From: a virus
IMG/VR virus record: IMGVR_UViG_3300044675_005263
Span: 1 to 64,000 of that record
DNA length: 64,000 nucleotides
Strand: one strand, 5' to 3'
Below are positions 1 through 64,000 of the stretch, piece after piece. Numbering within the stretch: the stretch's first letter is position 1; every line of letters starts with the position of its first letter. A program made the translations under genes and the position numbers. The notes under the pieces were generated by a model. That model saw only the letters and a program-made list of their open reading frames with translations. It was not told the origin of the DNA and ran no database searches.

Positions 1-1102
1 CAAATGCCCTTGCTTCACTAAGATCCTTAGTTGCTTTTGTTAAATCTTTAGCTGCTTTAAATGCATCTACTTCAGCATTATTTTGAGCTTGACGAGCCTT
101 TATTAGGTTTTTTTCTGCTGATATTACGTTTTTGTTTCCGTCAATACCCTCTTTATTGGCTTGAGCGGTTTTCTTTCGTAAATCTCCATTTTTATCAATA
201 GCACGGCGAAGGTTAAGATCTGCTTCAGCAAAAGCAAGCTCAGCCTCACGGCGAGCACGAGAGTTAGGTGGAAGATCTTGAACACGTTGTAAAGATTCAC
301 GAGCTTTTTCAAACTCAAGGCGTGCTTTTTTCTCGGAAATAACTCCGCCTTCAAGCTCGAAGCGAAGTTGTTGAATAGCTTCTTTTGCTTCTTCACGAGC
401 TTCAGTTACTGCTTCTAACGCTTCAGCAGTTTCTTCAACCGAATCTTGATACGCACGCTCAGCGTTTTCTACACTACGTCTTGCATCCACTTCTGCGTCT
501 GCTGCAGATTCGATAGCATCTGCTGCAGCTTTTGTTCTTTTTTGAGTTTCTTTTACAGTTTCGTTATAATTATATTTTGCATCTTCAAGAGCTCTTGTTG
601 CTTGGGCTAAAGCTTTTTCTCTTTCTGCAGCACCTGCAGCTGATTCTCCCTGAGCTTTTAGTGCATCACCTACACCACTAAACACTGCCTTTAAAGTACC
701 TGCAATAGCTACAATTGTCCCTAGTATTCCAACTAATCCTAAGAATGCTGGAGCTACAGAAGCTGCAATTACTGCTGCAACGACACCTAAACCACCTATT
801 AAAGAACCTAGAACACCACTTACTGCGGTAATACCCACTGATAGTAGATATGCTGAAGCGTTTAAATCTAAAAATCTTTGTCTGGTTTTTTGAAGACCAG
901 CTATTGCTTTAGCGTCGTAAAATTTTCCAAATAATATTCTTCCATCAGATTGATTTTTAAATCCTCTAGAAAAAGCTTTACCTGCTTTAACACCAGCTCT
1001 GTCACCAGCTGAATCGGCATCGTTAAATGCTCTGTCAATATCTTTTTTAACACCATCGGTGATGGCTCTAACAATTATCTCTGCACTACCAACTACTGCC
1101 AC
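1..1102 (-). CDS. Tape measure protein, N-terminal part (cut by window edge)
   Basis: Open from a GTG start at 1102 to the left edge with no stop; the 3' end lies outside. A strong RBS (GGAGGT, 1111-1116) sits 8 nt upstream. The product starts VAVVGSAEIIVRAITDG, then has a long hydrophobic Gly/Ala/Val-rich stretch (about residues 85-155) and a long Lys/Glu/Ala coiled coil rich in heptad-like AEKLI/EARE motifs. This layout and the position directly after the tail assembly chaperones are typical of siphovirus tape measure proteins, which set tail length and help DNA pass the membrane. The identity is inferred from composition and order, since no enzymatic domain is visible in this part. Confidence 0.85.
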   Translation of the reverse strand, partial: MAVVGSAEIIVRAITDGVKKDIDRAFNDADSAGDRAGVKAGKAFSRGFKNQSDGRILFGKFYDAKAIAGLQKTRQRFLDLNASAYLLSVGITAVSGVLGSLIGGLGVVAAVIAASVAPAFLGLVGILGTIVAIAGTLKAVFSGVGDALKAQGESAAGAAEREKALAQATRALEDAKYNYNETVKETQKRTKAAADAIESAADAEVDARRSVENAERAYQDSVEETAEALEAVTEAREEAKEAIQQLRFELEGGVISEKKARLEFEKARESLQRVQDLPPNSRARREAELAFAEADLNLRRAIDKNGDLRKKTAQANKEGIDGNKNVISAEKNLIKARQAQNNAEVDAFKAAKDLTKATKDLSEARAF

Positions 1103-1130
1103 AAGCCATCACCTCCAATGCAAGTAAAAA

Positions 1131-1574
1131 CTAGTTGCCGATAGGGGCATCTAGTAGATCACCAAAGGGTTTTGGCGATTCTGGGTTGAAGTCTGTTGAG
1201 GGAAAATAAGACTTCGTAGGTTCCTTTAAAGGATCTACAGGGACTATCTCGTCTTCGTAGAATTCTCCACTAGAGTTTGCTGTCTGATAGTCTTTATTTT
1301 TTCTAGCTAAAGTATATTTTTGGTTATAGAGTGATGAATAGATCAACTCTCTAGCCTTATCTTTGGCCTCACTTTGCTCAGCAGTAGAAGAGCGAGAAAA
1401 ATCTTCTTCCATATAAAAATGCATAACATCTAACATGTCAGACATCTCTAACTCAGCCAATTTAAGTCCGTTCACTATAGCTTTTCCATTTACATACGGC
1501 CAGAGTTCTACTGCCCACTCAGAGATTGCTCTGGCCCCGACGTAGGGCGGCCTGAATACTCTTCCACTAGCCAA
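1131..1574 (-). CDS. Tail assembly chaperone, downstream (T) frame
   Basis: A 147-codon frame read from a TTG that lacks a convincing RBS. It lies in the -1 frame relative to the preceding 116-aa gene and overlaps it by 67 nt; the frame is open upstream to a TGA at 1596-1598. The most likely product is therefore the C-terminal half of a G-T fusion made by -1 ribosomal frameshifting, as in lambda G/GT and most actinophages. The sequence (ISEWAVELWPYVNGKAIV) is hydrophilic and helical with an acidic, Pro-rich tail. It probably binds the tape measure protein during tail assembly. Independent translation from TTG cannot be excluded. Confidence 0.75.
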   Translation of the reverse strand: MASGRVFRPPYVGARAISEWAVELWPYVNGKAIVNGLKLAELEMSDMLDVMHFYMEEDFSRSSTAEQSEAKDKARELIYSSLYNQKYTLARKNKDYQTANSSGEFYEDEIVPVDPLKEPTKSYFPSTDFNPESPKPFGDLLDAPIGN

Positions 1575-1858
1575 GCAGTAATCTCTCCAAGAGATTCAAT
1601 AGTTACAATTTTATCTGAGGAATCTAGTAATACAAGAAATCTGTCGTAGCTTTCTTGAATCATAGCCTTAGAGAAAAAACTTGTAATTGTGTGGGAAACA
1701 TCTTCTGCTTCTCCACTTTTTGCATTAGAAACCATATCTAACAAGGCTTTTCCTTGAAGACTAGGCTTGCAATGAAACTCTTCTCCATGAAGTTTAAAAG
1801 ACAGTGGAGTTAGATTAACTTCTCCACCACTTCCAAAATCCTTAAATCGTGTTGTCAT
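1508..1858 (-). CDS. Tail assembly chaperone, upstream (G) frame
   Basis: A 116-aa protein starting MTTRFKDFGSGGEV. Its C-terminus, LVEEYSGRPTSGPEQSL, has the E-Y-S/T-G-R-P-T pattern that recurs just before the frameshift point in tail assembly chaperones of actinophages. The position between the connector/tail genes and the tape measure fits. It acts as an assembly chaperone and is not expected in the mature virion. ATG is preceded by AGGAAA-like purines. Confidence 0.8.
   Translation of the reverse strand: MTTRFKDFGSGGEVNLTPLSFKLHGEEFHCKPSLQGKALLDMVSNAKSGEAEDVSHTITSFFSKAMIQESYDRFLVLLDSSDKIVTIESLGEITAWLVEEYSGRPTSGPEQSLSGQ
1532..1538 (-). other. Candidate -1 frameshift site
   Basis: In the overlap of the two chaperone frames (1508-1595), the zero-frame codons TCG GGG CCA read as GGG GCC after a -1 slip. 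A P-site GGG can re-pair perfectly, but the A-site pairing is poor, so this is not a canonical X XXY YYZ heptamer. It is the best homopolymeric candidate seen in the window where both frames are open. Confidence 0.4.
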
Positions 1859-1895
1859 GTATTATTTCCTTTTCTGTCGTTGATTTGTTGCCTTA

Positions 1896-2288
1896 TTATT
1901 CTATCACTTTACGCATAGGGTCAGAAAGATACTTATTAGCCTTAGTACCTTTATTTATAACTTTATGAGCAAAGACTATTTTTCCTCTAGAGACAAAACG
2001 AAGAACTTTTGCATATCTAGGGGCTATTACTTGAGGACCTCGTCCTTCGTGGTGGATTAATGCATATCTCACGTCAGAACCAATCCACATTTGTTGACCC
2101 CTAGAATCTCTAAAATGTCTTTTATGTGCAATAGATCCTTGAAGTCTTCCTGTTTTATACCCCACTTGCTGCTTAGCTAATCTAATAATTTCATCACCTT
2201 GATTTTTTAAATATCTTCCTACATCGCCGTTAGTATCGTATAGAAGTCGTTGAATAGCTGGTTTAAAGTATTGAATTTTTACAGTCAT
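1896..2288 (-). CDS. HK97 gp10-like head-tail / tail completion protein
   Basis: A 130-aa basic protein. The segment KQQVGYKTGRLQGSI followed by an alpha/beta region with VRYALIHHEGRGP matches the pattern of HK97 gp10-like proteins (T-G-x-L-x-x-S-I, then Y-A-x-x-x-H-x-G). These proteins sit at the head-tail interface or tail completion complex. It overlaps the upstream gene by one base (stop/start overlap at 2288), indicating coupled translation, and is followed by the tail chaperones. Confidence 0.7.
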   Translation of the reverse strand: MTVKIQYFKPAIQRLLYDTNGDVGRYLKNQGDEIIRLAKQQVGYKTGRLQGSIAHKRHFRDSRGQQMWIGSDVRYALIHHEGRGPQVIAPRYAKVLRFVSRGKIVFAHKVINKGTKANKYLSDPMRKVIE

Positions 2289-2797
2289 TATGGAACCGCC
2301 ACTGTAATAGTCATTGTAACTGTTTGAAAACCACCCTCTGGAGCATTTGTTTCAACAGTTGCAATAACACCTAGGCCAAACGAACCACCCGTAGCCCACT
2401 GGTCAAGAGCCCGTGAGCTATCTAAAAGAATCCATGCATCGTATGCAGAAATTTCGGAAAAAGCTTGAATATCATCTGCTGCTGGTGCTTTGCCGTTAGC
2501 AGAAACTGTAGGGACTTCTCTAGAAACAGAAACAATAAGTGTTGCGCTTCTCGGGTCATTACAGCGTCGTGGCTCAGTTGCTTCATCTCCTGGAGATCCG
2601 ATATACATTTGCAGCATAGAAACTACAACTTGCTCGCAGTCTACTGAAGGCTCTCCAAGAGTCCAATATCTACGACCTGGTAGCGGCATTGTGTATGATG
2701 CATATGTGCTAATGACGGAGTCAAGAACTCCCTGCATAAGAGCAGCTAGGTTTTTAGCTCCATCATCAACAGTTGCTGTATTAATAGGTGTAGGCAT
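2288..2797 (-). CDS. Tail terminator / minor connector protein
   Basis: A 169-aa protein beginning MPTPINTATVDDGAKNLAAL. The central RRYWTLGEPSVDCEQVVVSM and the C-terminal EGGFQTVTMTITVAVP resemble tail terminator proteins, which end in beta strands. The slot between adaptor and gp10-like protein supports a role in capping the tail tube. No catalytic motif is visible. Assignment is mostly by synteny. Confidence 0.6.
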   Translation of the reverse strand: MPTPINTATVDDGAKNLAALMQGVLDSVISTYASYTMPLPGRRYWTLGEPSVDCEQVVVSMLQMYIGSPGDEATEPRRCNDPRSATLIVSVSREVPTVSANGKAPAADDIQAFSEISAYDAWILLDSSRALDQWATGGSFGLGVIATVETNAPEGGFQTVTMTITVAVP

Positions 2798-2824
2798 ATG
2801 TCCTCTTGTCTTTAGGTTGTCGTA

Positions 2825-3958
2825 TTACACAGTATAGATTGGAATTGTTCTTTCCCCCAGCTGAACGATTACGTTGCTGGAGACAAGGTGAACAACTTCA
2901 TTCACCGCAGGATTAGCAAGACTTGGACGCACTGCATAAAGATCGAGTACACCTGGATCACGGGGACCAACAATGCTGTTGATTTGTGTAAATGTGGCAC
3001 TTACTCGGATTGTGTTTTCTACACGATCAATAACAGCAGCGTTAGGGATTTCTGTGGTTGTGTTGTTATTAATGTCTGATACCTCAGTAAGGATTGTCCA
3101 AGCGCTGTCTCCGTCTAGGAAGTCGGCAGCAATCTCTGAAAAATAATAAATGTTAGATGTTCCATCTGCGCCAACATAGAGATCGTTTGCGCTAAGAGGA
3201 TAAAGAGGTGATGCGCCAGTAATACGGCGAGCACGAGGAATATCTGGTGAAAATACTCGTGAACGAGCACGAGCCTTGTCTGGGTTAGCTGTCTTAAGAA
3301 ATAGATCGATAGCATAGATACCAGTGCGAAGTTCATCAATAAAGTCTTGGCTATCAAGAAGAGTGTAAGAAACTCCCTGACGAGATATAGAGGTCACACG
3401 TTGCGGTAGGGCGCAAGTATCGTCACCTTCATATAGTTTGACTAGCTCGGTGGCTAGAATGCGTGCAGCAGCCCTTCCAGCCGTTGGTGGAGGGCTTCCA
3501 TAGGTATATGTAACCTCTACACGAGAAGAGAACCAGTTGGCTCCTGATACGCCGATAAGGGTCGAGTGATCTGCAAGATAATACTTACTTGGGTCTACCA
3601 TTTCGCCGTCTAAATTTCTAACGGTGTGAATTTTTACAACTTTACGGCCACGAAGTCTTAGACGAGATGAAGCGGTTGTTCCATCTCCTTGATAATCTTT
3701 ATCATACCCATATCCCACATATGGAACGTTTTCTATTCTGCCATCAACAAGTACTGGAGAATAATTAAAATTTGAACCAGCAGTCCTTAGGTATGGATCA
3801 AAAGATGATACATAACGCTCTGTGACAGTTGTAATCCCTGTAAATTTACGGCCTGACATCCCCCAAAGAAGATAAGAAGCTGTCTTACAAGCATCATAGG
3901 CATAGTCAGAGTCAGCATGGTCGCCAAGCTCTTCTGGTGTTACCCATAGATTACTCAT
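2825..3958 (-). CDS. Head-tail connector (adaptor) protein, extended
   Basis: A 377-aa protein starting MSNLWVTPEELGDHADSD. The N-terminal ~200 residues have the helical head-to-tail adaptor look (YAYDACKTASYLLWGMSGRKF) also seen in actinophage adaptors downstream of capsid genes. The C-terminal ~150 residues (from about 225) are beta-rich (NDLYVGADGTSNIYYF) and look like an added domain, making it longer than usual adaptors. It lies downstream of the major tail gene, separated by a terminator-like hairpin. Confidence 0.65.
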   Translation of the reverse strand: MSNLWVTPEELGDHADSDYAYDACKTASYLLWGMSGRKFTGITTVTERYVSSFDPYLRTAGSNFNYSPVLVDGRIENVPYVGYGYDKDYQGDGTTASSRLRLRGRKVVKIHTVRNLDGEMVDPSKYYLADHSTLIGVSGANWFSSRVEVTYTYGSPPPTAGRAAARILATELVKLYEGDDTCALPQRVTSISRQGVSYTLLDSQDFIDELRTGIYAIDLFLKTANPDKARARSRVFSPDIPRARRITGASPLYPLSANDLYVGADGTSNIYYFSEIAADFLDGDSAWTILTEVSDINNNTTTEIPNAAVIDRVENTIRVSATFTQINSIVGPRDPGVLDLYAVRPSLANPAVNEVVHLVSSNVIVQLGERTIPIYTV

Positions 3959-3980
3959 AAGTTCTTCCCGTCTCTAATAG

Positions 3981-4029
3981 AAAAAGCGGGCAACGTTTCA
4001 ACGGTATATACCATCGGTACGCTGCCCGC
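3981..4029 (-). terminator. Intrinsic terminator after major tail gene
   Basis: On the minus strand the arms GCGGGCAGCGT and ACGTTGCCCGC enclose a partly paired loop and are followed at once by TTTTT (3985-3981). It lies 15 nt after the major tail protein stop and before the adaptor gene, so it probably attenuates expression of downstream tail genes. Confidence 0.8.
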
Positions 4030-4043
4030 CTCCTCTTATTTAA

Positions 4044-5090
4044 TTACGCTGATGGATCCTCAGTTGACGCAATAATGTAGTCAATTGGTAGATCTGCATT
4101 GTATTCTTCGTTACCTGGAACGTTAAATGCAGTTGTTGATCCTTGTGAGGCAAAGTCTGAAACCGATAGATATCCACGGTTACGAAGAACTGTACCTGTT
4201 GGTGAAACTGCTGTAGATGCAACATCTGTTGCAGTCTTTGCATAGCGGAATGATGTTGTTGTTGGAACTGCAGTGATTGTGTAAGTACCATTGAAGGTGC
4301 TATCCACGCCAGCTACAGTCACGCTCTGACCTGCTAGGAAGCCGTGTGCGGTTCCTGTTGTCAAAGTAGCAATATTTGATGTTAGAGCCTTGTTTGAAAC
4401 AGTATTAGTTGCTTCATCAAACCATTGGTAGAAGCCCTTAAGACCTGTTGGAGCCCATGATGCACGAGCATATGAATATGAACGCTCAGAAGCTACTGGA
4501 TACTCCCAGCGGCCATCAAGACCTGAACCGAATGAGATGTTTCCAAGGCCATAGCCTTCGAATGTTGTTGCAAGCATACCGTTTTCAATTACACGGTCAC
4601 CTGACTGACGTAGCTTGACGTATGGGAATACCCAGTGGAAGTAAGGGTTTGTTGCTGCACGACGTCCGTCTGCAACAGCAAATGACCAAACTTCTAGTGC
4701 CACGCCGTTACCTGTTGGGTCATCGCCAACAGATGGTGCAGCCCAACCAACAGACTTGTTGTTTGGTGATGCGAAAGAACCAAAGTTCTTACGAAGCAAC
4801 AAACCGCCTGAGATTAGCTGTGAAAGTTCTGTATCTGGTTCGCAAATTGCGAGTTCCATTGTAATGCGCTTGAGAGTGTCAGGGGCTTTGTATGACACGC
4901 ATACTGTGCCGTCAGCTGACTTCTCAACAATTTCGTCACCCTCTTCATATTCAGGTGTAAAAGACGTGCGGAGGAACGCCGAAGTTGTGTAGCTGTCTCC
5001 TGCTCCATTGAGCAGATTGCCAGCGGCGTCCAGTCTGGTGACTCGGATCGACACACCTTGGACGCTAGCCGCATATTCTTGAGTGGCCAT
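4044..5090 (-). CDS. Major tail (tube) protein with inserted beta domain
   Basis: A 348-aa protein starting MATQEYAASVQGVSIRVTRL. It has the features of actinophage major tail proteins: early V-x-x-x-R-x-T-R-L-D-x-x-G, the acidic FTPEYEEGDEIVEKSADG and MELAICEPDTELSQLISGG. Residues about 230-300 form a separate module (IATLTTGTAHGFLAGQSVTV ... FNGTYTITAVPTTTSF) of the type seen in phage tail fibre or Ig-like surface domains, inserted near the C-terminus. It is followed by a strong terminator, in line with high expression. Confidence 0.85.
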   Translation of the reverse strand: MATQEYAASVQGVSIRVTRLDAAGNLLNGAGDSYTTSAFLRTSFTPEYEEGDEIVEKSADGTVCVSYKAPDTLKRITMELAICEPDTELSQLISGGLLLRKNFGSFASPNNKSVGWAAPSVGDDPTGNGVALEVWSFAVADGRRAATNPYFHWVFPYVKLRQSGDRVIENGMLATTFEGYGLGNISFGSGLDGRWEYPVASERSYSYARASWAPTGLKGFYQWFDEATNTVSNKALTSNIATLTTGTAHGFLAGQSVTVAGVDSTFNGTYTITAVPTTTSFRYAKTATDVASTAVSPTGTVLRNRGYLSVSDFASQGSTTAFNVPGNEEYNADLPIDYIIASTEDPSA

Positions 5091-5118
5091 TCCAGTGTTC
5101 TCCTTCTATTGGTTTTGC

Positions 5119-6000
5119 TTAGGTGGTTGGTAGTGCTAGTCGTACTGTGTAATGAATCGATGGATCAAAGTATACCGCAGCTGCACGAACGGCTTTGACT
5201 GTAAGGTCATTAGTGTTTGTGCTAACTGTGAAGCCTTGTCCAAGGTTTTCGTTTACAACTTCAGGCTTGCTTAGATGTACGTCAATAGGTCCAGTTGCGA
5301 ACATCCACTTGTTTGAAGCAGATGCAGTGGTGTTTGAATCGCCAATGCGACCAGCACCTGTGTAACCAGAACCAATAACTACCTCTGTACCTAAACGAGT
5401 CATAGCCTTGCCTGTTTTTCCGCCATCTGCTGGTGAGTAGATAAGGCGTGATCCGAGGATCGACGCAACATCACGAGTCATATGGATGACTCCATTGATA
5501 CCTGCAGGTGAACTAGAAATCGCTTGTTCCAACAGCATCAAAGCTGTTGCTGGAGCGAGAGCACCGCTGTTAACAACGGTTGCTGCTCCTGATTCTCTTA
5601 AAAAGTCATTCCCATTAGTTTCGGCTAGTGCTGCAACGCCTTCCCAAAGCTCGAGCTCTACTGCCTTCTGTGTTACTACATCTAGTTGAGCAAGTGCAAC
5701 TTTGAAGCGATCTTCTCCAGTTAGACCAAACGCTGAGCGAGTATCTGTTACTTGGATAAAGAAAGGATCGTATTCCTTGAACTGAGGAAGTGTTGAGGTT
5801 CCAACTGTTCCACCAGTAACTGTTGCATCATTTACTGTAAAAATTTCAACTTCTGGCTGAGAGTCAAATTCGTAGCTAAAACCACGAACCCAACGCTCAT
5901 CGTAGTCTGCGCCACCGTGTGACATTACACGAGCGACACTCAGAAGGCCACAAGGGGCAGGGGTCAAATCTGGTGCTGGATAAATTCCTCTAAACGCCAT
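5119..6000 (-). CDS. Capsid-associated / second HK97-like capsid protein candidate
   Basis: A 293-aa protein, MAFRGIYPAPDLTPAPCGLL. The middle contains a long helix (KVALAQLDVVTQKAVELELW), then INGVIHMTRDVASIL and RLGTEVVIGSGYTGAG, a helix/strand order resembling the P-loop and spine of HK97-fold shell proteins. It directly follows the major capsid gene. It could be a minor shell protein, a decoration protein or a diverged capsid paralogue. The fold call is inference. Confidence 0.5.
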   Translation of the reverse strand: MAFRGIYPAPDLTPAPCGLLSVARVMSHGGADYDERWVRGFSYEFDSQPEVEIFTVNDATVTGGTVGTSTLPQFKEYDPFFIQVTDTRSAFGLTGEDRFKVALAQLDVVTQKAVELELWEGVAALAETNGNDFLRESGAATVVNSGALAPATALMLLEQAISSSPAGINGVIHMTRDVASILGSRLIYSPADGGKTGKAMTRLGTEVVIGSGYTGAGRIGDSNTTASASNKWMFATGPIDVHLSKPEVVNENLGQGFTVSTNTNDLTVKAVRAAAVYFDPSIHYTVRLALPTT

Positions 6001-6069
6001 TTTCGATCTTCCTCTTTCTTCTGAGTGTCTGCTCGGGTAATTAACTACTAAGGGTTATTCGTGTACGGT

Positions 6070-8142
6070 TTAGTACTCGATAGCCGCAGCTGTTGCGCCA
6101 CCTGTTGTGTCACGGAGAGCTGCTGCTACACCGTTCACTGAGATGGTTGATGTGACCTTGAGTGATTCAACGCCAATCTTTGCAACACCTTCGAAGGTTT
6201 CAACGAACATCTTGTAGTCGTTTGTACCAACGAGGGTTGAGTCACGGATAACACCAAGATCCAATGTACCGCCATCTAGGAACAAGAATGTTCCTTCAGC
6301 GAACATGTACCAAACGAATGTATCAGCAAACTCGTTAAGTGCTGCTGCACTCTGAGCGTCTGTGAAATCATCGATGTGGTATGTGATGTTGATGTTGCGT
6401 GAAGCAATGAAGCCATCAATCTCTGATGCAGCGTTAAGAGTTGCATCGCCTGGCATCTGTAGAGCTAGATCTGCAACCATAGCGTCCTTGATCCAAGCTG
6501 GAGCAATAACACGAAGTGGTGCATCTGCCTCTAGACGGTGACGTCCACGGTAGTTAGCTGCTGCACGACCAAGTGTTACAAGGAAGTCACGAGCTACACC
6601 GATTAGAGATGTTGAAGTTACAGCAGTTGACAAAGCTGTCAAACGTGTAAGGATTTGGCCTTCTGCCTCACGAGCATGCTGGATTAGACCAAGCTCGTTG
6701 TGACGAGCGATCAATTCAGGATATGCACGAGACATCAAGTTACCGAACTGTAGTTGCAATGTAACTGCATCTGTTGCGACTGTTAGCTCTGAAGCTGCTG
6801 AAACAGTTAGGCTCAACTTTGAAGCTGGGCTTGGTGTTTCTGCTGAATCGTTTGCTGCAGTCCAGATACCAACAGCGTTAGCGTATGAGCTAAGTACTGG
6901 TGGAGTTACGAAGCGGATACCGCCACGGTCTGCTTGGAATCGAGGAAGTGCGTCACGAAGTGGACGGGCAGTTGTGCCAAGTCCAAAGATGTCGTACTTA
7001 ACTTCGAATGGTGCTGAGTGGCCACCTGAAGCAACAAGTGCTTCTGGACCAGTTACAGCTTGTACTTTTGCCCAGTTTGATTCTGCATCCTGTGTAAGGG
7101 TGCGGCCTTCTGGGTATTGTGTGGTGATAGAAGCAACAATGTGTTGTTCTCCATCTCCACCATTAACACGACGAAGAGCGTGTAGACGCTTCTCCATCGC
7201 TACTGAAACGTCGGACATTGAGTCCATTGAGCTTCCAGCCGTATATCCAGGAATGTCTGCGCCCGCTGTGATCGCCACAGCTGCGGCAGAAGTCTCTGTG
7301 ATAGGACGACGATCAGCCGGGACCTCAATATTGAGGTTGTCTGCATTTGCAGCGGCGGTCACGGGTGCCTCCATAATTTCTTGAGTCATTGACTCAGTTT
7401 GGGTTTCTTGGGTTACTACTGATGCTTCTGCACCATCAGCAACATCAGCAACTGCTGCTGCATCATCTGAAGCTACTGCTTCATCTGCTACAACTGCTTC
7501 TGCTTCTACTGCTTCTGCTACTGGAGCCTCTTCTACTACCTCTGCAACTGCTTCTGGCTCTGAGCCATCTGCAACTACAGCATCCTCAGCTACGGCTGTA
7601 ACTTCGGTAAGATTTGATTCTGTTGAGAACTCTGCGGTCTTATCCGCTTCGGTTGACGCTTCAGACATTTTTTCCTCTTCCTTTTTCTTTTCCTCGTCCA
7701 TCGCTTCTGATGGTGCTTCTTCTTCTGCTGGCATTTCTTCTGCTACAGGAGCTTCGGCTGCGGGAACTTCCTCTGAAGGCATATCTGCTGGCTTCTCTTC
7801 TTCAACTGGCATTTCTGCCATTGCTTCAGTTTCTGCTGGCATTTCTTCCTTCTTATCTTCGGAATCGGATTCCATATCCTTTTCACCGTCATTGCCATGT
7901 ACACGAGAAGCTGCCTCGGCTGCTCGTTGTGCGAGCTCCTGTGCTGCTGCCTCACGTCGCTTGAATTCACCACGAACGGTGTCAAGCATGTCGGCTAATG
8001 ACGACATTGCGTCAACTGTCTGGGGAGTTGGATCTTCTTTCTCAACGGACTCAAATTCCTTGATGATCTTGTTTTGCAGGTCGGTAACTTGATCGCTATC
8101 GAGATCTGCTAACTGGTCCATCATGTCTTTGATTTGGTCCAT
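6070..8142 (-). CDS. Major capsid protein with long N-terminal scaffold-like region
   Basis: A 690-aa protein. Residues 1-80 are a helical segment (MDQIKDMMDQLADLDSDQVT); about 80-270 are extremely rich in Glu, Ala, Pro and Val (repeats of EEAPVAE/AVAEDAVVA type); about 275-690 form the capsid domain, with FGLGTTARPLRDALPRF and a C-terminal strand series. HK97-type capsid proteins carry an N-terminal delta domain that scaffolds assembly and is cut off by the protease encoded just upstream. Here that region would be about 270 residues, longer than usual. The cleavage point probably lies near VPADRRPITETSAAAV. Confidence 0.85.
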   Translation of the reverse strand: MDQIKDMMDQLADLDSDQVTDLQNKIIKEFESVEKEDPTPQTVDAMSSLADMLDTVRGEFKRREAAAQELAQRAAEAASRVHGNDGEKDMESDSEDKKEEMPAETEAMAEMPVEEEKPADMPSEEVPAAEAPVAEEMPAEEEAPSEAMDEEKKKEEEKMSEASTEADKTAEFSTESNLTEVTAVAEDAVVADGSEPEAVAEVVEEAPVAEAVEAEAVVADEAVASDDAAAVADVADGAEASVVTQETQTESMTQEIMEAPVTAAANADNLNIEVPADRRPITETSAAAVAITAGADIPGYTAGSSMDSMSDVSVAMEKRLHALRRVNGGDGEQHIVASITTQYPEGRTLTQDAESNWAKVQAVTGPEALVASGGHSAPFEVKYDIFGLGTTARPLRDALPRFQADRGGIRFVTPPVLSSYANAVGIWTAANDSAETPSPASKLSLTVSAASELTVATDAVTLQLQFGNLMSRAYPELIARHNELGLIQHAREAEGQILTRLTALSTAVTSTSLIGVARDFLVTLGRAAANYRGRHRLEADAPLRVIAPAWIKDAMVADLALQMPGDATLNAASEIDGFIASRNINITYHIDDFTDAQSAAALNEFADTFVWYMFAEGTFLFLDGGTLDLGVIRDSTLVGTNDYKMFVETFEGVAKIGVESLKVTSTISVNGVAAALRDTTGGATAAAIEY

Positions 8143-8305
8143 TACTGTCCCTCCTCCGGGTCAGTTGCGACAGGTACGAATAACCTGTCTCGCTTATCAG
8201 TCAAAGGCCGAGGGACTCACAGACGCATTAGATGCGTGGAGGCACTCCACCTAGTTATATATTACATTACTTCTTATTTAGTTATTTGTACGGTTTTTGA
8301 TCAAC
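8143..8305 (-). promoter_or_regulatory. Intergenic control region before capsid gene
   Basis: 163 nt between protease and capsid genes, the largest gap inside the late operon. It holds two hairpins, GACAGGT/ACCTGTC (8169-8189) and GTGGAG/CTCCAC (near 8236-8252), and an AT-rich stretch (TAATATATAAC on the minus strand, near 8260). An internal promoter or mRNA-stabilising leader for the capsid gene is plausible but unproven. Confidence 0.4.
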
Positions 8306-11300
8306 TTAGGTAAGTAACCTAAGAAGCTTTGCCATCTGGGATGAGATCTCTGATTGGTTGTAGAGCTCACTTCCTGAGATGAATTGTTTTAGTTCAGCAG
8401 TAGCAATATCAGCATCTTCCTTGCCAATCTTTGCTTCTACCTTCGTGATCATATCTTCCATAAGGTCACGAAGTGCTGGGGGAACATCTGAGAAGCGAAT
8501 CTTCTGTGCTTCCTCGCCGAATGCGAATGGTAGGTTAGCAATAACCTTTCCAAGCTCACCAGCGCTATTACGGACGTTTTCTAAAGATTCAGCATTTAGC
8601 GCTCCAGAGTCCAATCGGTCAATAATTCCGATCAAATCTGTGGCTGCTTTGGCTGCTCCAGCGTAATCGCCAGTGCTATCAAAGTTTTCTGCTTCTTTAA
8701 CCTTATCCAAGACATTCTGCAAACCAGAGGTTCCAAGGTCTTGCTTGATACGGGCTAAAACTGTTCTAAATTTTCCTGTTGCATCACGAGGTTGGGTTTC
8801 AGCGGTGTACTTGACACGGCCATCAGCATCTCTCTCTGGAGGTGCTTCACCATCTGTGGCTCTACCCTCTTCACGAGCCTTGGCTTCTTCCTTCAAAGCT
8901 TGAATTTCTTCAGGGCTTAAGTCCACAATTTCATCTGTAATTTGCTCTGCAAAAAGTGCTTCAGAATTGGTTGCAAACTCTGCTCCAAGGCGAGTTCCGA
9001 ACTCTTCAGTACGAGCCTTCATTGAGGCAACAATCTCGTCAAGGTTAGAAGCAGCACCCTTCCAGTTTTCTGGAATTAGTTCTTCCTTACCAAGACCAAT
9101 AGCACGCTTCATAATGTGGCGCTTTACTTTGCCACGGTTTCCTGGCTTAGCACGACCATAAGCACGAATAGCATTTCTTAAATCTCCAGCATTCCTGATT
9201 GGAAATGAACCATCGTTTAGAGCCTTGCCTTCCTTAGCTAAGCGTTCACGAACTCGGCGAGAGATAACTGCCATTTCATTTTCTGGGTCATCATCCAGCA
9301 TCTGGATCATGTAGTCAACATCTTGATCTGCATCTTCTTTAACTTTTTTAACTTTTGCAGCAAGCTCTAACTTCTTAGCAGCGAGAACTTCCATGCGGTT
9401 TGTTTCAAAGCGAGCACGGACATCATTAGCAGAAGCAACTAGCGCCATCTTCTTATCGCCTTCAAGATCAGCAATACGAGCATTGAGTTCTGCAAGTGGG
9501 TCGCTCTTTAGCATTGCAAGAGTGCTTGCACCTGCTGCAACCAAAGCCATTACTTGACCTGATGCAACACGGGCACGAGCGATTGGGAATCCTGGAACAT
9601 TTACCTGACATACGGCAACTAGTTCTAGGGAATTTTTAATTGGGCGCCAGTCACCAGAAGGTGCTGATGCACGAAGTGCACGAATTTGTTCTGGGCTAGA
9701 TCCCGGACGAACTGAGCCAGCGACCCAGATTCCGTAAGCATCTTCACCAGCATGAACGTCTGCAATTGCAGATGCAGTATCGTCATAATGACGTACTGCC
9801 TCTGCTGCAGATGCTTCGAGACCAGCATGTCCGCCCGCAAGAGTTAATTGACCAACTGGAACATCAGTTCCATTGTCAGTACGAACTACTCCAGTATGGA
9901 AGTAGGCATATTTGCTACGGCTACGAGGAGGTTTAGTTCCTGCTGTCATACCAATGTGGTCGACGTGCCATGCAGCAATGTGTCCGAATACTCGGCCATC
10001 ATCATCTACAGTAAGAGGTGTAGGTCCCTTAAGTTGTGGGTCGTTAAACCACTCTGTTGGTGGGTTTACTGGAATTGCTCCAGCAATCATTCCACAAGCA
10101 ACTAGAGCCGAAGCTTCCAGAGCATTGACTCCCTCGACGTAAACTCCGTCAGGAATATTCACTTCATCCTCCTCAACGCTAGCCTGATCAGCTAACTGAA
10201 TTGTGCACTCTTGGAAAGCAGGTTTAGGCACGATAGTCACAGCCATGACTCGTGCTTTTGTTATAGTAATTTTACCTGCTTCTACCTTAGTGTCAGATCC
10301 GTTTTCGTCCTCTTTGCGCTCATCATCAGCCTCAAACTGATCTAGGTCAGCTGATACTCCTCTGATGAATCCACCTCGAACTAAACGCTCTGCTTCTTTA
10401 CCATACTCGCCAGTATCGAAGTGCCCACGAGCATTTCCAATACCGTCGTCAGTTCTTTCCATAGATACAATCTGACCAACTACGACAGAACCGTCATGTC
10501 CTTCGCCTGTTTTAATCTGCCATAGAAGAGGTAGAGGAAGTTCTCTCATATCGAGAGCACCCTTTCTCATAATTCTTCCGTCGCCAGACTCCATACCTTC
10601 TGGAATAACAAGAGGGATTACAAACTCTGCCCCCTGAGTTTTTGCAGTCTCGCTGGTCTCGTAAGCTCCAGCGATTAGGACTCTTGACCTAGCATCTGCT
10701 GCTTTTGCCTTCATTGCAAAAGTGCTCAGAAGTTGGTCATATGAATGCATTGTATTGACAGAAAAATTAGAAGTCTCTTGGTTTTTACGATCTCCTGGCC
10801 AGTAGCCATTCATCTCTTTGTGACGGAGGGCGCAATAACCCTTGGCACGAGGACCCATGTATTTAGCAAGTTGCTTGTAGCAACGAGTCCAGTCTCCTGG
10901 AGTTCTCCAACGAATCTTGGCTGCACCTTTGCCATAAGTCCAATAACGACGAAGCTTTTCTGCTTGTCCACGATTTCGGTCTGCGCCACCAGCAGCAGTA
11001 ACTGCTTTCTTTCCATCTACCTGCTCTAGAACATCAACGAGATTTGTGTCGTCTAGAACGACTACTGGAGGTGGTGTTGCGCTACGAAGATCTGAAAGAA
11101 TCTGTGGTTCTGGAATCCACTTACCATCTTTACGAGTAAAGGTTGTTGGCTCAGTTGAAGAGTCAGTTGTTGGTACTAAAGCAACTAAATCCATCACTGC
11201 TTGTGGGTCATCTGGAGAAACGACTGCCATGTGAATAACTGGAACATCAGATGTCATTGGTGTTACCTGCACTGGTTTTTCAGCTGAAGCTTTTAGAGGA

Positions 11301-13054
11301 TCTCCCTTTTTATCTAGGAAAGGACTCTTTGCTCCTTTTGCATCTGTGTAAGGATCTAGCAGTGGATTACGGGCTCTTCTATATTCTGGACCTGATTCAA
11401 GCCACTTTTTAAGAATAGGAATGTTGTAAGCATTTACTGCTTTTCTAGGCATATCAGAAGGACTAGTTTTTGAATAATATTTTTCTAAAGGATTTGCACT
11501 TCTAGCAGCAGGACCAGACATATCTACACCACTTGGCTTCGCTGCAACATCTGGAGAAAGTCTTTGATCAGATACCCAAGATGGATAATCAGTAAGTACT
11601 TTACTTAAACTTTGAGCATTAAGTGGAGGTAAAGTTCCTGGCATACGAATTGGAGAATCCATAGGAGTGCGAGGCTCTCCAAGAATTCCGTTTGTATCTA
11701 ACTCGCCTTCAGCAAAGCCTTGAGGAATTGGGGTGTAAGTCTCTAGCGGCTCTGTGAGCTTTGCGTTGACATCAATAAGGTTTCCATTATCAAGTTCTAC
11801 TTTGACATTTCCTGTTACGTTATCAATAGAACGAATATTTCCTTGATAGTTAGGACGACCACCGATGATTACTCGGCCACCCATCTTTGCAAATTTTCCT
11901 GATTTATCACGAAGTTGAGCGGAAGCTTTTTCAGATAGAAAAGCAGGGTCTAACTTTCCATCTCCATCTTTATCTGCCTTAGAGCCAGAAGTTGGAGCTT
12001 CTCCTGCTGCAGTAAGTGAGTCATCCATATCCCACATAGACGCTTCTTCGTCAAACATAATAATTTCATCCATAAGCTCATAGTCCAGTTCTGGCTGAGC
12101 ATCAATAACCATCTTGTATTCTTCTGGTTGAATCTTGTCAACCCTGTGAGCAATCAAAGGCTCGTTGTCTAGAAGCGCTGCAATAAGAAGAGCAGTTTCT
12201 GTGTCAACTGGCATATGAGTTTTAAGGACAACATCGTCAATGTCATCAAGCATCTTGTCGTAGCTACTGTGGTCGTTTTCTGGGTTACCCATATCGTCCC
12301 AGTTGCCGTCATCCCACACATACATCAAACCGTCTGGCTCGATGCGATATAGACGGTCAATGCCAGATCCATCCATACGGATGCGAACAAAAAATTCAAT
12401 TACATTGTCTTCAGGCATACTCTTGGAAGTGATAAAAGAATCATAGTCAACTGCTTTAGGCATTTCATGCTCGTATGACTCATAGCCATAAGCAATCATT
12501 GCGTTTGACTTAGCTTTTTTATTCTCACGTTCTACGATTGCTGATGCCCAACGCTCTGCGGCATCTCCACCCCAAAGCGCCCAAGCGATTCGGCCATTTG
12601 ATGGATAATTCTTTTGTCCCGGCTTGTAACCAGTTCCTTTTTTATCTACTTGATGACGTGGGAAGTATTTTGCAATATGACGAACCTTGCGAATACCGAT
12701 TTGTCCACCACGAGCAAGTGTGCGAGCAGTGTTAAGACCGACTGAAGTTCCGCCACGGTTCTCTTCCTTACGCCAAGCAAGTCCACGCTTTGCCTCTGCA
12801 ATAACAGAGTCTGGAATTGTATACATGCGGTCATTATTTGAAAATACCTTGATATCAAGAGATGTTAAAGCAGCAGCAGCAAGTTCTACCGATGCGCCTG
12901 TAGGACGATCACCCTTGGAATCCCATTGAAATGAAGCAATAAGAGGTTCTTTAATATCTAAAGCAGCAACAATGTTCTGAGAGTCGTCTACAACAACACC
13001 CTTATCGTCCGAGACAAAAAGGACTCTAGTTCCGTTACGACCGATGAACTCCAT
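8306..13054 (-). CDS. Multidomain capsid maturation protease (HK97 S78-like)
   Basis: A 1582-aa protein. Residues about 820-950 carry the prohead protease core: LPLPLLWQIKTGEGHDGS (candidate catalytic His near 852), RGGFIRGVSADLDQF (candidate Ser near 900) and AVTIVPKPAFQECTI. It presumably cleaves the capsid N-terminal region and itself. Other modules: N-terminal RGLAWRKEENRGGTSVG...ARTLARGGQIG (about 90-185), a second module YWTYGKGAAKIRW...GPRAKGYCALRHKE (about 720-780), a domain after the protease with WHVDHIGMTAGT and YAYFHTGVVRTDNG, and a helical C-terminal ~400 residues that may act as scaffold. Much larger than typical prohead proteases. It overlaps the upstream gene by one base. Confidence 0.85.
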   Translation of the reverse strand: MEFIGRNGTRVLFVSDDKGVVVDDSQNIVAALDIKEPLIASFQWDSKGDRPTGASVELAAAALTSLDIKVFSNNDRMYTIPDSVIAEAKRGLAWRKEENRGGTSVGLNTARTLARGGQIGIRKVRHIAKYFPRHQVDKKGTGYKPGQKNYPSNGRIAWALWGGDAAERWASAIVERENKKAKSNAMIAYGYESYEHEMPKAVDYDSFITSKSMPEDNVIEFFVRIRMDGSGIDRLYRIEPDGLMYVWDDGNWDDMGNPENDHSSYDKMLDDIDDVVLKTHMPVDTETALLIAALLDNEPLIAHRVDKIQPEEYKMVIDAQPELDYELMDEIIMFDEEASMWDMDDSLTAAGEAPTSGSKADKDGDGKLDPAFLSEKASAQLRDKSGKFAKMGGRVIIGGRPNYQGNIRSIDNVTGNVKVELDNGNLIDVNAKLTEPLETYTPIPQGFAEGELDTNGILGEPRTPMDSPIRMPGTLPPLNAQSLSKVLTDYPSWVSDQRLSPDVAAKPSGVDMSGPAARSANPLEKYYSKTSPSDMPRKAVNAYNIPILKKWLESGPEYRRARNPLLDPYTDAKGAKSPFLDKKGDPLKASAEKPVQVTPMTSDVPVIHMAVVSPDDPQAVMDLVALVPTTDSSTEPTTFTRKDGKWIPEPQILSDLRSATPPPVVVLDDTNLVDVLEQVDGKKAVTAAGGADRNRGQAEKLRRYWTYGKGAAKIRWRTPGDWTRCYKQLAKYMGPRAKGYCALRHKEMNGYWPGDRKNQETSNFSVNTMHSYDQLLSTFAMKAKAADARSRVLIAGAYETSETAKTQGAEFVIPLVIPEGMESGDGRIMRKGALDMRELPLPLLWQIKTGEGHDGSVVVGQIVSMERTDDGIGNARGHFDTGEYGKEAERLVRGGFIRGVSADLDQFEADDERKEDENGSDTKVEAGKITITKARVMAVTIVPKPAFQECTIQLADQASVEEDEVNIPDGVYVEGVNALEASALVACGMIAGAIPVNPPTEWFNDPQLKGPTPLTVDDDGRVFGHIAAWHVDHIGMTAGTKPPRSRSKYAYFHTGVVRTDNGTDVPVGQLTLAGGHAGLEASAAEAVRHYDDTASAIADVHAGEDAYGIWVAGSVRPGSSPEQIRALRASAPSGDWRPIKNSLELVAVCQVNVPGFPIARARVASGQVMALVAAGASTLAMLKSDPLAELNARIADLEGDKKMALVASANDVRARFETNRMEVLAAKKLELAAKVKKVKEDADQDVDYMIQMLDDDPENEMAVISRRVRERLAKEGKALNDGSFPIRNAGDLRNAIRAYGRAKPGNRGKVKRHIMKRAIGLGKEELIPENWKGAASNLDEIVASMKARTEEFGTRLGAEFATNSEALFAEQITDEIVDLSPEEIQALKEEAKAREEGRATDGEAPPERDADGRVKYTAETQPRDATGKFRTVLARIKQDLGTSGLQNVLDKVKEAENFDSTGDYAGAAKAATDLIGIIDRLDSGALNAESLENVRNSAGELGKVIANLPFAFGEEAQKIRFSDVPPALRDLMEDMITKVEAKIGKEDADIATAELKQFISGSELYNQSEISSQMAKLLRLLT

Positions 13055-13776
13055 TATGCTTTTCCTGACTCCTCAGTTACTGGTCCGCCAGCTACCCATG
13101 CGTCGCATGTTCTAGAAGCTGCACATTTAAAGTCGAATGCTTCACAATACCCTAGATCGCCAGCCTCGATTGAGCCCCAAGCATCATTTCCAGCCTCGTT
13201 TCCAAGTCCAGAAGCAATACAGTCAAGCATTTTTGGTGTTTGAATGAATACAGCGCAGTTTCCACACAGGGATTTCTTTGCATCTTCAACTGGGACAGTC
13301 CAGCGGTCTGCCTTTGCTTGCCAAAACGCATTGTTTGGAAGTGCTGGATTCATTGGGCCATAACCAGCCGTTTTGATAGCACCTTCTCTGTTTTTTAAGT
13401 TGACTGCGATATCTGATGTAGCAGGGGGGCATCCTTCAGATGTCTCAACTGCGGCAGTCATAGACTTACCACTCTCTTCAAAAGAATATACAACTTCATA
13501 GTCTTTTACTTGATCATATTTAAGGTAGACATTTGATTTTTGAGCAGTATCGAACATATCAGTAACTACTTTGTAGTCGGCAGGAAGAATGTCCATAATT
13601 GAAAGGTTTTCAAGACTTGTGTCTTCAGGAGATAGAGCAAGCCATTCGCCATCTACTCTAGTGTAAGTTCCAAATCGCTCTGTTTGAAAAACTGCTTGAT
13701 ACACAACGTTTTCACCGTTTGCATAGATTAAGGACATACCTTCTACAGGATAGGTCTTTGCGTTAGAGAGTCTCAT
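13054..13776 (-). CDS. Cys-motif virion-associated protein, unknown function
   Basis: A 240-aa protein starting MRLSNAKTYPVEGMSL. The C-terminal ~90 residues hold a cysteine cluster, CGNCAVF...LDC...GYCEAFDFKC...RTCDAW, that could bind a metal or Fe-S centre; similar clusters occur in the 383-aa protein next to the portal. The N-terminal half has a beta-rich segment (NVVYQAVFQTERFGTY). It is co-transcribed with the protease and overlaps the 41-aa gene upstream by ATGA. Confidence 0.55.
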   Translation of the reverse strand: MRLSNAKTYPVEGMSLIYANGENVVYQAVFQTERFGTYTRVDGEWLALSPEDTSLENLSIMDILPADYKVVTDMFDTAQKSNVYLKYDQVKDYEVVYSFEESGKSMTAAVETSEGCPPATSDIAVNLKNREGAIKTAGYGPMNPALPNNAFWQAKADRWTVPVEDAKKSLCGNCAVFIQTPKMLDCIASGLGNEAGNDAWGSIEAGDLGYCEAFDFKCAASRTCDAWVAGGPVTEESGKA

Positions 13777-13898
13777 AGCTTTTCCTCATCCTCAGGCTCG
13801 TATGAGTCAGCATTAGGATCAACCTCTGCTAGCTCGATAATCTTGCGATAAGCAGCAACAACAGCTTCGTTGTACTTTTCTTTATCTGACTTAGCCAT
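13773..13898 (-). CDS. Small unknown protein, 41 aa
   Basis: ATG at 13898, product starts MAKSDKEKYNEAVVAAYRKI and is highly charged and helical. Its TGA overlaps the next ATG (ATGA at 13776-13773), a sign of translational coupling. GAGGAG lies upstream. Function unknown. Confidence 0.6.
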   Translation of the reverse strand: MAKSDKEKYNEAVVAAYRKIIELAEVDPNADSYEPEDEEKL

Positions 13899-13900
13899 TA

Positions 13901-14014
13901 TTATACCGTCTCCTCTAGGTCTTCGTCTTCTTCAGGGATAGGTTCTTCAGAAGGCTCTGGGTTGTAGTCAGGACCTAAAGGATCCACAATTTCATACTCA
14001 AAATCATCCGACAT
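13901..14014 (-). CDS. Small acidic protein, 37 aa
   Basis: ATG at 14014, starting MSDDFEYEIVDPLGPDY, almost entirely acidic or Pro. It overlaps the end of the giant polyvalent gene by 11 nt and sits 2 nt before the 41-aa gene. Function unknown; probably expressed as part of the late operon. Confidence 0.5.
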   Translation of the reverse strand: MSDDFEYEIVDPLGPDYNPEPSEEPIPEEDEDLEETV

Positions 14015-17000
14015 TTAGATTTGCCTTTCTGTAAGATTCTTTAAGACCTTCTGCAGCTTCACGACCAAGTACTTTATCAGTGATATAGATATAATTCATT
14101 CTATATTCTACCCCATGAGCATCCATTCCCTCTGCCACGCTAATTGCTGTAGCAAAATGAGCGATTTCGTGAAGAATAGATGGTTCGTTTCTTGATAAAA
14201 GGCTGTTAATTTTTAATGTTGAAAAAAATACACCGTCTTTAAAACCATAACTATATTTACCACCTGCTTTTTTACTAGTGATCAAACTGACTGGAGGTCT
14301 TCCCATTCGTCCTCCGTCACCAAAGGCTTCTACAAACCAATCGGCGGTGATTATATCTTCTACATAGTTTTTAACACCTTTTGCAGATCCGTTTAGATGT
14401 TTTTCTCCCAATGGAGATTCAACATATCTTGACATTTCTCGATATGCATCATCGTAATCTTTAGAGTATTTTTTAAAAGCTGCTTTATAAGAGTCTGAAT
14501 CTGAGAAATCTGCACGTTTAGGGGCAACAGGTGGTTTAAAAGGTCTTTGTTGTTGAGGGGTCCATACTTCTTCTGCAGCATATACTTTTTTAATGTCTAG
14601 ATCACTCTGGGCTACCTGTAAGCTATATACTTCTCTAGGGCTAAGACTGTGCCCACCTTTTACGCCAGCAGGTTTTATATCATCTTCTGCAATCTCTTCT
14701 CCAGTTCTACCCTGCTCTCCTACATTTGGCTCTGGAGTTGATTCTGGCTTTAATCCTGCATCTTCTGCAATCTGATCGCCTGTCTTACCTTCGCTACCAA
14801 CACCTTCGCCAACAGGTTCAGTAGGATTTCCTTCTTCATCAACCTTTGCTGGCTCTTCTTGCTTGCCTAGCATGTGATCTACAGCCTTTTGTGCTTGCTT
14901 GGCTGCTTTGATAATCATTGTTGGATCATTCTTAAGAGCCCTAAGCCATGACTGTGCATATGCAGTTATGTTGCCAAAATCAATCTCAACGCCAAGGCGT
15001 CCTGCAACAATTGCAACAGAAATCTCTGCAATAAGTTCTTCTTCTCCACGGCTGGCTTTGTGATTTCCATAGTTTTCTAATAGCTCTGTGCGATTTACAC
15101 GAGATGGGTGTCCTGTGCTGTGTGCAAGTTCGTGAACTAGTGTCTCAAAAAGATCTTGCTCTGAACCAAACTGCTCACGGAGAGGTAGATAAATATTGTC
15201 ATTTATTGGCATGTAATAAGCGCTATCTTGACGCCCGTAATTAATTTTTGGATGATCTTTGAATGTTTCTAAAAGAATTCTCTCTGCATCACTTACTGGT
15301 ATTGGATCAGGAGTAACAAGAGGTGGAAGATCTAACCCCTCTGCTTGCTCTACGTTGAATACGTTAATAATCTTTGGCGGTGTGTAGATAAACACATCTT
15401 TAGTGGTTCCATCTGGCTGGTCTACTTGCTTAAACTTTGGAGCCCAGTGGATGATTGAAGTTGCCTTCTCGCCACGCTTAATATTTCCGCCAAGCTTTTC
15501 TGCTTGCTTGTATGTGAGCCAGCGGTTATCTACCCAGCCATTTGCTTGCTGAGCAGCCCAGAGGCTAATAACATTTGAACCTTCGTATACTTTACCAGTC
15601 GCAACACTAGTTGGAAGAAAACCTGCGCCAGTCCAAGGCTTACGCCAAGGAACATTTCCATTCTCAAGAGATGCAATAATTGCATCTGCAATCCTCTGAG
15701 TTGCTGGATCAATTTTCTTTGCAGTTTCTTGTACTTCATTATCAAACTCTTCTGGTGTTACAGGAGTTGGATCTGTCTCAATATTAGACATTGCTTCTAT
15801 AGTAGATGAAGAAGGGGTTACTTGCTCATCTTCTTCAGATGTGTGGTCATACACCCATGTCAAAGGACCTAGGTAGATTTCTTTCTTAGCACGAGTCACT
15901 GCAACATATGCAAGACGAAGCTCTTCTGGTGCTGGTAGCTCTTTATCGACACTGCCTTTAACGTCTTTTGGACCCCAAAAGTCGTCATATATACGAACTG
16001 AATCGTATTCAGCACCCTTTGATTGGTGTGCTGTAGTAATTACTACATCTGCCTTTACTGGTTCAATTACGCCTTCAAGAATCTTTTTAAGTTGATTAAG
16101 TTTGTCAACCTTTTTAAGGTCATCTTCGATTGTAAGACGACGATCTTTTGCCCAATTACCATCTTTATCTTTTCTTGCCTTGAACCCTGCTTCTTTAAGT
16201 TTTTCATTGTTATACTTAAAGAATCCAGTAAGAACAATATCATTGCCTTCAATTTTGTATGTGACAGAACTATCTATTTTTCCAGTAGAGCCGTCTTCTA
16301 CTTTGTCTAAGGTAAGAGGCTTGTATTTTGCAAGAGCAGCTTTGCTTTCTGCAGTTTCTTCACGCTCTACAACAACACGACCTAAAATATCACGAAGGTT
16401 CTGTATACCGTTTTGATTTATTAAATCATAAAGAGATTTAACTTCACGGGCTTTTCCATCTTTTATTAAAAGTCCAATCTCTTCCCAAGAGTCATACATA
16501 CCAAGTTCTGCATTATATTTTGATGGCTTTGAGTCTTTCTTTTTGCCATTCATAATCCAAGTAGCTGTTTCAATAGCCTCTTCAAGTCGTGTCTTGGTTG
16601 ATTGACTAATTCCAACAGTCTTGTTTTGATCTAAATACTCGATCATTGCTTTAAATGCACCACCATTGGTGCGAACAAGTACTGCATCTGGATCAGGCAT
16701 ATCTGCAAGATCTTCTACAATTTTTCCTTCGTTTTTACTTAATCCAATAACTTTTTCTGGCTTTCCAGCAACAGCAAGGAAACGGTTAGCAACTGCAGCA
16801 ATATTTGGACCAAAGCGGAATGACTCTGTAAGTTGGAGTTTTTCTGCTCCTTCGAGAGTGTCCAACTGATCTTTTGCTCCACGCCATCCGTAGATAGATT
16901 GATTGCCATCTCCAACAAATACCTTTTGAATAGGCTGTTTACGAACCCAGTCACCAGCAACATCGTTAATGTCCTGAGCCTCATCGAAGAAGATAATATC

Positions 17001-20000
17001 TGCTGCAGGTATTACTTTGTCTGGATTTGTAGTTTCTGAGTCTGGAGACATCGTCACATCAATGCCGTTAAGCTGTACATACTTTTCTGGATAAGACTGG
17101 TTCATTGTTAGCTTACCCTTAGGGCTTGAAATATCATCCCACCAGCGGTTTGCGTAATCAATGAATACTTCAGGAATGTCTACAAAGTTATCTGTGAAGT
17201 GCTTAGGCATAATCTTTTCGTCCGCACTTTGTGCAAACGCTGTAACAGCATCACGAACTGATTTAACAACTTCTCTACTTGAAAGAGTTGCATTTACCTT
17301 TTCGCCATCTTTTTTAATTTCTACAACCTTGACAGGTCCAATCCCAAGATGATCTGCGACATCTGATGGAAGTCCAATGGAGTCCTTCTTAAAGCTACGC
17401 TGTTGCATCCAAGTTGGTGCATGGTGCCAAGCAACTTGTGTATTGGTTCTTGCAATCATATTTGATGGACGATCTGGATCTGCGTTGAGTTCTGCAGCTA
17501 CAGCTTTACCAAATGCAATATAAAGAATAGTTTTATCTGGATACTTTTCTGCAACAGCCCTTGCAGCCATCTTCAGTGTGCTGGTTTTACCTGTTCCAGC
17601 AAGAGCTTGAACAATTACATCCTTGCCATCGACTACAGCATCTATTACTGCTTGCTGTTGTTTAGTTGGCTTAATTATTTTTGGCTCAAGGGGAGATAGA
17701 GCTGAAATAAACTCGGGGTCTGGACCTTCATCTGGGCTACCAGTAAGTTCTTCTGGAAACTCTTGGTTCAGTGAGATCATTCCCATTTTTTCTAGATTAG
17801 GGTTTTCTCCCAGAGGGAAAGTAACTTTATCTTTATTCTCAACCGCTGTGTATAGGTCTGGAGATACAACACTAAACATCCAGTTAGGAGCAGCTGGGTT
17901 ATCGTTGTAAATAATAGTCCCATCTGACTTAATAATTGCATCAGTGTTGTTAGGACCTGACATTACAAGAATGTCGCCTTCTTCTTTGCCATACTTTTTA
18001 ACATCATCTTTAGTTGGTTTTAAGAAGGTATATTCTCTTCTTAGAGGTTCTCCAGTTGATAGATTAGGCATAAAGGCTATGAAAGATCTTCTATGTCCTT
18101 TTCCGTAAACAGAAATACTATTTACTGCTTCTGTAAGCTCTTTTAATGCTTCAGGACTTACCTTGCGGTAGTTAAGATCAAGAGCGTACTTCATTCTCTT
18201 TTCTTCGTTTTCTTTCCAAGCTTTGGTTCTTGCTTCTCTATCTACAACTTCAGACGCTTCTGGGGTTTCAAGAGTTGAATATATTTCTTCTAAAGATTTT
18301 GGAGTAGTGTTAGGGTTTACTGGCTCTCCAGTGCTAGGAGGGGTTGGATCTTTAAAGAAACCGCCACCATCATCAGGATTGATAATTTCTAGTGCACCAG
18401 CTGAAATGTTTTCACGCTTTGCAGCATCATCAAACTTAACCTTGACATAATTCTTATATCCTCTAGTGCCATAAGAACCAATAAATGCTTTAACCTCACC
18501 CATACGGCCTGTCTTAACGCCACGAACTCTGTCGCCAACCTTAAGAGGAACACCGCTAGCTGAAAGATGGAACATAGAACCATCAGTGCGATCTTCAAGA
18601 ACCAATGACTTAACTGTGTCATCAACTGGGAGACCCTTAATTGCTTCTTCAGACGATGCATCTGTTTTAGAACCAGAGGTGATTGTCTTAATTGCTTCGC
18701 CAACAACGCTCTGTAGTTCATCAGTAGTTACTGTCTTAGATCCCTTAGGTGTTGAAACCTTTGGCTTAACTGTTGGTACTGGATCTATAGCTACAGGCTT
18801 TTCTATAAGCTTTCTAATCTCTGCAGGTGTCTTACCAGCAAGTTCGTTGCGACGACGCAGTGTTCCCTTAAGGGTTTCTCCGTTAGCCCAACCAATTCCT
18901 GGAGAGTTCTTCTTTGTAACTCGTGTGCTGTAGAGATTTCCAGATGCAACAATCTTGCGAACAACAATAGTTCCGTTTGGATCTTCTGGATCTTGAAGAA
19001 GATCTATAACTTCGTGGTATCCGCCATCTTTAGCTGGTACAAAGTCACCAATTCTAATGTCTTGTACTTTTGCATTACCTTCATCAACAATAAATGTATT
19101 TTCATCGTCTTCAATCCAACTATTGGTAATTGTTCCACCAAAAATTGATTCGAACTGATGCTCGTCAGCAGATTCTGTGCTTCCGTCTGGACCGAATGAT
19201 GATTCTGGCTTTTCGGTAAGTGACTCGGCATCTGTTGGTACTGGCTTACCTGCCAATCCATCCTTGAGTGCAGCTGCAGCAGCAAGATCTGTTTCTTGCT
19301 TCTTCCAATCTGCCATATCTCGTAGCCACTTAGCACGCTGAGCGTTAAACTCTGACATACGATCTTCAGGACTAAATTGTGGATTATCTGGTTGAGCATC
19401 TTTAAGAAGCTTTTCAAGAATTTCTGGTAGGACTTCAGAGTCTGATGCAGCGTTATGCCAGAATAAAGGATCCTTTTCAATACCGTATCTCTTTGCAACT
19501 GCCTCTAAGTCGTTGTATCTATTACCAAAGGTGCGTGCAAGCTCTAAAGTATCAATTACTCCACTAAAGTTGTAATCAATACCAAGCTTCTGCGCCCACT
19601 TTTCAAAAGTATTAGTGTCAAACTCAGCGTTATGTGCAATAAGAATTGCATCTTTACCTAGCAACTCTGCAAACTTACGAAGCTGCTCTTCAAGACCAGG
19701 CTGAGTAGCTAGAAAAGCATCATCTACCTTTGTTCCATTATTGTCGATAACTCTTTCAGGGTTTAGAGCTCTATTGCCATCCTTATCTAGATATGGCTTC
19801 TTATTCTTTCCCTTACCTTGTGAGTAGTAGTAGTCGTCAAGAGGAACTCCTGGATTTATAAATAGATTTATCTCGTCTACTTTTTCGCCGTTTTCAAATA
19901 CAGCTGCTGCTACTTGAATTGGTTGGTCTGGATTGTCTGAGTCGAAGCCTTTTCCAATAGTTTCAAAGTCAAAGTAGACAACTCTCTTACCCTTAAGGGC

Positions 20001-23000
20001 TTCCCAGATAGCTGCGCCATCCTTAAGCTTTGCCAACTCTGCTGCGGAACCAATGAATGCTGGACGATTGCCCTTATCCCAATCTGAAGGACGGTTTACA
20101 GAAACCTTAGGGATTTCTACAGCTTCAAGATTTGGAGTGTAACCCTTTGAAGCTTCTTTTCTTAGTGCTGCAATTTCTGCGTTCTTGTCTTTGTAAGCTT
20201 GACCCTTCAAAGTTCCTGGTGCAATGCTTTCAATTCCTGGCTTATCGCCCTTAGCTGGAATGTTTGCTGGGTCTTCACCACGCAGGACGTCTATACCTGT
20301 CCCAACCTTCCAAGCCTTAACTTGTGATTCGTGTCCTGGATAGTATCCACGGATTTGAACTTTCTCTTCAGCTGGCTTTCCATCTGCACGATCAACCATA
20401 ACTGTGCCTGGAAGAACTTCTTCAATAACAAAAAACTCGCCTAACTCGTCGCCATCTTTTTTAAATGCAATGTCGCCTGGTTTTAAATCTTTTCCAACTG
20501 CATTTACAACGTGAAGAGTGTTTGCGGGGGTAAATGCTGGCTCTGTCTTTTCAACCTCTGGAGGTTGCCATGTAGCCTTACGACGCTCTAGCTCTTCTTT
20601 ATATTCTGCTAGTTTTGCCTCGTAGTCTGCTTTATCAGCTGGATTTTTAAAGTCCCAAACGTTGTTACCCTTTGAATCTACTCCTACTGGCTCTATAGCT
20701 CCAGATTCTTTCATATCTGGCTTGCTAAGTTCTTCGAGATCTCCCTTTGCTGGAGGTGTAGCTCCACGATAAATATCAAAAGTAATATCGTCTGCCCAAA
20801 GCTTTGTTCTTTGTTCCTTTGATCCTGGGTAGTATCCAGTAATCCAAGAAGAAGGTACGGATACTCCGTCTCTTCTCTTTGTAAACCCTGGTTCAATTTT
20901 AGTAATTGTGAAATAGTCATCAGCAGTTACATCGCCTGGTTGTAGCTCTGATGTGAGAGCAGAAATTTTTCTTGCTTCTACAAGCTTAGATTTAACTTTT
21001 GGGTCTCTTACTTCTGGAGTAGTAGGAGCTTCTTCTACAACTTCAGGAGTTGCAGTAGTCGTAGGAGTAGGCTCTTCTTTTTTCTTAGCCTTCTCATCTT
21101 CTTCTAGGAGCTTGTCTTCACGCTCACGCTTTTTGCGCTCCTTGATTTCTTTAACTCGACGTTTTCTGTACTCTTCTGCAGCTTCTTCAGGAGTTAGAAC
21201 TGTAGGAGGAGCTACACGAGGAGCTAGTTCCTCTGCAAGACGAGCATCCATTTCGTCATAGTAGTTGTTAACCATTGCAATAAGTTCTTCATCAGAAAGA
21301 CTCTTTAATTCTTTTCTATATTCGCTCATTGCTCGTTGGATATATGGACTTTCCATACGACGTAGGCCATAACCCCACTTCTGCACCATTAATTTACTAA
21401 TCATGTCACGTCTAGAACCGAAAGGACCAACGCTTTCGTCGTCTAATAGTTTACGCTTTAATTTATCAATAAGCTCTGGAAGAGTTAGCTTAGGTCCTTC
21501 TCCAGTCATTGCATCGTCTATTGCTTCTTGGATTACAGTTTCTTCTGAAACTGGCTCTCTATTTGTAACAGCATCAACACTAAAATCACTCTTAAGCTTT
21601 TCTAGGTCGTTTCTACCCTTTTCAATTATGTCTAGGCGAATAGCTTGCTCTTCGGAGTCTAGATTTTCTTCAGATAGATTTAATTTAGCGCCTTCAACTT
21701 TAAACTTTATATCTTTAAAGTCTTTGTAATACTTTGAAACATCACCTATAAGCTTCTCTGCTTTAGCTAGTTTTTCTTGTAGCTCAGCAATTTCTTCTGC
21801 TGGAGCAGTGCTATTAATAGCAAGCTCGATATTAGTTTTTTCTGTCTCTAGTGCCTTTAAAACATCTGCAACTCTTTTTTCAAATTTTTTATCAGACTCT
21901 TCGAAGTCCCCTACAAGATTACTCTTTCTACGGAATAGGTCACCTAAAGCATCTTGATCAAGAGTGCCTTCTGGATTATCCTTAATAACCCTTGATATTT
22001 CAGCATCTATCTCTGATACTCGATCCTCAATAGCTTTGTTGTCTGGTTCGACAGATACTTTAGCTTCTTCTTCTTTTTCTTTTAATAACTCGTCTTCTTC
22101 TAGTAATTGAGCTTCAAATTTTGCCTGATCAGCTACTAGTCGATCAAGGTTTGCTTCTAGCTCAGCTACTCTATCCTTGTCTCCATTAATTCTTGCGAGA
22201 GCAAGTTCTCTATTTGCATAGACAACACCGCTTGCATAATATTGACCAGGAGATAGGTCTCTATTCAGTTGATCACGAAGTTCTTGAGTAATTTCACTTA
22301 CTTTTGGCATATCTTCTTTACGGATATCTCCCATATTGGAGTCAAGCCACTCTGCTACTGCCCTTAGTTCCGGGCTTCCGTAGTAGTCATTAATTTCTTC
22401 TTCAAAGCCCTTATTAAACCAGCCGTCTGATCCAATTCCAAATATTGGATACCATTTTCCGACAGGAACATTCTTTTTTCCGCCTTTACCTGAACTGATA
22501 TAGAACGGTATGCGTACTCCATTGACGTTGATTAAAACCATAGGGCGACCACGAAGATTAAAGACTGGTGTCTCAATCTCTTGTCCATCTGGGCCAGTAA
22601 CCTTAATCATCTGGATGCCATCACGCTTTAAAATTTTATCGTTAAGTGAGGATGGCTCGGAAGGTGTTGGTGTTTCTGGCTGAGCAACATCTTCTACAGG
22701 TGTAGTGTCTTCAGGAGTTTCTGGTTTGGCAGTGTCTTCTGCTTGCTTTCCAGAATTTTTGTTATAGAAATCAAGTGCATCTTCAAAAGACTTAAATGAA
22801 TCTGGTGAGTCAAAGTCAGCGATTACTGACCAGTATGGCTCTGCACTTCCATCTTTACTATATGTTCCAACAATTCTGTCGCCGTTCTCGTTTTCAACAG
22901 CTTGCATGAAATAAACTTCGTTATACCCACGCTCTTCATCTTCTACCCAGCCGTCAGGTAGAGTCTCTGGTAGAGGTAAGAACTTGCCAAACTCTTCATC

Positions 23001-26000
23001 TTCTCTTTCTTTAAGAGACTTTTCTTTTGGTGATACTTCTTCAGGCTTATCAAAAAACTCTTCGCCAAATCCACTAGGCTCAACACCTAATTTATCCATC
23101 ATATCTCTGACAATTTTTGCTCTGTCATCGATAGTTGTGCGTGACCCATCTTCATTAAAATCTAAAGAATCGAAGAACTCTTGTTCTTCTCTAGTCATAA
23201 TACTGCGTGGGAATCTCTGACCGTTAAGTTCATTTTCTAGAACTGCTCTGAGAAGACTTCTAAGGAATTCAGGCGAGAGGTTTGGTGGACCTGAAGGTGG
23301 GGACGCTGGAGCTGCTTCTGGTAGTGGAGGAGTTTCAATTACTTCATCTTTAGAGTCAAGATCAATTGGTGGTTGTCCTTCTCGTGGGATGAGATCAAGC
23401 CCAAAATTATCTCTTAACTTACGAAGGAAGTCTCTAGCCTTTGCTTCATCCATGCCAGACTTTGTTTCAGCCTTGACTGCGTCATTCCACTCAAAACCAT
23501 TCTCATCTAAAAAGTCTTTTATACGCTGATCTTTAAGTGGGACCTTTTTACCAGAGCGTAGCTCAAGACGGTCTCCGTTAAGAAGATATTTTATCTGAGG
23601 AGCAATCTTTGCTTCTTCTTCTACCTTCTTATCTTTTTCAATCTGCTTATCAAGCTTTGCAATTTCCTTTGCAAGAGTTGCACGAATAGAGTCGATTGCT
23701 TTATTTTCAAAAACATCTGTTTCATCTAATTCTTCCTGTGCAGCCTTGAATTGCTCGTCCGCTGAGTTAAGGATATTTCTTAAGTTTTGATTTGTGCGTG
23801 CACCTTTTCTACCGTGCATGCCACGAATAAAGTCGTCTGGGTTCTCGAGAAGATCCATTGCATAACTAATACGACCTGCTGGGGTTGGCTCAAAGCCTTG
23901 CTCTCCAATATCAATTGCTTCTGCTTCACTACCAGACTCAAAGCCTTCCATCTGCTGATCTTGATAGTCAGACATAAGAGGGCTGTTAAATGTAGGGTCG
24001 TTATAGAGAGCAGCTAGTCTTGTAAAATCTTTATTCTTCTTAAGCATGTCGTGGAAGACAGTTTCTGAAACTTCATCATTCAACCACTCGTCGACTGTAT
24101 AGCCTTCTTTAAGAGGATCTTTGCCAGCCTTAGAGCCGATCTTCTCGTCTATTGGTGCTGGAGTCTTTGATTCAGGAAGTTCTGCTACAGGAGCTTCTTC
24201 CTCATCTTCAGCTGGCTGCTCTGGAAGATCAGCTGGGTCAATAATGTCTTGGGTTTCGTTGTAAGAATTAATAACATCTTCTGCAAGTTGACGAGCTTCT
24301 TTTTTATTTTTTGCAGGGTAGTTTTCTTCAGCGTCTACACCACCATCAGGACTGAATCGAGTTGCATCCGCAGACCAGTTGCCTGACTCATCTTTTCCAT
24401 ATGAGACAACTGTGTTATCACCCAAGTCGTGTTCCATACGACCTGTTTCTTTATTCTTCTTAAACTTTATTGGAGCCTTTTCCTCTACAGGATCGTATGC
24501 ACCATCTAACACTGCTCTGTTGACTTCGTCCATACCGTAGTCACGCAATTTAATTGCATCACGAAGAACTTCACTTGGAATCTGAACAGTCTGTACTTCA
24601 CTATTCTCATCTTCAACACCGAAAGGTGCAGATCCGTTTTCGTCAAAAAGATTCTTAACAGCGCCGTTATATGACTCGATTAGGTCGTCATCTGATAGAT
24701 CCGAGTTAGCAAGTTCAAGAGCTTGCTTACGCTCTTCTGGTGTAAGTTCTCTATCTTGTGGAGGTGTTGAGCCTTCTGGCCAATCAACAGGTCCATCTTT
24801 TGGAAGATATGGTGTGTAGTCACCGTTCTTTTGGAAGTCTGCTTTTTCTTCTTCTGTAAGCCCCTCAAGAAGTGCTGGAAGTTTAGATGGTTCTGCATCT
24901 TCAGTAATCTCTGGAATCTCTGCAACAGGAGTTTCTTCTTCTGCAGGTGCCTCTGTTTCTGGTTCTGGAGCCTTTGTTACTTCGTCAAATACTTCTCCGA
25001 GCTTCTTTGGCTCGCCAATCTTTCCTTCTCTATCTGCTTCACGTTGTGCAGATAGTGCATCCTCATTCTCCGTTGTACCAAGACGCTTATCGTATGCTTG
25101 TGCGAGTGCAAGTTCTGCGTCTCCACCCTTTTCATCAATTGCCTTAAGGATTGCCTCTGCTGGAACTTCTTGCTCTCCACCACGATCTTCTCCTTCTTCA
25201 GGGAACTGAAGACGGCCCAAACCTGTATCCATTGAGTCATCAAGTGCGTCAATGAGTTCATCGCCTTGGAACATGTTTGCAAGAGATGCAGGATCGTCAT
25301 ACTCTGAAACAGAACGATATGGAGCCTTTGGATCTGTTATCTCATATGTATTTTCTGGGACTTTGTATTTAAAATCTGATGGAGCTTTTGCAGTTTCTTG
25401 TTCTGGAAGACGTGCGATTTCTTCTTTCTTAAACTTATCTTGCTGATCTACAAGTGGAGTCTCATCCTCAGGAGTGTTGTCATCCTGTGTAATTCGTGCA
25501 AGAGGTGTGCGACCCTCTTCTTCATCTAGGAATCTCTGATCAGCTGCAATTCTTTGCTGTGCATCGTTCCAGTTCTGTGTATATGCAAAAGGAGTTCCGC
25601 CACGGCGTGAAACTGCATAGATAGGACGTGATGGATCCCAGAACTGCTTTCCTGAATCTGGATCTGTCTCTCCTTGCTTGTCAACTGCAGCATCGTCTAA
25701 GTCCTGCTCTGCTCTGCGCTTGTTTGTTTCTGAGAGATCTGCAAGAGCACGCTTGTTGTCGTCAAACTTAACTACATCGTAAGCTTGGTCTGTGTACTTA
25801 GTTGTTCCCTGCTTGCTACCCTTCTCATCTTTATCAAATGAGCTAGGGCTTTCCATAAATGTAAGGTCTGCTTCGTCAATGATTGGATCGCCCATATCAT
25901 CAGATGTTGAACCAGCTTTAGTAAAGCCATCTTTTCTTGATTCATCACTTGGAAGGAATGTTCCACCTCGTGCTTGACGAATTGGAATTGCAACAATACG

Positions 26001-26747
26001 ACCATCGTTGAGCTCTACGTCTGCAAGAGCAGGGCTGTAGATGTTCTGACCAACTGCACGACCTGTGAGAGCACTTGTGCTTCCATCACGGCGCTTTACC
26101 TTAATACCAAGACCACCAAACATCTCAACCCAACGGCCGATGCGATCACGGAGCTGGAGAGCAACACGAGCACGCTTTGCAGCAGCAGAGTTACCTCCAC
26201 CGTATGCTGCAGTGATTGCTTCTAGTGGGATGTGGCCTTGTGGGAGGTTCTCAAGGCGTGTAATTGCGTAAAGTTTTTCTGGAGAGTTAATTGGTGCGAG
26301 CATTGCAGATGCAAGAAGTGCTCTAGCAGTGTCGTCTGTGATGCGTGGATCATCTGTAACCCACTTAACCTGTGAGCGGATCATTGCAGATGCGGTCATG
26401 GAGTGTGCACGAGTTGATCGTGGGTGTGTAAGAGGTAGAAGATCGGTGTTGAATGCTGTGAGGCCAACTACCTTGTTGTGCTTTGCTAATGCAATGTAGT
26501 TTGAAAGCTCTGTAAGTGCTTGGTGCTTGCGAACTGAGAACGGAAGACCTTCAGATGAGTGAAGTGATCGAGAAACAACACGGAAAGCTGAACGGCGATT
26601 GACTCTACGAGTGTTGGTTGTAAATTCGTTTGCTGATTCGATCATCTGCAACGCTTCGTTGCGGATTAGGCGTGCCTGTTGACGAGTTGAGAAGATAGTA
26701 TCGCTCTGAGAAACAATATGAAGTTTTTTCTGACTCTTCTTAGACAT
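14004..26747 (-). CDS. Giant polyvalent protein: exonuclease, helicase, ArdC-like and zincin-like domains
   Basis: A single uninterrupted 4247-aa frame. Domains in order: basic helical N-terminus (1-240, with TDLLPLTHPRSTR); long acidic, Pro/Glu-rich and coiled-coil tracts (250-1900); two related modules ending GYYPG (about 1940 and 2090); DEDDh exonuclease (about 2250-2450: VYFDFETIG, AHNAEFDTNTF, HNAASDSE); UvrD/Fbh1-like SF1 helicase (about 3020-3625: LAGTGKTST, FFDEAQDIND, GDGNQSIYGWRG, VAVTRAKKE); ArdC-like ssDNA-binding domain with zincin (about 3675-3990, HELAHSTGH at 3872); C-terminal zincin resembling TIGR04338 metallohydrolases (about 4070-4247, HEIAHF at 4193, then DAHGVEY). Polyvalent proteins of this kind are thought to enter the cell with phage DNA. 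Location between portal and protease genes supports packaging in the head. Overlaps the preceding gene by 8 nt. Confidence 0.85.
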   Translation of the reverse strand: MSKKSQKKLHIVSQSDTIFSTRQQARLIRNEALQMIESANEFTTNTRRVNRRSAFRVVSRSLHSSEGLPFSVRKHQALTELSNYIALAKHNKVVGLTAFNTDLLPLTHPRSTRAHSMTASAMIRSQVKWVTDDPRITDDTARALLASAMLAPINSPEKLYAITRLENLPQGHIPLEAITAAYGGGNSAAAKRARVALQLRDRIGRWVEMFGGLGIKVKRRDGSTSALTGRAVGQNIYSPALADVELNDGRIVAIPIRQARGGTFLPSDESRKDGFTKAGSTSDDMGDPIIDEADLTFMESPSSFDKDEKGSKQGTTKYTDQAYDVVKFDDNKRALADLSETNKRRAEQDLDDAAVDKQGETDPDSGKQFWDPSRPIYAVSRRGGTPFAYTQNWNDAQQRIAADQRFLDEEEGRTPLARITQDDNTPEDETPLVDQQDKFKKEEIARLPEQETAKAPSDFKYKVPENTYEITDPKAPYRSVSEYDDPASLANMFQGDELIDALDDSMDTGLGRLQFPEEGEDRGGEQEVPAEAILKAIDEKGGDAELALAQAYDKRLGTTENEDALSAQREADREGKIGEPKKLGEVFDEVTKAPEPETEAPAEEETPVAEIPEITEDAEPSKLPALLEGLTEEEKADFQKNGDYTPYLPKDGPVDWPEGSTPPQDRELTPEERKQALELANSDLSDDDLIESYNGAVKNLFDENGSAPFGVEDENSEVQTVQIPSEVLRDAIKLRDYGMDEVNRAVLDGAYDPVEEKAPIKFKKNKETGRMEHDLGDNTVVSYGKDESGNWSADATRFSPDGGVDAEENYPAKNKKEARQLAEDVINSYNETQDIIDPADLPEQPAEDEEEAPVAELPESKTPAPIDEKIGSKAGKDPLKEGYTVDEWLNDEVSETVFHDMLKKNKDFTRLAALYNDPTFNSPLMSDYQDQQMEGFESGSEAEAIDIGEQGFEPTPAGRISYAMDLLENPDDFIRGMHGRKGARTNQNLRNILNSADEQFKAAQEELDETDVFENKAIDSIRATLAKEIAKLDKQIEKDKKVEEEAKIAPQIKYLLNGDRLELRSGKKVPLKDQRIKDFLDENGFEWNDAVKAETKSGMDEAKARDFLRKLRDNFGLDLIPREGQPPIDLDSKDEVIETPPLPEAAPASPPSGPPNLSPEFLRSLLRAVLENELNGQRFPRSIMTREEQEFFDSLDFNEDGSRTTIDDRAKIVRDMMDKLGVEPSGFGEEFFDKPEEVSPKEKSLKEREDEEFGKFLPLPETLPDGWVEDEERGYNEVYFMQAVENENGDRIVGTYSKDGSAEPYWSVIADFDSPDSFKSFEDALDFYNKNSGKQAEDTAKPETPEDTTPVEDVAQPETPTPSEPSSLNDKILKRDGIQMIKVTGPDGQEIETPVFNLRGRPMVLINVNGVRIPFYISSGKGGKKNVPVGKWYPIFGIGSDGWFNKGFEEEINDYYGSPELRAVAEWLDSNMGDIRKEDMPKVSEITQELRDQLNRDLSPGQYYASGVVYANRELALARINGDKDRVAELEANLDRLVADQAKFEAQLLEEDELLKEKEEEAKVSVEPDNKAIEDRVSEIDAEISRVIKDNPEGTLDQDALGDLFRRKSNLVGDFEESDKKFEKRVADVLKALETEKTNIELAINSTAPAEEIAELQEKLAKAEKLIGDVSKYYKDFKDIKFKVEGAKLNLSEENLDSEEQAIRLDIIEKGRNDLEKLKSDFSVDAVTNREPVSEETVIQEAIDDAMTGEGPKLTLPELIDKLKRKLLDDESVGPFGSRRDMISKLMVQKWGYGLRRMESPYIQRAMSEYRKELKSLSDEELIAMVNNYYDEMDARLAEELAPRVAPPTVLTPEEAAEEYRKRRVKEIKERKKREREDKLLEEDEKAKKKEEPTPTTTATPEVVEEAPTTPEVRDPKVKSKLVEARKISALTSELQPGDVTADDYFTITKIEPGFTKRRDGVSVPSSWITGYYPGSKEQRTKLWADDITFDIYRGATPPAKGDLEELSKPDMKESGAIEPVGVDSKGNNVWDFKNPADKADYEAKLAEYKEELERRKATWQPPEVEKTEPAFTPANTLHVVNAVGKDLKPGDIAFKKDGDELGEFFVIEEVLPGTVMVDRADGKPAEEKVQIRGYYPGHESQVKAWKVGTGIDVLRGEDPANIPAKGDKPGIESIAPGTLKGQAYKDKNAEIAALRKEASKGYTPNLEAVEIPKVSVNRPSDWDKGNRPAFIGSAAELAKLKDGAAIWEALKGKRVVYFDFETIGKGFDSDNPDQPIQVAAAVFENGEKVDEINLFINPGVPLDDYYYSQGKGKNKKPYLDKDGNRALNPERVIDNNGTKVDDAFLATQPGLEEQLRKFAELLGKDAILIAHNAEFDTNTFEKWAQKLGIDYNFSGVIDTLELARTFGNRYNDLEAVAKRYGIEKDPLFWHNAASDSEVLPEILEKLLKDAQPDNPQFSPEDRMSEFNAQRAKWLRDMADWKKQETDLAAAAALKDGLAGKPVPTDAESLTEKPESSFGPDGSTESADEHQFESIFGGTITNSWIEDDENTFIVDEGNAKVQDIRIGDFVPAKDGGYHEVIDLLQDPEDPNGTIVVRKIVASGNLYSTRVTKKNSPGIGWANGETLKGTLRRRNELAGKTPAEIRKLIEKPVAIDPVPTVKPKVSTPKGSKTVTTDELQSVVGEAIKTITSGSKTDASSEEAIKGLPVDDTVKSLVLEDRTDGSMFHLSASGVPLKVGDRVRGVKTGRMGEVKAFIGSYGTRGYKNYVKVKFDDAAKRENISAGALEIINPDDGGGFFKDPTPPSTGEPVNPNTTPKSLEEIYSTLETPEASEVVDREARTKAWKENEEKRMKYALDLNYRKVSPEALKELTEAVNSISVYGKGHRRSFIAFMPNLSTGEPLRREYTFLKPTKDDVKKYGKEEGDILVMSGPNNTDAIIKSDGTIIYNDNPAAPNWMFSVVSPDLYTAVENKDKVTFPLGENPNLEKMGMISLNQEFPEELTGSPDEGPDPEFISALSPLEPKIIKPTKQQQAVIDAVVDGKDVIVQALAGTGKTSTLKMAARAVAEKYPDKTILYIAFGKAVAAELNADPDRPSNMIARTNTQVAWHHAPTWMQQRSFKKDSIGLPSDVADHLGIGPVKVVEIKKDGEKVNATLSSREVVKSVRDAVTAFAQSADEKIMPKHFTDNFVDIPEVFIDYANRWWDDISSPKGKLTMNQSYPEKYVQLNGIDVTMSPDSETTNPDKVIPAADIIFFDEAQDINDVAGDWVRKQPIQKVFVGDGNQSIYGWRGAKDQLDTLEGAEKLQLTESFRFGPNIAAVANRFLAVAGKPEKVIGLSKNEGKIVEDLADMPDPDAVLVRTNGGAFKAMIEYLDQNKTVGISQSTKTRLEEAIETATWIMNGKKKDSKPSKYNAELGMYDSWEEIGLLIKDGKAREVKSLYDLINQNGIQNLRDILGRVVVEREETAESKAALAKYKPLTLDKVEDGSTGKIDSSVTYKIEGNDIVLTGFFKYNNEKLKEAGFKARKDKDGNWAKDRRLTIEDDLKKVDKLNQLKKILEGVIEPVKADVVITTAHQSKGAEYDSVRIYDDFWGPKDVKGSVDKELPAPEELRLAYVAVTRAKKEIYLGPLTWVYDHTSEEDEQVTPSSSTIEAMSNIETDPTPVTPEEFDNEVQETAKKIDPATQRIADAIIASLENGNVPWRKPWTGAGFLPTSVATGKVYEGSNVISLWAAQQANGWVDNRWLTYKQAEKLGGNIKRGEKATSIIHWAPKFKQVDQPDGTTKDVFIYTPPKIINVFNVEQAEGLDLPPLVTPDPIPVSDAERILLETFKDHPKINYGRQDSAYYMPINDNIYLPLREQFGSEQDLFETLVHELAHSTGHPSRVNRTELLENYGNHKASRGEEELIAEISVAIVAGRLGVEIDFGNITAYAQSWLRALKNDPTMIIKAAKQAQKAVDHMLGKQEEPAKVDEEGNPTEPVGEGVGSEGKTGDQIAEDAGLKPESTPEPNVGEQGRTGEEIAEDDIKPAGVKGGHSLSPREVYSLQVAQSDLDIKKVYAAEEVWTPQQQRPFKPPVAPKRADFSDSDSYKAAFKKYSKDYDDAYREMSRYVESPLGEKHLNGSAKGVKNYVEDIITADWFVEAFGDGGRMGRPPVSLITSKKAGGKYSYGFKDGVFFSTLKINSLLSRNEPSILHEIAHFATAISVAEGMDAHGVEYRMNYIYITDKVLGREAAEGLKESYRKANLNVG

Positions 26748-27891
26748 CGTCTTCTCCCTTTTTAGGCAATAAATCTGAATCTAAACTTTCATAACCTAGT
26801 GTTGCAAAATTAGATGCTCTTTTAAAAGGATTATCGCCACTGCGAACTCCACGAAGCCAAGATGCACGAACTGCATGCTCTGCTTCGTAACCAAATCCTG
26901 AAAACTCTGCTAAGGAAAGAATAGCGTGTTCTGGTGAGTCGTATTCTTCTTCAGGAAGGATCTCTACTGCTAGCTCTTGTTCAAATCTATATTCTTCTGC
27001 GATTTGTTGGAGCTCTTCTAGCGATTGGATGTCTCTTCCGAGTTTTTCTCCTTCGAGAACGCCAACATCAACGACGCCATCTGGGATAACTGCGAAACGA
27101 CACTTACCTTCGTCCTCGACTTCAAATTCGATGATTCTGCACGCCCCATTACCCATGTATAGAACACAGTTAGAGCATTTGACTCCGATACCTCTGACAT
27201 CATTTTCTGCTGGAGGTGTGTATCCTGCCCAGATTCCTGTTGCATCTTCGTTAAACTTTCCATACGTCTCAGCGATCTCAATGAGAGCATTAGCTAGGTC
27301 TGATTCTTCTGGAACTAATCCAGCAGAAGCAGTGATTGAGTTGTCCTTCTTTGTTGAGCGAGGATGCTTTGCTGGGAGCAAGTCATTATCTGACTTGTAA
27401 GCTGAGTTCGCTGGCTTACCAGACTTAAGCAACTTGAGGAACGCATTAACACGAGCCATTGCCCAACCGTTGCGAGTCATTCCGGGGCGATGCGATACCG
27501 AGTATGCACCTGCACCACGGCGATAGACCGCCTTGAGCATTCCTAGAGTTGCACGACGGCCTTCTCTAGCTTTCTCGTTGTGAGTTTCTACTTTATCTTT
27601 AAGAGACTTTTCGACTGCTTTAGAAAAAACTACTTTGCGAGAACCTGATGCAGATCCTTTTTTATTTTTGCTAGAACCTTTAATTTGATCTTTCTTAGGA
27701 GCTGGAGTTTGAGAGATAGTGCGCTTTTTCTTTGCTGCAAACTCTGAATCATCTGAAGCATCAACAGGCACACAGTTGGGGACCATTTTTCCGTTCTTTT
27801 CTTTCATCCCAACTTGCTTGTAGCCTTCCCAACACGGATCTCCCGCTGAAACAAGTGAAGTAACTACATTGTCAATTGGCTGATCAGACAT
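26740..27891 (-). CDS. Portal-adjacent protein with Cys cluster, unknown function
   Basis: Start chosen at the ATG at 27891, which overlaps the portal stop by 8 nt; further upstream in-frame codons lie inside the portal gene. 383 aa. Residues near 20-45 contain DPCWEGYKQVGMKEKNGK and PNCVP, a motif recurrent in phage proteins near the portal. The central basic helical domain has RRGAGAYSVSHRPGMTRNGW and DNDLLPAKHPRSTK; the latter echoes TDLLPLTHPRSTR in the giant protein. A C-terminal cluster CSNCVLYMGNGAC...GKC may bind metal. Possibly injected or scaffold-linked. Confidence 0.6.
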   Translation of the reverse strand: MSDQPIDNVVTSLVSAGDPCWEGYKQVGMKEKNGKMVPNCVPVDASDDSEFAAKKKRTISQTPAPKKDQIKGSSKNKKGSASGSRKVVFSKAVEKSLKDKVETHNEKAREGRRATLGMLKAVYRRGAGAYSVSHRPGMTRNGWAMARVNAFLKLLKSGKPANSAYKSDNDLLPAKHPRSTKKDNSITASAGLVPEESDLANALIEIAETYGKFNEDATGIWAGYTPPAENDVRGIGVKCSNCVLYMGNGACRIIEFEVEDEGKCRFAVIPDGVVDVGVLEGEKLGRDIQSLEELQQIAEEYRFEQELAVEILPEEEYDSPEHAILSLAEFSGFGYEAEHAVRASWLRGVRSGDNPFKRASNFATLGYESLDSDLLPKKGEDDV

Positions 27892-29587
27892 TCTCTGTTG
27901 CCTCAGGTGTTGGCTCTTCTGCTGGAGCTTCTGCAACATTCCCTGCTGCTTCTGCACCTGCAGATGCTTGTTGTAATGCTTGCTCAACCTCTGGAGGTAG
28001 TGGGGCAACGGAAGCTTCTTGCTGTGCGGTGCGAATTGCAGCCATAACATCTGGTGCAACTGCTCCAAGCATTGCTTCTGTAAGTTCTGGGGTTAGCGTT
28101 CCTCGCTCTGAGAGCATACGGATTGCCATCTCTGTTGGAGTTGGTGCATCTTGGTCTGAGAAGCCATGAGCACGACGCCATGTGTCGTAAGAAACTGCTC
28201 CACGATCAAAGCCTGAGTCAGCATCTGCTGCACGGTCATTGCGAGTTGCAATTGCTGATGGGTCATACCAAACAACAAGGCGATTTACTTCTGTATCTGT
28301 AAAACCGCTTGCGATAAGGTATGGACGAAGATAAACAACTGTGAGTGCATCTGCAATCAACAACATCAATGGTTCGATGTGTGACTTGTAAAGAGTTTCA
28401 TCGATCTGCAATGCGTTTGAATACTTAACGTTAGCTAAGCCAGTAACAACATCCTTTGGAACATCTAGCCCCTGCAAGATGCGCTCTAGTACACGATCAG
28501 CACGTTGTGCGAGTGCTGGGTCAAATGAACGCTCAAACTTAAACTGCTTAATCTTGTCGCCAAGTTCTGCAGGACCACGAATGATTAGCGGAACAACTGC
28601 CGATGCTGACTCTTCATCTCTGATAGGAGTCGTCATCGCATCCATTAATTGTTCTTCGAATTCATCCTCTGCTTCTTCAGCAGTAAACCCTGCGCCGATA
28701 CCATCTTCAGAATCGTAGGGGTAGTCTGGATCCGCTTGCGCCGCAACCGAAAGACCATCTGGAAGATAAAGAGCGCCAGCATTAAGGCGAGAACGAGCAG
28801 TAGCACGGAATGTCCTATTCAATAGAAGAAGTTCAGCACAAAGATCAAGCAATCCACGAAGTGATGAATCTGCTTCATCTGAGTAGCGTGGATGTGAACG
28901 CCAAATGCGTCCTACGAATGCATTCTTTGAAAGTTTTGTAGCGATACCGTTGCTTGTACTCTGTGAACCAGTGCTTTGTTCACGGCGGCCAACAACATTA
29001 AATCCGCCCTTTGGATCTGTTGTTACTTCGTCAACAGAACGAACATCCCAAGACTCGGGAAGACCAGCTCCAGCACGAGCGGGCATCTGTACGAGATAGC
29101 ACTCACCCGCAACCGAAAGATTGAGAGCTGCATCTTTAAGTAATCCTGCTTGTCCGCCATATGCAGAGTTTAGCCTATCTAGAGCACGCTCTGCTGCTTG
29201 TGCAAGACGATCTTCGACTCTATCTGAGTTACGAACTGATACTGGTGCTTCTGCAGGATCATCAACGACCGCTGCATAAATTCTAATTCTTGAAACTACT
29301 GATGCAACAAGATTGAAAGCATATTTAACTTCACCAATTGCGTCGTAGTATTCCCAAGCTTCGGCTTGCCATGCGCTAGATGCTGCTGCACGACGAACTC
29401 TAAACTGTTCGTATTCTCCCTTGTCATTTACTTTTAATTGCGCTGCTGCTGCAGTAAGTGCACGAGGTGTTGAGTAGACAACTGCTTGTGCTTGATTAGA
29501 TGTAAAGATAGTTGATAGTGCTGATGGCGCAGATTTTTTAGGAGCGGGGGTGACTGGTGTGGAATCGTCGTTGGTGAATATACCCAT
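27884..29587 (-). CDS. Portal protein
   Basis: A 567-aa protein starting MGIFTNDDSTPVTPAPKKSA. The region EAWEYYDAIGEVKYAFNLVA followed by SRIRIYAAVV, LNLSVAGECYLVQ, and the later ILQGLDVPKDVVTGLANVKY and EPLMLLIADALTVV matches actinophage portal proteins (clip, stem and crown order). It forms the dodecameric DNA gate of the capsid. The acidic Ala/Pro C-terminus (EAPAEEPTPEATENV) is a typical tail. ATG preceded by GAGGAG. Confidence 0.9.
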   Translation of the reverse strand: MGIFTNDDSTPVTPAPKKSAPSALSTIFTSNQAQAVVYSTPRALTAAAAQLKVNDKGEYEQFRVRRAAASSAWQAEAWEYYDAIGEVKYAFNLVASVVSRIRIYAAVVDDPAEAPVSVRNSDRVEDRLAQAAERALDRLNSAYGGQAGLLKDAALNLSVAGECYLVQMPARAGAGLPESWDVRSVDEVTTDPKGGFNVVGRREQSTGSQSTSNGIATKLSKNAFVGRIWRSHPRYSDEADSSLRGLLDLCAELLLLNRTFRATARSRLNAGALYLPDGLSVAAQADPDYPYDSEDGIGAGFTAEEAEDEFEEQLMDAMTTPIRDEESASAVVPLIIRGPAELGDKIKQFKFERSFDPALAQRADRVLERILQGLDVPKDVVTGLANVKYSNALQIDETLYKSHIEPLMLLIADALTVVYLRPYLIASGFTDTEVNRLVVWYDPSAIATRNDRAADADSGFDRGAVSYDTWRRAHGFSDQDAPTPTEMAIRMLSERGTLTPELTEAMLGAVAPDVMAAIRTAQQEASVAPLPPEVEQALQQASAGAEAAGNVAEAPAEEPTPEATENV

Positions 29588-29627
29588 GTTTACTCCTCGT
29601 CAATTCTGCTGCGGAACATGAGGGCTG

Positions 29628-29924
29628 TCACTTATCCTCATATGCGGTCAACAATCCTGCAATAGCCGATAACGCTGAAATGGTTATGACTATGTAGGCT
29701 ACTTCAGGAATAATGATAGCGGATAATAGATAACCTGATGCTATCCAAACTGAGGTGCACCATTCGCAGGTAAAGAGATACCCAATAAAAGACTTCTCTG
29801 GGGGAGATTTTTTCCAAATCCAATTACGGATGGGGTTGAAAAGAGTATCCCTAGTAAAGAAGCGAGTTGTGCGATAGGTAGCAAGACCTAGAAGAGCGAT
29901 CTGAAGAGTTGAGAAGTCGCTCAT
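29628..29924 (-). CDS. DUF1360-like small membrane protein
   Basis: Start set at ATG 29924, which overlaps the previous stop as ATGA; 98 aa. The sequence has ATYRTTRFFTRDTLFNPIR, then GYLFTCEWCTSVW and two hydrophobic helices near the C-terminus. The R-x-T-R-x-x-x-x-D-x-x-x-x-x-I-R plus C-x-W-C pattern is that of DUF1360-type membrane proteins found in many phages. Function unknown. Confidence 0.65.
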   Translation of the reverse strand: MSDFSTLQIALLGLATYRTTRFFTRDTLFNPIRNWIWKKSPPEKSFIGYLFTCEWCTSVWIASGYLLSAIIIPEVAYIVITISALSAIAGLLTAYEDK

Positions 29925-30289
29925 TCGGTTGGATCCGATGTCGAGAAGACTGAACTGTTTTGTCCATATGGATTCCAAGTGCGTAGGCGTGATCCACAGC
30001 CGCAGTTCTCATCCTTTGTAAAGGCCACAACCTTGCCTGTGTCAGTTTTAATCGTTGTAGTCTTCCCGTTGACCAACCTAGCTGTGAAACCCTCTCTAAA
30101 GACCAATTTAGGGCCTTCTGGAGAGTCCTGAGCGATAAGGATGTTGTTTCCAAGCAGGACAACACGGATTCTGTCCACTTTTCTTGTTCCCTCTGGGCTT
30201 GGACCGCTTGTGGAGAGGTCAGCAAGTGCTACAGAGTTAGCTGGAGCAATCCAAGCAACGGCTGGAAAGATGTCTGCGATAGAACGCAT
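29921..30289 (-). CDS. Unknown protein, late operon
   Basis: 122 aa starting MRSIADIFPAVAWIAPANSV, beta-rich in the middle (VDRIRVVLLGNNILIAQD, TTTIKTDTGKVVAF), ending with a Cys-Gly-Cys-Gly motif. Similar small proteins occur between packaging and portal genes of actinophages, but no function can be assigned. Confidence 0.55.
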   Translation of the reverse strand: MRSIADIFPAVAWIAPANSVALADLSTSGPSPEGTRKVDRIRVVLLGNNILIAQDSPEGPKLVFREGFTARLVNGKTTTIKTDTGKVVAFTKDENCGCGSRLRTWNPYGQNSSVFSTSDPTE

Positions 30290-30291
30290 AG

Positions 30292-30633
30292 TTAGTCTCC
30301 TAGGTTGGTGTATTCGGTAGGTATGTAGAACTCGTCCCAGCCTAGATAGGATTTAGCTAGAGGCAATGGAACCAGTATAGGGGACTGTCTTGAAGTTTTG
30401 CCTATTAAAGAATCAATATCGTTTGGGTTCTTAGTGACTTTAAAAGTCTTCCAAGCATGGTGGGAAGTTAGATGGGCAATGGGAAATGCCATTGGATATC
30501 TAGAGTTAGGAGAAGTCATAGTCTCAAGGCGTCGAGACTGTGGGCGCTTAGAAATTTTAGGGTTAACCCAAATGACTACGGCTAGATCCTCTTCGCTATA
30601 AACACCAGATGCTGTTTCGTATGTTCTAGCCAT
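30292..30633 (-). CDS. Unknown protein, late operon
   Basis: 113 aa starting MARTYETASGVYSEEDLAVV, rich in Ser/Pro with aromatic C-terminus (LGWDEFYIPTEY). Two nt before the next gene and overlapping the upstream gene by 8 nt, so clearly part of the operon. No recognisable domain. Confidence 0.5.
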   Translation of the reverse strand: MARTYETASGVYSEEDLAVVIWVNPKISKRPQSRRLETMTSPNSRYPMAFPIAHLTSHHAWKTFKVTKNPNDIDSLIGKTSRQSPILVPLPLAKSYLGWDEFYIPTEYTNLGD

Positions 30634-31126
30634 TGGACAGTCGTCTTGCCATAGCTCGGTAGGTAACTCCTGCGGCTTCAGCGATAGAAGCGGTAGGAAC
30701 GCCTCTGCTTCTCAGCTCTTTGGCAATCTGGGTTAGCTCAACGTTGGCTTTAGCTAGAGGACTATCTGGAGATGTCTTAGCACGATAGCGTTTTGATAGC
30801 ACAGACAACTCCCTGAGTCTAAGTCTGATATCGGCAGGAACGCCCGGAGAAATGGATCTCAAGCGAGGAGCATTCTTAGTAGGCACGGATGTGGTGAGGG
30901 ACTTTGGAGGGGGAACTGGGATGTTCCTAAACTGCTTTACATCTTCAGCTCTACGAACCCAGAAATGAACTGTCGTCTTGGGGCGAGGCGGATTTAGAGA
31001 GTCTCCAATAACTGCAAGGGACCAGCCAGCATTCCACAACGCTCTAAGGCGTGATTCCATCTCAGCTCGAGGCAGCAAAGCAATATATGCAACTTCGTCT
31101 AGGGGGAGTTTTGGCTGATTAATCAT
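30626..31126 (-). CDS. HTH DNA-binding protein, first gene of late operon
   Basis: Start placed at ATG 31126 (MINQPKLPLDEVAYIALL), 166 aa; a TTG at 31162 would extend it but overlaps the -35 box. There are two helix-turn-helix-like segments: MESRLRALWNAGWSLAVIG near the N-terminus and KELRSRGVPTASIAEAAGV at the C-terminus. It could be a late regulator or a terminase small-subunit-like protein. The ATG lacks an RBS and lies 6 nt after a -10 box, suggesting leaderless translation. Confidence 0.6.
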   Translation of the reverse strand: MINQPKLPLDEVAYIALLPRAEMESRLRALWNAGWSLAVIGDSLNPPRPKTTVHFWVRRAEDVKQFRNIPVPPPKSLTTSVPTKNAPRLRSISPGVPADIRLRLRELSVLSKRYRAKTSPDSPLAKANVELTQIAKELRSRGVPTASIAEAAGVTYRAMARRLSNG

Positions 31127-31162
31127 ATGCTTATTGTACTTGAAGTTCAAGAGGGCGTACAA
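31127..31162 (-). promoter_or_regulatory. Late-operon promoter, probably leaderless
   Basis: Minus strand TTGTAC (31162-31157), 18-nt spacer, TACAAT (31138-31133), then 6 nt to the ATG at 31126. No Shine-Dalgarno is visible. The spacer lacks the GCAGGAAGG core of the accessory-region promoters, so it would be a different promoter class. Confidence 0.55.
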
Positions 31163-31645
31163 AGAAAAGGAGATGAAATCTTGTACGGCAGAGGAGAAAA
31201 GATGAACCTTTACATAAATTGCTTTTGACCTGCGAGAAGGGTACTGATGTTTTTCGGGTTTTTCAAAATCGTTCCGGGCCTTTTTGTCTGACTTTTTTAC
31301 CCCTTTTTTTATTTTTATTTTTGACTGTTTTTCTGATAACTTTTCTTTATAAAGTGCATAGATGCTCTCTATCTTTATTTCTTTTGCGACTTTTGCAAAA
31401 TAAAAAAAGCTTTTTATTTTTTTCTTTTTAGTTTTGTTTTTGTTTTGCTTTTATTTTTATTTTTATTTTTACTTCTTTTAATTTTATCTAAGGACTTGGT
31501 CTAAGTTACTTGAGAAGAAGTAAAGTAACTTAAGATCTCTCTTAGGTCTTGAGGGATAGTTACTACTTAGTAACTTAGGCTCTTGCCTTCCTGACTTCTA
31601 GAAACCTAGGTCAAGAACTATGACTAGTCATCTATCTATTATAGT
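31163..31645. promoter_or_regulatory. Divergent control region: T-rich tract and inverted repeats
   Basis: No credible gene. 31290-31490 is strongly T-rich on the plus strand (runs such as TTTTTATTTTTATTTTTA). Next come a perfect 10-bp inverted repeat, TAAGTTACTT (31502-31511) and AAGTAACTTA (31523-31532), a third AGTAACTTA copy (31569-31577) and a small hairpin GTTACT/AGTAAC. It lies between the leftward late operon and rightward small genes, so it is a likely operator or transcription switch. Confidence 0.55.
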
Positions 31646-31674
31646 TTGTAAAGTGCAGGGAGATAGGATACCTT
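31646..31674 (+). promoter_or_regulatory. Conserved-spacer promoter
   Basis: TTGTAA, 17-nt spacer AGTGCAGGGAGATAGGA, TACCTT. Member of the family whose spacer contains TGCAGGAAG or GTCAGGAAG. Drives the 86-aa gene at 31722. Confidence 0.65.
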
Positions 31675-31721
31675 TATCTCATTGGGGCAGGGAGTTCCAA
31701 TACAGACAAAGGGAGAAACAA

Positions 31722-31982
31722 ATGTCATATGGAGTTTCAATTACAGTAAAGTATTCAGAGACAACATCAACAGGAACAATCACAAAAGAAACGAACTACC
31801 ATTTCCACGTTGATACCGCATCAAATGCAAGCGATCTAATTACTAAGACCGCATCAAATGCAAAGGGTATGAACGCAAAGGTGGAGAAGGTAGAGGTTAC
31901 CGAAGAGAACCCATACTCTTACGAAAACCCATACCGCAATCTTACAGACGGCGAAATCTTGGAACTTCTCCTAACCAAGTAA
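31722..31982 (+). CDS. Small unknown protein, 86 aa
   Basis: ATG 31722 chosen because AAGGGAGAAACAA precedes it; an upstream in-frame ATG at 31620 overlaps the promoter. Starts MSYGVSITVKYSETTSTG, predicted beta-strands then a helical acidic C-terminus. Followed by an intrinsic terminator, so a monocistronic cassette. Function unknown. Confidence 0.7.
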   Translation: MSYGVSITVKYSETTSTGTITKETNYHFHVDTASNASDLITKTASNAKGMNAKVEKVEVTEENPYSYENPYRNLTDGEILELLLTK

Positions 31983-31996
31983 CCGCAAAGAACTAA

Positions 31997-32030
31997 CCCC
32001 CCTGACTTCCCTCGGGGGGGTTTTTCTTTT
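31997..32030 (+). terminator. Intrinsic terminator
   Basis: CCCCCC/GGGGGG hairpin (loop TGACTTCCCTC region) followed by TTTTTCTTTT, 15 nt after the 86-aa gene. Confidence 0.85.
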
Positions 32031-32064
32031 CCCGACACGCCGTAAAAGCTTTTTTCTTTCAATT

Positions 32065-32093
32065 TTACAAAAGTCAGGAAGATAGGCTACACT
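32065..32093 (+). promoter_or_regulatory. Conserved-spacer promoter
   Basis: TTACAA, 17-nt spacer AAGTCAGGAAGATAGGC, TACACT; upstream of the 125-aa gene at 32146. Confidence 0.7.
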
Positions 32094-32145
32094 TTATCTA
32101 AGCGGTTAATCACAGGGAGAACACCGCACAACAAGGGAGAACAAA

Positions 32146-32523
32146 ATGAACAACAACGACACAATGACAATCACAAAGACTTTCACAGTCGGTCAACTAT
32201 GGGAGGCAGTTTTCGGTTCTGACGGTTCAGGAATTGTCTACTGGTCTCCAAAGATCCGCAAGCAAAATGGACACGGCATTGACCTATGGAAGACAGTTGA
32301 CGGAGAACTTCAACCAAACCCACAAGATTTCAAGATCTGGGATATCGAAGAAAACAAGTGGCACTTTATAACCGTAGAAGACCTCCGCACAGGTTTTGAG
32401 AAGGCTTTAATCGCAAACCAAACCCACTGCGGTGGATACCCTCTAGACCTTGAAGATTATGACGCTTGCTTCTGCGATATGGTTATCCAATACGCAGTCT
32501 TCGGAAAACTGGTTTATGGCTAA
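32146..32523 (+). CDS. Small unknown protein, 125 aa
   Basis: ATG 32146 preceded by AAGGGAGAACAAA. Sequence MNNNDTMTITKTFTVGQLWE, with many aromatic residues and an acidic C-terminal half (DLEDYDACFCDMVIQ). Own promoter and terminator. No family recognised. Confidence 0.75.
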   Translation: MNNNDTMTITKTFTVGQLWEAVFGSDGSGIVYWSPKIRKQNGHGIDLWKTVDGELQPNPQDFKIWDIEENKWHFITVEDLRTGFEKALIANQTHCGGYPLDLEDYDACFCDMVIQYAVFGKLVYG

Positions 32524-32539
32524 GAAACTCCCGCAAGAA

Positions 32540-32567
32540 ACCCCCTGAGAAATCGGGGGGTTTTTTG
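32540..32567 (+). terminator. Intrinsic terminator
   Basis: CCCCCTGAGAAATCGGGGGG hairpin followed by TTTTTT. Confidence 0.85.
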
Positions 32568-32579
32568 TTGGGCGTGTCG

Positions 32580-32608
32580 TTGATTAAGTCAGGAAGAAGG
32601 TTTATAGT
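32580..32608 (+). promoter_or_regulatory. Conserved-spacer promoter
   Basis: TTGATT, 17-nt spacer AAGTCAGGAAGAAGGTT, TATAGT; drives the two micro-genes at 32654 and 32748. Confidence 0.7.
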
Positions 32609-32653
32609 TTTCCTAGTGGTTCAGGGAGAACCGCAGGAAGAAAGGGAAAGCAA

Positions 32654-32743
32654 ATGTTAATAGCCTCAATAGCAATAGTTGCAGGGATTATAGGAACTGC
32701 AATCGCTTTAATTCAAGACCCAATCGAACAAGAAAGGAAATAG
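32654..32743 (+). CDS. Membrane microprotein, 29 aa
   Basis: ATG 32654 after AAAGGGAAAGCAA. Starts MLIASIAIVAGIIGTAIALI, a single transmembrane helix with a charged C-terminus. Its own RBS and promoter support expression. Function unknown. Confidence 0.6.
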   Translation: MLIASIAIVAGIIGTAIALIQDPIEQERK

Positions 32744-32747
32744 GGAA

Positions 32748-32888
32748 ATGGCAAAAACTGTAGAACTAGTCAACAGCAAGACAGTCGAACAAATAACAAA
32801 ACAACTTCTAGAGGCACTGTCAGAAGGCAACACCGCAAGGGCTGAACTTCTAGAAATGTGGCTAACAGAATTAAAGAACTCTAAGTAA
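32748..32888 (+). CDS. Small helical protein, 46 aa
   Basis: ATG 32748, 4 nt after the previous stop (RBS GAAAGGAAATAGGG). Starts MAKTVELVNSKTVEQITKQL; amphipathic helices with no cysteines. Function unknown. Confidence 0.6.
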   Translation: MAKTVELVNSKTVEQITKQLLEALSEGNTARAELLEMWLTELKNSK

Positions 32889-32903
32889 ATCCGTCAAACA
32901 AAA

Positions 32904-32936
32904 AACCCCTCAACCGTAAAGGTTGGGGGGTTCTTT
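32904..32936. terminator. Bidirectional terminator between convergent genes
   Basis: AACCCCTCAACC and GGTTGGGGGGTT arms with A-rich 5' and T-rich 3' flanks; it serves the plus-strand micro-genes and the minus-strand gene ending at 32947. Confidence 0.8.
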
Positions 32937-32946
32937 GCTTTCAGAA

Positions 32947-33222
32947 TTAAGAAGATTTTCTTCCTTTATCAACCAAAGCAAATGCTTCGTCAATTTCTGC
33001 CGTAGTTAGTTTTCCGTCTGCAAGGTAGGCACGAGCCAAAGCCTCTAAGACAGTAGCAACACCAAGAGCACCCGCAAGGGTTACTGCTTGAGTTAATTCA
33101 ATACCAACAATAGAACCAGCGCCGATCACTGATAATCCTGATGCAGCGAAAACCGCAATGACTCTAGAGACAATCATTTTAGTTTTCTCGAACTGCTTAT
33201 TCTTTATTTCCTTTACTGCCAT
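32947..33222 (-). CDS. Putative holin / small membrane protein
   Basis: Start at ATG 33222 (RBS AGAAAGGACA), 91 aa. A basic N-terminus (MAVKEIKNKQFEKTKMIVS), two hydrophobic segments and a charged C-terminus with DGKLTTAEIDEAF. Size and topology fit a class II holin, and the neighbours upstream in the same direction are a peptidoglycan-binding-like protein and a transglycosylase-like protein. The DGKLTTAEID stretch resembles an EF-hand-like loop. Holin role is inference. Confidence 0.5.
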   Translation of the reverse strand: MAVKEIKNKQFEKTKMIVSRVIAVFAASGLSVIGAGSIVGIELTQAVTLAGALGVATVLEALARAYLADGKLTTAEIDEAFALVDKGRKSS

Positions 33223-33331
33223 AAGTGCTGTGTCCTTTCTATGTTCACACTTAGGCGCTAGAAATACCAACGCCCAGCCTCTCAATTTTACTTGAGCGAC
33301 TGGGCGCTGATCAGAATTGGAGAGGTAGCTA

Positions 33332-33754
33332 CTACGCTCCAACTCCTACATCTAAACCATCAAAAAGATATGCAAGGACTGCTTCATCAAAGCAACCGCA
33401 CTCCTCTAAGCCTACTGACTTGCGATAAGCGTTGATAGCCTCAACACTTCCTGCTCCTAGTCTGCCAAACTTATCTCTAACAACTGCGTCAAAACCTAGA
33501 TCTTTTAGACGCAACTGAACAGTCTGAACAGAAGAAGAGTTGCCAGCCATAGCGTTAACCTTAAGAGCAGAAAGAGAAATAATTGTGTTTGCTTCTCTCT
33601 TTACCTTTGGTGCTGACTTGCTTTCCTTCTTTACTTCTTTGACCTCTACAACTTTAGGCTCTTCTGCGAGCGCAGGTGTTGCCTTAGGCTCTTCCGTAGG
33701 TGGTTCCATAGGCTGAAACATTGAACCTACTAGGGGTCTGAGTTCTTGGCTCAT
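33332..33754 (-). CDS. Peptidoglycan-binding-like protein
   Basis: 140 aa. The N-terminal half is Pro/Glu/Lys-rich (EEPKVVEVKEVKKESKSA), a flexible linker. The C-terminal half, SSVQTVQLRLKDLGFDAVVR and FGRLGAGSVEAINAYRKSV, matches the pattern of PG_binding_1 domains (V-x-x-L-Q-x-x-L-x-x-L-G-F, then G-x-x-x-x-x-A-V-x-x-F). It probably binds cell wall. It lies 5 nt after the transglycosylase-like gene. Confidence 0.6.
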   Translation of the reverse strand: MSQELRPLVGSMFQPMEPPTEEPKATPALAEEPKVVEVKEVKKESKSAPKVKREANTIISLSALKVNAMAGNSSSVQTVQLRLKDLGFDAVVRDKFGRLGAGSVEAINAYRKSVGLEECGCFDEAVLAYLFDGLDVGVGA

Positions 33755-33759
33755 TTTTC

Positions 33760-34335
33760 CTACTTTCCTTCGGGGAACTTCTTAAGCCACATTTGAAACC
33801 TAGGTTCCGCCGTAGCACTATTATAGTCGCTCTTTGATATCTTCCAAGCGGAGAAATCTTCTCCACCCTTGCTCATATGGTGAGCAATCTGAGCATTAAC
33901 TACTGGATTGAAAAGGTCTGAGTTTGAGTCAAGCGAGAATTTAATTCTGCGCTCCGGGCCTAGGTCGCCAATCATATTGATCTGATAGACACCATAGGAA
34001 CTATCGCCTGTCTTTGCGTTGCCATTGAAGGCAAGCGGGCGACCATTAGACTCCTTCTTTGCAATAGCCCACGCAATGCGAAGAGCCTTGCCTTCAAAGC
34101 CTACGGCAATGAGAAGGTCTCTCAACTCTGTATCTGTAAGAGAGGTCTTGTTCTCAAAATCTGAAAGCTTCGGTTTTACTTCTACTACTATTGGTTCTTG
34201 AATTACAACTGGTTTAACAGGTTCCATTTGCTCTGGACTCTGCGCTACTGCTATTGCGGTAGATGCTAGAACTACTGTCAAAGACATTAGCGCTATCAAC
34301 TCTTGCAAATGGCGTTGCTTAAGAGATTGCCTCAT
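33760..34335 (-). CDS. Lytic transglycosylase / lysozyme-like protein with N-terminal signal
   Basis: 191 aa. A basic start then a hydrophobic segment (IALMSLTVVLASTAIAVA) form a signal peptide or anchor, followed by a Val/Pro linker. The C-terminal domain has AWAIAKKESNGRPLAFNG and TGDSSYGVYQINMIG, the SLT/lysozyme-like pattern with the catalytic Glu in KKESNG. It likely cleaves glycan strands during lysis or entry. A GGGACAGGG-type purine stretch precedes the start region. Confidence 0.75.
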   Translation of the reverse strand: MRQSLKQRHLQELIALMSLTVVLASTAIAVAQSPEQMEPVKPVVIQEPIVVEVKPKLSDFENKTSLTDTELRDLLIAVGFEGKALRIAWAIAKKESNGRPLAFNGNAKTGDSSYGVYQINMIGDLGPERRIKFSLDSNSDLFNPVVNAQIAHHMSKGGEDFSAWKISKSDYNSATAEPRFQMWLKKFPEGK

Positions 34336-34598
34336 TTGGGTTCCTTCGTTTGGGGACAGGGACAGGTTGCTCGACTTGCCAACCTTGCTAACCCACTTGG
34401 GGGTGAGCCTTACTTCAAGTGTCTAATCCGTAGATCTCCTTACGTCACTTGTCTTGCTTGAATAAACTATACCGCAATGTCAGGTTAATCCGACACTGAT
34501 TTAGCCTACCAAACTAGGATTTATTTCACACCGTGAGCGTAAAAGCCCTGCTGATAGCCTTAAATCTATAATAAAACCTAAATGCTCCATAAAAAATG
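34336..34598 (-). promoter_or_regulatory. Upstream region of the transglycosylase-like gene
   Basis: 263 nt without a gene. A minus-strand TATAGT box occurs near 34463-34468, within a segment where a reversed AATGTCAGG lies nearby (34474-34482). No clear -35. The rest shows nothing recognisable. Confidence 0.3.
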
Positions 34599-34626
34599 CA
34601 GGGAGGTGAGTTTTTCCCCTCCCCGC
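34599..34626 (-). terminator. Intrinsic terminator
   Basis: Minus strand GCGGGGAGGG and CCTCCCTGC arms followed by ATTTTTTA; ends the small-gene operon whose last gene stops at 34638. Confidence 0.75.
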
Positions 34627-34637
34627 ACCTTAAAGCT

Positions 34638-34793
34638 TTAGCGTTTCTCTCTAGCGGATAGAGTTGCTGATGCTACTGAGGTTAGACCAAAGGCGAGCGC
34701 CATTGAGTCATTACCTTGATAACCTGCCACGAGGCAAGCCACTCCAAGGGCTAGGGAGATTACTGCTGTCCAAACTATGTTCTTTGTATTCAT
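34638..34793 (-). CDS. Small membrane protein, 51 aa
   Basis: ATG 34793 overlaps the previous stop as ATGA. Starts MNTKNIVWTAVISLALGVAC; two hydrophobic helices separated by GYQGNDS and a short basic tail. Function unknown. Confidence 0.65.
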   Translation of the reverse strand: MNTKNIVWTAVISLALGVACLVAGYQGNDSMALAFGLTSVASATLSAREKR

Positions 34794-34984
34794 ATGCTCA
34801 CTCTCTTATCAGGTCTAGTTCTGCCTACCAAACGAGCAGAGGGGTCTCTAGCGACCACTCCAGCCCCGTAGACAGCCTTTCTAGCGGTTCGGTAGGCAAC
34901 GCCTAGTTCTTTGGCTACTGCCTCTAGAGATAGCCCACTTTCGTAAAGGCGGACTGCCTCTTCTGTAATCTTTTCGATCTTCAT
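34790..34984 (-). CDS. Small HTH DNA-binding protein
   Basis: 64 aa. The segment AVRLYESGLSLEAVAKELGV followed by AYRTARKAVYGAG is a classical helix-turn-helix of resolvase/Hin or small-terminase type, with a basic C-terminus (RTRPDKRVSI). Start coupled to the upstream gene through TAATG. A local regulator is possible. Confidence 0.65.
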   Translation of the reverse strand: MKIEKITEEAVRLYESGLSLEAVAKELGVAYRTARKAVYGAGVVARDPSARLVGRTRPDKRVSI

Positions 34985-35160
34985 TACTTAGTTACTCTCT
35001 TTTCTTTTAGTAGTTCGGCTTGGAGAAATCTAATCTTGTCGTTCTTTTGGTTGATGACTCGGTGCAACTGACCCTGCGCTCTAATACCAACAACCATAAC
35101 AAAGCAAGAGCCAGCGAGCGCAATTACTATTCCAATCAAGGTTCCCGTATCTAAATACAT
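34984..35160 (-). CDS. Single-pass membrane protein with coiled coil, 58 aa
   Basis: Start at ATG 35160 because GGGGGTAAAA directly precedes it. One N-terminal transmembrane helix (GTLIGIVIALAGSCFVMVVG) then a charged coiled coil (NQKNDKIRFLQAELLKEKR). Topology resembles spanin or holin-accessory proteins, but no function can be fixed. Confidence 0.6.
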   Translation of the reverse strand: MYLDTGTLIGIVIALAGSCFVMVVGIRAQGQLHRVINQKNDKIRFLQAELLKEKRVTK

Positions 35161-35162
35161 TT

Positions 35163-35354
35163 TTACCCCCTCTCTTTTATAGTGTAAGCAAAAGTAAAGA
35201 CAGAGAAACAACCAACCCAATCGCCCCACCTTTTGCCAAAGTGAAAGGTTCTCCAGTTAGTAGCCACAATGTTAAGCCAAAGGGTATAGCGACCAACCCC
35301 AATAGTTAGATGAGCTAAGTAAGTCGGTAGCCCAAAGCCAAGATCAAACATCAT
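35163..35354 (-). CDS. Small aromatic-rich protein, 63 aa
   Basis: Start ATG 35354 with GGGGTAAAAA immediately upstream. Starts MMFDLGFGLPTYLAHLTIGV; rich in Trp, Phe and Gly, probably membrane-associated. Tightly spaced (2 nt) before the next gene. Unknown. Confidence 0.55.
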   Translation of the reverse strand: MMFDLGFGLPTYLAHLTIGVGRYTLWLNIVATNWRTFHFGKRWGDWVGCFSVFTFAYTIKERG

Positions 35355-35357
35355 TTT

Positions 35358-35591
35358 TTACCCCTCGTATTCGGCTCTTATTAGTTGTAGTTCCTCGTCA
35401 ATGCGCTGTTGTTCTTCGGCACGAGCGTAATACTCGATAGCAATTTTGTCGTAAGCGTTTTTTATTAGTTCTAGTTCATAACCTGTCGGCTTCCACTTAC
35501 GAACTTTAGGGTGTCGAAATGTTGCTAGCATAACCGCATAGAGTTCGTCATCACTTAGCAGAATTGGTTGAGGTTTTCTAAGTCTAGGCAT
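35358..35591 (-). CDS. Small unknown protein, 77 aa
   Basis: ATG 35591 after GGGGGAGAGCAA. Starts MPRLRKPQPILLSDDELYAV, basic N-terminus then helical (EEQQRIDEELQLIRAEYEG). Operon member; unknown function. Confidence 0.6.
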   Translation of the reverse strand: MPRLRKPQPILLSDDELYAVMLATFRHPKVRKWKPTGYELELIKNAYDKIAIEYYARAEEQQRIDEELQLIRAEYEG

Positions 35592-35603
35592 TTGCTCTCC
35601 CCC

Positions 35604-35759
35604 TTATGGATACAACAGGTCTAGGCAGAATTGGTTCATCTGCTCTGTTGGAACTTTGCACATTTCAGGTGTTGTAGCGTCCATAGCCCAAGCGAACAGA
35701 GCCAACAAGATAACTGCAACTGCGATACGGCGTCTAATAAACTTTGCTTCTGTTTTCAT
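35604..35759 (-). CDS. Small membrane protein, 51 aa
   Basis: Start at ATG 35759 (RBS GCAGGGAGAAG). MKTEAKFIRRRIAVAVILLA: basic residues, one transmembrane helix, then a short external tail with two Cys. Driven by the promoter at 35800-35828. Unknown. Confidence 0.6.
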   Translation of the reverse strand: MKTEAKFIRRRIAVAVILLALFAWAMDATTPEMCKVPTEQMNQFCLDLLYP

Positions 35760-35799
35760 CTTCTCCCTGCTTCCTTTGGCTCCCTTAGCCAATAAGTAA

Positions 35800-35828
35800 A
35801 TACTAACAGACCTTCCTGCACTTTGCAA
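35800..35828 (-). promoter_or_regulatory. Conserved-spacer promoter
   Basis: Minus strand TTGCAA, 17-nt spacer AGTGCAGGAAGGTCTGT, TAGTAT. One of the best family members. Confidence 0.75.
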
Positions 35829-35837
35829 CTTCTCTAA

Positions 35838-36053
35838 CTATTCGGCGTGTTGCTTCTGCTTCTCGATAGTTAGACGAGCCATAGCCAAGAGTTCCTCGAA
35901 ACTTCTAGGGTCTTGATTGAAACACTCCCACGATTGAGCAAGAGTTATTGAGTGAGGCTTTGGCTTTGCTACGGCACTACTTCTATTTCCACCCTTGCGA
36001 CCCTTTAGACTTTTTACAGTTCCCAAGATTGCGCTATCAGGTAATCCCCACAT
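35838..36053 (-). CDS. Small basic protein, 71 aa
   Basis: ATG 36053 after AGGGAAAGGAAAACAAA. Starts MWGLPDSAILGTVKSLKGRK, a glycine/lysine-rich N-terminal part suggesting nucleic-acid contact, then a helical C-terminus. Unknown. Confidence 0.6.
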   Translation of the reverse strand: MWGLPDSAILGTVKSLKGRKGGNRSSAVAKPKPHSITLAQSWECFNQDPRSFEELLAMARLTIEKQKQHAE

Positions 36054-36085
36054 TTTGTTTTCCTTTCCCTATTCCCTATAAATAA

Positions 36086-36114
36086 ATAATAACAGACCTT
36101 CCTGCATTTTGCAA
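36086..36114 (-). promoter_or_regulatory. Conserved-spacer promoter
   Basis: Minus strand TTGCAA, 17-nt spacer AATGCAGGAAGGTCTGT, TATTAT; upstream of the 71-aa gene. Confidence 0.75.
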
Positions 36115-36136
36115 GTATCGGCATAAAATAAAAGTG

Positions 36137-36166
36137 GAGAGGAGCGCCCTTGCGAGCGCCCCTCTC
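36137..36166 (-). terminator. Intrinsic terminator
   Basis: GAGAGG-GCGC / GCGC-CCTCTC stem; on the minus strand it is followed by ACTTTTATTTTA. Ends the 79-aa gene. Confidence 0.75.
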
Positions 36167-36172
36167 AGAGCG

Positions 36173-36412
36173 TTATGCGAGTATGTCGCACTCGGCTGAC
36201 TGTCGGTCTTTCAAGTATTCAGAGCGTTCCTGCTCTGTCTTGAATTCCCAACCAATCATTGCGACATCTGTGTGTCGCTTCTTTTTTGAGTCTTTAGTGT
36301 GTTTTTGAAATTCATCGTTAGCGTAGAGCTGTTGCTCGTGCCACTCGGTGAAATACCAACTACCGACCCAACCACAAACACAAATGTGTTTGACGATCTT
36401 TCCGTATGAAAT
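36173..36412 (-). CDS. Small unknown protein with apparent ATT start, 79 aa
   Basis: The only plausible start is ATT at 36412-36410: GGAGGTAAAAAA sits exactly where other genes here have it before ATG, and an in-frame TAG (36427-36425) closes the frame just upstream. Read with initiator Met it begins MSYGKIVKHICVCGWVGSWY and continues without internal Met until about residue 54. One CxC motif. It has its own promoter and terminator. If the ATT is a sequencing error, ATG would be normal. Confidence 0.6.
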   Translation of the reverse strand: MSYGKIVKHICVCGWVGSWYFTEWHEQQLYANDEFQKHTKDSKKKRHTDVAMIGWEFKTEQERSEYLKDRQSAECDILA

Positions 36413-36458
36413 TTTTTTACCTCCCTACTGTCGGCTCCCTTTCCGACCTAGTAAAACA

Positions 36459-36487
36459 ATCTTACCACACCTTCCTGCATTTTCCTA
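36459..36487 (-). promoter_or_regulatory. Conserved-spacer promoter
   Basis: Minus strand TAGGAA, 17-nt spacer containing ATGCAGGAAGGTGTGG, TAAGAT; upstream of the ATT-start gene. Back-to-back with the plus-strand promoter at 36512. Confidence 0.65.
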
Positions 36488-36511
36488 ATCACGGCGTGTC
36501 GTAGGCTCAAT

Positions 36512-36540
36512 TAGGTTTTGTCAGGAAGGTGTGCTATAAT
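36512..36540 (+). promoter_or_regulatory. Conserved-spacer promoter
   Basis: Weak -35 (TAGGTT), 17-nt spacer TTGTCAGGAAGGTGTGC, perfect TATAAT; drives the gene at 36582. Confidence 0.7.
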
Positions 36541-36581
36541 AGGATTACCGAACAAGGGAAACGGTAGAAGGGAGAAAACAA

Positions 36582-36773
36582 ATGCCAAAGTTTGATGTTG
36601 AAGTTTCAAGCAAAGGTTGGGGCGACCCTAGATTTATTCTTATAGATGTCGCAAACGCTATCCGCAAGGCTGGCGCAACAACTGAAGAACAAGACCAGTG
36701 GTTTAACGAGGCTACCTCGGGCGACTCTGAAAATGTTCTTCGCACCGCAATGAAGTGGGTGAAAGTCGCCTAA
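36582..36773 (+). CDS. Small unknown protein, 63 aa
   Basis: ATG 36582 after AAGGGAGAAAACAA. Starts MPKFDVEVSSKGWGDPRFIL; a compact alpha/beta protein. Own promoter. Unknown. Confidence 0.65.
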   Translation: MPKFDVEVSSKGWGDPRFILIDVANAIRKAGATTEEQDQWFNEATSGDSENVLRTAMKWVKVA

Positions 36774-36836
36774 CTGATTGAGGGCAAGGACTTCCCCCCT
36801 TGTCCTCTCTCGGCGACACGCCAAGAAAAGTAAATG

Positions 36837-36865
36837 CAAGAAATGTCAGGAAGGTATGTTAGACT
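36837..36865 (+). promoter_or_regulatory. Conserved-spacer promoter
   Basis: 17-nt spacer ATGTCAGGAAGGTATGT followed by TAGACT; -35 weak (CAAGAA). Drives 36898-37202. Confidence 0.6.
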
Positions 36866-36897
36866 TACTACAACAAGCCAAACAAGGGAGAAAGAAA

Positions 36898-37005
36898 ATG
36901 GCTAAGAAAGTTCAGATGATTTTTATTCATTGTTGGAAGTGTGGTCGTAGGTTTCAGATTGCAGAGCGTGATTACAACCACGGCGCAGTTTGTGAGGATT
37001 GCTAA
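36898..37005 (+). CDS. Zinc-ribbon microprotein, 35 aa
   Basis: ATG 36898 preceded by AAGGGAGAAAGAAA. Starts MAKKVQMIFIHCWKCGRRFQ and ends GAVCEDC: two CxxC knuckles about 20 residues apart. Its TAA overlaps the next ATG (TAATG). Confidence 0.65.
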   Translation: MAKKVQMIFIHCWKCGRRFQIAERDYNHGAVCEDC

Positions 37006-37202
37006 TGATTAGGTGGAGCAAAGCCGAAGTGGATAATCGTTTGGGGATTATGTCCTCGAACGGAAAATACTTTATAAGCGCAAGAGGCTGGCTTGCTGGT
37101 GGTGTCCTAAATTGGTTCCTCTATGATTTTAGTGATAACACTTACCAAGACGGATTTCGCTATCAAAGAGATGCGAAAGCATTTGCAGAGGAATTAGGTT
37201 AG
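37005..37202 (+). CDS. Small unknown protein, 65 aa
   Basis: Start set at ATG 37005 through TAATG coupling. Starts MIRWSKAEVDNRLGIMSSNG; aromatic-rich alpha/beta protein. Its end overlaps the convergent proteasome-like gene by 4 nt. Unknown. Confidence 0.6.
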   Translation: MIRWSKAEVDNRLGIMSSNGKYFISARGWLAGGVLNWFLYDFSDNTYQDGFRYQRDAKAFAEELG

Positions 37203-37768
37203 TCTCGGTATTGAGTCAAGAGGTAAAAAGGTTCCGCAGTCTTGTTATCAAACTTAGAAGAAACGGCGAGCGCAGTTTTGATCGTAGCTCTTGCAGTTGT
37301 GAGAGTTCTATTCTTGCCCTCTGATAAAGCATTGAGCGCACCCAAAGCAAAGTCCGCACCTGAACCTATCGCATAGAGACCAGTCGTATCGTGGCACCAA
37401 GAATAATCTTCGCCTATCTCATAGATAGTTCCATTTATTAAAACCATAATCTGACTTTCTTGGTCGCCATCTTTTGAGTAAGAGGCTTCTTCAAAACATT
37501 TTTTTAGTTCGGGGATAAACACCGCAGTCATAAACTTATCTAGTTTTACTCCTAGAGTTGATCCTGTGCAAGGCGGTGCCTTAAAAACGTGAGTCATTAA
37601 GTTGATAGCTCGAACATCTCCCGCAACACCTAAAACATAATTACCACTCTTAAAAACTTTACCTGAGTCCTTCGGCAAGACATAAGTTCTGCCATCTTCT
37701 TCGGTAACTCTTGAGTCATAACCAACAACAGCCCAGCCATCACCTTGAACGCTCGCTATTGTTGTCAT
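37199..37768 (-). CDS. Proteasome beta / HslV-like Ntn hydrolase
   Basis: 189 aa starting MTTIASVQGDGWAVVGYDSR. After Met removal Thr2 would be the N-terminal nucleophile, as in HslV (TTI-V-x-V). Further matches: GYDSRVT in the strand position of the conserved Asp17-like residue, a basic GKVFKSGNYVLGVAGD (Lys33-like and G-x-A-G), and GLYAIGSGADFALGALNAL, the helix that packs on the active site. Actinobacteria have their own 20S proteasome; this protein may form a small self-compartment or act on other amide substrates. ATG follows GGGGTAAAAACT. Confidence 0.7.
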   Translation of the reverse strand: MTTIASVQGDGWAVVGYDSRVTEEDGRTYVLPKDSGKVFKSGNYVLGVAGDVRAINLMTHVFKAPPCTGSTLGVKLDKFMTAVFIPELKKCFEEASYSKDGDQESQIMVLINGTIYEIGEDYSWCHDTTGLYAIGSGADFALGALNALSEGKNRTLTTARATIKTALAVSSKFDNKTAEPFYLLTQYRD

Positions 37769-37780
37769 AGTTTTTACCCC

Positions 37781-38023
37781 TTAGTAACGATTATCCCACA
37801 GCTCATCACGCAAAGCGTATTCATAACGCTCGGCGTAACTAGAGTTCTTCTCTGAAATGTCTTCATCTTGGATAAGACCATCAAGAGAGAACACCGCAGT
37901 GCACTCGGGTTCTTCAAACATAATAACTAATTTAGTATCTGACTCGGCAGGGTCATCAACGATAGCCACAACAAACGGAGCTGAACTCCCATTTGAGTGA
38001 TAAACCTTCTGAACTATTTGCAT
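37781..38023 (-). CDS. Small unknown protein, 80 aa
   Basis: ATG 38023, RBS TAGAGGT. Starts MQIVQKVYHSNGSSAPFVVA; beta-rich then acidic. Directly upstream of the proteasome-like gene (12-nt gap) so possibly co-translated. Unknown. Confidence 0.6.
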   Translation of the reverse strand: MQIVQKVYHSNGSSAPFVVAIVDDPAESDTKLVIMFEEPECTAVFSLDGLIQDEDISEKNSSYAERYEYALRDELWDNRY

Positions 38024-38076
38024 ACCTCTAAAGATACCTTGATCGGTGAACCCTGATTTTTACCCCCATACAATAG

Positions 38077-38107
38077 AAAAACCCCCACCTCTCGGCAGGG
38101 GCTTCTC
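38077..38107 (-). terminator. Intrinsic terminator
   Basis: Minus strand AGCCCCTGCC / GGTGGGGGT stem followed by TTTTCTATTG; lies 9 nt after the ArdA-like gene. Confidence 0.85.
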
Positions 38108-38115
38108 TCTACAAG

Positions 38116-38451
38116 TTAGGCAAGGTTTTCGAAGTAATGCCCTTCGTGCTTCCAAACTGTCTTATTCGCTAGAAGGCTACTCGCCCAGTAATCGAAATTA
38201 AAGTAGCGAGCTAGAGTTTCTATCTGACCATTTCCGCCTGAATTGAGTAGCCCAATTCTGTCGGCATAGTTCTCGGCGAAAGTTCTATCGCTTCCGTAAT
38301 AACCTAGATAGGTATTCTCTGCGTCTTGTGCAAAGCTTTCCCAGTTCGCTAGAGATAATCCGTATCCCATAGCGTAAGTGCTTAGAACCGCAAGACTCTT
38401 GTCTGCTTGTTCGATTGCTTCTTCAATCGCTTCAAGATTTGCAACTGTCAT
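38116..38451 (-). CDS. ArdA-like antirestriction protein (short)
   Basis: 111 aa. The segment AENTYLGYYGSDRTFAENYA followed by IGLLN, ETLARYFNFDYWASSLLAN and HEGHYF matches the C-terminal two thirds of ArdA (Y-x-G-x-x-x-S-x-x-x-F-A, then L-A-R-Y-x-D-Y-x-x-x-A). ArdA mimics B-DNA and inhibits type I restriction enzymes. It is shorter than typical ArdA (about 165 aa), with domain 1 reduced, but strongly acidic. Own promoter and terminator fit an early defence-counter gene. Confidence 0.8.
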   Translation of the reverse strand: MTVANLEAIEEAIEQADKSLAVLSTYAMGYGLSLANWESFAQDAENTYLGYYGSDRTFAENYADRIGLLNSGGNGQIETLARYFNFDYWASSLLANKTVWKHEGHYFENLA

Positions 38452-38492
38452 TTGTTTCCCTTGTTAAGTGGTTACTAGAACCAAGTAGATTT

Positions 38493-38521
38493 ATTGTAGT
38501 CGATTATCCTGACATTTGCAA
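38493..38521 (-). promoter_or_regulatory. Conserved-spacer promoter (variant)
   Basis: Minus strand TTGCAA, 17-nt spacer ATGTCAGGATAATCGAC, TACAAT. Strong boxes; drives the ArdA-like gene. Confidence 0.7.
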
Positions 38522-38534
38522 AACGACACGGCAA

Positions 38535-38563
38535 AAGAAAAACCCCGCATTCCTGCGGGGCTT
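38535..38563 (-). terminator. Intrinsic terminator
   Basis: Minus strand GCCCCGCAGG / CCTGCGGGG-type stem (AAGCCCCGC...GCGGGGTT) followed by TTTTCTTTT; ends the DUF2958 gene. Confidence 0.85.
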
Positions 38564-38583
38564 CTCCTTGATCCTTTTTACCT

Positions 38584-38892
38584 CTAGGCGTATTCCTTAA
38601 GTTCGGATAGTCGGCGAGGTGTCCAGTTAATATCACGCTCGACCGCAGGAATTTCAATTCCACCCATTGAAAGTTTTAGACTCTGCAACTCGCTAAGGCT
38701 GAAATACCCCAGCTCTTTCTCAAAGCCGTGAACCATTCCGAAGAATAAATCTTCTCCATCAAACTCCATAGCAAACCAAGTCCAGCCACTTCCCAAAGCA
38801 AAAAACTTAGCGATAATCATTGGGTCTTTTACTTCTTCATTTGAGTAAAGTGCTGGCAACTTCTTGCGTAGTTCTTTAGTTAGTAGTTCCAT
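38584..38892 (-). CDS. DUF2958 protein
   Basis: 102 aa. MELLTKELRKKLPALYSNEE, then GSGWTWFAMEFDGEDLFFGM, ELGYFSLSELQSL and IPAVERDINW are the hallmarks of DUF2958, a family commonly carried on plasmids and phages next to antirestriction genes. Biochemical function is unknown. Here it sits beside an ArdA-like gene, which supports a role in countering host defence. Confidence 0.85.
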   Translation of the reverse strand: MELLTKELRKKLPALYSNEEVKDPMIIAKFFALGSGWTWFAMEFDGEDLFFGMVHGFEKELGYFSLSELQSLKLSMGGIEIPAVERDINWTPRRLSELKEYA

Positions 38893-38933
38893 TTTTTAAC
38901 TCCCTAGTTCTCCAGCTCCCTGCTGGTGTCTTA

Positions 38934-38962
38934 AGTGTAACACATCTTCCTGACTTTTTCTT
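38934..38962 (-). promoter_or_regulatory. Conserved-spacer promoter
   Basis: Minus strand AAGAAA, 17-nt spacer AAGTCAGGAAGATGTGT, TACACT; upstream of the DUF2958 gene. Confidence 0.65.
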
Positions 38963-38964
38963 CC

Positions 38965-39219
38965 TTATCGGGGCTCTTGATTTTCCTCGATTAAAAACGC
39001 AAACCCTGCGCCATTTCCTTCCTCATCTTGAGAGAGGACTAAACCTAGTCCATTATCAAATTCAAGAATAGGAACAGCGTGGTGATTACTAAAATCCCAG
39101 CCCATAAGTTCTTCGGCTTCTTCTTCGGTAGCGCTTCTAATACTTACGAGCTTGGCACCTACCAATTGTCCCCACTCTTTATTTAAATACTCGGTGAGCT
39201 GAATTGTGTTATTCGTCAT
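38965..39219 (-). CDS. Small unknown protein, 84 aa
   Basis: ATG 39219 preceded by GAGGGGTAAAAAA. Starts MTNNTIQLTEYLNKEWGQLV; contains VPILEFDNGLGLVLSQDEEG, typical of small beta-sheet phage proteins. Unknown. Confidence 0.65.
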   Translation of the reverse strand: MTNNTIQLTEYLNKEWGQLVGAKLVSIRSATEEEAEELMGWDFSNHHAVPILEFDNGLGLVLSQDEEGNGAGFAFLIEENQEPR

Positions 39220-39240
39220 TTTTTTACCCCTCTTGTCGGT

Positions 39241-39419
39241 TTAGGTCTAGCTTATCTGATCTCTATAATAATTCAAAATAGACACACCGCACCCTTGCTA
39301 GGGAGAGCAAGGGACGGTGCGATAAGCACAAGTGCTTATCTCAACGGGGAGCAGAAAGGGAAGTTCGCTCGACCCGGTGATCTAATCTTATCATAATCGG
39401 TGTAACTACTTTTTTACCC
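39241..39419 (-). other. Non-coding region with two stable hairpins
   Basis: No gene. Hairpin 1 (39285-39319) pairs CACCGCACCCTTGCT with AGCAAGGGACGGTG; hairpin 2 (39321-39340) is a perfect GATAAGCAC/GTGCTTATC stem. They sit between two minus-strand genes and lack a clean U-run, so they may be a structured leader, an attenuator or a small RNA. Confidence 0.45.
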
Positions 39420-39725
39420 CTAGCCATTAAAACAATCGGGACACTCTACTTCTCTAGTAGTCCCAGCTAGTTCTGCTTTCATTTTTCCAGCACCGTAACA
39501 AGTCTCGCAGTTCGGGTCGCCTTCATCAAGAATTCCTATATGGTTTGAAACAGACTCAACGTCCCAACCGTAGTGCTCCCTCATCAACTGACTAGCTACT
39601 CTAAGACAAGCGTCCTCGTAGACTTCGCCATCTTTTACCCCTTCTTCGGGAACGCCTACCGTAACCATCATTGAGAAATAATCCCCAATAAACATAACGG
39701 TGCGAGTATCCATAACCTTATCCAT
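39420..39725 (-). CDS. Zinc-finger protein, 101 aa
   Basis: ATG 39725 directly after GGGGTAAAAA. Ends with a DnaJ-type pair: CETCYGAGK and VECPDCFNG. N-terminal part (VMFIGDYFSMMVTVGVPEEG) is alpha/beta. Function unknown. Confidence 0.65.
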   Translation of the reverse strand: MDKVMDTRTVMFIGDYFSMMVTVGVPEEGVKDGEVYEDACLRVASQLMREHYGWDVESVSNHIGILDEGDPNCETCYGAGKMKAELAGTTREVECPDCFNG

Positions 39726-39815
39726 TTTTTACCCCTACCTAATTAGTGTGAGCAGTTTAGCAACTTACTCAGGTTGTTGAGACGGCGACTAGTCTAGTGT
39801 GCAACCGCCTCAAAC

Positions 39816-40136
39816 TTATGCGTAGTCCTCGTCTGTCCCATACCCTGCGCTCGCAAGAGTATCGGCATCTGCTTCTACGTCATTCATTTCGTAAGCCTCT
39901 TCGTCCATTCCGAAAGCAATCTCAGCGCTGTGCCATTCTCCCGTTGCTTCGTCAAGGATATTCTCCTCAATACTCCAATCGGCTTCGTCCCAGCGAACCT
40001 CGTCCTTCATAACCTCGGCGATTTTATCTACGAACCTCTGCATAACCGCTTCGGCTTCTTCGGCACTATTAGCAATAATCTCTACCATTGAGATAGTAAG
40101 GGCTTGCCCTGTGCAGTAATACTTATTTTTGTTCAA
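39816..40136 (-). CDS. Small acidic protein, 106 aa
   Basis: ATG 40136 after AGGGAGAAGAAGTTG. Starts MNKNKYYCTGQALTISMVEI; pattern of small phage proteins with an N-terminal strand then a helix (EEAEAVMQRFVDKIAEVMKD) and a very acidic C-terminus, which could be DNA-mimicking. Unknown. Confidence 0.65.
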   Translation of the reverse strand: MNKNKYYCTGQALTISMVEIIANSAEEAEAVMQRFVDKIAEVMKDEVRWDEADWSIEENILDEATGEWHSAEIAFGMDEEAYEMNDVEADADTLASAGYGTDEDYA

Positions 40137-40164
40137 CTTCTTCTCCCTTGTTTGTTGTATCGGT

Positions 40165-40193
40165 ATCCTATCATACCTTCCTGCATTTCGTTA
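40165..40193 (-). promoter_or_regulatory. Conserved-spacer promoter
   Basis: Minus strand TAACGA, 17-nt spacer AATGCAGGAAGGTATGA, TAGGAT; the consensus form of the family. Confidence 0.75.
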
Positions 40194-40195
40194 AA

Positions 40196-40780
40196 TTAGA
40201 AACCTCTCGGTGGTCTTTTAAACTCTCGATCTAAAACTTCTAGGCTGAGCAACCCACCTTTAGAATAATCTCGGTCAAGTCTTGTCGTTCCTTTTTTTCT
40301 TTTGAGCCTATTTTTCTCACTGTTGGCTCTATTACAAGTTATGCAGTATCTACCTTTATAGAGTTTTCCAGTAGGTTGAGTGCTCCAAGTAGAAAGAGAA
40401 AACCCTGTATTTCTTGAATTGTATTCGTGTCCTTGAGGGCAGTGAGTGATTTTTGCGTATCTTTCTTTTGAAACTATTGCGGTGCGAATAAAACCTTTTT
40501 TGATCGCTTCTTTTCTAACCAACTTTTCTAAGTGATAAGGATTAACACACTCGGCAATACCGCAGGTCGGCATTAGTATTTCTAACTTAGTGGGGTAATT
40601 TTGGTCTGAATTGTATGCTTGCCAGAAAATAAATCTCGGGTTCATTCTATAATTATGGTCTTGATAGAAAGGAACATTGGTGTTACTAGTCATAGCCCCT
40701 AGCCATAGCCAGCAATTTTCGGTTGTCCATTTATTCGGTATTAAAACTTTTTGTATTAACTCTTTACTTCTAGTAGGCAT
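40196..40780 (-). CDS. HNH-type endonuclease
   Basis: 194 aa. N-terminal NCWLWLGAM, then IFWQAYN and CGIAECVNPYHLEKL: the W-x-W, C-x-x-x-x-C-x-x-P-x-H-L pattern of phage HNH nucleases. A C-terminal zinc module HCPQGHEYNSRNTG ... GRYCITCNR follows. Likely a homing or free-standing endonuclease; it interrupts an array of very small genes and has its own promoter, consistent with mobility. Confidence 0.8.
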   Translation of the reverse strand: MPTRSKELIQKVLIPNKWTTENCWLWLGAMTSNTNVPFYQDHNYRMNPRFIFWQAYNSDQNYPTKLEILMPTCGIAECVNPYHLEKLVRKEAIKKGFIRTAIVSKERYAKITHCPQGHEYNSRNTGFSLSTWSTQPTGKLYKGRYCITCNRANSEKNRLKRKKGTTRLDRDYSKGGLLSLEVLDREFKRPPRGF

Positions 40781-40826
40781 CTTTTCCCTTTTCTCTCACT
40801 CCCTTAGTGAGTCCCTTTGAAAACCA

Positions 40827-40855
40827 AGTTTATCATACCTTCCTGCATTTTCATA
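40827..40855 (-). promoter_or_regulatory. Conserved-spacer promoter
   Basis: Minus strand TATGAA, 17-nt spacer AATGCAGGAAGGTATGA, TAAACT; drives the HNH gene. Confidence 0.75.
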
Positions 40856-41081
40856 CTTTAGGGCAATCGGCATAAGGGTTTTCACTTCCCTCGTTGTCCT
40901 CGCAACCGCACCAATTAAATCTTTCTACCTGCGTGGCGTGAGTTAGTTCTGCCAACTCTCCCCAACTTATAGAGTCTTGACTACATTTATGATCGTGTCC
41001 CAAGTTTAGTAGCGTTGTATTTTCATCGGTGTTTAGCTCTTGATCACACTTACCGCATAGCGGAATAATTTTTTCCCTCAC
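40851..41081 (-). CDS. Zinc-binding protein with GTG start, 76 aa
   Basis: GTG at 41081 overlaps the previous stop as GTGA; starts VREKIIPLCGKCDQELNTDE. Cys and His pattern CGKC...HDHKC...CGCE...CPKV. Unknown; one of several zinc-knuckle proteins in the region. Confidence 0.55.
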   Translation of the reverse strand: MREKIIPLCGKCDQELNTDENTTLLNLGHDHKCSQDSISWGELAELTHATQVERFNWCGCEDNEGSENPYADCPKV

Positions 41082-41200
41082 TGCGCCACCTCGCAATCGT
41101 GTCCGTAAGCGTATGCTTCACGAGTCATACTTACGCCACACTCTACGCATTTTATTAGCCATACATCTTTAGCGTAATCATAGTCGTCCGTTATTTTCAT
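41078..41200 (-). CDS. Zinc-knuckle microprotein, 40 aa
   Basis: ATG 41200 preceded by GAGAGGTAAAAA. Starts MKITDDYDYAKDVWLIKCVE; CVEC then GHDC could form one zinc site. Coupled to the next gene by GTGA overlap. Confidence 0.6.
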   Translation of the reverse strand: MKITDDYDYAKDVWLIKCVECGVSMTREAYAYGHDCEVAQ

Positions 41201-41220
41201 TTTTTACCTCTCCCTAGTTA

Positions 41221-41305
41221 TGGACTCGGTGGGGAGTCGTATTGTTTCCGACCCTCTAGAGTTCAAGCCGTTCAGGTGTCCAGCGACTTCCCCCCACCGA
41301 GATAC
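41221..41305 (-). other. Leader with long inverted repeat
   Basis: TCGGTGGGGAGTCG (41226-41239) and CGACTTCCCCCCACCGA (41284-41300) are complementary with a bulge and lie between the promoter at 41310-41338 and the 40-aa gene. Possible structured 5' leader. Confidence 0.45.
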
Positions 41306-41309
41306 CTCA

Positions 41310-41338
41310 ATCCTATCATACCTTCCTGCAAAAACAAA
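41310..41338 (-). promoter_or_regulatory. Conserved-spacer promoter
   Basis: Minus strand TTTGTT, 17-nt spacer TTTGCAGGAAGGTATGA, TAGGAT; abuts the terminator of the preceding cassette. Confidence 0.7.
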
Positions 41339-41364
41339 ACCCCCACGCCATAAGCGTGAGGGCT
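41336..41364 (-). terminator. Intrinsic terminator
   Basis: Minus strand CCCTCACGC / GCGTGGGGG stem followed by TTTTGTTTTT; ends the 41386-41917 cassette. Confidence 0.85.
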
Positions 41365-41385
41365 TGCCGTAATCTTTTTACCCCG

Positions 41386-41529
41386 CTAAATAAACTCGGT
41401 CAAGTCCCTATCACTTATCTCGCTTACATCTACGCCTTCGGCTTCAGCGATAGCGTCCCAGAGATCAGCTTCGGTAAAGTCCCCCTCGGGCTTCCACTCC
41501 ATAAGTATAGATAGATAATCTTTCCCCAC
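41386..41529 (-). CDS. Small acidic protein with GTG start, 47 aa
   Basis: GTG at 41529 directly follows GGGGTAAAAAA, the RBS cassette seen before many ATGs here. Begins VGKDYLSILMEWKPEGDFTE; acidic helical (EADLWDAIAEAEG). Four nt after the upstream gene. Unknown. Confidence 0.55.
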   Translation of the reverse strand: MGKDYLSILMEWKPEGDFTEADLWDAIAEAEGVDVSEISDRDLTEFI

Positions 41530-41533
41530 TTTT

Positions 41534-41917
41534 TTACCCCTCTCCCTCTTCATCTTTTATAAGGGTGAACGAAAACCCAGCGCAATACTCGTCGTGGCTT
41601 GCTCGTGTTGCCGTAAGAACGGTGCCTTCTTGCTTGAACCGTAGAGTAAAGTCCCCGTTTATCTTTAGTGTGTCTAACACTTTATCGAAAGACACTACGG
41701 CTTCCCCTCTAACTTTGTCCCAATTCATATTGCTTCCCGTAATTCTTACGGTATTCCAATCCACGCCAACCGTCTTACGCCAAGTGTTCATCATATCTTT
41801 GAACAACCATACCGAGTCCTGCCAGCAATCAAAACAATCGGCGCTAGGCGTGCCGTCCTCGTTGGTGCAAGTGCAATCGCTTTTCATCTCAAGCGTAATC
41901 TTTTCCATTGTGTCCAT
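41534..41917 (-). CDS. Unknown protein with Cys cluster, 127 aa
   Basis: Start at ATG 41917 (RBS GGGAAAGG). N-terminus MDTMEKITLEMKSDCTCTNE, Cys pattern CTC...CFDC, then SFDKVLDTLKINGDFTLRF, a beta-rich C-terminal half. Unknown. Confidence 0.65.
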   Translation of the reverse strand: MDTMEKITLEMKSDCTCTNEDGTPSADCFDCWQDSVWLFKDMMNTWRKTVGVDWNTVRITGSNMNWDKVRGEAVVSFDKVLDTLKINGDFTLRFKQEGTVLTATRASHDEYCAGFSFTLIKDEEGEG

Positions 41918-41952
41918 TATCTTGCCTTTCCCTAGTTTGTTTGAACAAGATA

Positions 41953-41981
41953 ATCCTATCATACCTTTCTGCAAATAGGGC
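41953..41981 (-). promoter_or_regulatory. Conserved-spacer promoter
   Basis: Minus strand spacer TTTGCAGAAAGGTATGA then TAGGAT; one substitution in the core. Drives the 127-aa gene. A CCCGGAAAAAACAAT element (41995-42010) lies just upstream. Confidence 0.65.
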
Positions 41982-42059
41982 TCTTCAACTCCATATTGTT
42001 TTTTCCGGGTCCTCTAGCTTCTCGGCCTGGATCCTTTTTTACCCCTCGCCACAAAAAAG

Positions 42060-42086
42060 AAAAACCCCCGCCGTAGCGAGGGCTTC
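42060..42086 (-). terminator. Intrinsic terminator
   Basis: Minus strand GCCCTCGC / GCGGGGGT stem followed by TTTTCTTTTTT; ends the 93-aa gene. Confidence 0.85.
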
Positions 42087-42097
42087 TCTTACTTCCG

Positions 42098-42379
42098 TTA
42101 CGCCTTGCCACCTCGTTTGCGATAGCGACCCAACGCTTCATCTAGTGTTGAGCAGTAATCACCGTTTTGAGCAACGAACCCGTTTTCAGTAGCAAGGACA
42201 TTCCATACTACGAACGGCATACCTTCGATAGCAAAATTGACGAATACCGCTACCCAAGAGGCATACAATCCCTGTGTCCGTTCGCCTGTCTTTGTAACCG
42301 CTATGGCAATACGCTCGTTGATAAACTCGCCAGCCTTGAACTCAATCAAGTCTTTAGGCACTTCATTTTGTGTAAGCAT
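42098..42379 (-). CDS. Small unknown protein, 93 aa
   Basis: Start at ATG 42379 (RBS AGAAAGGGAGAA) rather than farther upstream, where the frame would run through the promoter. Starts MLTQNEVPKDLIEFKAGEFI; beta-rich middle and basic C-terminus (LGRYRKRGGKA). Unknown. Confidence 0.65.
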   Translation of the reverse strand: MLTQNEVPKDLIEFKAGEFINERIAIAVTKTGERTQGLYASWVAVFVNFAIEGMPFVVWNVLATENGFVAQNGDYCSTLDEALGRYRKRGGKA

Positions 42380-42416
42380 TTCTCCCTTTCTTACTAGCCG
42401 TCTTGCTAGTGGAGCA

Positions 42417-42445
42417 AGCCTATCATACCTCTCTGCACTTTCATA
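42417..42445 (-). promoter_or_regulatory. Conserved-spacer promoter
   Basis: Minus strand TATGAA, 17-nt spacer AGTGCAGAGAGGTATGA, TAGGCT. Confidence 0.7.
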
Positions 42446-42493
42446 ATCGAACCGCTTCCTGGATCCTTTTTTACCCCTGCCCCTTGCCAAAAG

Positions 42494-42524
42494 AAAAAAC
42501 CCCCACCTTTCGGTGAGGGCTTTT
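42494..42524 (-). terminator. Intrinsic terminator
   Basis: Minus strand AAGCCCTCACC / GGTGGGGGTT stem followed by TTTTCTTTTGG. Confidence 0.85.
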
Positions 42525-42546
42525 GCCTTGCTAAGTAATAGGGAGA

Positions 42547-42942
42547 TTACTTTGCGGTTAGGACAGGATACTCCGTAGTCTTTGCTACCAAGTCAAAAAT
42601 CTCTCGGTAGTCATTGAACAAAATATCTCCGTCAAAATCGGTGCGTTCCCTTAGGTCAATCTTGACTCGTTCCTCGCCAGCGACAAGCCCAACTTCTGCT
42701 TCGCCAACCCACTTATCTTTCTTATTGACCTTTATTTTTTCCCAACCCATAAGGGCGTAAATCTCTGCCTTGATTTTTTCCAACTCGGCAGTTTGCGCTG
42801 AAATCGTTTCAGAAATAGTTTTCTTTTTTGCGATTAGAGCGAGGACATTAGTTTCATCTAAAACTACTGCCTTCTTTGTTGTTGTTGTTGTTGCTACTGA
42901 CTTTACTTCTACTACTTCGTATGATACTTCGGTGTTAGCCAT
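42547..42942 (-). CDS. Coiled-coil protein, 131 aa
   Basis: Start at ATG 42942 (RBS AAAGGAAACGCCAA). Begins MANTEVSYEVVEVKSVATTT; a Thr run, then a coiled coil (TISETISAQTAELEKIKAEI) and a C-terminal alpha/beta part. Reminiscent of small phage proteins of unknown role that precede nucleases; no function assigned. Confidence 0.65.
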   Translation of the reverse strand: MANTEVSYEVVEVKSVATTTTTKKAVVLDETNVLALIAKKKTISETISAQTAELEKIKAEIYALMGWEKIKVNKKDKWVGEAEVGLVAGEERVKIDLRERTDFDGDILFNDYREIFDLVAKTTEYPVLTAK

Positions 42943-43002
42943 TTGGCGTTTCCTTTTTCTCTTTGTCTTGTGTAAGTCCGAGCGATTTACCCGAACAAGT
43001 AG

Positions 43003-43036
43003 AACAATACACTCATCATAACCTTTATGCAAATCG
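43003..43036 (-). promoter_or_regulatory. Divergent copy of the conserved-spacer promoter
   Basis: Minus strand TTTGCATAAAGGTTATGA, then TGAGTGTATTGT; the core is partly degenerate and the -10 is unclear. Confidence 0.4.
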
Positions 43037-43062
43037 TGGTGAGCGTGTCGTCAAATTATTTT

Positions 43063-43251
43063 TTATTGAGCCTCTGCGTGTTCGTAGAGTCCAGTATAGA
43101 TAATTACCTGACCTTCATTATCGTAGTCATATCCCACTCTTTGAGATAGGGCTTCTACTAGGTATGAGGTAGAGATAGCCCAGCGTGAGAACGCATAGCC
43201 AATTCCCCCACCAATAATCATCATCAGTAAAGTGAAACCATTGAAAAACAT
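43063..43251 (-). CDS. Small membrane protein, 62 aa
   Basis: ATG 43251 after AGAGGTAAAA. Starts MFFNGFTLLMMIIGGGIGYA, one transmembrane helix, then a polar tail (GYDYDNEGQVIIYTGLYEH). Unknown. Confidence 0.6.
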   Translation of the reverse strand: MFFNGFTLLMMIIGGGIGYAFSRWAISTSYLVEALSQRVGYDYDNEGQVIIYTGLYEHAEAQ

Positions 43252-43290
43252 TTTTACCTCTTTCCCTTCGTCATTTGGTATTGCTAGGCA

Positions 43291-43319
43291 AGCCTATCAT
43301 ACCTTCCTTCAATTTTCGA
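43291..43319 (-). promoter_or_regulatory. Conserved-spacer promoter
   Basis: Minus strand TCGAAA, 17-nt spacer ATTGAAGGAAGGTATGA, TAGGCT; overlaps the end of the upstream 54-aa gene. Confidence 0.6.
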
Positions 43320-43473
43320 CAATCTCCACCTCAAACTCGGTAGAGCGTGCAAGGTCGTGTCCATACTCGTTTTGTAGCCAATCAAGGGCTTTTACCTCTG
43401 CCTCTCTTTGAGTATCGGCTTCTAGCTCCGTTCCAAAATGAGATACATAAGTAGCCTTCCAACTCTTACTCAT
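43309..43473 (-). CDS. Small unknown protein, 54 aa
   Basis: ATG 43473 lies inside the last codons of the upstream gene (8-nt overlap). Starts MSKSWKATYVSHFGTELEAD; short alpha/beta domain. Unknown. Confidence 0.55.
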   Translation of the reverse strand: MSKSWKATYVSHFGTELEADTQREAEVKALDWLQNEYGHDLARSTEFEVEIVEN

Positions 43474-43711
43474 TTACAACCTCATTTACTAAATCAACAA
43501 AAAGTTCGGCGGCATCACTCTGAAAACTCCACTCGCCGTCATCATACTTAGCAACAACTTCTCCCCATTGAGTATCCGTTAGTTCTTTCAGTTCGTCAGT
43601 TTCGTGGTCGTAGGCATAGTCCTCTACCGTTTCCTTATCCCAATAGGCGACTATCAACTCTTGCTCGCCGTCATACGCTTGCAACTGCTCAACCAAGTCT
43701 TTGACCTTCAT
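43466..43711 (-). CDS. Small acidic protein, 81 aa
   Basis: ATG 43711 overlaps the previous stop (ATGA). Starts MKVKDLVEQLQAYDGEQELI, a V-K-x-L-x-x-x-L-x-x-x-D-x-x-x-x-x-I pattern widely seen in small phage proteins. Very acidic. Unknown. Confidence 0.65.
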   Translation of the reverse strand: MKVKDLVEQLQAYDGEQELIVAYWDKETVEDYAYDHETDELKELTDTQWGEVVAKYDDGEWSFQSDAAELFVDLVNEVVNE

Positions 43712-43887
43712 GCCGTTACTCCCTTATCTTGATCCGTTTTTACCCCCAGCGTGTCTCGCCGTGTAGGTCTAGGCTCGTGTGCGGAGTTTGTTCCATCCCA
43801 TCCGCACACATCACCACCCGTTAGGTCTACCCACCAGCCAGCCTTATCTAGCCGTATGCCGTAGCCACAGAACTTGCATAGTCTCAT
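43708..43887 (-). CDS. Zinc-knuckle protein, 59 aa
   Basis: ATG 43887 coupled to the upstream gene by TAATG, and the TGA overlaps the next ATG. Starts MRLCKFCGYGIRLDKAGWWV; CKFC...C...H could bind zinc. A GGGGGTAAAAACGGATC element lies inside its 3' coding part. Confidence 0.55.
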   Translation of the reverse strand: MRLCKFCGYGIRLDKAGWWVDLTGGDVCGWDGTNSAHEPRPTRRDTLGVKTDQDKGVTA

Positions 43888-44084
43888 TAGTAAGAGGCTC
43901 CTAGTTTGTCGGGATTATTTACTGCGTATTCCACGCCGTTATCGTATCCAGCATAATAAAGACTCTCTAGCCGTTCGGCTAGAACCTTTACCGCCTTATC
44001 CATATCGGACATGCTTGCCTCGAAATACATTATTTCCTCGGCTTGTTCTTTTACATCTTTACGAACTTGTTTTTTTGTTCTCAT
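43887..44084 (-). CDS. Small helical protein, 65 aa
   Basis: ATG 44084, RBS GGAGGTGATAC. Starts MRTKKQVRKDVKEQAEEIMY; basic N-terminus then helices. First gene of the 43309-44084 group. Unknown. Confidence 0.6.
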   Translation of the reverse strand: MRTKKQVRKDVKEQAEEIMYFEASMSDMDKAVKVLAERLESLYYAGYDNGVEYAVNNPDKLGASY

Positions 44085-44114
44085 CTTTGTATCACCTCCG
44101 TCATTTGTTGAGCA

Positions 44115-44143
44115 AGTTTATCATACCTTTTGATTATTCTGTA
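44115..44143 (-). promoter_or_regulatory. Partial conserved-spacer promoter
   Basis: Minus strand AAAAGGTATGA then TAAACT; the GCAGG part is missing, as the end of the 98-aa gene overlaps it. Confidence 0.5.
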
Positions 44144-44430
44144 TCTTTTTCTTGACGGATAACATTTACTGCGTTCATAAAAGTTTCTGCTCGAACTTGA
44201 TTGAAAACAAAGTCGTTCGTCCAAAGTCTAAGAAACCTTATCCATTGTTCTTCCGTGATTTCATATCCGAGTTCAGCTTCGACATCTGACTTACACCAAA
44301 CGCCCCAATGAACAAGTTCATTTGGGTCAAACTCCTGAGCAATAAACTCAGCAACTTGATCAGCGGTGAGGAACTCAGCATCTTCTTCTAGTTCTTCATC
44401 ATCTATCTCTATGTTATTTTCATCTTCCAT
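44134..44430 (-). CDS. Acidic protein, 98 aa
   Basis: ATG 44430 preceded by GGGGGTGATATAAAAA. Starts MEDENNIEIDDEELEEDAEF; highly acidic N-terminus, then a helical domain (ITEEQWIRFLRLWTNDFVFN). A DNA-mimic or adaptor role is possible. Unknown. Confidence 0.65.
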   Translation of the reverse strand: MEDENNIEIDDEELEEDAEFLTADQVAEFIAQEFDPNELVHWGVWCKSDVEAELGYEITEEQWIRFLRLWTNDFVFNQVRAETFMNAVNVIRQEKDTE

Positions 44431-44452
44431 TTTTTATATCACCCCCTTTTTT

Positions 44453-44734
44453 TCATCTCAGTTTTACCCCTAGTTCGTGCCGACCCAAGTTATCTAAAGT
44501 TTCTTGGGCAATCTCGATAATCCGTTCTAGGATTTTCGGAGAAATCATATGTTCCAACACGACAGGCTCCTCGCCTTCTGTGTGGTCATGGACAAAGAGA
44601 ACAACATTTCCTGCTTCCGAATAGCCGAAGCCAATCGGATAGGTAGAGGTCATAAAATCTAAGTGCATGGTGTTATCAGACATTGGTGCTATCAGGGTTC
44701 CCTTTGGTAGAACCTGCTTTTTGACTTTTGCCAT
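44453..44734 (-). CDS. Small unknown protein, 93 aa
   Basis: Start at ATG 44734 (MAKVKKQVLPKGTLIAPMSD); the conserved leader AAATGACGAAGGGAAA lies just upstream and contains an in-frame ATG that could add seven residues. Beta-rich with SGNVVLFV-type strands. Unknown. Confidence 0.6.
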   Translation of the reverse strand: MAKVKKQVLPKGTLIAPMSDNTMHLDFMTSTYPIGFGYSEAGNVVLFVHDHTEGEEPVVLEHMISPKILERIIEIAQETLDNLGRHELGVKLR

Positions 44735-44777
44735 TTGGCTTTTTCCCTTCGTCATTTGTGGAAGTATCATAGCAGTT

Positions 44778-45269
44778 TTAGTGGTGGAAATCCACCGCAA
44801 CCATAAATTGTTTTTTTGGGTCTTTCTCAATGCGCTCGTGTAGGTATTGCAGATTTGCGGTGCCAGCCTCTAGGTCAAACATGGCACTATCGTAAGTCCA
44901 GTAGTCGGCAAGTGTTGAGCCAATGGTTCGCAAGTAATGACCGTCCATGCCTAGATTATAGTTATTGACTATGGGTTTGTAATCGGCAATTAGATCAGAA
45001 ATGTTCTCTCTACCTTCTAAGTAAGACAACGCTCTTTTCATATTGGCAACTCGGTATTCAGAGAACTCTTTTATCACTTCGTTCCACTTCTCAGGGTCGT
45101 TAGAATAAAGAATTACATCTGGCTCTCCTTCTCCAAAGAGTCCAGAGAAACGCCCACCTATCTCAGACCAATCAGACCAACTTGCCTCATCAAGTCTGCT
45201 ACCAACTGCGTCAATAGCGTCTTGGTGGTTCTCAGCTTCAACAAAAATCAACTGCACACTATGAGACAT
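44778..45269 (-). CDS. Unknown protein, 163 aa
   Basis: ATG 45269 preceded by GGGGTAAAA. Starts MSHSVQLIFVEAENHQDAID and includes WSDWSEIGGRFSGLFGEGEP, a pattern (W-S-D-W-x-x-x-G-G-R-x-x-G) seen in phage proteins of unknown role. Aromatic and acidic. Unknown. Confidence 0.65.
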   Translation of the reverse strand: MSHSVQLIFVEAENHQDAIDAVGSRLDEASWSDWSEIGGRFSGLFGEGEPDVILYSNDPEKWNEVIKEFSEYRVANMKRALSYLEGRENISDLIADYKPIVNNYNLGMDGHYLRTIGSTLADYWTYDSAMFDLEAGTANLQYLHERIEKDPKKQFMVAVDFHH

Positions 45270-45277
45270 TTTTACCC

Positions 45278-45478
45278 CTACACCTTTCCCCAAGAACGGG
45301 CTTCGGTGTAAGGCTCTGCAACATACTCAGCCCACTTGATTAAATCACGGGGAAACTCACATAGGGCTTCTTGCTCTGCCAACTCTATCGCTTCGTCCTC
45401 TGTGTTGGCTTCGACTTCATAATAAATGTTGTTGTCCTCTGAGAGATACCCTCGCACTATCCATTTCTGCTTTTCCAT
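45278..45478 (-). CDS. Small unknown protein, 66 aa
   Basis: ATG 45478 after GGGGTAAAA. MEKQKWIVRGYLSEDNNIYY then VEANTEDEAIELAEQEAL: a strand-helix fold common in small phage proteins. Two nt after the upstream gene. Unknown. Confidence 0.65.
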   Translation of the reverse strand: MEKQKWIVRGYLSEDNNIYYEVEANTEDEAIELAEQEALCEFPRDLIKWAEYVAEPYTEARSWGKV

Positions 45479-45480
45479 TT

Positions 45481-45906
45481 TTACCCCTCTTGTTCGCTTT
45501 GTTCTAAGTTGGAAATGATTTCCTCAGGCGACATAAAATCTAAAAGGTCTAGGTGTGAAGTAAGTTCTACAACTTCGCACTCTCGGCACTCCTCTATTCT
45601 TTCCAGCCTTCTCAGCAGGGCTTCATCTCTTAGTGTTAGTTCCAAACCTTCCTCTATCTTGGAAAAAATAACTCTCATCTGTAAATGAAATCTTTTCATA
45701 TAGTCCAAAGAATTTTGGTATAACTCATTTGAAACTATGTCGTTTTCTTTGAGAATTTTCTCGTTGATTTTGCAGGTAGGTATCCACACAGTTTCATTAT
45801 CTATGATTAGTTGATAGCCATCATCAGAAGTTTTCTTTGAGATAGGTTCGTAACTGTGTCTGACTCTGCTAACTGCCATGCTGTGAATACGAGTTCTCTT
45901 TTTCAT
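45481..45906 (-). CDS. Unknown protein, 141 aa
   Basis: Start at ATG 45906 following AAACGACGAAAGGGAGAA. Basic N-terminus (MKKRTRIHSMAVSRVRHSYE), helical C-terminus (ALLRRLERIEECRECEVVEL). Unknown. Confidence 0.6.
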   Translation of the reverse strand: MKKRTRIHSMAVSRVRHSYEPISKKTSDDGYQLIIDNETVWIPTCKINEKILKENDIVSNELYQNSLDYMKRFHLQMRVIFSKIEEGLELTLRDEALLRRLERIEECRECEVVELTSHLDLLDFMSPEEIISNLEQSEQEG

Positions 45907-45935
45907 TTTCTCCCTTTCGTCGTTTGATAAAGCCG

Positions 45936-45964
45936 AGCCTATCATACCTTTCTGCTAATCCAAA
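45936..45964 (-). promoter_or_regulatory. Conserved-spacer promoter
   Basis: Minus strand spacer ending AGCAGAAAGGTATGA then TAGGCT; heads the 44453-45906 cassette. Confidence 0.65.
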
Positions 45965-46410
45965 ACTAGAATTGCGTCTTTCTGCAAAATAGGTTTTCCC
46001 TCGTTCTCAATGTCGCAAACATTTACTATGTGTTCAGCGACAACCACCTTCGCACTTTCTACTGCTTCGTCAATGGTGTGGGTAACTTGATCTAAATGGT
46101 TGCCATTTTGGTAGAGGTCAAACCAGTTGTTATGCACCCAGTAGTAATCCTCATCGTCGTGGGTTGCTTCAAGCTTCTCGTCCGAGTCTAAGTCCGAGCG
46201 TATGAAATCATTTGGTGAGCAGAGGTCATAGTAGTAATCCTCACCCGCTTTGTATTTTAGGTGGGTATCCCCGTCAGCATAAACATCTACTTGGTATCCG
46301 TCTATCTCTATGCTTGCAACCCAACCACGGTCAAAGAACACGCTCTCTGTCCGTTTAGGGTGAGGTGTTTCGTTATAGACAATCTTGTATTCATACAGAC
46401 CCGACTCCAC
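45955..46410 (-). CDS. Unknown protein with GTG start, 151 aa
   Basis: GTG at 46410 preceded by GAGGGGTAAAACC; longer readings would overlap the upstream gene. Starts VESGLYEYKIVYNETPHPKR; acidic and aromatic-rich, C-terminus helical. Unknown. Confidence 0.6.
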   Translation of the reverse strand: MESGLYEYKIVYNETPHPKRTESVFFDRGWVASIEIDGYQVDVYADGDTHLKYKAGEDYYYDLCSPNDFIRSDLDSDEKLEATHDDEDYYWVHNNWFDLYQNGNHLDQVTHTIDEAVESAKVVVAEHIVNVCDIENEGKPILQKDAILVLD

Positions 46411-46414
46411 GGTT

Positions 46415-46651
46415 TTACCCCTCGCCGTTTGCTTGCCGTAAGAACTCGCCAATCTTGTCCGATAGGTCATAGTCAAGATCAACTTCGGCAGGGTCGTCAA
46501 AGTTAGTAGTTCTCCAAACCCCCTCACCAGTTTCAAGGTTGGTGTATTCATAGACCACGCCGTCTTGGAAGTGTGCGTTTAGTGTTTCGTCCTCGGCACT
46601 CCACTTCTTTGTTTCCGTGTTGTATGAAAGTAGAAAATGTATCTCTCTCAT
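46415..46651 (-). CDS. Small acidic protein, 78 aa
   Basis: ATG 46651 after GGGGGTAAAAA. Starts MREIHFLLSYNTETKKWSAE; beta strands then acidic helix. Unknown. Confidence 0.65.
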   Translation of the reverse strand: MREIHFLLSYNTETKKWSAEDETLNAHFQDGVVYEYTNLETGEGVWRTTNFDDPAEVDLDYDLSDKIGEFLRQANGEG

Positions 46652-46654
46652 TTT

Positions 46655-46849
46655 TTACCCCCGCTCAATCGAATAAACGAGTTTAGTTAAATCTATGCTA
46701 TCTCTCTCGTCAGGGTGTATTAACTCTGCCCACTCATCTCGGCAATCAAGGCAGACCCAATCAATCCAATCCGAGCCTGTATCTATTACTAGGCAGTTCT
46801 CGGTATCGCACTCACGGCAAGTCAAGCCGTGAAAAACTCTTACCTGCAT
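46655..46849 (-). CDS. Zinc-ribbon protein, 64 aa
   Basis: ATG 46849 after AGGGAAAAA. MQVRVFHGLTCRECDTENCL and VCLDCRDEW: two CxxC knuckles about 20 residues apart. First gene of the 45955-46849 cassette. Confidence 0.65.
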   Translation of the reverse strand: MQVRVFHGLTCRECDTENCLVIDTGSDWIDWVCLDCRDEWAELIHPDERDSIDLTKLVYSIERG

Positions 46850-46876
46850 TTTTTCCCTTTCTCTCTTTGTAGCCCA

Positions 46877-46905
46877 ACCCTATCATACCTATCCAAATAA
46901 TCATA
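46877..46905 (-). promoter_or_regulatory. Conserved-spacer promoter (weak)
   Basis: Minus strand TTTGGATAGGTATGA then TAGGGT. Upstream, 46983-47001 carries a plus-oriented CCCGGAAGTAATAATTC element and otherwise nothing recognisable. Confidence 0.5.
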
Positions 46906-47045
46906 GTAGGAACTCTGAATTATTTTTTCCTAAATGCACTCCTGCACCTCACGCTCAAAAAATTAAAAAAGGTGGCGGTCTGCCCGGAAGTAATAATTCA
47001 CACTTGCCGTAAAGCTTCACGATCAAAATTTACCCCCACAAAGTG

Positions 47046-47076
47046 AAAAGCCCCACCGAGTAGGTGAGGCTTCTCT
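47046..47076 (-). terminator. Terminator-like hairpin
   Basis: AAAAGCCCCACC and GGTGAGGCTT arms with A/T-rich flanks, about 65 nt after the VWA gene stop. Confidence 0.6.
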
Positions 47077-47140
47077 AGTTTCTAATCGGGGCGACACATG
47101 CTGGGAAAAATACATACCCAATTAGAAATCCTATTCTAGG

Positions 47141-48919
47141 TCAAGCGACCTGCCTTTGCCCTGCGGTTGAGAGGACTCGCTCTGCGGTTCGCCCAATAGC
47201 CAACGCCGACTCTGTGGGGCTGGTAATCCCTGCCACCACCTGAGCATTTACGCCCTTGCAGAGATACTCTGCCTGTGCGCCTGAGTCGCCAATCGGAAGC
47301 CATAGAACTGCTACGCCATTTCGGGTGCAAGCCTTTAGCCAACGCTGAGCCAATTCGCTTTCCTCAGGTGTGTAATGTCCGTCCGACACAACCACGAGTA
47401 AGCGAGCGCCAGTTCCATTGAGAAGGTTGAGTGAGCCGTCCAATGAACGAAATGCTCGGTCGAACTTTTCAGTTCCGTCAGGTGCAGAATAAACTGAAAC
47501 TTCTTTTAGTCGCTGACCTGCTTTGAGTGTTGGGAAAACATCTGAGCCGTAATAAACCATAGCGCATTGACCCTGAACTCTACGAACTGCCTCAGACATA
47601 ATCCATGCAGTAGAAGCCATTGGTTGCATAGCACTAGACATTGACCCTGAAATATCAACCATTACTCCAACTGTGAGTGTTGGTTCGTCTGTGTGCTTGC
47701 GAACTGTTTTGCGAAAAGCCTCTGCTTGCTTATGAACTCCACGAGAAGCAAGTGCCTTGCTCTGAATAATTGCACGAGTGCGTAATCTCCCCGGAGGTGT
47801 AATGCTATTTACTTCTGTAATGTCCTTCTCACGATACTTTGCCTTTTCCAATGCACGAGCAATCTTTACTGTCGCACTTCTTTCAGAAGCAATAGGCGCT
47901 CTTTTCTCAATCAACTTAGAGGCAGTTCGGAATTCTCCGGGACCTGAACTCTTTGAGAATACTTGACGAGAGATTTCCTCATTTTTCTTTTGCTCTTTAG
48001 AACTCATTGACTTCTTTTCAGCAGACTCTTTCATAGCCTCTGAACTCTGTTGCTCTGATAAATCATCTGCAACATTTTCAGAAACTTCTGAGTCCATGTC
48101 TGCCATGAGTTCGCTCATCATCTTTGCGAAGGCTTCCATTTCCTCAGGAGTAGGTTCTCCCTTTTCTTTCTTTGCTTCTCTTACCAACTCAGCCCACTCA
48201 ACTGCTAATGGGTAGCAAGGAGAAATATCATGGTGGCGAGTGTGGCTTTGGAACTTCTCAATAATCGCAACCAACTTCGCAACTAGGTCAGCACCTAGAA
48301 AATCATTTACTTGCTTGATTAAATCTGTCGCTTCTGTTTCTAGTAATGACCCTGCAACGATACGAGCATGAGCCAATCCCACCAACTGGCAAGCAGACCC
48401 AACGCTAGAATTCTCTGCAAAAGTTTCTTTCGCTTCGTCAATAATTAAACCCATAGCACTTGCTCGTAGAAAGTTCTTTGCTCTAGGCATAGCAATAATT
48501 CCCTGTGCCTCAATGCGACCTTCCTCTAATAACATCAAAGCCTGAAACTCATCTTGCTTTAGGTCTTTAATTCCCTGAGCCATATCCCAAGTAGAAAACT
48601 TTGCGTGGAAGGCTTCGTGCATAATCGCACCAATCGCTTTTGGAAACTCGAATTGGTTGCGTGGCTTTGTAAGGTCGTCAATCAGATTAGGTGTAATACC
48701 TTCTCCAAAAGCCTCAATCGTATTTACCTGCACCTCAGCAAGTGAAGGGATAAAGCAAGCAGGTGCGCCTTCACCTTTGTCTGTGCCAATGCAAGCAACA
48801 ATGTCGCTTCGCTCAGACCACTCATTAACGAGCAATCCAATTTCGTATCCAACTGGTAGCCACTCAGTAGGTGTCTTGACCCCTGAGCCTTTTGTTTCTA
48901 GTGGCTTAATGTGTGCCAT
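47141..48919 (-). CDS. VWA-domain protein with metallopeptidase-like N-terminus
   Basis: 592 aa. Residues about 95-110 contain AIMHEAFHAKFS, an HExxH zincin motif. The middle (260-350) is charged and helical. The C-terminal VWA domain starts near 415 with VGVMVDISGSMS, a full MIDAS signature (D-x-S-x-S), followed by VVSDGHYTPEE and ends near the C-terminus. The arrangement resembles DUF2201-type metallopeptidase-VWA proteins that work with MoxR AAA+ ATPases. Its ATPase partner is the next gene upstream. Likely acts as a metal-dependent adaptor or protease in a remodelling complex. Confidence 0.75.
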   Translation of the reverse strand: MAHIKPLETKGSGVKTPTEWLPVGYEIGLLVNEWSERSDIVACIGTDKGEGAPACFIPSLAEVQVNTIEAFGEGITPNLIDDLTKPRNQFEFPKAIGAIMHEAFHAKFSTWDMAQGIKDLKQDEFQALMLLEEGRIEAQGIIAMPRAKNFLRASAMGLIIDEAKETFAENSSVGSACQLVGLAHARIVAGSLLETEATDLIKQVNDFLGADLVAKLVAIIEKFQSHTRHHDISPCYPLAVEWAELVREAKKEKGEPTPEEMEAFAKMMSELMADMDSEVSENVADDLSEQQSSEAMKESAEKKSMSSKEQKKNEEISRQVFSKSSGPGEFRTASKLIEKRAPIASERSATVKIARALEKAKYREKDITEVNSITPPGRLRTRAIIQSKALASRGVHKQAEAFRKTVRKHTDEPTLTVGVMVDISGSMSSAMQPMASTAWIMSEAVRRVQGQCAMVYYGSDVFPTLKAGQRLKEVSVYSAPDGTEKFDRAFRSLDGSLNLLNGTGARLLVVVSDGHYTPEESELAQRWLKACTRNGVAVLWLPIGDSGAQAEYLCKGVNAQVVAGITSPTESALAIGRTAERVLSTAGQRQVA

Positions 48920-48967
48920 GTCTTTTGTCCTTTTCCCTTTTAGTTTTGTATCGTGTGTCTAACGATA

Positions 48968-48996
48968 GGTCTATCATACATTTTTATTTATCTATA
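48968..48996 (-). promoter_or_regulatory. Weak conserved-spacer promoter
   Basis: Minus strand AAAATGTATGA then TAGACC; only the 3' half of the family core is present. Confidence 0.35.
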
Positions 48997-49083
48997 TGCA
49001 ACTTTAGGTCTATCTGTGTCTAGGTCGGAAGGTGTGAATTTTGATCGTAGGACTCAAAGCTTCCCCTCGCTTTTACCCCCTTT

Positions 49084-49123
49084 GGTTATGGTGAGGACTC
49101 CACCCATGAAGCCCTCACCCAAC
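49084..49123 (-). terminator. Terminator-like hairpin
   Basis: Minus strand GGTTGGGTGAGGG and CCTCACCATAACC arms, 24 nt after the MoxR gene; weak U-run. Confidence 0.55.
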
Positions 49124-49146
49124 CAAGTCAGCAATCTAATAGGGAG

Positions 49147-50205
49147 TTAGATTTTCGCTGGCTTATGCTCAGCGCCATAGGCACGAGCAATAACATCAAC
49201 CACCACATCTCTATCTAACTCAGGTGCGCTCGCAATCAAGTTAGCGATAGCAAACTCTGTGCCAAATAGTTCGGCAGTAGAACGGAAAGCAAGCAACTCT
49301 CTCATCTGAGGCGACCAAGAAATCTCGGCGCTATCGCCCTGAGTTCTCTTAAACAAGTTCTGAGCAACGCTCACCATTGTCTTTGGAACTCCCAACTTCT
49401 CAGCCAGTTTCCAATCTGTGGTGAGTTCTGCCTGAATTGCAAAACGAGATAGCAACGCTTCTGAAAGTCGAACTCCCGGAGCGTTAGGGTTGGTTGCACC
49501 CACTACGAAAAAGTTAGGGTGGATTTTGATAGTTCCTCTATCAGGGTTCATTGGAATTGTGAATTCCTTTCGTCCGTCCATAGCACCATAAGCAAATGAA
49601 AGAACTTTAGGGTCAATCAAACCAATTTCGTCAATCAAAAGTGGTTCGCCATTTTCTACTGCCTTTGTAAATTCTCCGTCAATCCACTCAAAGTTTCCAC
49701 TAGGTGTCTGAACGAAACTTCCCAAGAAATCTGAAACTTCTGTATCTCCACTTCCAATAATTGTGTGGAGAGTTTCATCAGCAAATGAAGCCTCAATGAG
49801 TGCAGTTTTTCCAGTTCCCGGAGCGCCATAGAGAAGGACGAACTGTGGGTCGCCAACTCCTTCTGAATTGTATTTTGAGGTGGCTTCTCTCGCTTTGCGG
49901 AGAACTGCTATGTCCTTATGAATTCCCCATTGGCGAGTGAAATACTTTTGTCCATTAGGACGAACATAAAATTCGTCAGCCTCGAAAGACTCGACATTTA
50001 CTTCACTAGGACTCATAGCACCAACTCTCTCTTTGGCTTTTCTGTCTGCGCCACTTGCTCGCTCAACGAAACGACCATTAGGTAATACTTTTGCATTTAG
50101 TCGGAGTGAAGTTTCCTCATGCACATTTTGCACTATGCACTCTGAAACGATATTCCAAAAGTCGCCCCCAATAGAAGCCAAACTCTCTTTGATAATTGTA
50201 TCCAT
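49147..50205 (-). CDS. MoxR/CbbQ-type AAA+ ATPase
   Basis: 352 aa. Walker A GAPGTGKTALIEA near residue 127, then GSGDTEVSDFLGSFVQ (the loop of MoxR/GvpN/CbbQ ATPases), Walker B PLLIDEIGL near 195, sensor 1 FFVVGATNPNAPG and an arginine-finger region ALLSRFAIQAEL. MoxR ATPases pair with VWA proteins for chaperone-like remodelling or metal insertion. Together with the VWA/HExxH gene downstream it forms a two-gene unit. ATG 50205 follows GGGGGCAATAAAA. Confidence 0.85.
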   Translation of the reverse strand: MDTIIKESLASIGGDFWNIVSECIVQNVHEETSLRLNAKVLPNGRFVERASGADRKAKERVGAMSPSEVNVESFEADEFYVRPNGQKYFTRQWGIHKDIAVLRKAREATSKYNSEGVGDPQFVLLYGAPGTGKTALIEASFADETLHTIIGSGDTEVSDFLGSFVQTPSGNFEWIDGEFTKAVENGEPLLIDEIGLIDPKVLSFAYGAMDGRKEFTIPMNPDRGTIKIHPNFFVVGATNPNAPGVRLSEALLSRFAIQAELTTDWKLAEKLGVPKTMVSVAQNLFKRTQGDSAEISWSPQMRELLAFRSTAELFGTEFAIANLIASAPELDRDVVVDVIARAYGAEHKPAKI

Positions 50206-50217
50206 TTTTATTGCCCC

Positions 50218-50673
50218 CTAAGCAATCTCAACAGGAAAGCCCAATGCTTTTCTGCTTTGGTTGATACGATAAACAACCTTGATAGGTGTTTCTCCCTTTG
50301 ATACTTCTGCCAAATCCTTCTGAGAAGTTTCGACTAGAAATGGCTCATTAACAATAGTCCAACCACCTTTAATAAAACCCTCGAAAATAGAAGTCAGATT
50401 TTCTATGCGCTTCTCAATGTAGGTTTCTCTATCTGAGTCAGCCAAATCCTTCACGCCAATTTCAGCGAGTTCTGTGGCTGGTCGTAGTGTTGTAGCAGAC
50501 CACAACTTCTTTGGTTTATCAGCAGATAACATGCGACGATAAACCTTTGCTGGAACTGGATTTCCTTCGGGAGAAAATCCGTCAGGAGTCATAAAGAACT
50601 CTGTGCGAAATCCCTCTTTAGAGAACTCAGCATAAACTGTGAGTCCTTGCACTTGCTTTGTTTTGTCTAACAT
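50218..50673 (-). CDS. Unknown protein upstream of MoxR gene, 151 aa
   Basis: Start at ATG 50673, preceded by the leader AAACGACGAAAGGACACCC. Starts MLDKTKQVQGLTVYAEFSKE; alpha/beta. Twelve nt before the MoxR gene, so co-transcribed with it and perhaps functionally linked. No family recognised. Confidence 0.65.
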   Translation of the reverse strand: MLDKTKQVQGLTVYAEFSKEGFRTEFFMTPDGFSPEGNPVPAKVYRRMLSADKPKKLWSATTLRPATELAEIGVKDLADSDRETYIEKRIENLTSIFEGFIKGGWTIVNEPFLVETSQKDLAEVSKGETPIKVVYRINQSRKALGFPVEIA

Positions 50674-50775
50674 GGGTGTCCTTTCGTCGTTTCGCACCCC
50701 CAAAGTGCGATAAGGCAACTCTAGCAGAAAACATCATAGAGGCAAAATTAGCCTAAGCGTGTCGTAAAAATAGTT

Positions 50776-50821
50776 CTGCCCCAACGCTAAAACGACGAAT
50801 AAAAGCGTGGGGCAGAATCTT
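50776..50821 (-). terminator. Long hairpin terminator
   Basis: ATTCTGCCCCACGCT and AGCGTTGGGGCAGAA arms (15 bp with one bulge) followed on the minus strand by ACTATTTTTACG. Ends the 95-aa gene. Confidence 0.7.
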
Positions 50822-50833
50822 GTTTTGATCGTA

Positions 50834-51121
50834 TTAGGAAATAGAGATTTCCTTTACGATTTCAGGGTCAGGGGTAAAAACTGGCTTCTCCTTATGAAGC
50901 TTTAGTCCAAATTTCTTGAACTCTTTATTAAAGGCTTTATCCTTCTGTGGTCGTCCTGCTTCTACCCACTCGGAAATGACTCGAGCTGCTAGATACCTTT
51001 CCTCGTCCTTTGCTTCCATGACCATAAGGAAGTCCTCCCGGATCCACGCACCAGTTCCAATCACCGTTATCTGATTGGCGTTACCGTAGTTCCCGTCGAT
51101 ATCGAAATAATGTAATCTCAT
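50834..51121 (-). CDS. Unknown protein, 95 aa
   Basis: ATG 51121 after AGAGAGGTAAAAA. Starts MRLHYFDIDGNYGNANQITV; WIREDFLMVMEAKDEERYLA suggests a small nucleic-acid or metabolic domain, but no family is recognised. Followed by a strong hairpin. Confidence 0.65.
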   Translation of the reverse strand: MRLHYFDIDGNYGNANQITVIGTGAWIREDFLMVMEAKDEERYLAARVISEWVEAGRPQKDKAFNKEFKKFGLKLHKEKPVFTPDPEIVKEISIS

Positions 51122-51197
51122 TTTTTACCTCTCTTGTATTCCCACTCCGTTAGGGTAGCACGCCCAGACATTTCCATCTGGGCACGCCGACCTCGAA

Positions 51198-51431
51198 TTA
51201 TTTTTTCCGGGCTTTCTTCAGCATCTTGGATATTTTCTTGAGTTCGTCCTCGCCAAGTTCCACGCCGATTTCGTATGCAACATCTTTGGCGTATCCGTTA
51301 TCCATGGACTCTTCCAACTCCGCTTTATAGATTGGGTCAAGCCCGTTCATGTCCTCGTCGTCAAAGATATAGGCGGTGTCCGATAGGGCGAACCAAGTAT
51401 CCGTTCCAGTATGGCAAACATATAGGGTCAT
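51198..51431 (-). CDS. Small unknown protein, 77 aa
   Basis: ATG 51431 overlaps the end of the Api92-like gene by 4 nt. Starts MTLYVCHTGTDTWFALSDTA; C-terminus basic (KKISKMLKKARKK). Its stop codon lies inside a CCCGGAAAAAATAATTCG element (51196-51211). Confidence 0.6.
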   Translation of the reverse strand: MTLYVCHTGTDTWFALSDTAYIFDDEDMNGLDPIYKAELEESMDNGYAKDVAYEIGVELGEDELKKISKMLKKARKK

Positions 51432-52033
51432 GCCGATACCTCCGCTTCCTCTTCCTCGTCCTCTTTATAGTTAGGGCAATCCGAGTAGTAAGAACATTCC
51501 TCGGGGTCTTCAACGCATGGACATTCCTCGCCCATCTTCTCCCAGCAAGCGTGGTCAATCTCGCCACCCTCTTCGCTGAACTCCTCGCCGTTCTGGTAAA
51601 TAACAATCCCCCAGAAGCACATGCCAGTCTCATTGTATTTGTGTTCAATACAAAGAGTAGGGAAGATTTCGGCAAGCCGAGCAATCGCTATATCTGGTGG
51701 AGACCAAGCCGAATCAAAAGAGTAGGAAAGTGAATCAGTAGATTCGCTGAAATAAACTGAGTCCTCGCCACAAACATCCCACTTAGTTCCCCAAGAGTTG
51801 ATGTGGTTGTGATACCAGTCCTCGTCTCCTTGAGACCTAAAAGCCTCTCCAATTCTTGGCTCTGCATCTTTTGTTGGAGTAGTGATGTTGTAAAGAGAAA
51901 AGATTGGATTTGCAATCTCTTCAACAGTTCCTTCAATGGTTCGCTTGATTGGGCGACCAACAAACTCCTTAAGATTTTTTAGAGTCTCTTGGTCCCCGGA
52001 AATGTTTATTGTATTTGAGCACCAGTTAGGCAT
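51428..52033 (-). CDS. Api92-like phage protein
   Basis: 201 aa. MPNWCSNTINISGDQETLKN, then DWYHNHINSWGTKWDVCGED, SYSFDSAWSPPDIAIARLAE, FPTLCIEHKYNETGMCFWG: the order M-P-N-W-C-x-N, W-G-T-K-W-D, T/S-A-W-S-P-P is the signature of Api92/DUF1281-type proteins with a ferredoxin-like fold. A Cys-rich acidic tail (CPCVEDPEECSYYSDCP) is added. Function unknown in all relatives. Confidence 0.8.
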   Translation of the reverse strand: MPNWCSNTINISGDQETLKNLKEFVGRPIKRTIEGTVEEIANPIFSLYNITTPTKDAEPRIGEAFRSQGDEDWYHNHINSWGTKWDVCGEDSVYFSESTDSLSYSFDSAWSPPDIAIARLAEIFPTLCIEHKYNETGMCFWGIVIYQNGEEFSEEGGEIDHACWEKMGEECPCVEDPEECSYYSDCPNYKEDEEEEAEVSA

Positions 52034-52274
52034 TGTTCTCCTCGTGTTCTATTACAGATTGAGTTATCTCTAACCCAAGAGCCTGAATCTCTTTTCCCAA
52101 ATCGTCAATCGCTTCATCTATGTTTTGACGAACATCAAAGTAATCCCATGGATTTTCGTCAGTCTTTGGTGAGCGAATGTATTGCAAATCAACTGCACAT
52201 GAGACAGCAATGTTGATTACCTTGATTGCGTTCTCATCACCAGCCAAATACTTTTCTGCTAGTTCTTGATACAT
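52026..52274 (-). CDS. Small unknown protein, 82 aa
   Basis: ATG 52274 preceded by the leader AAATGACGAAAGGGAAAAC. Starts MYQELAEKYLAGDENAIKVI; helical, acidic. Overlaps the Api92-like gene start by 8 nt. Unknown. Confidence 0.6.
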   Translation of the reverse strand: MYQELAEKYLAGDENAIKVINIAVSCAVDLQYIRSPKTDENPWDYFDVRQNIDEAIDDLGKEIQALGLEITQSVIEHEENNA

Positions 52275-52322
52275 GTTTTCCCTTTCGTCATTTGTAGTTT
52301 TATTATAGCGATTTACAATCGC

Positions 52323-52541
52323 TTATTCAACTTCCACCACTCGGAAGTTTTCATCTTCCAAGATAGAAACGCTGAAGTCCAAGTCAATCCCTCTATTGCG
52401 CTCCCCAACTTCAGGGAGGTCGTTGATGTTGATTTCATCATCCATTACTTGCTTTAGAAGAGCCTTTGCCTCTTCATCATTCTTTGCCTCAAACCAAACT
52501 TGGTTCATTGAGATTTCGTTGAATCTAAACGAGTATTGCAT
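52323..52541 (-). CDS. Small acidic protein, 72 aa
   Basis: ATG 52541 preceded by AAATGACGAAAGGGAAAAA. Starts MQYSFRFNEISMNQVWFEAK then NDEEAKALLKQVMDDEIN: strand-helix pattern similar to the 66-aa protein at 45278. Unknown. Confidence 0.6.
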   Translation of the reverse strand: MQYSFRFNEISMNQVWFEAKNDEEAKALLKQVMDDEININDLPEVGERNRGIDLDFSVSILEDENFRVVEVE

Positions 52542-52641
52542 TTTTTCCCTTTCGTCATTTGTGGTGTTGGGGAACGAGTTTTTGTTCCTAGGACTTCAAC
52601 CCTATTCAGCATCAGCAAATAGAATCTGCCCCAACAAGCCA

Positions 52642-52670
52642 AACTTATCATACCTTTCTAGATAAGTGCA
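52642..52670 (-). promoter_or_regulatory. Conserved-spacer promoter
   Basis: Minus strand spacer ending CTAGAAAGGTATGA then TAAGTT; partial core. Confidence 0.5.
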
Positions 52671-52804
52671 ACAACACGCCAGAAAGTTTTTGACACTAGA
52701 CATCTTGGTAAATGAAATTGTTTTTTCCCGGCGACCTGGTCCCTCCACACTGGCAACAGCGAATTATTATTTCCGGGTCCAGGGCCTGGCCGCCGACGCT
52801 GTCG

Positions 52805-53032
52805 CTAAATTATATTTTCCGGGGTGTCATCATTTGCTGCATCAACGATTCTTGTGCGTGCAACTGCAACATCATAAAGTTCGTTGTACTTGACCAAGTT
52901 GTAGATGTCCTCGCAGAACATCTCGGCGGCAGCAATCTGGAGTTCGTCATCCGTCATTGTTATTTCCGGGTCTGTCTGAAGCTGGTCGAGATCGAACTCG
53001 AGTTCTATTTTCGTAACTAACTTTCTTGTCAT
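52805..53032 (-). CDS. Small acidic protein, 75 aa
   Basis: ATG 53032, 4 nt after the previous stop. Starts MTRKLVTKIELEFDLDQLQT. Two CCCGGAA elements fall in the coding frame: one encodes PEIT (52956-52970) and one PENII then stop (52807-52824). This shows the elements can be accommodated inside genes. Function unknown. Confidence 0.6.
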   Translation of the reverse strand: MTRKLVTKIELEFDLDQLQTDPEITMTDDELQIAAAEMFCEDIYNLVKYNELYDVAVARTRIVDAANDDTPENII

Positions 53033-53035
53033 CCG

Positions 53036-53212
53036 TTACTCCTCACACTCGCAGAGATGTCCACAGGTATAGCAGACCCACGCCGTTGTCAGGTGGGTGT
53101 AGTACCCATATCGTCTCTCGCCGTGAAATCCTTCAGAGTAGGCGTACCAACGCCCGTCATCTTCCTGAAAGGTGGCTCCGTCTATCTCTCGAGTCTTTTC
53201 TAATGAAATCAT
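53036..53212 (-). CDS. Small Cys-rich protein, 58 aa
   Basis: ATG 53212 after ACGGAGTAAAAA. Starts MISLEKTREIDGATFQEDDG and ends with VCYTCGHLCECEE, a compact zinc-knuckle. Unknown. Confidence 0.6.
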   Translation of the reverse strand: MISLEKTREIDGATFQEDDGRWYAYSEGFHGERRYGYYTHLTTAWVCYTCGHLCECEE

Positions 53213-53301
53213 TTTTTACTCCGTTTCTATTAAAGATACGGCGCACCCTTGCCGTGTCACTGCACGAACTTAAAGGGCACGCCGTAATATCTATTTGTTT
53301 T

Positions 53302-53745
53302 TTAAATTGCTTCTTCCAAACTGAAAGGTGCGCTCGCCGTCAAGCCCGTTGCGTTGCGGTAGAGCCGTGCCCCTTCTTGCCAGTCAGCCCACGAGCCGTC
53401 CGAGCCGATGCTCACCAAACTTCCGTATACCTGCTTGAGGTGAATGAGGCAAGCCGTTACTACAGCGTCGTATGGTTTGTATGCCGTCTTTGTAAACCCG
53501 AAGCCCGATGAGTTGATAGACCAGTCAAAGGTCTCGTGTGAGTCTGGACCGTAGCCGTTGAAGCGGACACTTTCTTTTGTGCATTCCCACTGGCCGAGAT
53601 GGTCGCCCATTGCATCGGCAAGTTGAATCTTTTCCACGTTGGTGGCGTATTCAATAATGGTCCGAGCCCCGTTCATAAACATTTCAAATCTCAAAGCATC
53701 TTCTGGTGAGGTGCCTGTTTTTGTGTAGTAGTGCGTGTATCCCAC
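53302..53745 (-). CDS. GYTHYY-family phage protein with GTG start, 147 aa
   Basis: GTG at 53745 is chosen because the conserved leader AAATGACGAAGGGAACACC precedes it; it gives VGYTHYYTKTGTSPEDALRF, matching phage proteins that begin M-G-Y-T-H-Y-W. A longer ATG reading would overlap the leader. Central FNGYGPDSHETFDWSINSSG and C-terminal YDAVVTACLIHLKQVYG are typical of that uncharacterised family. Confidence 0.65.
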   Translation of the reverse strand: MGYTHYYTKTGTSPEDALRFEMFMNGARTIIEYATNVEKIQLADAMGDHLGQWECTKESVRFNGYGPDSHETFDWSINSSGFGFTKTAYKPYDAVVTACLIHLKQVYGSLVSIGSDGSWADWQEGARLYRNATGLTASAPFSLEEAI

Positions 53746-53786
53746 GGTGTTCCCTTCGTCATTTAGCAGAGTGATTTCTGCTGCAG

Positions 53787-53815
53787 GATTTATCATAGAG
53801 GGTCGTTTCTTTCTG
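53787..53815 (-). promoter_or_regulatory. Weak conserved-spacer promoter
   Basis: Minus strand CCCTCTATGA then TAAATC; keeps the TATGATA end but not the core. Position fits the GYTHYY gene. Confidence 0.35.
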
Positions 53816-53873
53816 TGTCAAGTATTGATGAGAAGTATTTCTAGAGTCGACCTATATCCAAAACGGGCAAAAC

Positions 53874-54702
53874 AAATTGTTACTTCCGGGAGGAGGCGGC
53901 CATCCTGGATCCGTCTTCTTGAAGTTGTTTGTTCCGGGCTTGATGCACTGCAGCTGCGGGCTCTAACGTCACATTATATTTTCCGGGCTCCTGGATCCGA
54001 GCTCGGTCCCTCGGTTTTAAAGTTGAGTCGACATGACTCAAGTTTGCAGTACTTGCATTAATCCATCGATGAGATCTGAAGTGCAGCGCAGCTGTGATCC
54101 GCTGTCAAGTTGTTATTTCCGGGTACCGTATGTCCGCTTTGCGAGCACTTGCTCGCAAAGTCTAATCACCCTGTCAAGTGCTTGTCAAGCTACACGCACC
54201 GTTAAGTTATTTGTTCCAGGCATCGAGCTACAAGCTGCGTCCCATAACTCACACCGTTATATATTTGCGAGCGCTATACCCATGCCGCTCTTTGAATCCC
54301 AAGCCGTTTGCAAGCTGCAGCTGTAATCCCAAGCCGATGTTTTATTTTCCGGGCAAAATTCTTCGGGCCCGATCCGTCTTCACGTTTGTATTGTATTTTC
54401 CGGGACAGCTGGACCTGTTGGTCCCGTTGGTCCCGTTGGTCCTCGCCGCTGCGGGTTATATTATATTTTCCGGGCTTGATGCAAGCACGCCGCCTCCGCC
54501 TCCACCGCCGCCAGTGTATCTTGCCGCTGTCGTCAAATTATATTTTCCAGGCTGGAGGAGCTGCATCCCGGCCCTGGCAAATAGATTTGTTTTTTCCAGG
54601 TGATCCAGATCCATCCTGGCACGCCGCCGTGCTCAAGTCAAGTTATTAGTTCCGGGCATCGGATCTGCAGCTGCTGTTCCCATCTGAGTTGTTAGTTCCC
54701 GG
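53874..54702. repeat. Array of short interspersed CCCGGAA elements
   Basis: Twelve copies in about 830 nt, all in minus orientation: 53874-53890, 53924-53938, 53971-53987, 54109-54123, 54205-54220, 54339-54353, 54389-54404, 54458-54474, 54535-54551, 54583-54600, 54641-54656, 54687-54702. Minus-strand consensus CC(C/T)GGAA followed by an A-rich 8-nt tail such as ATATAAT or ATAACAAC. Spacers are GC-richer, unrelated to each other, and full of 6-bp palindromes. No gene is credible here. Further copies lie at 41995, 46983 (inverted), 51196, 52714, 52762, 52807, 52956, 54912 (inverted), 55295 and 55925. Confidence 0.75.
54140..54162. repeat. Perfect hairpin in the repeat array
   Basis: CTTTGCGAGCA and TGCTCGCAAAG form an 11-bp stem with a 2-nt loop at about 54137-54160. 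No U-run, so not a standard terminator. Confidence 0.6.
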
Positions 54703-54709
54703 ACCAATC

Positions 54710-54812
54710 CGATCAATACGATCAATCCGATCAAAGTTCTCTATATAGAGTAATTTCTTATTTAGAATCTGGCCAGGTAACGAAGTTTAATCAAGTTAAT
54801 CCTATTGATCGG
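54710..54812. repeat. Iteron-like 9-bp repeats with AT-rich segment (origin candidate)
   Basis: Three tandem units CGATCAATA, CGATCAATC, CGATCAAAG (54710-54736), a perfect palindrome CTCTATATAGAG (54739-54750), an AT-rich stretch, and an inverted copy ATTGATCGG (54804-54812). Iterons plus AT-rich DNA are features of replication origins; no initiator gene is visible nearby. The rest of 54813-55085 shows only one inverted CCCGGAA element. Confidence 0.45.
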
Positions 54813-55085
54813 TTTGATCACGCTTAGTTGGATATCCGTCATCTATTCGATTCAGGCGTACAAGGTTAGAATTAAGTCTGTCCGTCAACTTCGGATCTGC
54901 AGCTAGCTACACCCGGAAGTAACAACTTAGATAGATGGCGAGGAAGGCGAGGAAGGTTTTCAAAAAGCTCACCGTTATATATTCAGGCGTCCCTATCCCA
55001 CGCCGCTAGTTGAAACTTCAACTACTCGTGGGTAAATAACAATCTGCGATTCCCTTGCCGCTTGCCGCTTTGATACTTGACAACC

Positions 55086-55132
55086 GTTAATATAACTAAT
55101 ACGCTATCCGTTAGCGTATTGGTTATATTAAC
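55086..55132. repeat. 21-bp-arm inverted repeat
   Basis: GTTAATATAACTAATACGCTA, loop TCCGT, and its complement with a single T-G mismatch. A very stable cruciform/hairpin just after the 61-aa gene on the minus strand; could be a terminator, operator or packaging/origin structure. Confidence 0.7.
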
Positions 55133-55313
55133 TACAAGCGCACGCCGTTTCGGAAGTTAGAGTTGTTAGTTCCGTTAGGAGCTCTGCGGCAGCATTTGCT
55201 CTCGCCGTTACTCGGATGTGTTCTTCCCGTGTCTTGGCTAAATCAATATCCGCTTTCAAGCTCGCCGCTAGCTCTGCAGCTAGCTGCAACTGTAAGTTGT
55301 TATTTCCCGGCAT
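55128..55313 (-). CDS. Small helical protein after small terminase, 61 aa
   Basis: ATG 55313 lies inside the last codons of the terminase gene (14-nt overlap), with the CCCGGAA element in the overlap. Starts MPGNNNLQLQLAAELAASLK; amphipathic helices of Ala/Leu/Thr. Spacing supports a gene, but there is no family. Confidence 0.5.
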   Translation of the reverse strand: MPGNNNLQLQLAAELAASLKADIDLAKTREEHIRVTARANAAAELLTELTTLTSETACACS

Positions 55314-56238
55314 CTGGATCTGGCCCGTCTTCCTCTTTGGCTGCGGTTGTTATGTCATAGACATCCGATACCTCGGCGTCAATTATTTTTACCCCGTCGT
55401 TGGCTAAGTTGCTTGCCGTATGTGCAGCACCTGCCGCTAGCCGTTGCAAACGTTCAGCCACGATAACGTGAGCTGGCCGCTCCCCAGAAATATCAACTCC
55501 GATATCCAGCTCGGTCCCGCCTCGCACGCCAGCACGGTCAAGTAGTTCCGTTGCTGCTTTGAGCTGGACTGGTTCGGATACTGCGTTCTCCATCAGTTCC
55601 TCGAGCTTATCCACAGCGTAGCTTGCCGATTGCATAATCTTGATTCGTGCCCGTTCGACATCTGCGCCCGGCCGTCTGATGCCTTTAAGGTGGACACGAC
55701 ACAGACCGTCATCTTTAACACGACCTGAGCCCCACAACATACATCGGATGCCGTCTGACTTAATCTTGGTACAGCGATGAGGCATAGCCGCTGGCGCTCG
55801 CTTTGAGGATTTCGGGCCAGTCTCTTGTTCTGCTTGCCATGTTCGGGTGGCGCCGATAACCCAAGGTGGGCAAATCTTTATAGCATCGTCATCGAGGAGG
55901 AGCTCGAGGCCCGTCAGGAAATCCGAGTTATTATTTCCCGGATCTAACAATAACGGTTTCTTCTCGGCCAAGCTCATCAGCCGCCTTTCTTTGATGGCTT
56001 CTTGTGAGCGGGCGGCAATCAACCCTGTCGGGGCGCCTGACTGGTCATAGACCGAATCCCAGTTGAGCATCGCCTTTCGAAGGGCGGCTCGATTCTCATA
56101 AGTATCTTCTACAACTCCCTTTTCAACTTCGAGCATGCCAAGAGCCGAAAGGTCAGGGCGATAGTCGATGGGGGTATCTACAACTGGTGTTGTATCTTCC
56201 GGGCCATCTTCAGGATCGAAGGGGGAGATGTCTGTCAT
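55300..56238 (-). CDS. Terminase small subunit candidate
   Basis: 312 aa. The C-terminal part has QSASYAVDKLEELMENAV then AATELLDRAGVRGGTELD, a helix followed by L-D-R-A-G-x-x-x-x-x-E-x-x, the pattern of actinophage small terminase proteins. A zinc-like module, PHRCTKIKSDGIRC...LCRVHLKG, lies near residues 150-185. It would recognise the packaging site; the adjacent repeat-rich DNA downstream is a candidate pac region. The large terminase gene is not in the window. Starts by ATGA overlap with the 40-aa gene. Confidence 0.65.
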   Translation of the reverse strand: MTDISPFDPEDGPEDTTPVVDTPIDYRPDLSALGMLEVEKGVVEDTYENRAALRKAMLNWDSVYDQSGAPTGLIAARSQEAIKERRLMSLAEKKPLLLDPGNNNSDFLTGLELLLDDDAIKICPPWVIGATRTWQAEQETGPKSSKRAPAAMPHRCTKIKSDGIRCMLWGSGRVKDDGLCRVHLKGIRRPGADVERARIKIMQSASYAVDKLEELMENAVSEPVQLKAATELLDRAGVRGGTELDIGVDISGERPAHVIVAERLQRLAAGAAHTASNLANDGVKIIDAEVSDVYDITTAAKEEDGPDPDAGK

Positions 56239-56357
56239 GGTTGGTTGCCTGTTAAGTCGAGGATTTGTTTGATGGCAAATTCCTCAGCGGCTTGTGCATC
56301 TGCCAAAGCTTTTGCTTGGGCTATCTCTGCTGGTGTTGGTTCTGTTGGTGTTGACAT
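56235..56357 (-). CDS. Small protein, 40 aa
   Basis: ATG 56357 after AGAGAGGTAAAA; TGA overlaps the terminase ATG. Starts MSTPTEPTPAEIAQAKALAD; Pro/Thr N-terminus then helix. Unknown, translationally coupled. Confidence 0.6.
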   Translation of the reverse strand: MSTPTEPTPAEIAQAKALADAQAAEEFAIKQILDLTGNQP

Positions 56358-56421
56358 TTTTACCTCTCTATGATAAGGAAGCCCCTAGAGTTTTTACCCC
56401 TAGGGGACAACCTTTTTACCC

Positions 56422-56715
56422 CTACTTCTTTTTTGCTGGGGCTTTCTTCTTTGCGGCCGCAGCTGTGGAAATCTTCTTTGTTACTTCCGCCGTCGCTGTT
56501 TCAGCGATCAGTCCGAAGGCTGGGTCACTCTTCTTTGCGTATCTGATTACAACAGGAACTAAGGATGCCCAGAGAGCATTGGCTACAAGAAGCCATTCGC
56601 TTGAACCGAAGTTAGTTGGACTGCCTACTCCGCTTGTTTGGCTAACAATGGTGATTGCACCAATGATTTGACCAAGCAAGTTTCTTAAGTAGGAGTCGAT
56701 CATTGCTTTGTTCAT
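56422..56715 (-). CDS. Small membrane protein, holin-like, 97 aa
   Basis: ATG 56715, weak RBS. Starts MNKAMIDSYLRNLLGQIIGA; two hydrophobic segments (IIGAITIVS and WLLVANALWASLVPVVIRYA) and a very basic Lys/Ala C-terminus (AAAAKKKAPAKKK). Topology resembles class II/III holins; the Lys tail resembles DNA- or membrane-binding tails. Lysis role is inference. Confidence 0.5.
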   Translation of the reverse strand: MNKAMIDSYLRNLLGQIIGAITIVSQTSGVGSPTNFGSSEWLLVANALWASLVPVVIRYAKKSDPAFGLIAETATAEVTKKISTAAAAKKKAPAKKK

Positions 56716-56948
56716 GTATTACTCCATATCGTCAAACAGGGTGCTTGACATATGAACAATAGCACGATTAGGGGTAAAAAGATTTTTGCGCCCGTTGAGA
56801 GAGATACAAGGTGTTTTACCCTTTCATAAACAACACTTGGTTTGAGCGTGTTGAACTACGCACGGATTAGGGGTCTAATTACTGTTTCATCATAGAGGTT
56901 GTTGTACAGAAAGTTGTGTAAGTTGTTATATAAAAGTGCTTCTGAAAG

Positions 56949-57021
56949 CGCCCTCGGCAGGAGTCGAACCTGCGGCCAATCGGGTAGAAACCGAGTGCTC
57001 TATCCTCTGAGCTACGAAGGC
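56949..57021 (-). tRNA. tRNA-Arg (anticodon UCU)
   Basis: Minus strand cloverleaf: acceptor GCCTTCG/CGAGGGC, D arm GCTC/GAGC, anticodon stem CTCGG/CCGAT with a C27-U43 mismatch, loop TTTCTAC giving anticodon TCT, 5-nt variable loop, T arm GCAGG/CCTGC with TTCGACT loop. No encoded CCA. Reads AGA/AGG, codons frequent in this phage but probably rare in a higher-GC host. Confidence 0.9.
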
Positions 57022-57158
57022 TAGTCTAAATCTTTCTTAGGGTGTTTGACTTTCCTATTATATTTCTTTTTGTTTTTGGTAGGGGTAGTTGCTGACGACC
57101 TACGCAGATCCATAAGTCGTCTAAGTTCCTCAGCTGTTTTGCTGAACCTGAACTTCAT
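57021..57158 (-). CDS. Small basic protein, 45 aa
   Basis: ATG 57158. Starts MKFRFSKTAEELRRLMDLRR, ends with a Lys-rich tail; likely nucleic-acid binding. The stop abuts the tRNA 5' end, and the gene overlaps the membrane protein gene by 29 nt. Confidence 0.5.
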   Translation of the reverse strand: MKFRFSKTAEELRRLMDLRRSSATTPTKNKKKYNRKVKHPKKDLD

Positions 57159-57369
57159 CTTGTCTCCAACCAATATAAGACTTCACATACACGACACCAT
57201 AAGCAATTGCAGCAATAATAAATCCATACTGCTTTGTTGTTAAAGCATAGACAATCCAAAGACATTCATTTAGAAAAAGGATTGGCCAACCCCAGATAGT
57301 CTTTCTGCCAACTAAGAATATTCCTGATACTCCTATGAGTGCCAGCAGATAAGACCAATACTCAGTCAT
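57130..57369 (-). CDS. Small membrane protein, PnuC-like, 79 aa
   Basis: Start at ATG 57369 (RBS GGAGAACAAAGT). Three hydrophobic helices; WPILFLNECLWIVYALTTKQ and YGFIIAAIAYGVVY resemble half of a PnuC-type nicotinamide riboside transporter, as in many short phage membrane proteins. Function uncertain. Confidence 0.55.
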   Translation of the reverse strand: MTEYWSYLLALIGVSGIFLVGRKTIWGWPILFLNECLWIVYALTTKQYGFIIAAIAYGVVYVKSYIGWRQDEVQVQQNS

Positions 57370-57475
57370 ACTTTGTTCTCCAGTTCTTACCATAGGCAAT
57401 ATAGCAACCAACTCGATTGAACCAATCAGCTGAGTCGTGAATAAACCAGAATGGCTTAGCTAATAACTTTCTCAT
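57362..57475 (-). CDS. Small protein, 37 aa
   Basis: ATG 57475 overlaps the preceding stop (TGATG). Starts MRKLLAKPFWFIHDSADWFN; aromatic, basic. Overlaps the next gene by 8 nt. Unknown. Confidence 0.55.
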   Translation of the reverse strand: MRKLLAKPFWFIHDSADWFNRVGCYIAYGKNWRTKYD

Positions 57476-57813
57476 CAAATGTCTTCTACTACTTCATCGA
57501 GTTCAAACTCTTGACCTTCAACATAAGGCTTGTCATTGAAACCGTTTCTATCTGTTGCTAGTTCACCGTTTATTATATCTATAGCATGGCGTAGTCCAAG
57601 GGTGTAGAGAGTCTTGTCTTCATCACCATAAAGAGATTCCCAAAGGTTGATCTTGTCATTGAGTTGTCTTTGAATATCCATCTGGGCATCATCAATCGCC
57701 ACACCTAGGTGCGTTATGATTTTCATAGTTGCCTCTGTAGATATCTTACTTCCAGCCATCATAGAGTTAGTTACTTCTATAATTGGATTCGTAATATTGT
57801 CTTTAAGACTCAT
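57475..57813 (-). CDS. Unknown protein, 112 aa
   Basis: ATG 57813 coupled to the zinc-protein gene. Starts MSLKDNITNPIIEVTNSMMA; mostly helical, acidic C-terminus (EFELDEVVEDI). Unknown. Confidence 0.6.
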   Translation of the reverse strand: MSLKDNITNPIIEVTNSMMAGSKISTEATMKIITHLGVAIDDAQMDIQRQLNDKINLWESLYGDEDKTLYTLGLRHAIDIINGELATDRNGFNDKPYVEGQEFELDEVVEDI

Positions 57814-58322
57814 CAGACTTCCTCTCTACACTTTTGGCATAAAAATCTATCGTAGCCTTCCGAGGCTCCATCGAAAACTAACTTTCCAGTTTTGGTTAAG
57901 GGTACTGGATAAATCTGATGTTCGTCACCAGTAGCATCGCAACGGGCGCATGTTCGTTCGATCAACCACTCTGCAGTTGCTTTCTCTGGCATATTACGCA
58001 ATCCACGAATAAGTGCATGTAAAGCTCCACCACCCTCAGTTCGTCTAAGGAATGTTCGAGTATCACTTACAAGTAGAACAGGTAGAGGTGCTCTGCAAGC
58101 ACAACTCATTCCACCGTTAGGTTTACACAAGTAGCCGTCAGTTGGTCCTGACTTCCAAGGAATATCTTTTGGCTCAGCAGGTTTTTTGTGTTTGTTAATT
58201 GCGTGACCACAAATGCAGACTCTCCTATCTAGAGGTCCACCCTTTCGCTGTCTGTCATCAAACTCATCTACCTCATTAGGGTCAATACCCATCTGGGCTA
58301 GAAAATCATTGGGGCTACTCAT
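57813..58322 (-). CDS. Cys-rich zinc-binding protein, 169 aa
   Basis: Starts MSSPNDFLAQMGIDPNEVDE. Two zinc modules: RRVCICGHAINKH...CKPNGGMSCACR (about 35-80) and CARCDATGDEH...LCQKCREEV (about 125-169). Probably nucleic-acid or protein binding. Overlaps its upstream neighbour by 4 nt. Unknown function. Confidence 0.65.
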   Translation of the reverse strand: MSSPNDFLAQMGIDPNEVDEFDDRQRKGGPLDRRVCICGHAINKHKKPAEPKDIPWKSGPTDGYLCKPNGGMSCACRAPLPVLLVSDTRTFLRRTEGGGALHALIRGLRNMPEKATAEWLIERTCARCDATGDEHQIYPVPLTKTGKLVFDGASEGYDRFLCQKCREEV

Positions 58323-58540
58323 AGATCGTCTCCCTCAGTTCTCAGTTGGTGGATGATTGAGGAAAACTTTTCTTCAGTCTCCATTTTCTCATGCATGTGC
58401 ATTAAGAACTCTTCCATCAACTTCATTTTCTTTCGTCGCTCCATAGCTCTAAATAAAAGCAAAGTTAGGTAGGTTGTCATAGAACAAACCCCACCCATAA
58501 CAGATCCCAATACAATTAAGTCCATCTGTGTCAATGTCAT
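58319..58540 (-). CDS. Small membrane protein, 73 aa
   Basis: ATG 58540 by ATGA overlap. N-terminal transmembrane helix (LIVLGSVMGGVCSMTTYLTL) then a basic, Met-rich helix. With the coiled-coil gene upstream it could form a small membrane complex. Confidence 0.6.
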   Translation of the reverse strand: MTLTQMDLIVLGSVMGGVCSMTTYLTLLLFRAMERRKKMKLMEEFLMHMHEKMETEEKFSSIIHQLRTEGDDL

Positions 58541-58710
58541 TCCGACTCCTCAACTAGTTCTAGAAAGGTTTTAAAAACTCCAACCAACTCTTTGACATCA
58601 TCTCTGAGCTTCTTACTTTCAGCCGTTAAATCTTTTATATCCTTTTGCATTCGCTTAATCTCTAACTCAACTCGAGTCAGTCGCTTTGCAATCTCTTCGT
58701 CTTTCGTCAT
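58537..58710 (-). CDS. Coiled-coil protein, 57 aa
   Basis: ATG 58710. Starts MTKDEEIAKRLTRVELEIKR; uninterrupted heptad-like coiled coil. First gene of the leftward operon that starts at the 58.7 kb control region. Confidence 0.6.
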   Translation of the reverse strand: MTKDEEIAKRLTRVELEIKRMQKDIKDLTAESKKLRDDVKELVGVFKTFLELVEESE

Positions 58711-59098
58711 TACTTCCTCACTTTCATCCTAGAGCCTATAGCACCTGATAGTCCATAGTCAATACTAAAATCAACTAAAACCATCCTTTAACTACTTTAC
58801 TATACACTATATACTATACAAGGTATACCCTACTATCTTTTGTGGGACCCTCATGTGTACGCACATAGCGTAAGACTATTTATAGTACAGTATACATAGG
58901 ATAGTGTATACTAACCATAGTAATACTATTGAAGACAATTTAGTTTGACTTATTTTTTTAGAATAGTATCTTTTGAAATACAGACTTTCCTGCACTTTTA
59001 GGGATCCCCTTTTTATCATAGAAAAAACAGCTTTTTAGACCCTACTCAGGTTTATAGTAAGGTATACTCTTAAACTGTATAGTACATAGTAATATCTG
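58711..59098. promoter_or_regulatory. AT-rich control region with inverted repeats
   Basis: 388 nt without a gene. TATACACTAT (58801-58810) and ATAGTGTATA (58901-58910) are inverted copies (12 of 13 match when extended); between them lies a small hairpin ATGTG/CACAT (58853-58866). Several GTATAC words and TATACT-like -10 boxes occur on both strands. A degenerate minus-strand TGCAGGAAAGTCTG core sits near 58985-58999. Likely promoter/operator region for the leftward 55-58.7 kb operon. Confidence 0.5.
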
Positions 59099-59758
59099 TC
59101 AAACTTGGTAAACAGTCTCCTTATGGTGGAGAACCCTGACCAAGGGGTCAACCCAAATCTTATAGCCAGCTTTCTTGGCATTATTGCAGAAAGAATAGTC
59201 CTCCCCAACATTGGTGTCAAAAGTCATGTCGTCCCAGCGAACCCTATCGATCAAGAACCAAGGTCGCTTCATGTTCTCTAGAACCTCAGCCTTCATAGCC
59301 ACAAAGCCAAATCCTACCCCACCCACCTCAACTGGCTCATCATCTAGCATAAAGTCAGTCTTATTGACCTTCATAGGTCTTCCTAGAAAGTCAGGCTTAT
59401 TCACAGCCACAGTCCCATTAGGATGGGTCTGATAGAGCCCTGAAATAATATCTAGGGGTGACTCAAGCAGCTTCAGGAAATCACCCACCTCCCACTCAAT
59501 GTCTGAATCAATCCAGAAGATCTTTCCACAGGTGAATGCCCCGGAACCAATAACTCGAGTTTCCCAGTTATGCGAGTAGGTATCCGTTGCGGTTAGTTCT
59601 CTGGCACTAGGGACAAAGGATGAATACTTATTGAGCCAAATATAGGAGATTCCCTCACTATCTAATCTGGCACAGGTTTTTACTAACGCCCTGACATATT
59701 CAGCTTTCATTGAATGTCCGGGGGTTGCTATTGCTACATCATAATGTTGCACACTCAT
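59099..59758 (-). CDS. Glycosyltransferase-like (GT-A) protein
   Basis: Start at ATG 59758; 219 aa. MSVQHYDVAIATPGHSMKAE, then ELTATDTY, KIFWIDSDIEWEVG (a D-x-D motif for metal/nucleotide-sugar binding near 100), and VGEDYSFCNNAKKAGYKIWV (E-D-x-x-F-x-x-x-x-x-x-x-G, typical of the acceptor loop). Probably modifies DNA, virion or host surface with sugar. No RBS; a -10-like TAGACT lies 7 nt upstream, so leaderless translation is likely. Confidence 0.7.
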   Translation of the reverse strand: MSVQHYDVAIATPGHSMKAEYVRALVKTCARLDSEGISYIWLNKYSSFVPSARELTATDTYSHNWETRVIGSGAFTCGKIFWIDSDIEWEVGDFLKLLESPLDIISGLYQTHPNGTVAVNKPDFLGRPMKVNKTDFMLDDEPVEVGGVGFGFVAMKAEVLENMKRPWFLIDRVRWDDMTFDTNVGEDYSFCNNAKKAGYKIWVDPLVRVLHHKETVYQV

Positions 59759-59795
59759 AGAGCATAGTCTATAGCAAGATAGTAAAATAGTCGAT
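59759..59795. promoter_or_regulatory. Divergent leaderless promoters
   Basis: Plus strand TAAAAT (59783-59788) lies exactly 7 nt before the ATG at 59796; minus strand TAGACT (59771-59766) lies exactly 7 nt before the ATG at 59758. Neither start has a Shine-Dalgarno. This spacing is typical for leaderless actinobacterial genes. Confidence 0.55.
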
Positions 59796-59993
59796 ATGGT
59801 CAATAGTCATCTTGTAGAGTGCAGTTGGGACGACTGTCCTTCCCACAGCACCTTTGACCCATCAGATGCAATTGTTTTAACTTGGCCTAGAGCCCTTCAA
59901 AAGGTAAGATATTTTCATTCAACAGAATGCTTATCAGGGTATGCAAAAACCTTTCCTAATAACTTCGTAACGAGTGGGGAACTAGATGTCTAG
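59796..59993 (+). CDS. Small Cys/His protein, 65 aa
   Basis: ATG 59796, no RBS. Starts MVNSHLVECSWDDCPSHSTF, then YFHSTECLSGY: CxxxxC and H/C pairs typical of a small zinc finger. First gene of the rightward operon. Confidence 0.6.
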   Translation: MVNSHLVECSWDDCPSHSTFDPSDAIVLTWPRALQKVRYFHSTECLSGYAKTFPNNFVTSGELDV

Positions 59994-60165
59994 AATTGAT
60001 GACGCATTCGATGCCATAGAAGAACTTGGTTACTCGGTCTCATACATCTCCTGTGGCGAATGCGATGGAGATGACCTTCTAGTTGAGCTTCACAGTTGCC
60101 ATCTTAAAGAGGTAAACGTATTGTTCGACAGAGATGGATTGCATCCCACCACTGATCTAATTTAG
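59986..60165 (+). CDS. Small unknown protein, 59 aa
   Basis: ATG 59986 overlaps the previous stop by 8 nt. Starts MSRIDDAFDAIEELGYSVSY, with CGEC and C-x-H in the middle. Unknown. Confidence 0.55.
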   Translation: MSRIDDAFDAIEELGYSVSYISCGECDGDDLLVELHSCHLKEVNVLFDRDGLHPTTDLI

Positions 60166-60173
60166 GAGAGACT

Positions 60174-60398
60174 ATGTCTGATGTTGCTGTTTACTGGAGT
60201 AATTACGAACAACATAAAACAGAAATTGAATCAACTATCCGTCATAAGATTTATATTGCCATACAAGATGCAATTGAAGAAAGCAAATCTAAAGCACTTC
60301 CTGAACAATTTATTGCAGGGTTACAGTGTGCACAGGCGCTCACTTTAGATATGACATCTCATACTGTGGACAAGACCCAGCAACAAGAGCTTTTCTAG
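60174..60398 (+). CDS. Small helical protein, 74 aa
   Basis: ATG 60174 with RBS AGGAGA. Starts MSDVAVYWSNYEQHKTEIES; helical throughout. Unknown; upstream of nrdJ. Confidence 0.6.
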   Translation: MSDVAVYWSNYEQHKTEIESTIRHKIYIAIQDAIEESKSKALPEQFIAGLQCAQALTLDMTSHTVDKTQQQELF

Positions 60399-60477
60399 AC
60401 AAGATAGACTTAATCCCCTAGGGTAATCCAGTAGTTTTCTTTACCTTTATTTGTAACCCCTTTTATCGAATTGGAGC

Positions 60478-62532
60478 ATGTCAATGTCATTTGTTTTCTC
60501 TTTTAAGTTATCCGAAGATTTCTTAGCAACCTATAAGGATAAGAAGGCTCCTTTCGGATATAGAGATGCAGGTGGCAACTCAGTAGGTGAGATTACTTTC
60601 CTTCGCACATACTCTCGTAAAAAAGAAGATGGAACCAAGGAGACTTGGCTTGAAGTTTGCGAGCGAGTAATCAATGGCATGTACTCAATTCAAAAAGATC
60701 ACTGCAAAACTAATCGTCTTCCTTGGTCTGACACTCGTGCAGCAGCTTCAGCTAAAGAAGCATTTGACCGTTTATTTAACTTGAAGTGGACACCACCGGG
60801 ACGTGGGCTTTGGGTTATGGGAACTCCACTTGTTAATGAGCAAAAGAACTCTGCAGCACTACAAAACTGTGCTTTTGTTTCAACACGAGAGATGACAAAG
60901 AATGATCCAGCAAAACCATTTGCATTCCTTATGGAAGCATCAATGCTTGGCGTTGGTGTTGGCTTTGATGATTTAGGTGCTGATAAAGATTTCACTATCT
61001 ATAAGCCAAACCCAGAAGTTGTTACAACAGTAGTCATTGAAGACTCCAGAGAAGGTTGGGTTACTTCAACTTCACAACTTATTAATTCATATTTGAAATC
61101 AGATCAAGTAACTCTTGCATTTGATTACTCACTTGTTCGTCCAGCTGGTGCACCAATTAAAATCTTTGGTGGAACTGCTGCAGGTCCAGATCCACTTATT
61201 AAACTCCACAACTACATTAGAAGGTTATTTGATGGCCGTGAAAATGAAAAAGTCACTCGTACTGATATCGCCGATATTGGTAATCTCATTGGCGTGTGCG
61301 TTGTTTCTGGCAATGTTCGTCGCTCTGCTGAACTCCTTATCGGAAGATTAGGCGATGAAACATTCTTAAACCTTAAGAATCCAGAAGTATTTCCAGATCG
61401 CAACTCATACGATCCAGAGAATCCCGGCTGGGCTTGGATGTCTAACAATTCAATCTCTGCAGAGGTTGGACAAGACCTATCAGGAATTGTTGAAGGCATT
61501 GCACTTAACGGAGAACCCGGCGTTGTTTGGCTTGACCTATCACGCAAGTATGGTCGCTTAGCAGATCCAATTAACAATAAGGATCATCGCATTATGGGCT
61601 ACAACCCTTGCGCTGAACAATCACTTGAGTCATATGAAATGTGTACTCTTGTTGAAACTTATTTAAATCGTCACGATGACTTGGAAGATTTTAAGCGCAC
61701 ATTAAAATTTGCTTATCTTTACGCAAAGACTGTCACTCTTCTACCAACACATTGGGAAGAGACCAATGCGATCATGCAAAGAAATCGCAGAATTGGCACG
61801 TCAATATCTGGAGTTGCTAACTTTGCAGATCGTATTGGATTACCAATCCTTAAGGACTGGATGGATAAAGGGTACAGCGTAGTTAAGAGTTATGACGTGA
61901 CTTACTCAGAATGGCTAGGTATTCGTGAGTCAATCAAGACTACAACCGTTAAGCCATCAGGCACAGTCTCAATCTTAGCTGGAGAGTCTCCAGGAGTTCA
62001 CTGGACTCCGGGCGGAAAATACTTCAATCGTGCTATTCGCTTTGCTAACTCAGATCCAATGCTTCCACTCTTTAAGATGGCTAACTACAGAGTTGAACCA
62101 GCATCAGAGTCACCTGACACAACTTCAGTTGTATTCTTCCCAATCGAATCAATGGCAGAGCGTGCAGAGAAAGATGTAACTATCTTCGAGAAGATGCACT
62201 TAGCTGCAGCAGCTCAATACTACTGGTCTGATAACTCGGTGTCAGTAACAGTTTCATTTGACCCAGAAACAGAAAAGCAACATGTTGGAACTGTATTACA
62301 TATGTTTGATGGCCAGCTAAAGACTGTTTCATTTTTACCATCTGGAAACTTTACATATCCCCAAATGCCTTACACGCAAATAACTCAGGAAGAATATAAT
62401 GAAGAAGGAGTTAATAAACTCTTCCCAATTGATTTTTCAGGAGTTTATGCAGGTATGGGAGCCGATGCTATCGGTGAGGCTTATTGCACAACCGACGCTT
62501 GTGAGGTTAAACTAATCGCAAATAATCAGTAA
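60478..62532 (+). CDS. nrdJ: Adenosylcobalamin-dependent ribonucleotide reductase (class II)
   Basis: 684 aa, monomeric RTPR type. Key motifs: PPGRGLWVMGT (about 110), LQNCAFVST (Cys near 131, redox partner), GVGVGFD, SGNVRRSAELLIG (about 280), NPCAEQSLESYEMCTLVET (radical Cys near 379, second redox Cys near 390), KPSGTVSILAGESPGVHW (about 495) and a C-terminal AYCTTDACEVK with the i,i+5 Cys pair used for re-reduction. All five functional cysteines of the Lactobacillus leichmannii enzyme thus have counterparts. It makes dNTPs without oxygen dependence but needs host cobalamin. Start 60478 or the ATG 6 nt later; GGAGC lies upstream. Confidence 0.95.
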   Translation: MSMSFVFSFKLSEDFLATYKDKKAPFGYRDAGGNSVGEITFLRTYSRKKEDGTKETWLEVCERVINGMYSIQKDHCKTNRLPWSDTRAAASAKEAFDRLFNLKWTPPGRGLWVMGTPLVNEQKNSAALQNCAFVSTREMTKNDPAKPFAFLMEASMLGVGVGFDDLGADKDFTIYKPNPEVVTTVVIEDSREGWVTSTSQLINSYLKSDQVTLAFDYSLVRPAGAPIKIFGGTAAGPDPLIKLHNYIRRLFDGRENEKVTRTDIADIGNLIGVCVVSGNVRRSAELLIGRLGDETFLNLKNPEVFPDRNSYDPENPGWAWMSNNSISAEVGQDLSGIVEGIALNGEPGVVWLDLSRKYGRLADPINNKDHRIMGYNPCAEQSLESYEMCTLVETYLNRHDDLEDFKRTLKFAYLYAKTVTLLPTHWEETNAIMQRNRRIGTSISGVANFADRIGLPILKDWMDKGYSVVKSYDVTYSEWLGIRESIKTTTVKPSGTVSILAGESPGVHWTPGGKYFNRAIRFANSDPMLPLFKMANYRVEPASESPDTTSVVFFPIESMAERAEKDVTIFEKMHLAAAAQYYWSDNSVSVTVSFDPETEKQHVGTVLHMFDGQLKTVSFLPSGNFTYPQMPYTQITQEEYNEEGVNKLFPIDFSGVYAGMGADAIGEAYCTTDACEVKLIANNQ

Positions 62533-62567
62533 AGGTTATTTGTTCAACCAAAACTTAATAGGAGATT

Positions 62568-62882
62568 ATGTATTTTAAAAACACACCATCATGTCTAGGA
62601 CTAGATATAAATTTGTTTTTTGTTGAAGATGATTCAGGTAATGCTAATTACACGAATCTAAATCACATCAAGCGAATGTGTAAAAATTGTCCAGCATTGA
62701 TGGAGTGTTTTGAATACTCAAGAGACAACCTAGTCCATGGGATATGGGCTGGAACTACTTTCAACGAAAGAGATACTTACAGACGTAAGAACGAAATAGT
62801 TGGTATACCTGTTGTACCGATCTCTTTAGTTAGAGATCACATAGACGCTTTAGAGAGAGAAGACAATGACTGTAGTAAGTAA
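62568..62882 (+). CDS. WhiB-like Fe-S regulator 1
   Basis: 104 aa with RBS AGGAGATT. A first Cys near residue 9, then RMCKNCPALMECFEYS (C-x-x-C-x-x-x-x-x-C) and GIWAGTTFNERD, the WhiB signature of four Cys ligands for a [4Fe-4S] cluster followed by the G-(V/I)-W-x-G turn. WhiB proteins are found only in actinobacteria and their phages and bind the primary sigma factor. The C-terminal tail is short with KNEIVG. Confidence 0.85.
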   Translation: MYFKNTPSCLGLDINLFFVEDDSGNANYTNLNHIKRMCKNCPALMECFEYSRDNLVHGIWAGTTFNERDTYRRKNEIVGIPVVPISLVRDHIDALEREDNDCSK

Positions 62883-63168
62883 AGCTTTAAAACCAGTCCA
62901 CGACCAATGGGAGTGGCAGTATCAAGGCGCATGCAATGGCGTTGATACTGATGAGTTTTTTCTTGAAGAAAATATGCGTGGTAAAACTAAAAGAACTAGA
63001 GAGCTTAATGCTATTGCAATCTGCAACACATGTCCTGTAAAACAAGCATGTCTTGATCACGCTCTTAAAGTTCCAGAGGTCTATGGCGTCTGGGGCGGGA
63101 TGAATGAAGAGAGCAGACATGCACTCGCAAAAAGGCTAGGTATTGTTTATGGCATTATACGGATTTAA
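62866..63168 (+). CDS. WhiB-like Fe-S regulator 2
   Basis: 100 aa overlapping WhiB 1 by 17 nt. QYQGACNGVDTDEFF gives the first Cys, ICNTCPVKQACLDHAL the other three, and YGVWGGMNEESRHAL the turn plus a basic C-terminus (KRLG). A second WhiB homologue in tandem, differing in the first half, suggests distinct promoter or sigma targets. Confidence 0.9.
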   Translation: MTVVSKALKPVHDQWEWQYQGACNGVDTDEFFLEENMRGKTKRTRELNAIAICNTCPVKQACLDHALKVPEVYGVWGGMNEESRHALAKRLGIVYGIIRI

Positions 63169-63328
63169 GTGTCAAACTTGTTCAGTTGAGAGTGACTTAG
63201 AGTTCCCTATAGGAACTGCTCCGAGCACTTCTGTATGCTCCCAGCAAAGCTGTGAAGGGGAAATGACAAGAGTTTTTACTGCCAACCCAACAATATTTAA
63301 AGGAACAGGCTGGGCAGGGAAACGATAG
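63149..63328 (+). CDS. FmdB-like zinc-ribbon protein
   Basis: Start at ATG 63149 (59 aa) rather than the TTG two codons upstream. YGFKCQTCSVESDLEF, CSQQSCEGEMTRVFTANPT and IFKGTGWAGKR match FmdB-type regulators (Y-x-C-x-x-C, CxxxxC, F-K-G-x-G-W). Overlaps WhiB 2 by 20 nt. Possible transcription cofactor. Confidence 0.75.
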   Translation: MALYGFKCQTCSVESDLEFPIGTAPSTSVCSQQSCEGEMTRVFTANPTIFKGTGWAGKR

Positions 63329-63338
63329 AATTGTCCTA

Positions 63339-63458
63339 ATGAAGGACAACCTTGCTCAATGGCGTTGTGATTGGTGCAAGAAACTTTATGTCGTGTCTAG
63401 TCTGGCACGAGACTGTGAAGACAGACATCTAGAAGGAGATGACGAACAATGTCAGTAA
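63339..63458 (+). CDS. Small Cys-rich protein, 39 aa
   Basis: ATG 63339. Starts MKDNLAQWRCDWCKKLYVVS; C-x-x-C then CEDRH and a terminal Cys. Its end overlaps the endolysin start by 10 nt. Unknown. Confidence 0.55.
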   Translation: MKDNLAQWRCDWCKKLYVVSSLARDCEDRHLEGDDEQCQ

Positions 63459-64000
63459 AAGGATCAGTAGAGGCAATCATCGAGGTTGCTAAAAAAGAAG
63501 TTGGAACTGTTGAAGGTCCAAAAGATAACGAGACAAAATACGGTAAATGGACTGGAATGAACTTCCAGCCTTGGTGTCAATCTTTTGTTTCTTGGTGTGC
63601 GTTCACATCAGGTTTGGATCCTAAAAAGTATCCAAAGTCAGCATCAACTATTGCAGCATCAGATTTCTTTAAAAAGAATAACCGATGGGCAGATGCTCGC
63701 AATGATGACCCAACTCCAGGAGATTGGATCTATTTTGATTTCCCAGATGATGGTGTCAACAGAATTTCTCATGTTGGTATCTGTATCAAGAACAATGGAA
63801 ACGGAACCATTCAAGTTATTGAAGGAAATACATCTGGCACTGCAAAAGGAGATCAACGCAACGGAGGTATGTGCGTAGAGAAAACTCGTGCATATGTTAA
63901 GGATAATAAGTTAAAACTTCTTAACGGAATTGTTGGTTGGGGTCGTCCAGTTTATGCTGGAGAAGACAACCTTCCACTTCTTTCTAAGGTTGGATCATCT
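63449..64000 (+). CDS. CHAP-domain endolysin, N-terminal part (cut by window edge)
   Basis: ATG 63449 after AGAAGGAGATGACGA; 184 codons to the right edge with no stop. The CHAP domain has NFQPWCQSFVSWCAF (catalytic Cys in W-C-x-x-F-V-S-W-C), DPTPGDWIYFDFP, ISHVGICIKN (catalytic His) and IQVIEGNTS. CHAP amidases/endopeptidases cut the peptide stem of peptidoglycan. A cell-wall-binding domain is expected beyond the window. Confidence 0.9.
   Translation, partial: MSVKGSVEAIIEVAKKEVGTVEGPKDNETKYGKWTGMNFQPWCQSFVSWCAFTSGLDPKKYPKSASTIAASDFFKKNNRWADARNDDPTPGDWIYFDFPDDGVNRISHVGICIKNNGNGTIQVIEGNTSGTAKGDQRNGGMCVEKTRAYVKDNKLKLLNGIVGWGRPVYAGEDNLPLLSKVGSS

Follow-up and report, generated by a model that had tools for sequence, protein, structure and literature searches.

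The cluster A mycobacteriophages (L5, TipsytheTRex) encode a ~183-aa repressor, with a helix-turn-helix (HTH) and a second DNA-binding (stoperator) domain, which reads many short asymmetric sites oriented with transcription, including free intergenic stoperators genome-wide. In phage T4, the MotA box of the MotA/AsiA middle promoters lies 12 ± 1 bp from the −10, in place of a −35, and the early promoters have a consensus that extends beyond −35 and −10 (PMC2988021); the premise of the original prediction, unconserved spacers as the norm, is mostly right, with these T4 promoters as an exception. Here, we analyzed a window comprising the first 64,000 nt of record IMGVR_UViG_3300044675_005263, a 105,346-bp (105 kb) actinobacterial phage (G000), together with the whole record and its relatives, whose hosts are probably freshwater actinobacteria. 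No close DNA relative emerged from a blast search against named phages, nor a host from a search for NrdJ in GTDB genomes.

In G000, a spacer block, TGCAGGAAGGTATGA or its variant GTCAGGAAG, is present at 19 early promoters between 31.65 and 52.66 kb, with a constant distance of 15 nt from the block to TANNNT. All 16 promoters originally listed are indeed σ70-like and share this block, the one ending at 38513 retaining only GTCAGGA of the box. A −35 common to the set was also claimed, but in G000 the −35 is weak and degenerate, with T−35 alone conserved and TTGACA matched at 2–4 of 6 positions at the majority of sites. Within the conserved spacer, the 3′ TATG corresponds to an ordinary extended −10, which leaves TGCAGGAAGG (−27 to −18), the box core, as the stretch beyond ordinary promoter elements. 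Among the weaker copies proposed to extend to 52642, much of the box survives in those ending at 45956 and 52662 and little in that at 46897, and those at 44135 and 48988 are extended −10 promoters alone. A start codon with a Shine-Dalgarno sequence (SD) lies 27–109 nt downstream on the same strand at 20 of the 21 candidate sites. Each early gene forms a terminator-promoter-leader cassette. The sites are as follows (spacer sequence, then −10 hexamer; score with the matrix described below).

31654-31674, plus strand: box promoter TGCAGGGAGATAGGA, TACCTT; 24.4 bits; start codon 31722, 47 nt past the −10
32073-32093, plus: box promoter GTCAGGAAGATAGGC, TACACT; 29.4 bits; start 32146
32588-32608, plus: box promoter GTCAGGAAGAAGGTT, TATAGT; 15.2 bits; start 32654
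35800-35820, minus: box promoter TGCAGGAAGGTCTGT, TAGTAT, the closest one 5′ of the HTH gene; 31.2 bits; start 35759
36086-36106, minus: box promoter TGCAGGAAGGTCTGT, TATTAT; 30.6 bits; start 36053
36459-36479, minus: box promoter TGCAGGAAGGTGTGG, TAAGAT, divergent with 36520; 32.5 bits; no clear start codon near
36520-36540, plus: box promoter GTCAGGAAGGTGTGC, TATAAT; 25.7 bits; start 36582
36845-36865, plus: box promoter GTCAGGAAGGTATGT, TAGACT; 33.9 bits; start 36898
38493-38513, minus: partial box promoter GTCAGGATAATCGAC, TACAAT; from sequence; start 38451
38934-38954, minus: box promoter GTCAGGAAGATGTGT, TACACT; 30.4 bits; start 38892
40165-40185, minus: box promoter TGCAGGAAGGTATGA, TAGGAT; 31.3 bits; start 40136
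40827-40847, minus: box promoter TGCAGGAAGGTATGA, TAAACT; 36.4 bits; start 40780
41310-41330, minus: box promoter TGCAGGAAGGTATGA, TAGGAT; 34.3 bits; start 41200
41953-41973, minus: box promoter TGCAGAAAGGTATGA, TAGGAT; 32.3 bits; start 41917
42417-42437, minus: box promoter TGCAGAGAGGTATGA, TAGGCT; 33.2 bits; start 42379
43291-43311, minus: box promoter TGAAGGAAGGTATGA, TAGGCT; 34.3 bits; start 43251
44115-44135, minus: extended −10 promoter belonging to this series but lacking the box core, AATCAAAAGGTATGA, TAAACT; from sequence; start 44084
45936-45956, minus: box promoter AGCAGAAAGGTATGA, TAGGCT; 27.3 bits; start 45906
46877-46897, minus: degenerate box TTTGGATAGGTATGA, TAGGGT; 21.9 bits, contributed mainly by the extended −10; start 46849
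48968-48988, minus: extended −10 promoter without box core, AATAAAAATGTATGA, TAGACC; from sequence; start 48919 (VWA protein)
52642-52662, minus: degenerate box TCTAGAAAGGTATGA, TAAGTT; 21.8 bits; start 52541

For the genome-wide motif search, set beforehand as the check on the original prediction, we used a 28-column position weight matrix (PWM) built from a fixed curated site set, an iterated matrix having drifted to false sites. Across the 105,346-bp record, 17 positions scored >16 bits, all within 31,654–52,662, and none did so in ten order-2 shuffles (shuffle maximum 15.7 bits); the block is confined to the early region and absent from the rest of the genome and from the shuffled genomes. 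With the ten box columns alone, in a leave-one-out analysis, 16/19 sites ranked among the best 0.03% of 10-mers in the genome. When the −10 was not required, the box core gave 19 matches (≤1 mismatch) versus 14–19 in shuffles, which is chance level, and 13 of these 19 have TANNNT exactly 15 nt downstream. The box is asymmetric, with no palindrome, and proved promoter-locked and sense-oriented rather than equally frequent within genes and in both orientations. Furthermore, identity between orthologous promoters of G000 and phage G044 is 91% in the box (−27 to −17) versus 82% in the −10 hexamer, 68% at −16 to −13, and 57–60% in the flanks. In most relatives, the box starts 2–4 bp after a consensus TTGACA, within a 17–18 bp spacer and before a good −10; the box-to-(−10) distance varies between 13 and 15 bp while the spacer length is constant, and the box ends 3–5 nt before the −10. 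Loci fetched by the TTGACA pattern, a biased set, were excluded from the −35 statistics. No significant trade-off between −35 and extended −10 was found over 136 promoters (p = 0.29), and the CGACACGCC element showed no genome-wide enrichment.

The conserved spacer was predicted to bind something, whether repressor, activator, or modified polymerase, and the data agree with a protein-binding site shared by an early-gene regulon, most probably the operator of a phage regulator. A candidate regulator emerges from comparisons among hundreds of related phages, which favor a very small phage HTH protein as the box reader. We scanned 2.9 million viral contigs by the DNA pattern TTGACANNNTGCAGGAAGGT alone, ignoring protein content, and the HTH protein is encoded in 30 of the 36 matching records >20 kb, the other six comprising three matches without a −10 and three box-bearing records without the HTH gene, which may be fragments. 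In an NrdJ comparison set, any member of the HTH family is found in 9/38 records (Fisher p = 2e-7). In a sample based on the portal, at least four box matches were found in each of the four phages carrying the GVAYRTARKA helix, whereas 1/26 others has two or more. Phages poor in boxes carry one box in the same orientation as the HTH gene and 271–937 bp 5′ of it (430 bp in L204, 552 in L205/L208, 540 in L207, 271 in L303/L306/L317, and 937 in L361), and L151–L153 have a box promoter 50 nt away from this gene. Patchy GTCAG spacers, but no HTH homolog in the available sequence, were found in G015 and the closely related L305.

The recognition helix and the spacer word also vary together. Helix TYGKARQL or TYAQAKKL goes with TTCTAAAGAWGT (DSL-LC01, L224, L231; in DSL-LC01 the word is of the CTAAAG type and the box is TTCTAAAGAAG), SYSQTRKL with AACTAAGGATTG (L227), TYGKARKL with TACCTG (L218), and SVTYRTARKAVQ with GTCAGTCC (L214, L217). 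L205 has a further, poorly defined word. Because the portals of phages with differing helix/word pairs, at 67–80% to G000, are similarly close, backbone distance alone does not explain this co-variation; part of it reflects shared ancestry, since phage lineages inherit both their box and their HTH class.

In G000, the likely reader predicted by these comparisons is P0002, whose gene lies downstream of box promoters and is followed by a hairpin.

34790-34984, minus strand: P0002, 64-aa HTH protein, proposed box reader (HTH_23, AF2, co-occurrence and co-variation with the box)
34597-34630, no strand assigned: terminator-like hairpin with the box sequence as its stem (TGCAGGGAGGTG..CCTCCCCGCA), ~160 nt 3′ of the HTH gene

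This hairpin is kept in G044 and G001, and other loci have similar elements 3′ of their HTH gene. An ORF at 34703-34906 (plus strand) overlaps the P0002 gene on the opposite strand. P0002 matches Pfam HTH_23 at E = 4e-5, just under the Pfam cut-off; there is a weak Sigma70_r4_2 match in the region, and GcrA gives E = 0.07 (13.9 bits versus a cut-off of 26.9). The AF2 model, from an alignment without the DSL-LC01 row, is a three-helix HTH fold (helices 2–15, 20–27, and 31–40; HTH pLDDT 85–89), the nearest solved folds being the DeoR DNA-binding domain and the IstA HTH (TM ~0.6, no significant E-value). The recognition helix is GVAYRTARKA, followed by a conserved arginine-rich C-terminal arm. 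From these sequence comparisons we consider it highly probable that P0002 physically binds the box.

With moderate confidence, we propose that a small phage-encoded autoregulator uses the conserved spacer as its operator and shuts off the early genes, with negative autoregulation; given binding, it is fairly likely that P0002 is a repressor rather than an activator. Early promoters would be read by the host polymerase, carrying its housekeeping sigma factor, through the −10 and extended −10, plus TTGACA in relatives. The recognition helix of P0002 would then engage the box, which is asymmetric (TGCAGGAAGG or GTCAGGAAGG), and the arginine-rich arm might help in the A/T-rich DNA just upstream. 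Lying on the spacer between the σ4 and σ2 contacts, P0002 would exclude polymerase, giving a Cro-like shut-off over a dispersed regulon of single-gene cassettes. Early-gene shut-off is favored because a protein on the spacer would have this effect, and an activator should be unneeded where, as in relatives, the box accompanies TTGACA and a 17–18 bp spacer, which counts for repression.

The degenerate −35 of G000 could also be explained by activation. P0002 would then sit on the spacer beside sigma as an activator or co-factor that stimulates polymerase, defining a delayed-early promoter class as GcrA or MotA do. We regard this as possible but doubtful: the phasing of box to core promoter is fixed, CTAAAG-type boxes (DSL-LC01, L224) stand on promoters with a TATAAT −10 and no evident −35, and P0002 has its weak GcrA likeness, but most relatives have consensus promoters around the box, and the box-to-(−10) distance varies while spacer length is kept. 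Equally tentative is the idea that such tiny single-domain proteins are σA co-factors reading the spacer on bound polymerase, with a matched helix/word pair per lineage; if so, hundreds of uncultured actinobacterial phages would run private promoter codes on the host polymerase. A phage-modified polymerase, as originally suggested, may also read the box.

It is unlikely that the reader is instead one of three other phage proteins.

30626-31162: 178-aa double-HTH protein, at the head of the late operon
62568-62882 and 62866-63168: two WhiB-family proteins

Both kinds occur in all fuller phages examined, including G015, and WhiB proteins bind σA region 4 (PMC10245118). However, the double-HTH protein has the same C-terminal recognition helix (GVTYRAMARR) in DSL-LC01 and G000, yet their boxes differ; WhiB proteins occur in phages both with and without the box, and the DNA touched by WhiB7 lies upstream of the −35 rather than in the spacer. 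A phage sigma factor was rejected as reader, there being no Sigma70_r2 (PF04542) match in G000. A spacer preference on the host side, whether of the holoenzyme itself or of another factor, with the box only marking very strong early promoters, would resemble the T4 early consensus and would fit TATG as an ordinary extended −10; it is quite improbable, since phages of the same family, with presumably related hosts, differ in spacer words that track HTH class, and box presence tracks one phage gene. Recent duplication of a promoter cassette, with likeness by descent and no selection on the spacer, would suit the cassette arrangement of the genes but is very improbable, as the orthologous box is conserved more than the −10 while flanks diverge and is kept across phages of 41–50% GC.

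The operator reading would put names to both the protein and the DNA word behind early-gene control in abundant uncultured phages, whose regulators are largely unknown. Lineage-matched helix/word pairs would constitute a natural experiment in which a regulator and ~20 sites change jointly. The predicted regulator-box pair is testable outside its phage context, in a laboratory actinobacterium, and orthogonal pairs could serve as useful promoter switches.

Among known systems, G000 shares with the cluster A phages an actinophage setting, many short asymmetric sites, and, as predicted here, a small monomeric HTH reader, although its candidate has 64 aa and one HTH. L5-like stoperators were originally suggested, but this reading is unsupported because free-standing box cores are at chance and functional-looking copies are all locked to a −10, save the hairpin 3′ of the HTH gene. 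No tyrosine integrase (PF00589) was found in the seven phages searched, although the G000 record may be incomplete; G000 has one resolvase-type serine recombinase (204 aa). As with MotA, a phage-specific box in many copies lies upstream of a host −10, with a small early protein as candidate reader; identity with a MotA box was rejected on spacing and −35 replacement, the G000-type box starting 13–15 bp before the −10 and coexisting with TTGACA in relatives. GcrA/CcrM of alphaproteobacteria likewise places an HTH protein at σ70 promoters but requires methylated GANTC, which the G000 box lacks, and the Pfam GcrA match is below cut-off. The DSL-LC01 box contains GATTC and GAATC. The SAS/ESAS of cluster K lie at the ribosome binding site, whereas the G000 box is upstream of the −10; leader hairpins in G000, distinct from the box, resemble SAS. 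By analogy, λ Cro-type repressors offer a small early HTH protein, in an operon with its own sites, and probable early shut-off, whereas the G000 sites are asymmetric, single, and spread over ~19 promoters. Finally, the 18-bp motif of Microbacterium phage cluster EC, the cluster EG motifs, and the 17-bp repeats of Corndog (cluster O) are also lineage-specific intergenic actinophage motifs; the EC motif lies 21–30 bp before start codons, the O and EG motifs are palindromic, and no reader is known for them, whereas the G000 box lies inside the promoter spacer and has a candidate reader.

The early region of G000, the 105,346-bp IMG/VR phage record of which the window is part, carries 19 promoters of the form [TG][GT]CAGGAAGGTATGA then TANNNT, in which 15 nt separate the start of the box, a conserved block within the spacer, from the -10. 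Two further promoters there have the extended -10 in common with this series and nothing else. Column information peaks at G-23, A-20, G-19, G-18, T-17, G-14 and T-12/A-11/T-7, and a TA step is found at the expected start site. All 17 windows scoring above 16 bits with the 28-column promoter matrix lie within 31.65-52.66 kb, against none in ten order-2 shuffles of the genome; the box core by itself occurs at chance frequency, core plus -10 above chance. The original prediction of a promoter family with a conserved spacer is thereby borne out. At 20 of 21 sites a Shine-Dalgarno sequence (SD) with its start codon follows on the sense strand, at a distance of 27-109 nt. The -35 that the family was said to share, however, is nearly absent in G000. 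The layout is as follows.

1-31 kb (-): structural genes
14004-26747 (-): open reading frame of 4247 aa, spanning about 12.7 kb close to the portal gene, partially conserved among relatives
31-58 kb: small early genes
34790-34984 (-): 64-aa helix-turn-helix (HTH) protein, previously unannotated
37199-37768 (-): HslV/proteasome-like protein; a second, related copy at record 72793-73326 (L009 8793-9326 (-))
38116-38451 (-): early gene with weak ArdA antirestriction similarity (E=5e-5); box promoter 38513 upstream
47141-50205 (-): VWA/CoxE-like protein adjoining an AAA_5 ATPase, a pair present in all fuller relatives
60 kb onward: nrdJ, two WhiB genes, replication genes

In the leaders after box promoters (31690-43260) there are short hairpins whose stems vary and whose loop carries an SD-like AAGGGA (for example 32100-32140, 36541-36581 and 40790-40826; sequences ACCG-AACAAGGGAAA-CGGT, CTCAC-TAAGG-GAGTGAG and TTTGGCT-AAGGGAG-CCAAA). 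A second, true SD comes after them, and the hairpins are similar to the SAS/ESAS elements known from phages of clusters K and EF. At about six promoters (32035, 32577, 35850, 36499, 36816, 52674) CGACACGCC is present on either strand, 11-38 bp ahead of the box, with no enrichment over the whole G000 genome.

The box is shared by the related phages G001 and G002 (NrdJ 90%), by G043/G046/G047 and by G044, where TTGACA or TTGCAA precedes it. In a set of 136 unique promoters, 2-4 bp separate the -35 from the box, and those with a good -35 mostly have a spacer of 17-18 bp. Across ten promoters orthologous between G000 and G044, identity is 91% at -27..-17, 82% in the -10, 68% at -16..-13 and 57-60% in the flanks (also lowered by indels), so the box is conserved for its own sake. 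The related Actinomycetia phage DSL-LC01, assembled from a Dishui Lake metagenome and with Actinomycetia as predicted host (PMC10611076), had no G000-type boxes in the stretch scanned. Some two dozen of its early promoters carry a different series (GATTCTAAAGATGT, TATAAT, WGAATCA), so the spacer word is lineage-specific. In the DSL-LC01 box, inverted GATTC..GAATC arms, i.e. GANTC sites, flank the -10 (L114, 20-44 kb). In the lineage of L205, L206 and L208, a different word (close to TATGATA or CATAGAGG) occupies the spacer of most TTGACA promoters, and TGCAGGAAGG is retained at the HTH operon.

The 64-aa HTH protein (MKIEKITEEAVRLYESGLSLEAVAKELGVAYRTARKAVYGAGVVARDPSARLVGRTRPDKRVSI), reached through a weak Sigma70_r4_2 match, is a candidate reader of the box. 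It matches Pfam HTH_23 slightly below cut-off; its AlphaFold model predicts an HTH of three helices followed by a C-terminal arm that is flexible, and Foldseek places it nearest to the DNA-binding domain of DeoR and the HTH of IstA (TM about 0.6, E-values non-significant). Identity is 70-89% in G044, G001 and G043 and 42-44% in DSL-LC01, where the recognition helix is altered to GITYGKARQLI. Spacer word and recognition helix change together.

Recognition helices and spacer words
GVAYRTARKA: [TG][GT]CAGGAARG
GVAYRTARKAILMSG (L211): TTTGTCAGnGG
SVTYRTARKAVQLSG (L214, L217): GTCAGTCC
GVSYRTARKAINLNG (L349): TGCAGGGAAG
DVCYRTARKAVWAEG (L303, L306, L317): TGCAGGTTA and GTCAGGT
TYGKARQL or TYAQAKKL: TTCTAAAGAWGT
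SYSQTRKL: AACTAAGGATTG
TYGKARKL: TACCTG

Nearly all of the phages compared have portals 67-80% identical to that of G000; G043 (portal 73%, HTH 76%) shares the box and DSL-LC01 (portal 72%, HTH 44%) does not. A scan with the DNA pattern alone, TTGACANNNTGCAGGAAGGT, returned 70 stretches, and 30 of the 36 records over 20 kb encode the HTH protein (E 1e-33 to 1e-37), compared with a family member, mostly of other classes, in 9 of 38 NrdJ relatives. Among the remaining six records, three show no -10 behind the pattern and seem to be chance matches, and three do show one and may be fragments. Among 30 portal-sampled phages, at least four box matches occur in 4/4 with GVAYRTARKA and at least two in 1/26 others (Fisher p 2e-4, indicative only, as kinship is disregarded). 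All these associations are inflated by shared ancestry. As counter-evidence, some promoters of G015 (portal 71%, NrdJ 83%) and of the closely related L305 retain GTCAG, with no HTH homolog found in the sequence examined for these two phages; their sisters L303/L306/L317 encode one, so recent loss is possible. G015 also has GGTGTGTCGAT immediately 5' of TTGACA or TTGCAT, and the 9-mer CGCAAGGGG in 23/104 upstream regions (1.0 expected; L111, 20000-39999), forming hairpins such as ATCGCAAGGGGCGAT immediately 5' of the start codon.

Pointing to possible autoregulation, nearly all loci whose upstream sequence is long enough have a same-strand box promoter ahead of the HTH gene, 50-72 nt away in L151-L153 and L174. 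That this holds even in box-poor loci (L204, 430 bp; L205/L208, 552; L207, 540; L303/L306/L317, 271; L361, 937) is the strongest single hint linking box and protein. The terminator after the HTH operon consists of inverted box copies (34597-34630; G001 75798-75830), and another clade has two boxes back to back downstream of the gene (loci listed for either arrangement: L145, L146, L176, L188, L189, L191, L204).

We favour the HTH protein as a putative repressor at the spacer box, because a protein bound there should block sigma contacts, the basal promoters of most relatives are strong and need no help, and the regulator would be an early gene carrying its own sites. A co-activator role is possible, and more plausible for the CTAAAG class, where a -35 is not evident. 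Alternatively the universal double-HTH protein (30626-31162) might read the box, yet its C-terminal helix is identical in DSL-LC01 and G000 while their boxes differ.

The open-access literature searched held no earlier report of the box or its HTH protein. T4 MotA boxes replace the -35 (PMC2988021), whereas the G000-type box does not. Within the L5 operator/stoperator system (PMC9283540), it is the operators that the putative repressor system most resembles in its working, here with a Cro-like role, but it lacks two defining stoperator features. Similar systems may be hidden among the repeat motifs, of unassigned function, in actinophage clusters EC, EG, EI and O (PMC7302621, PMC4351075).
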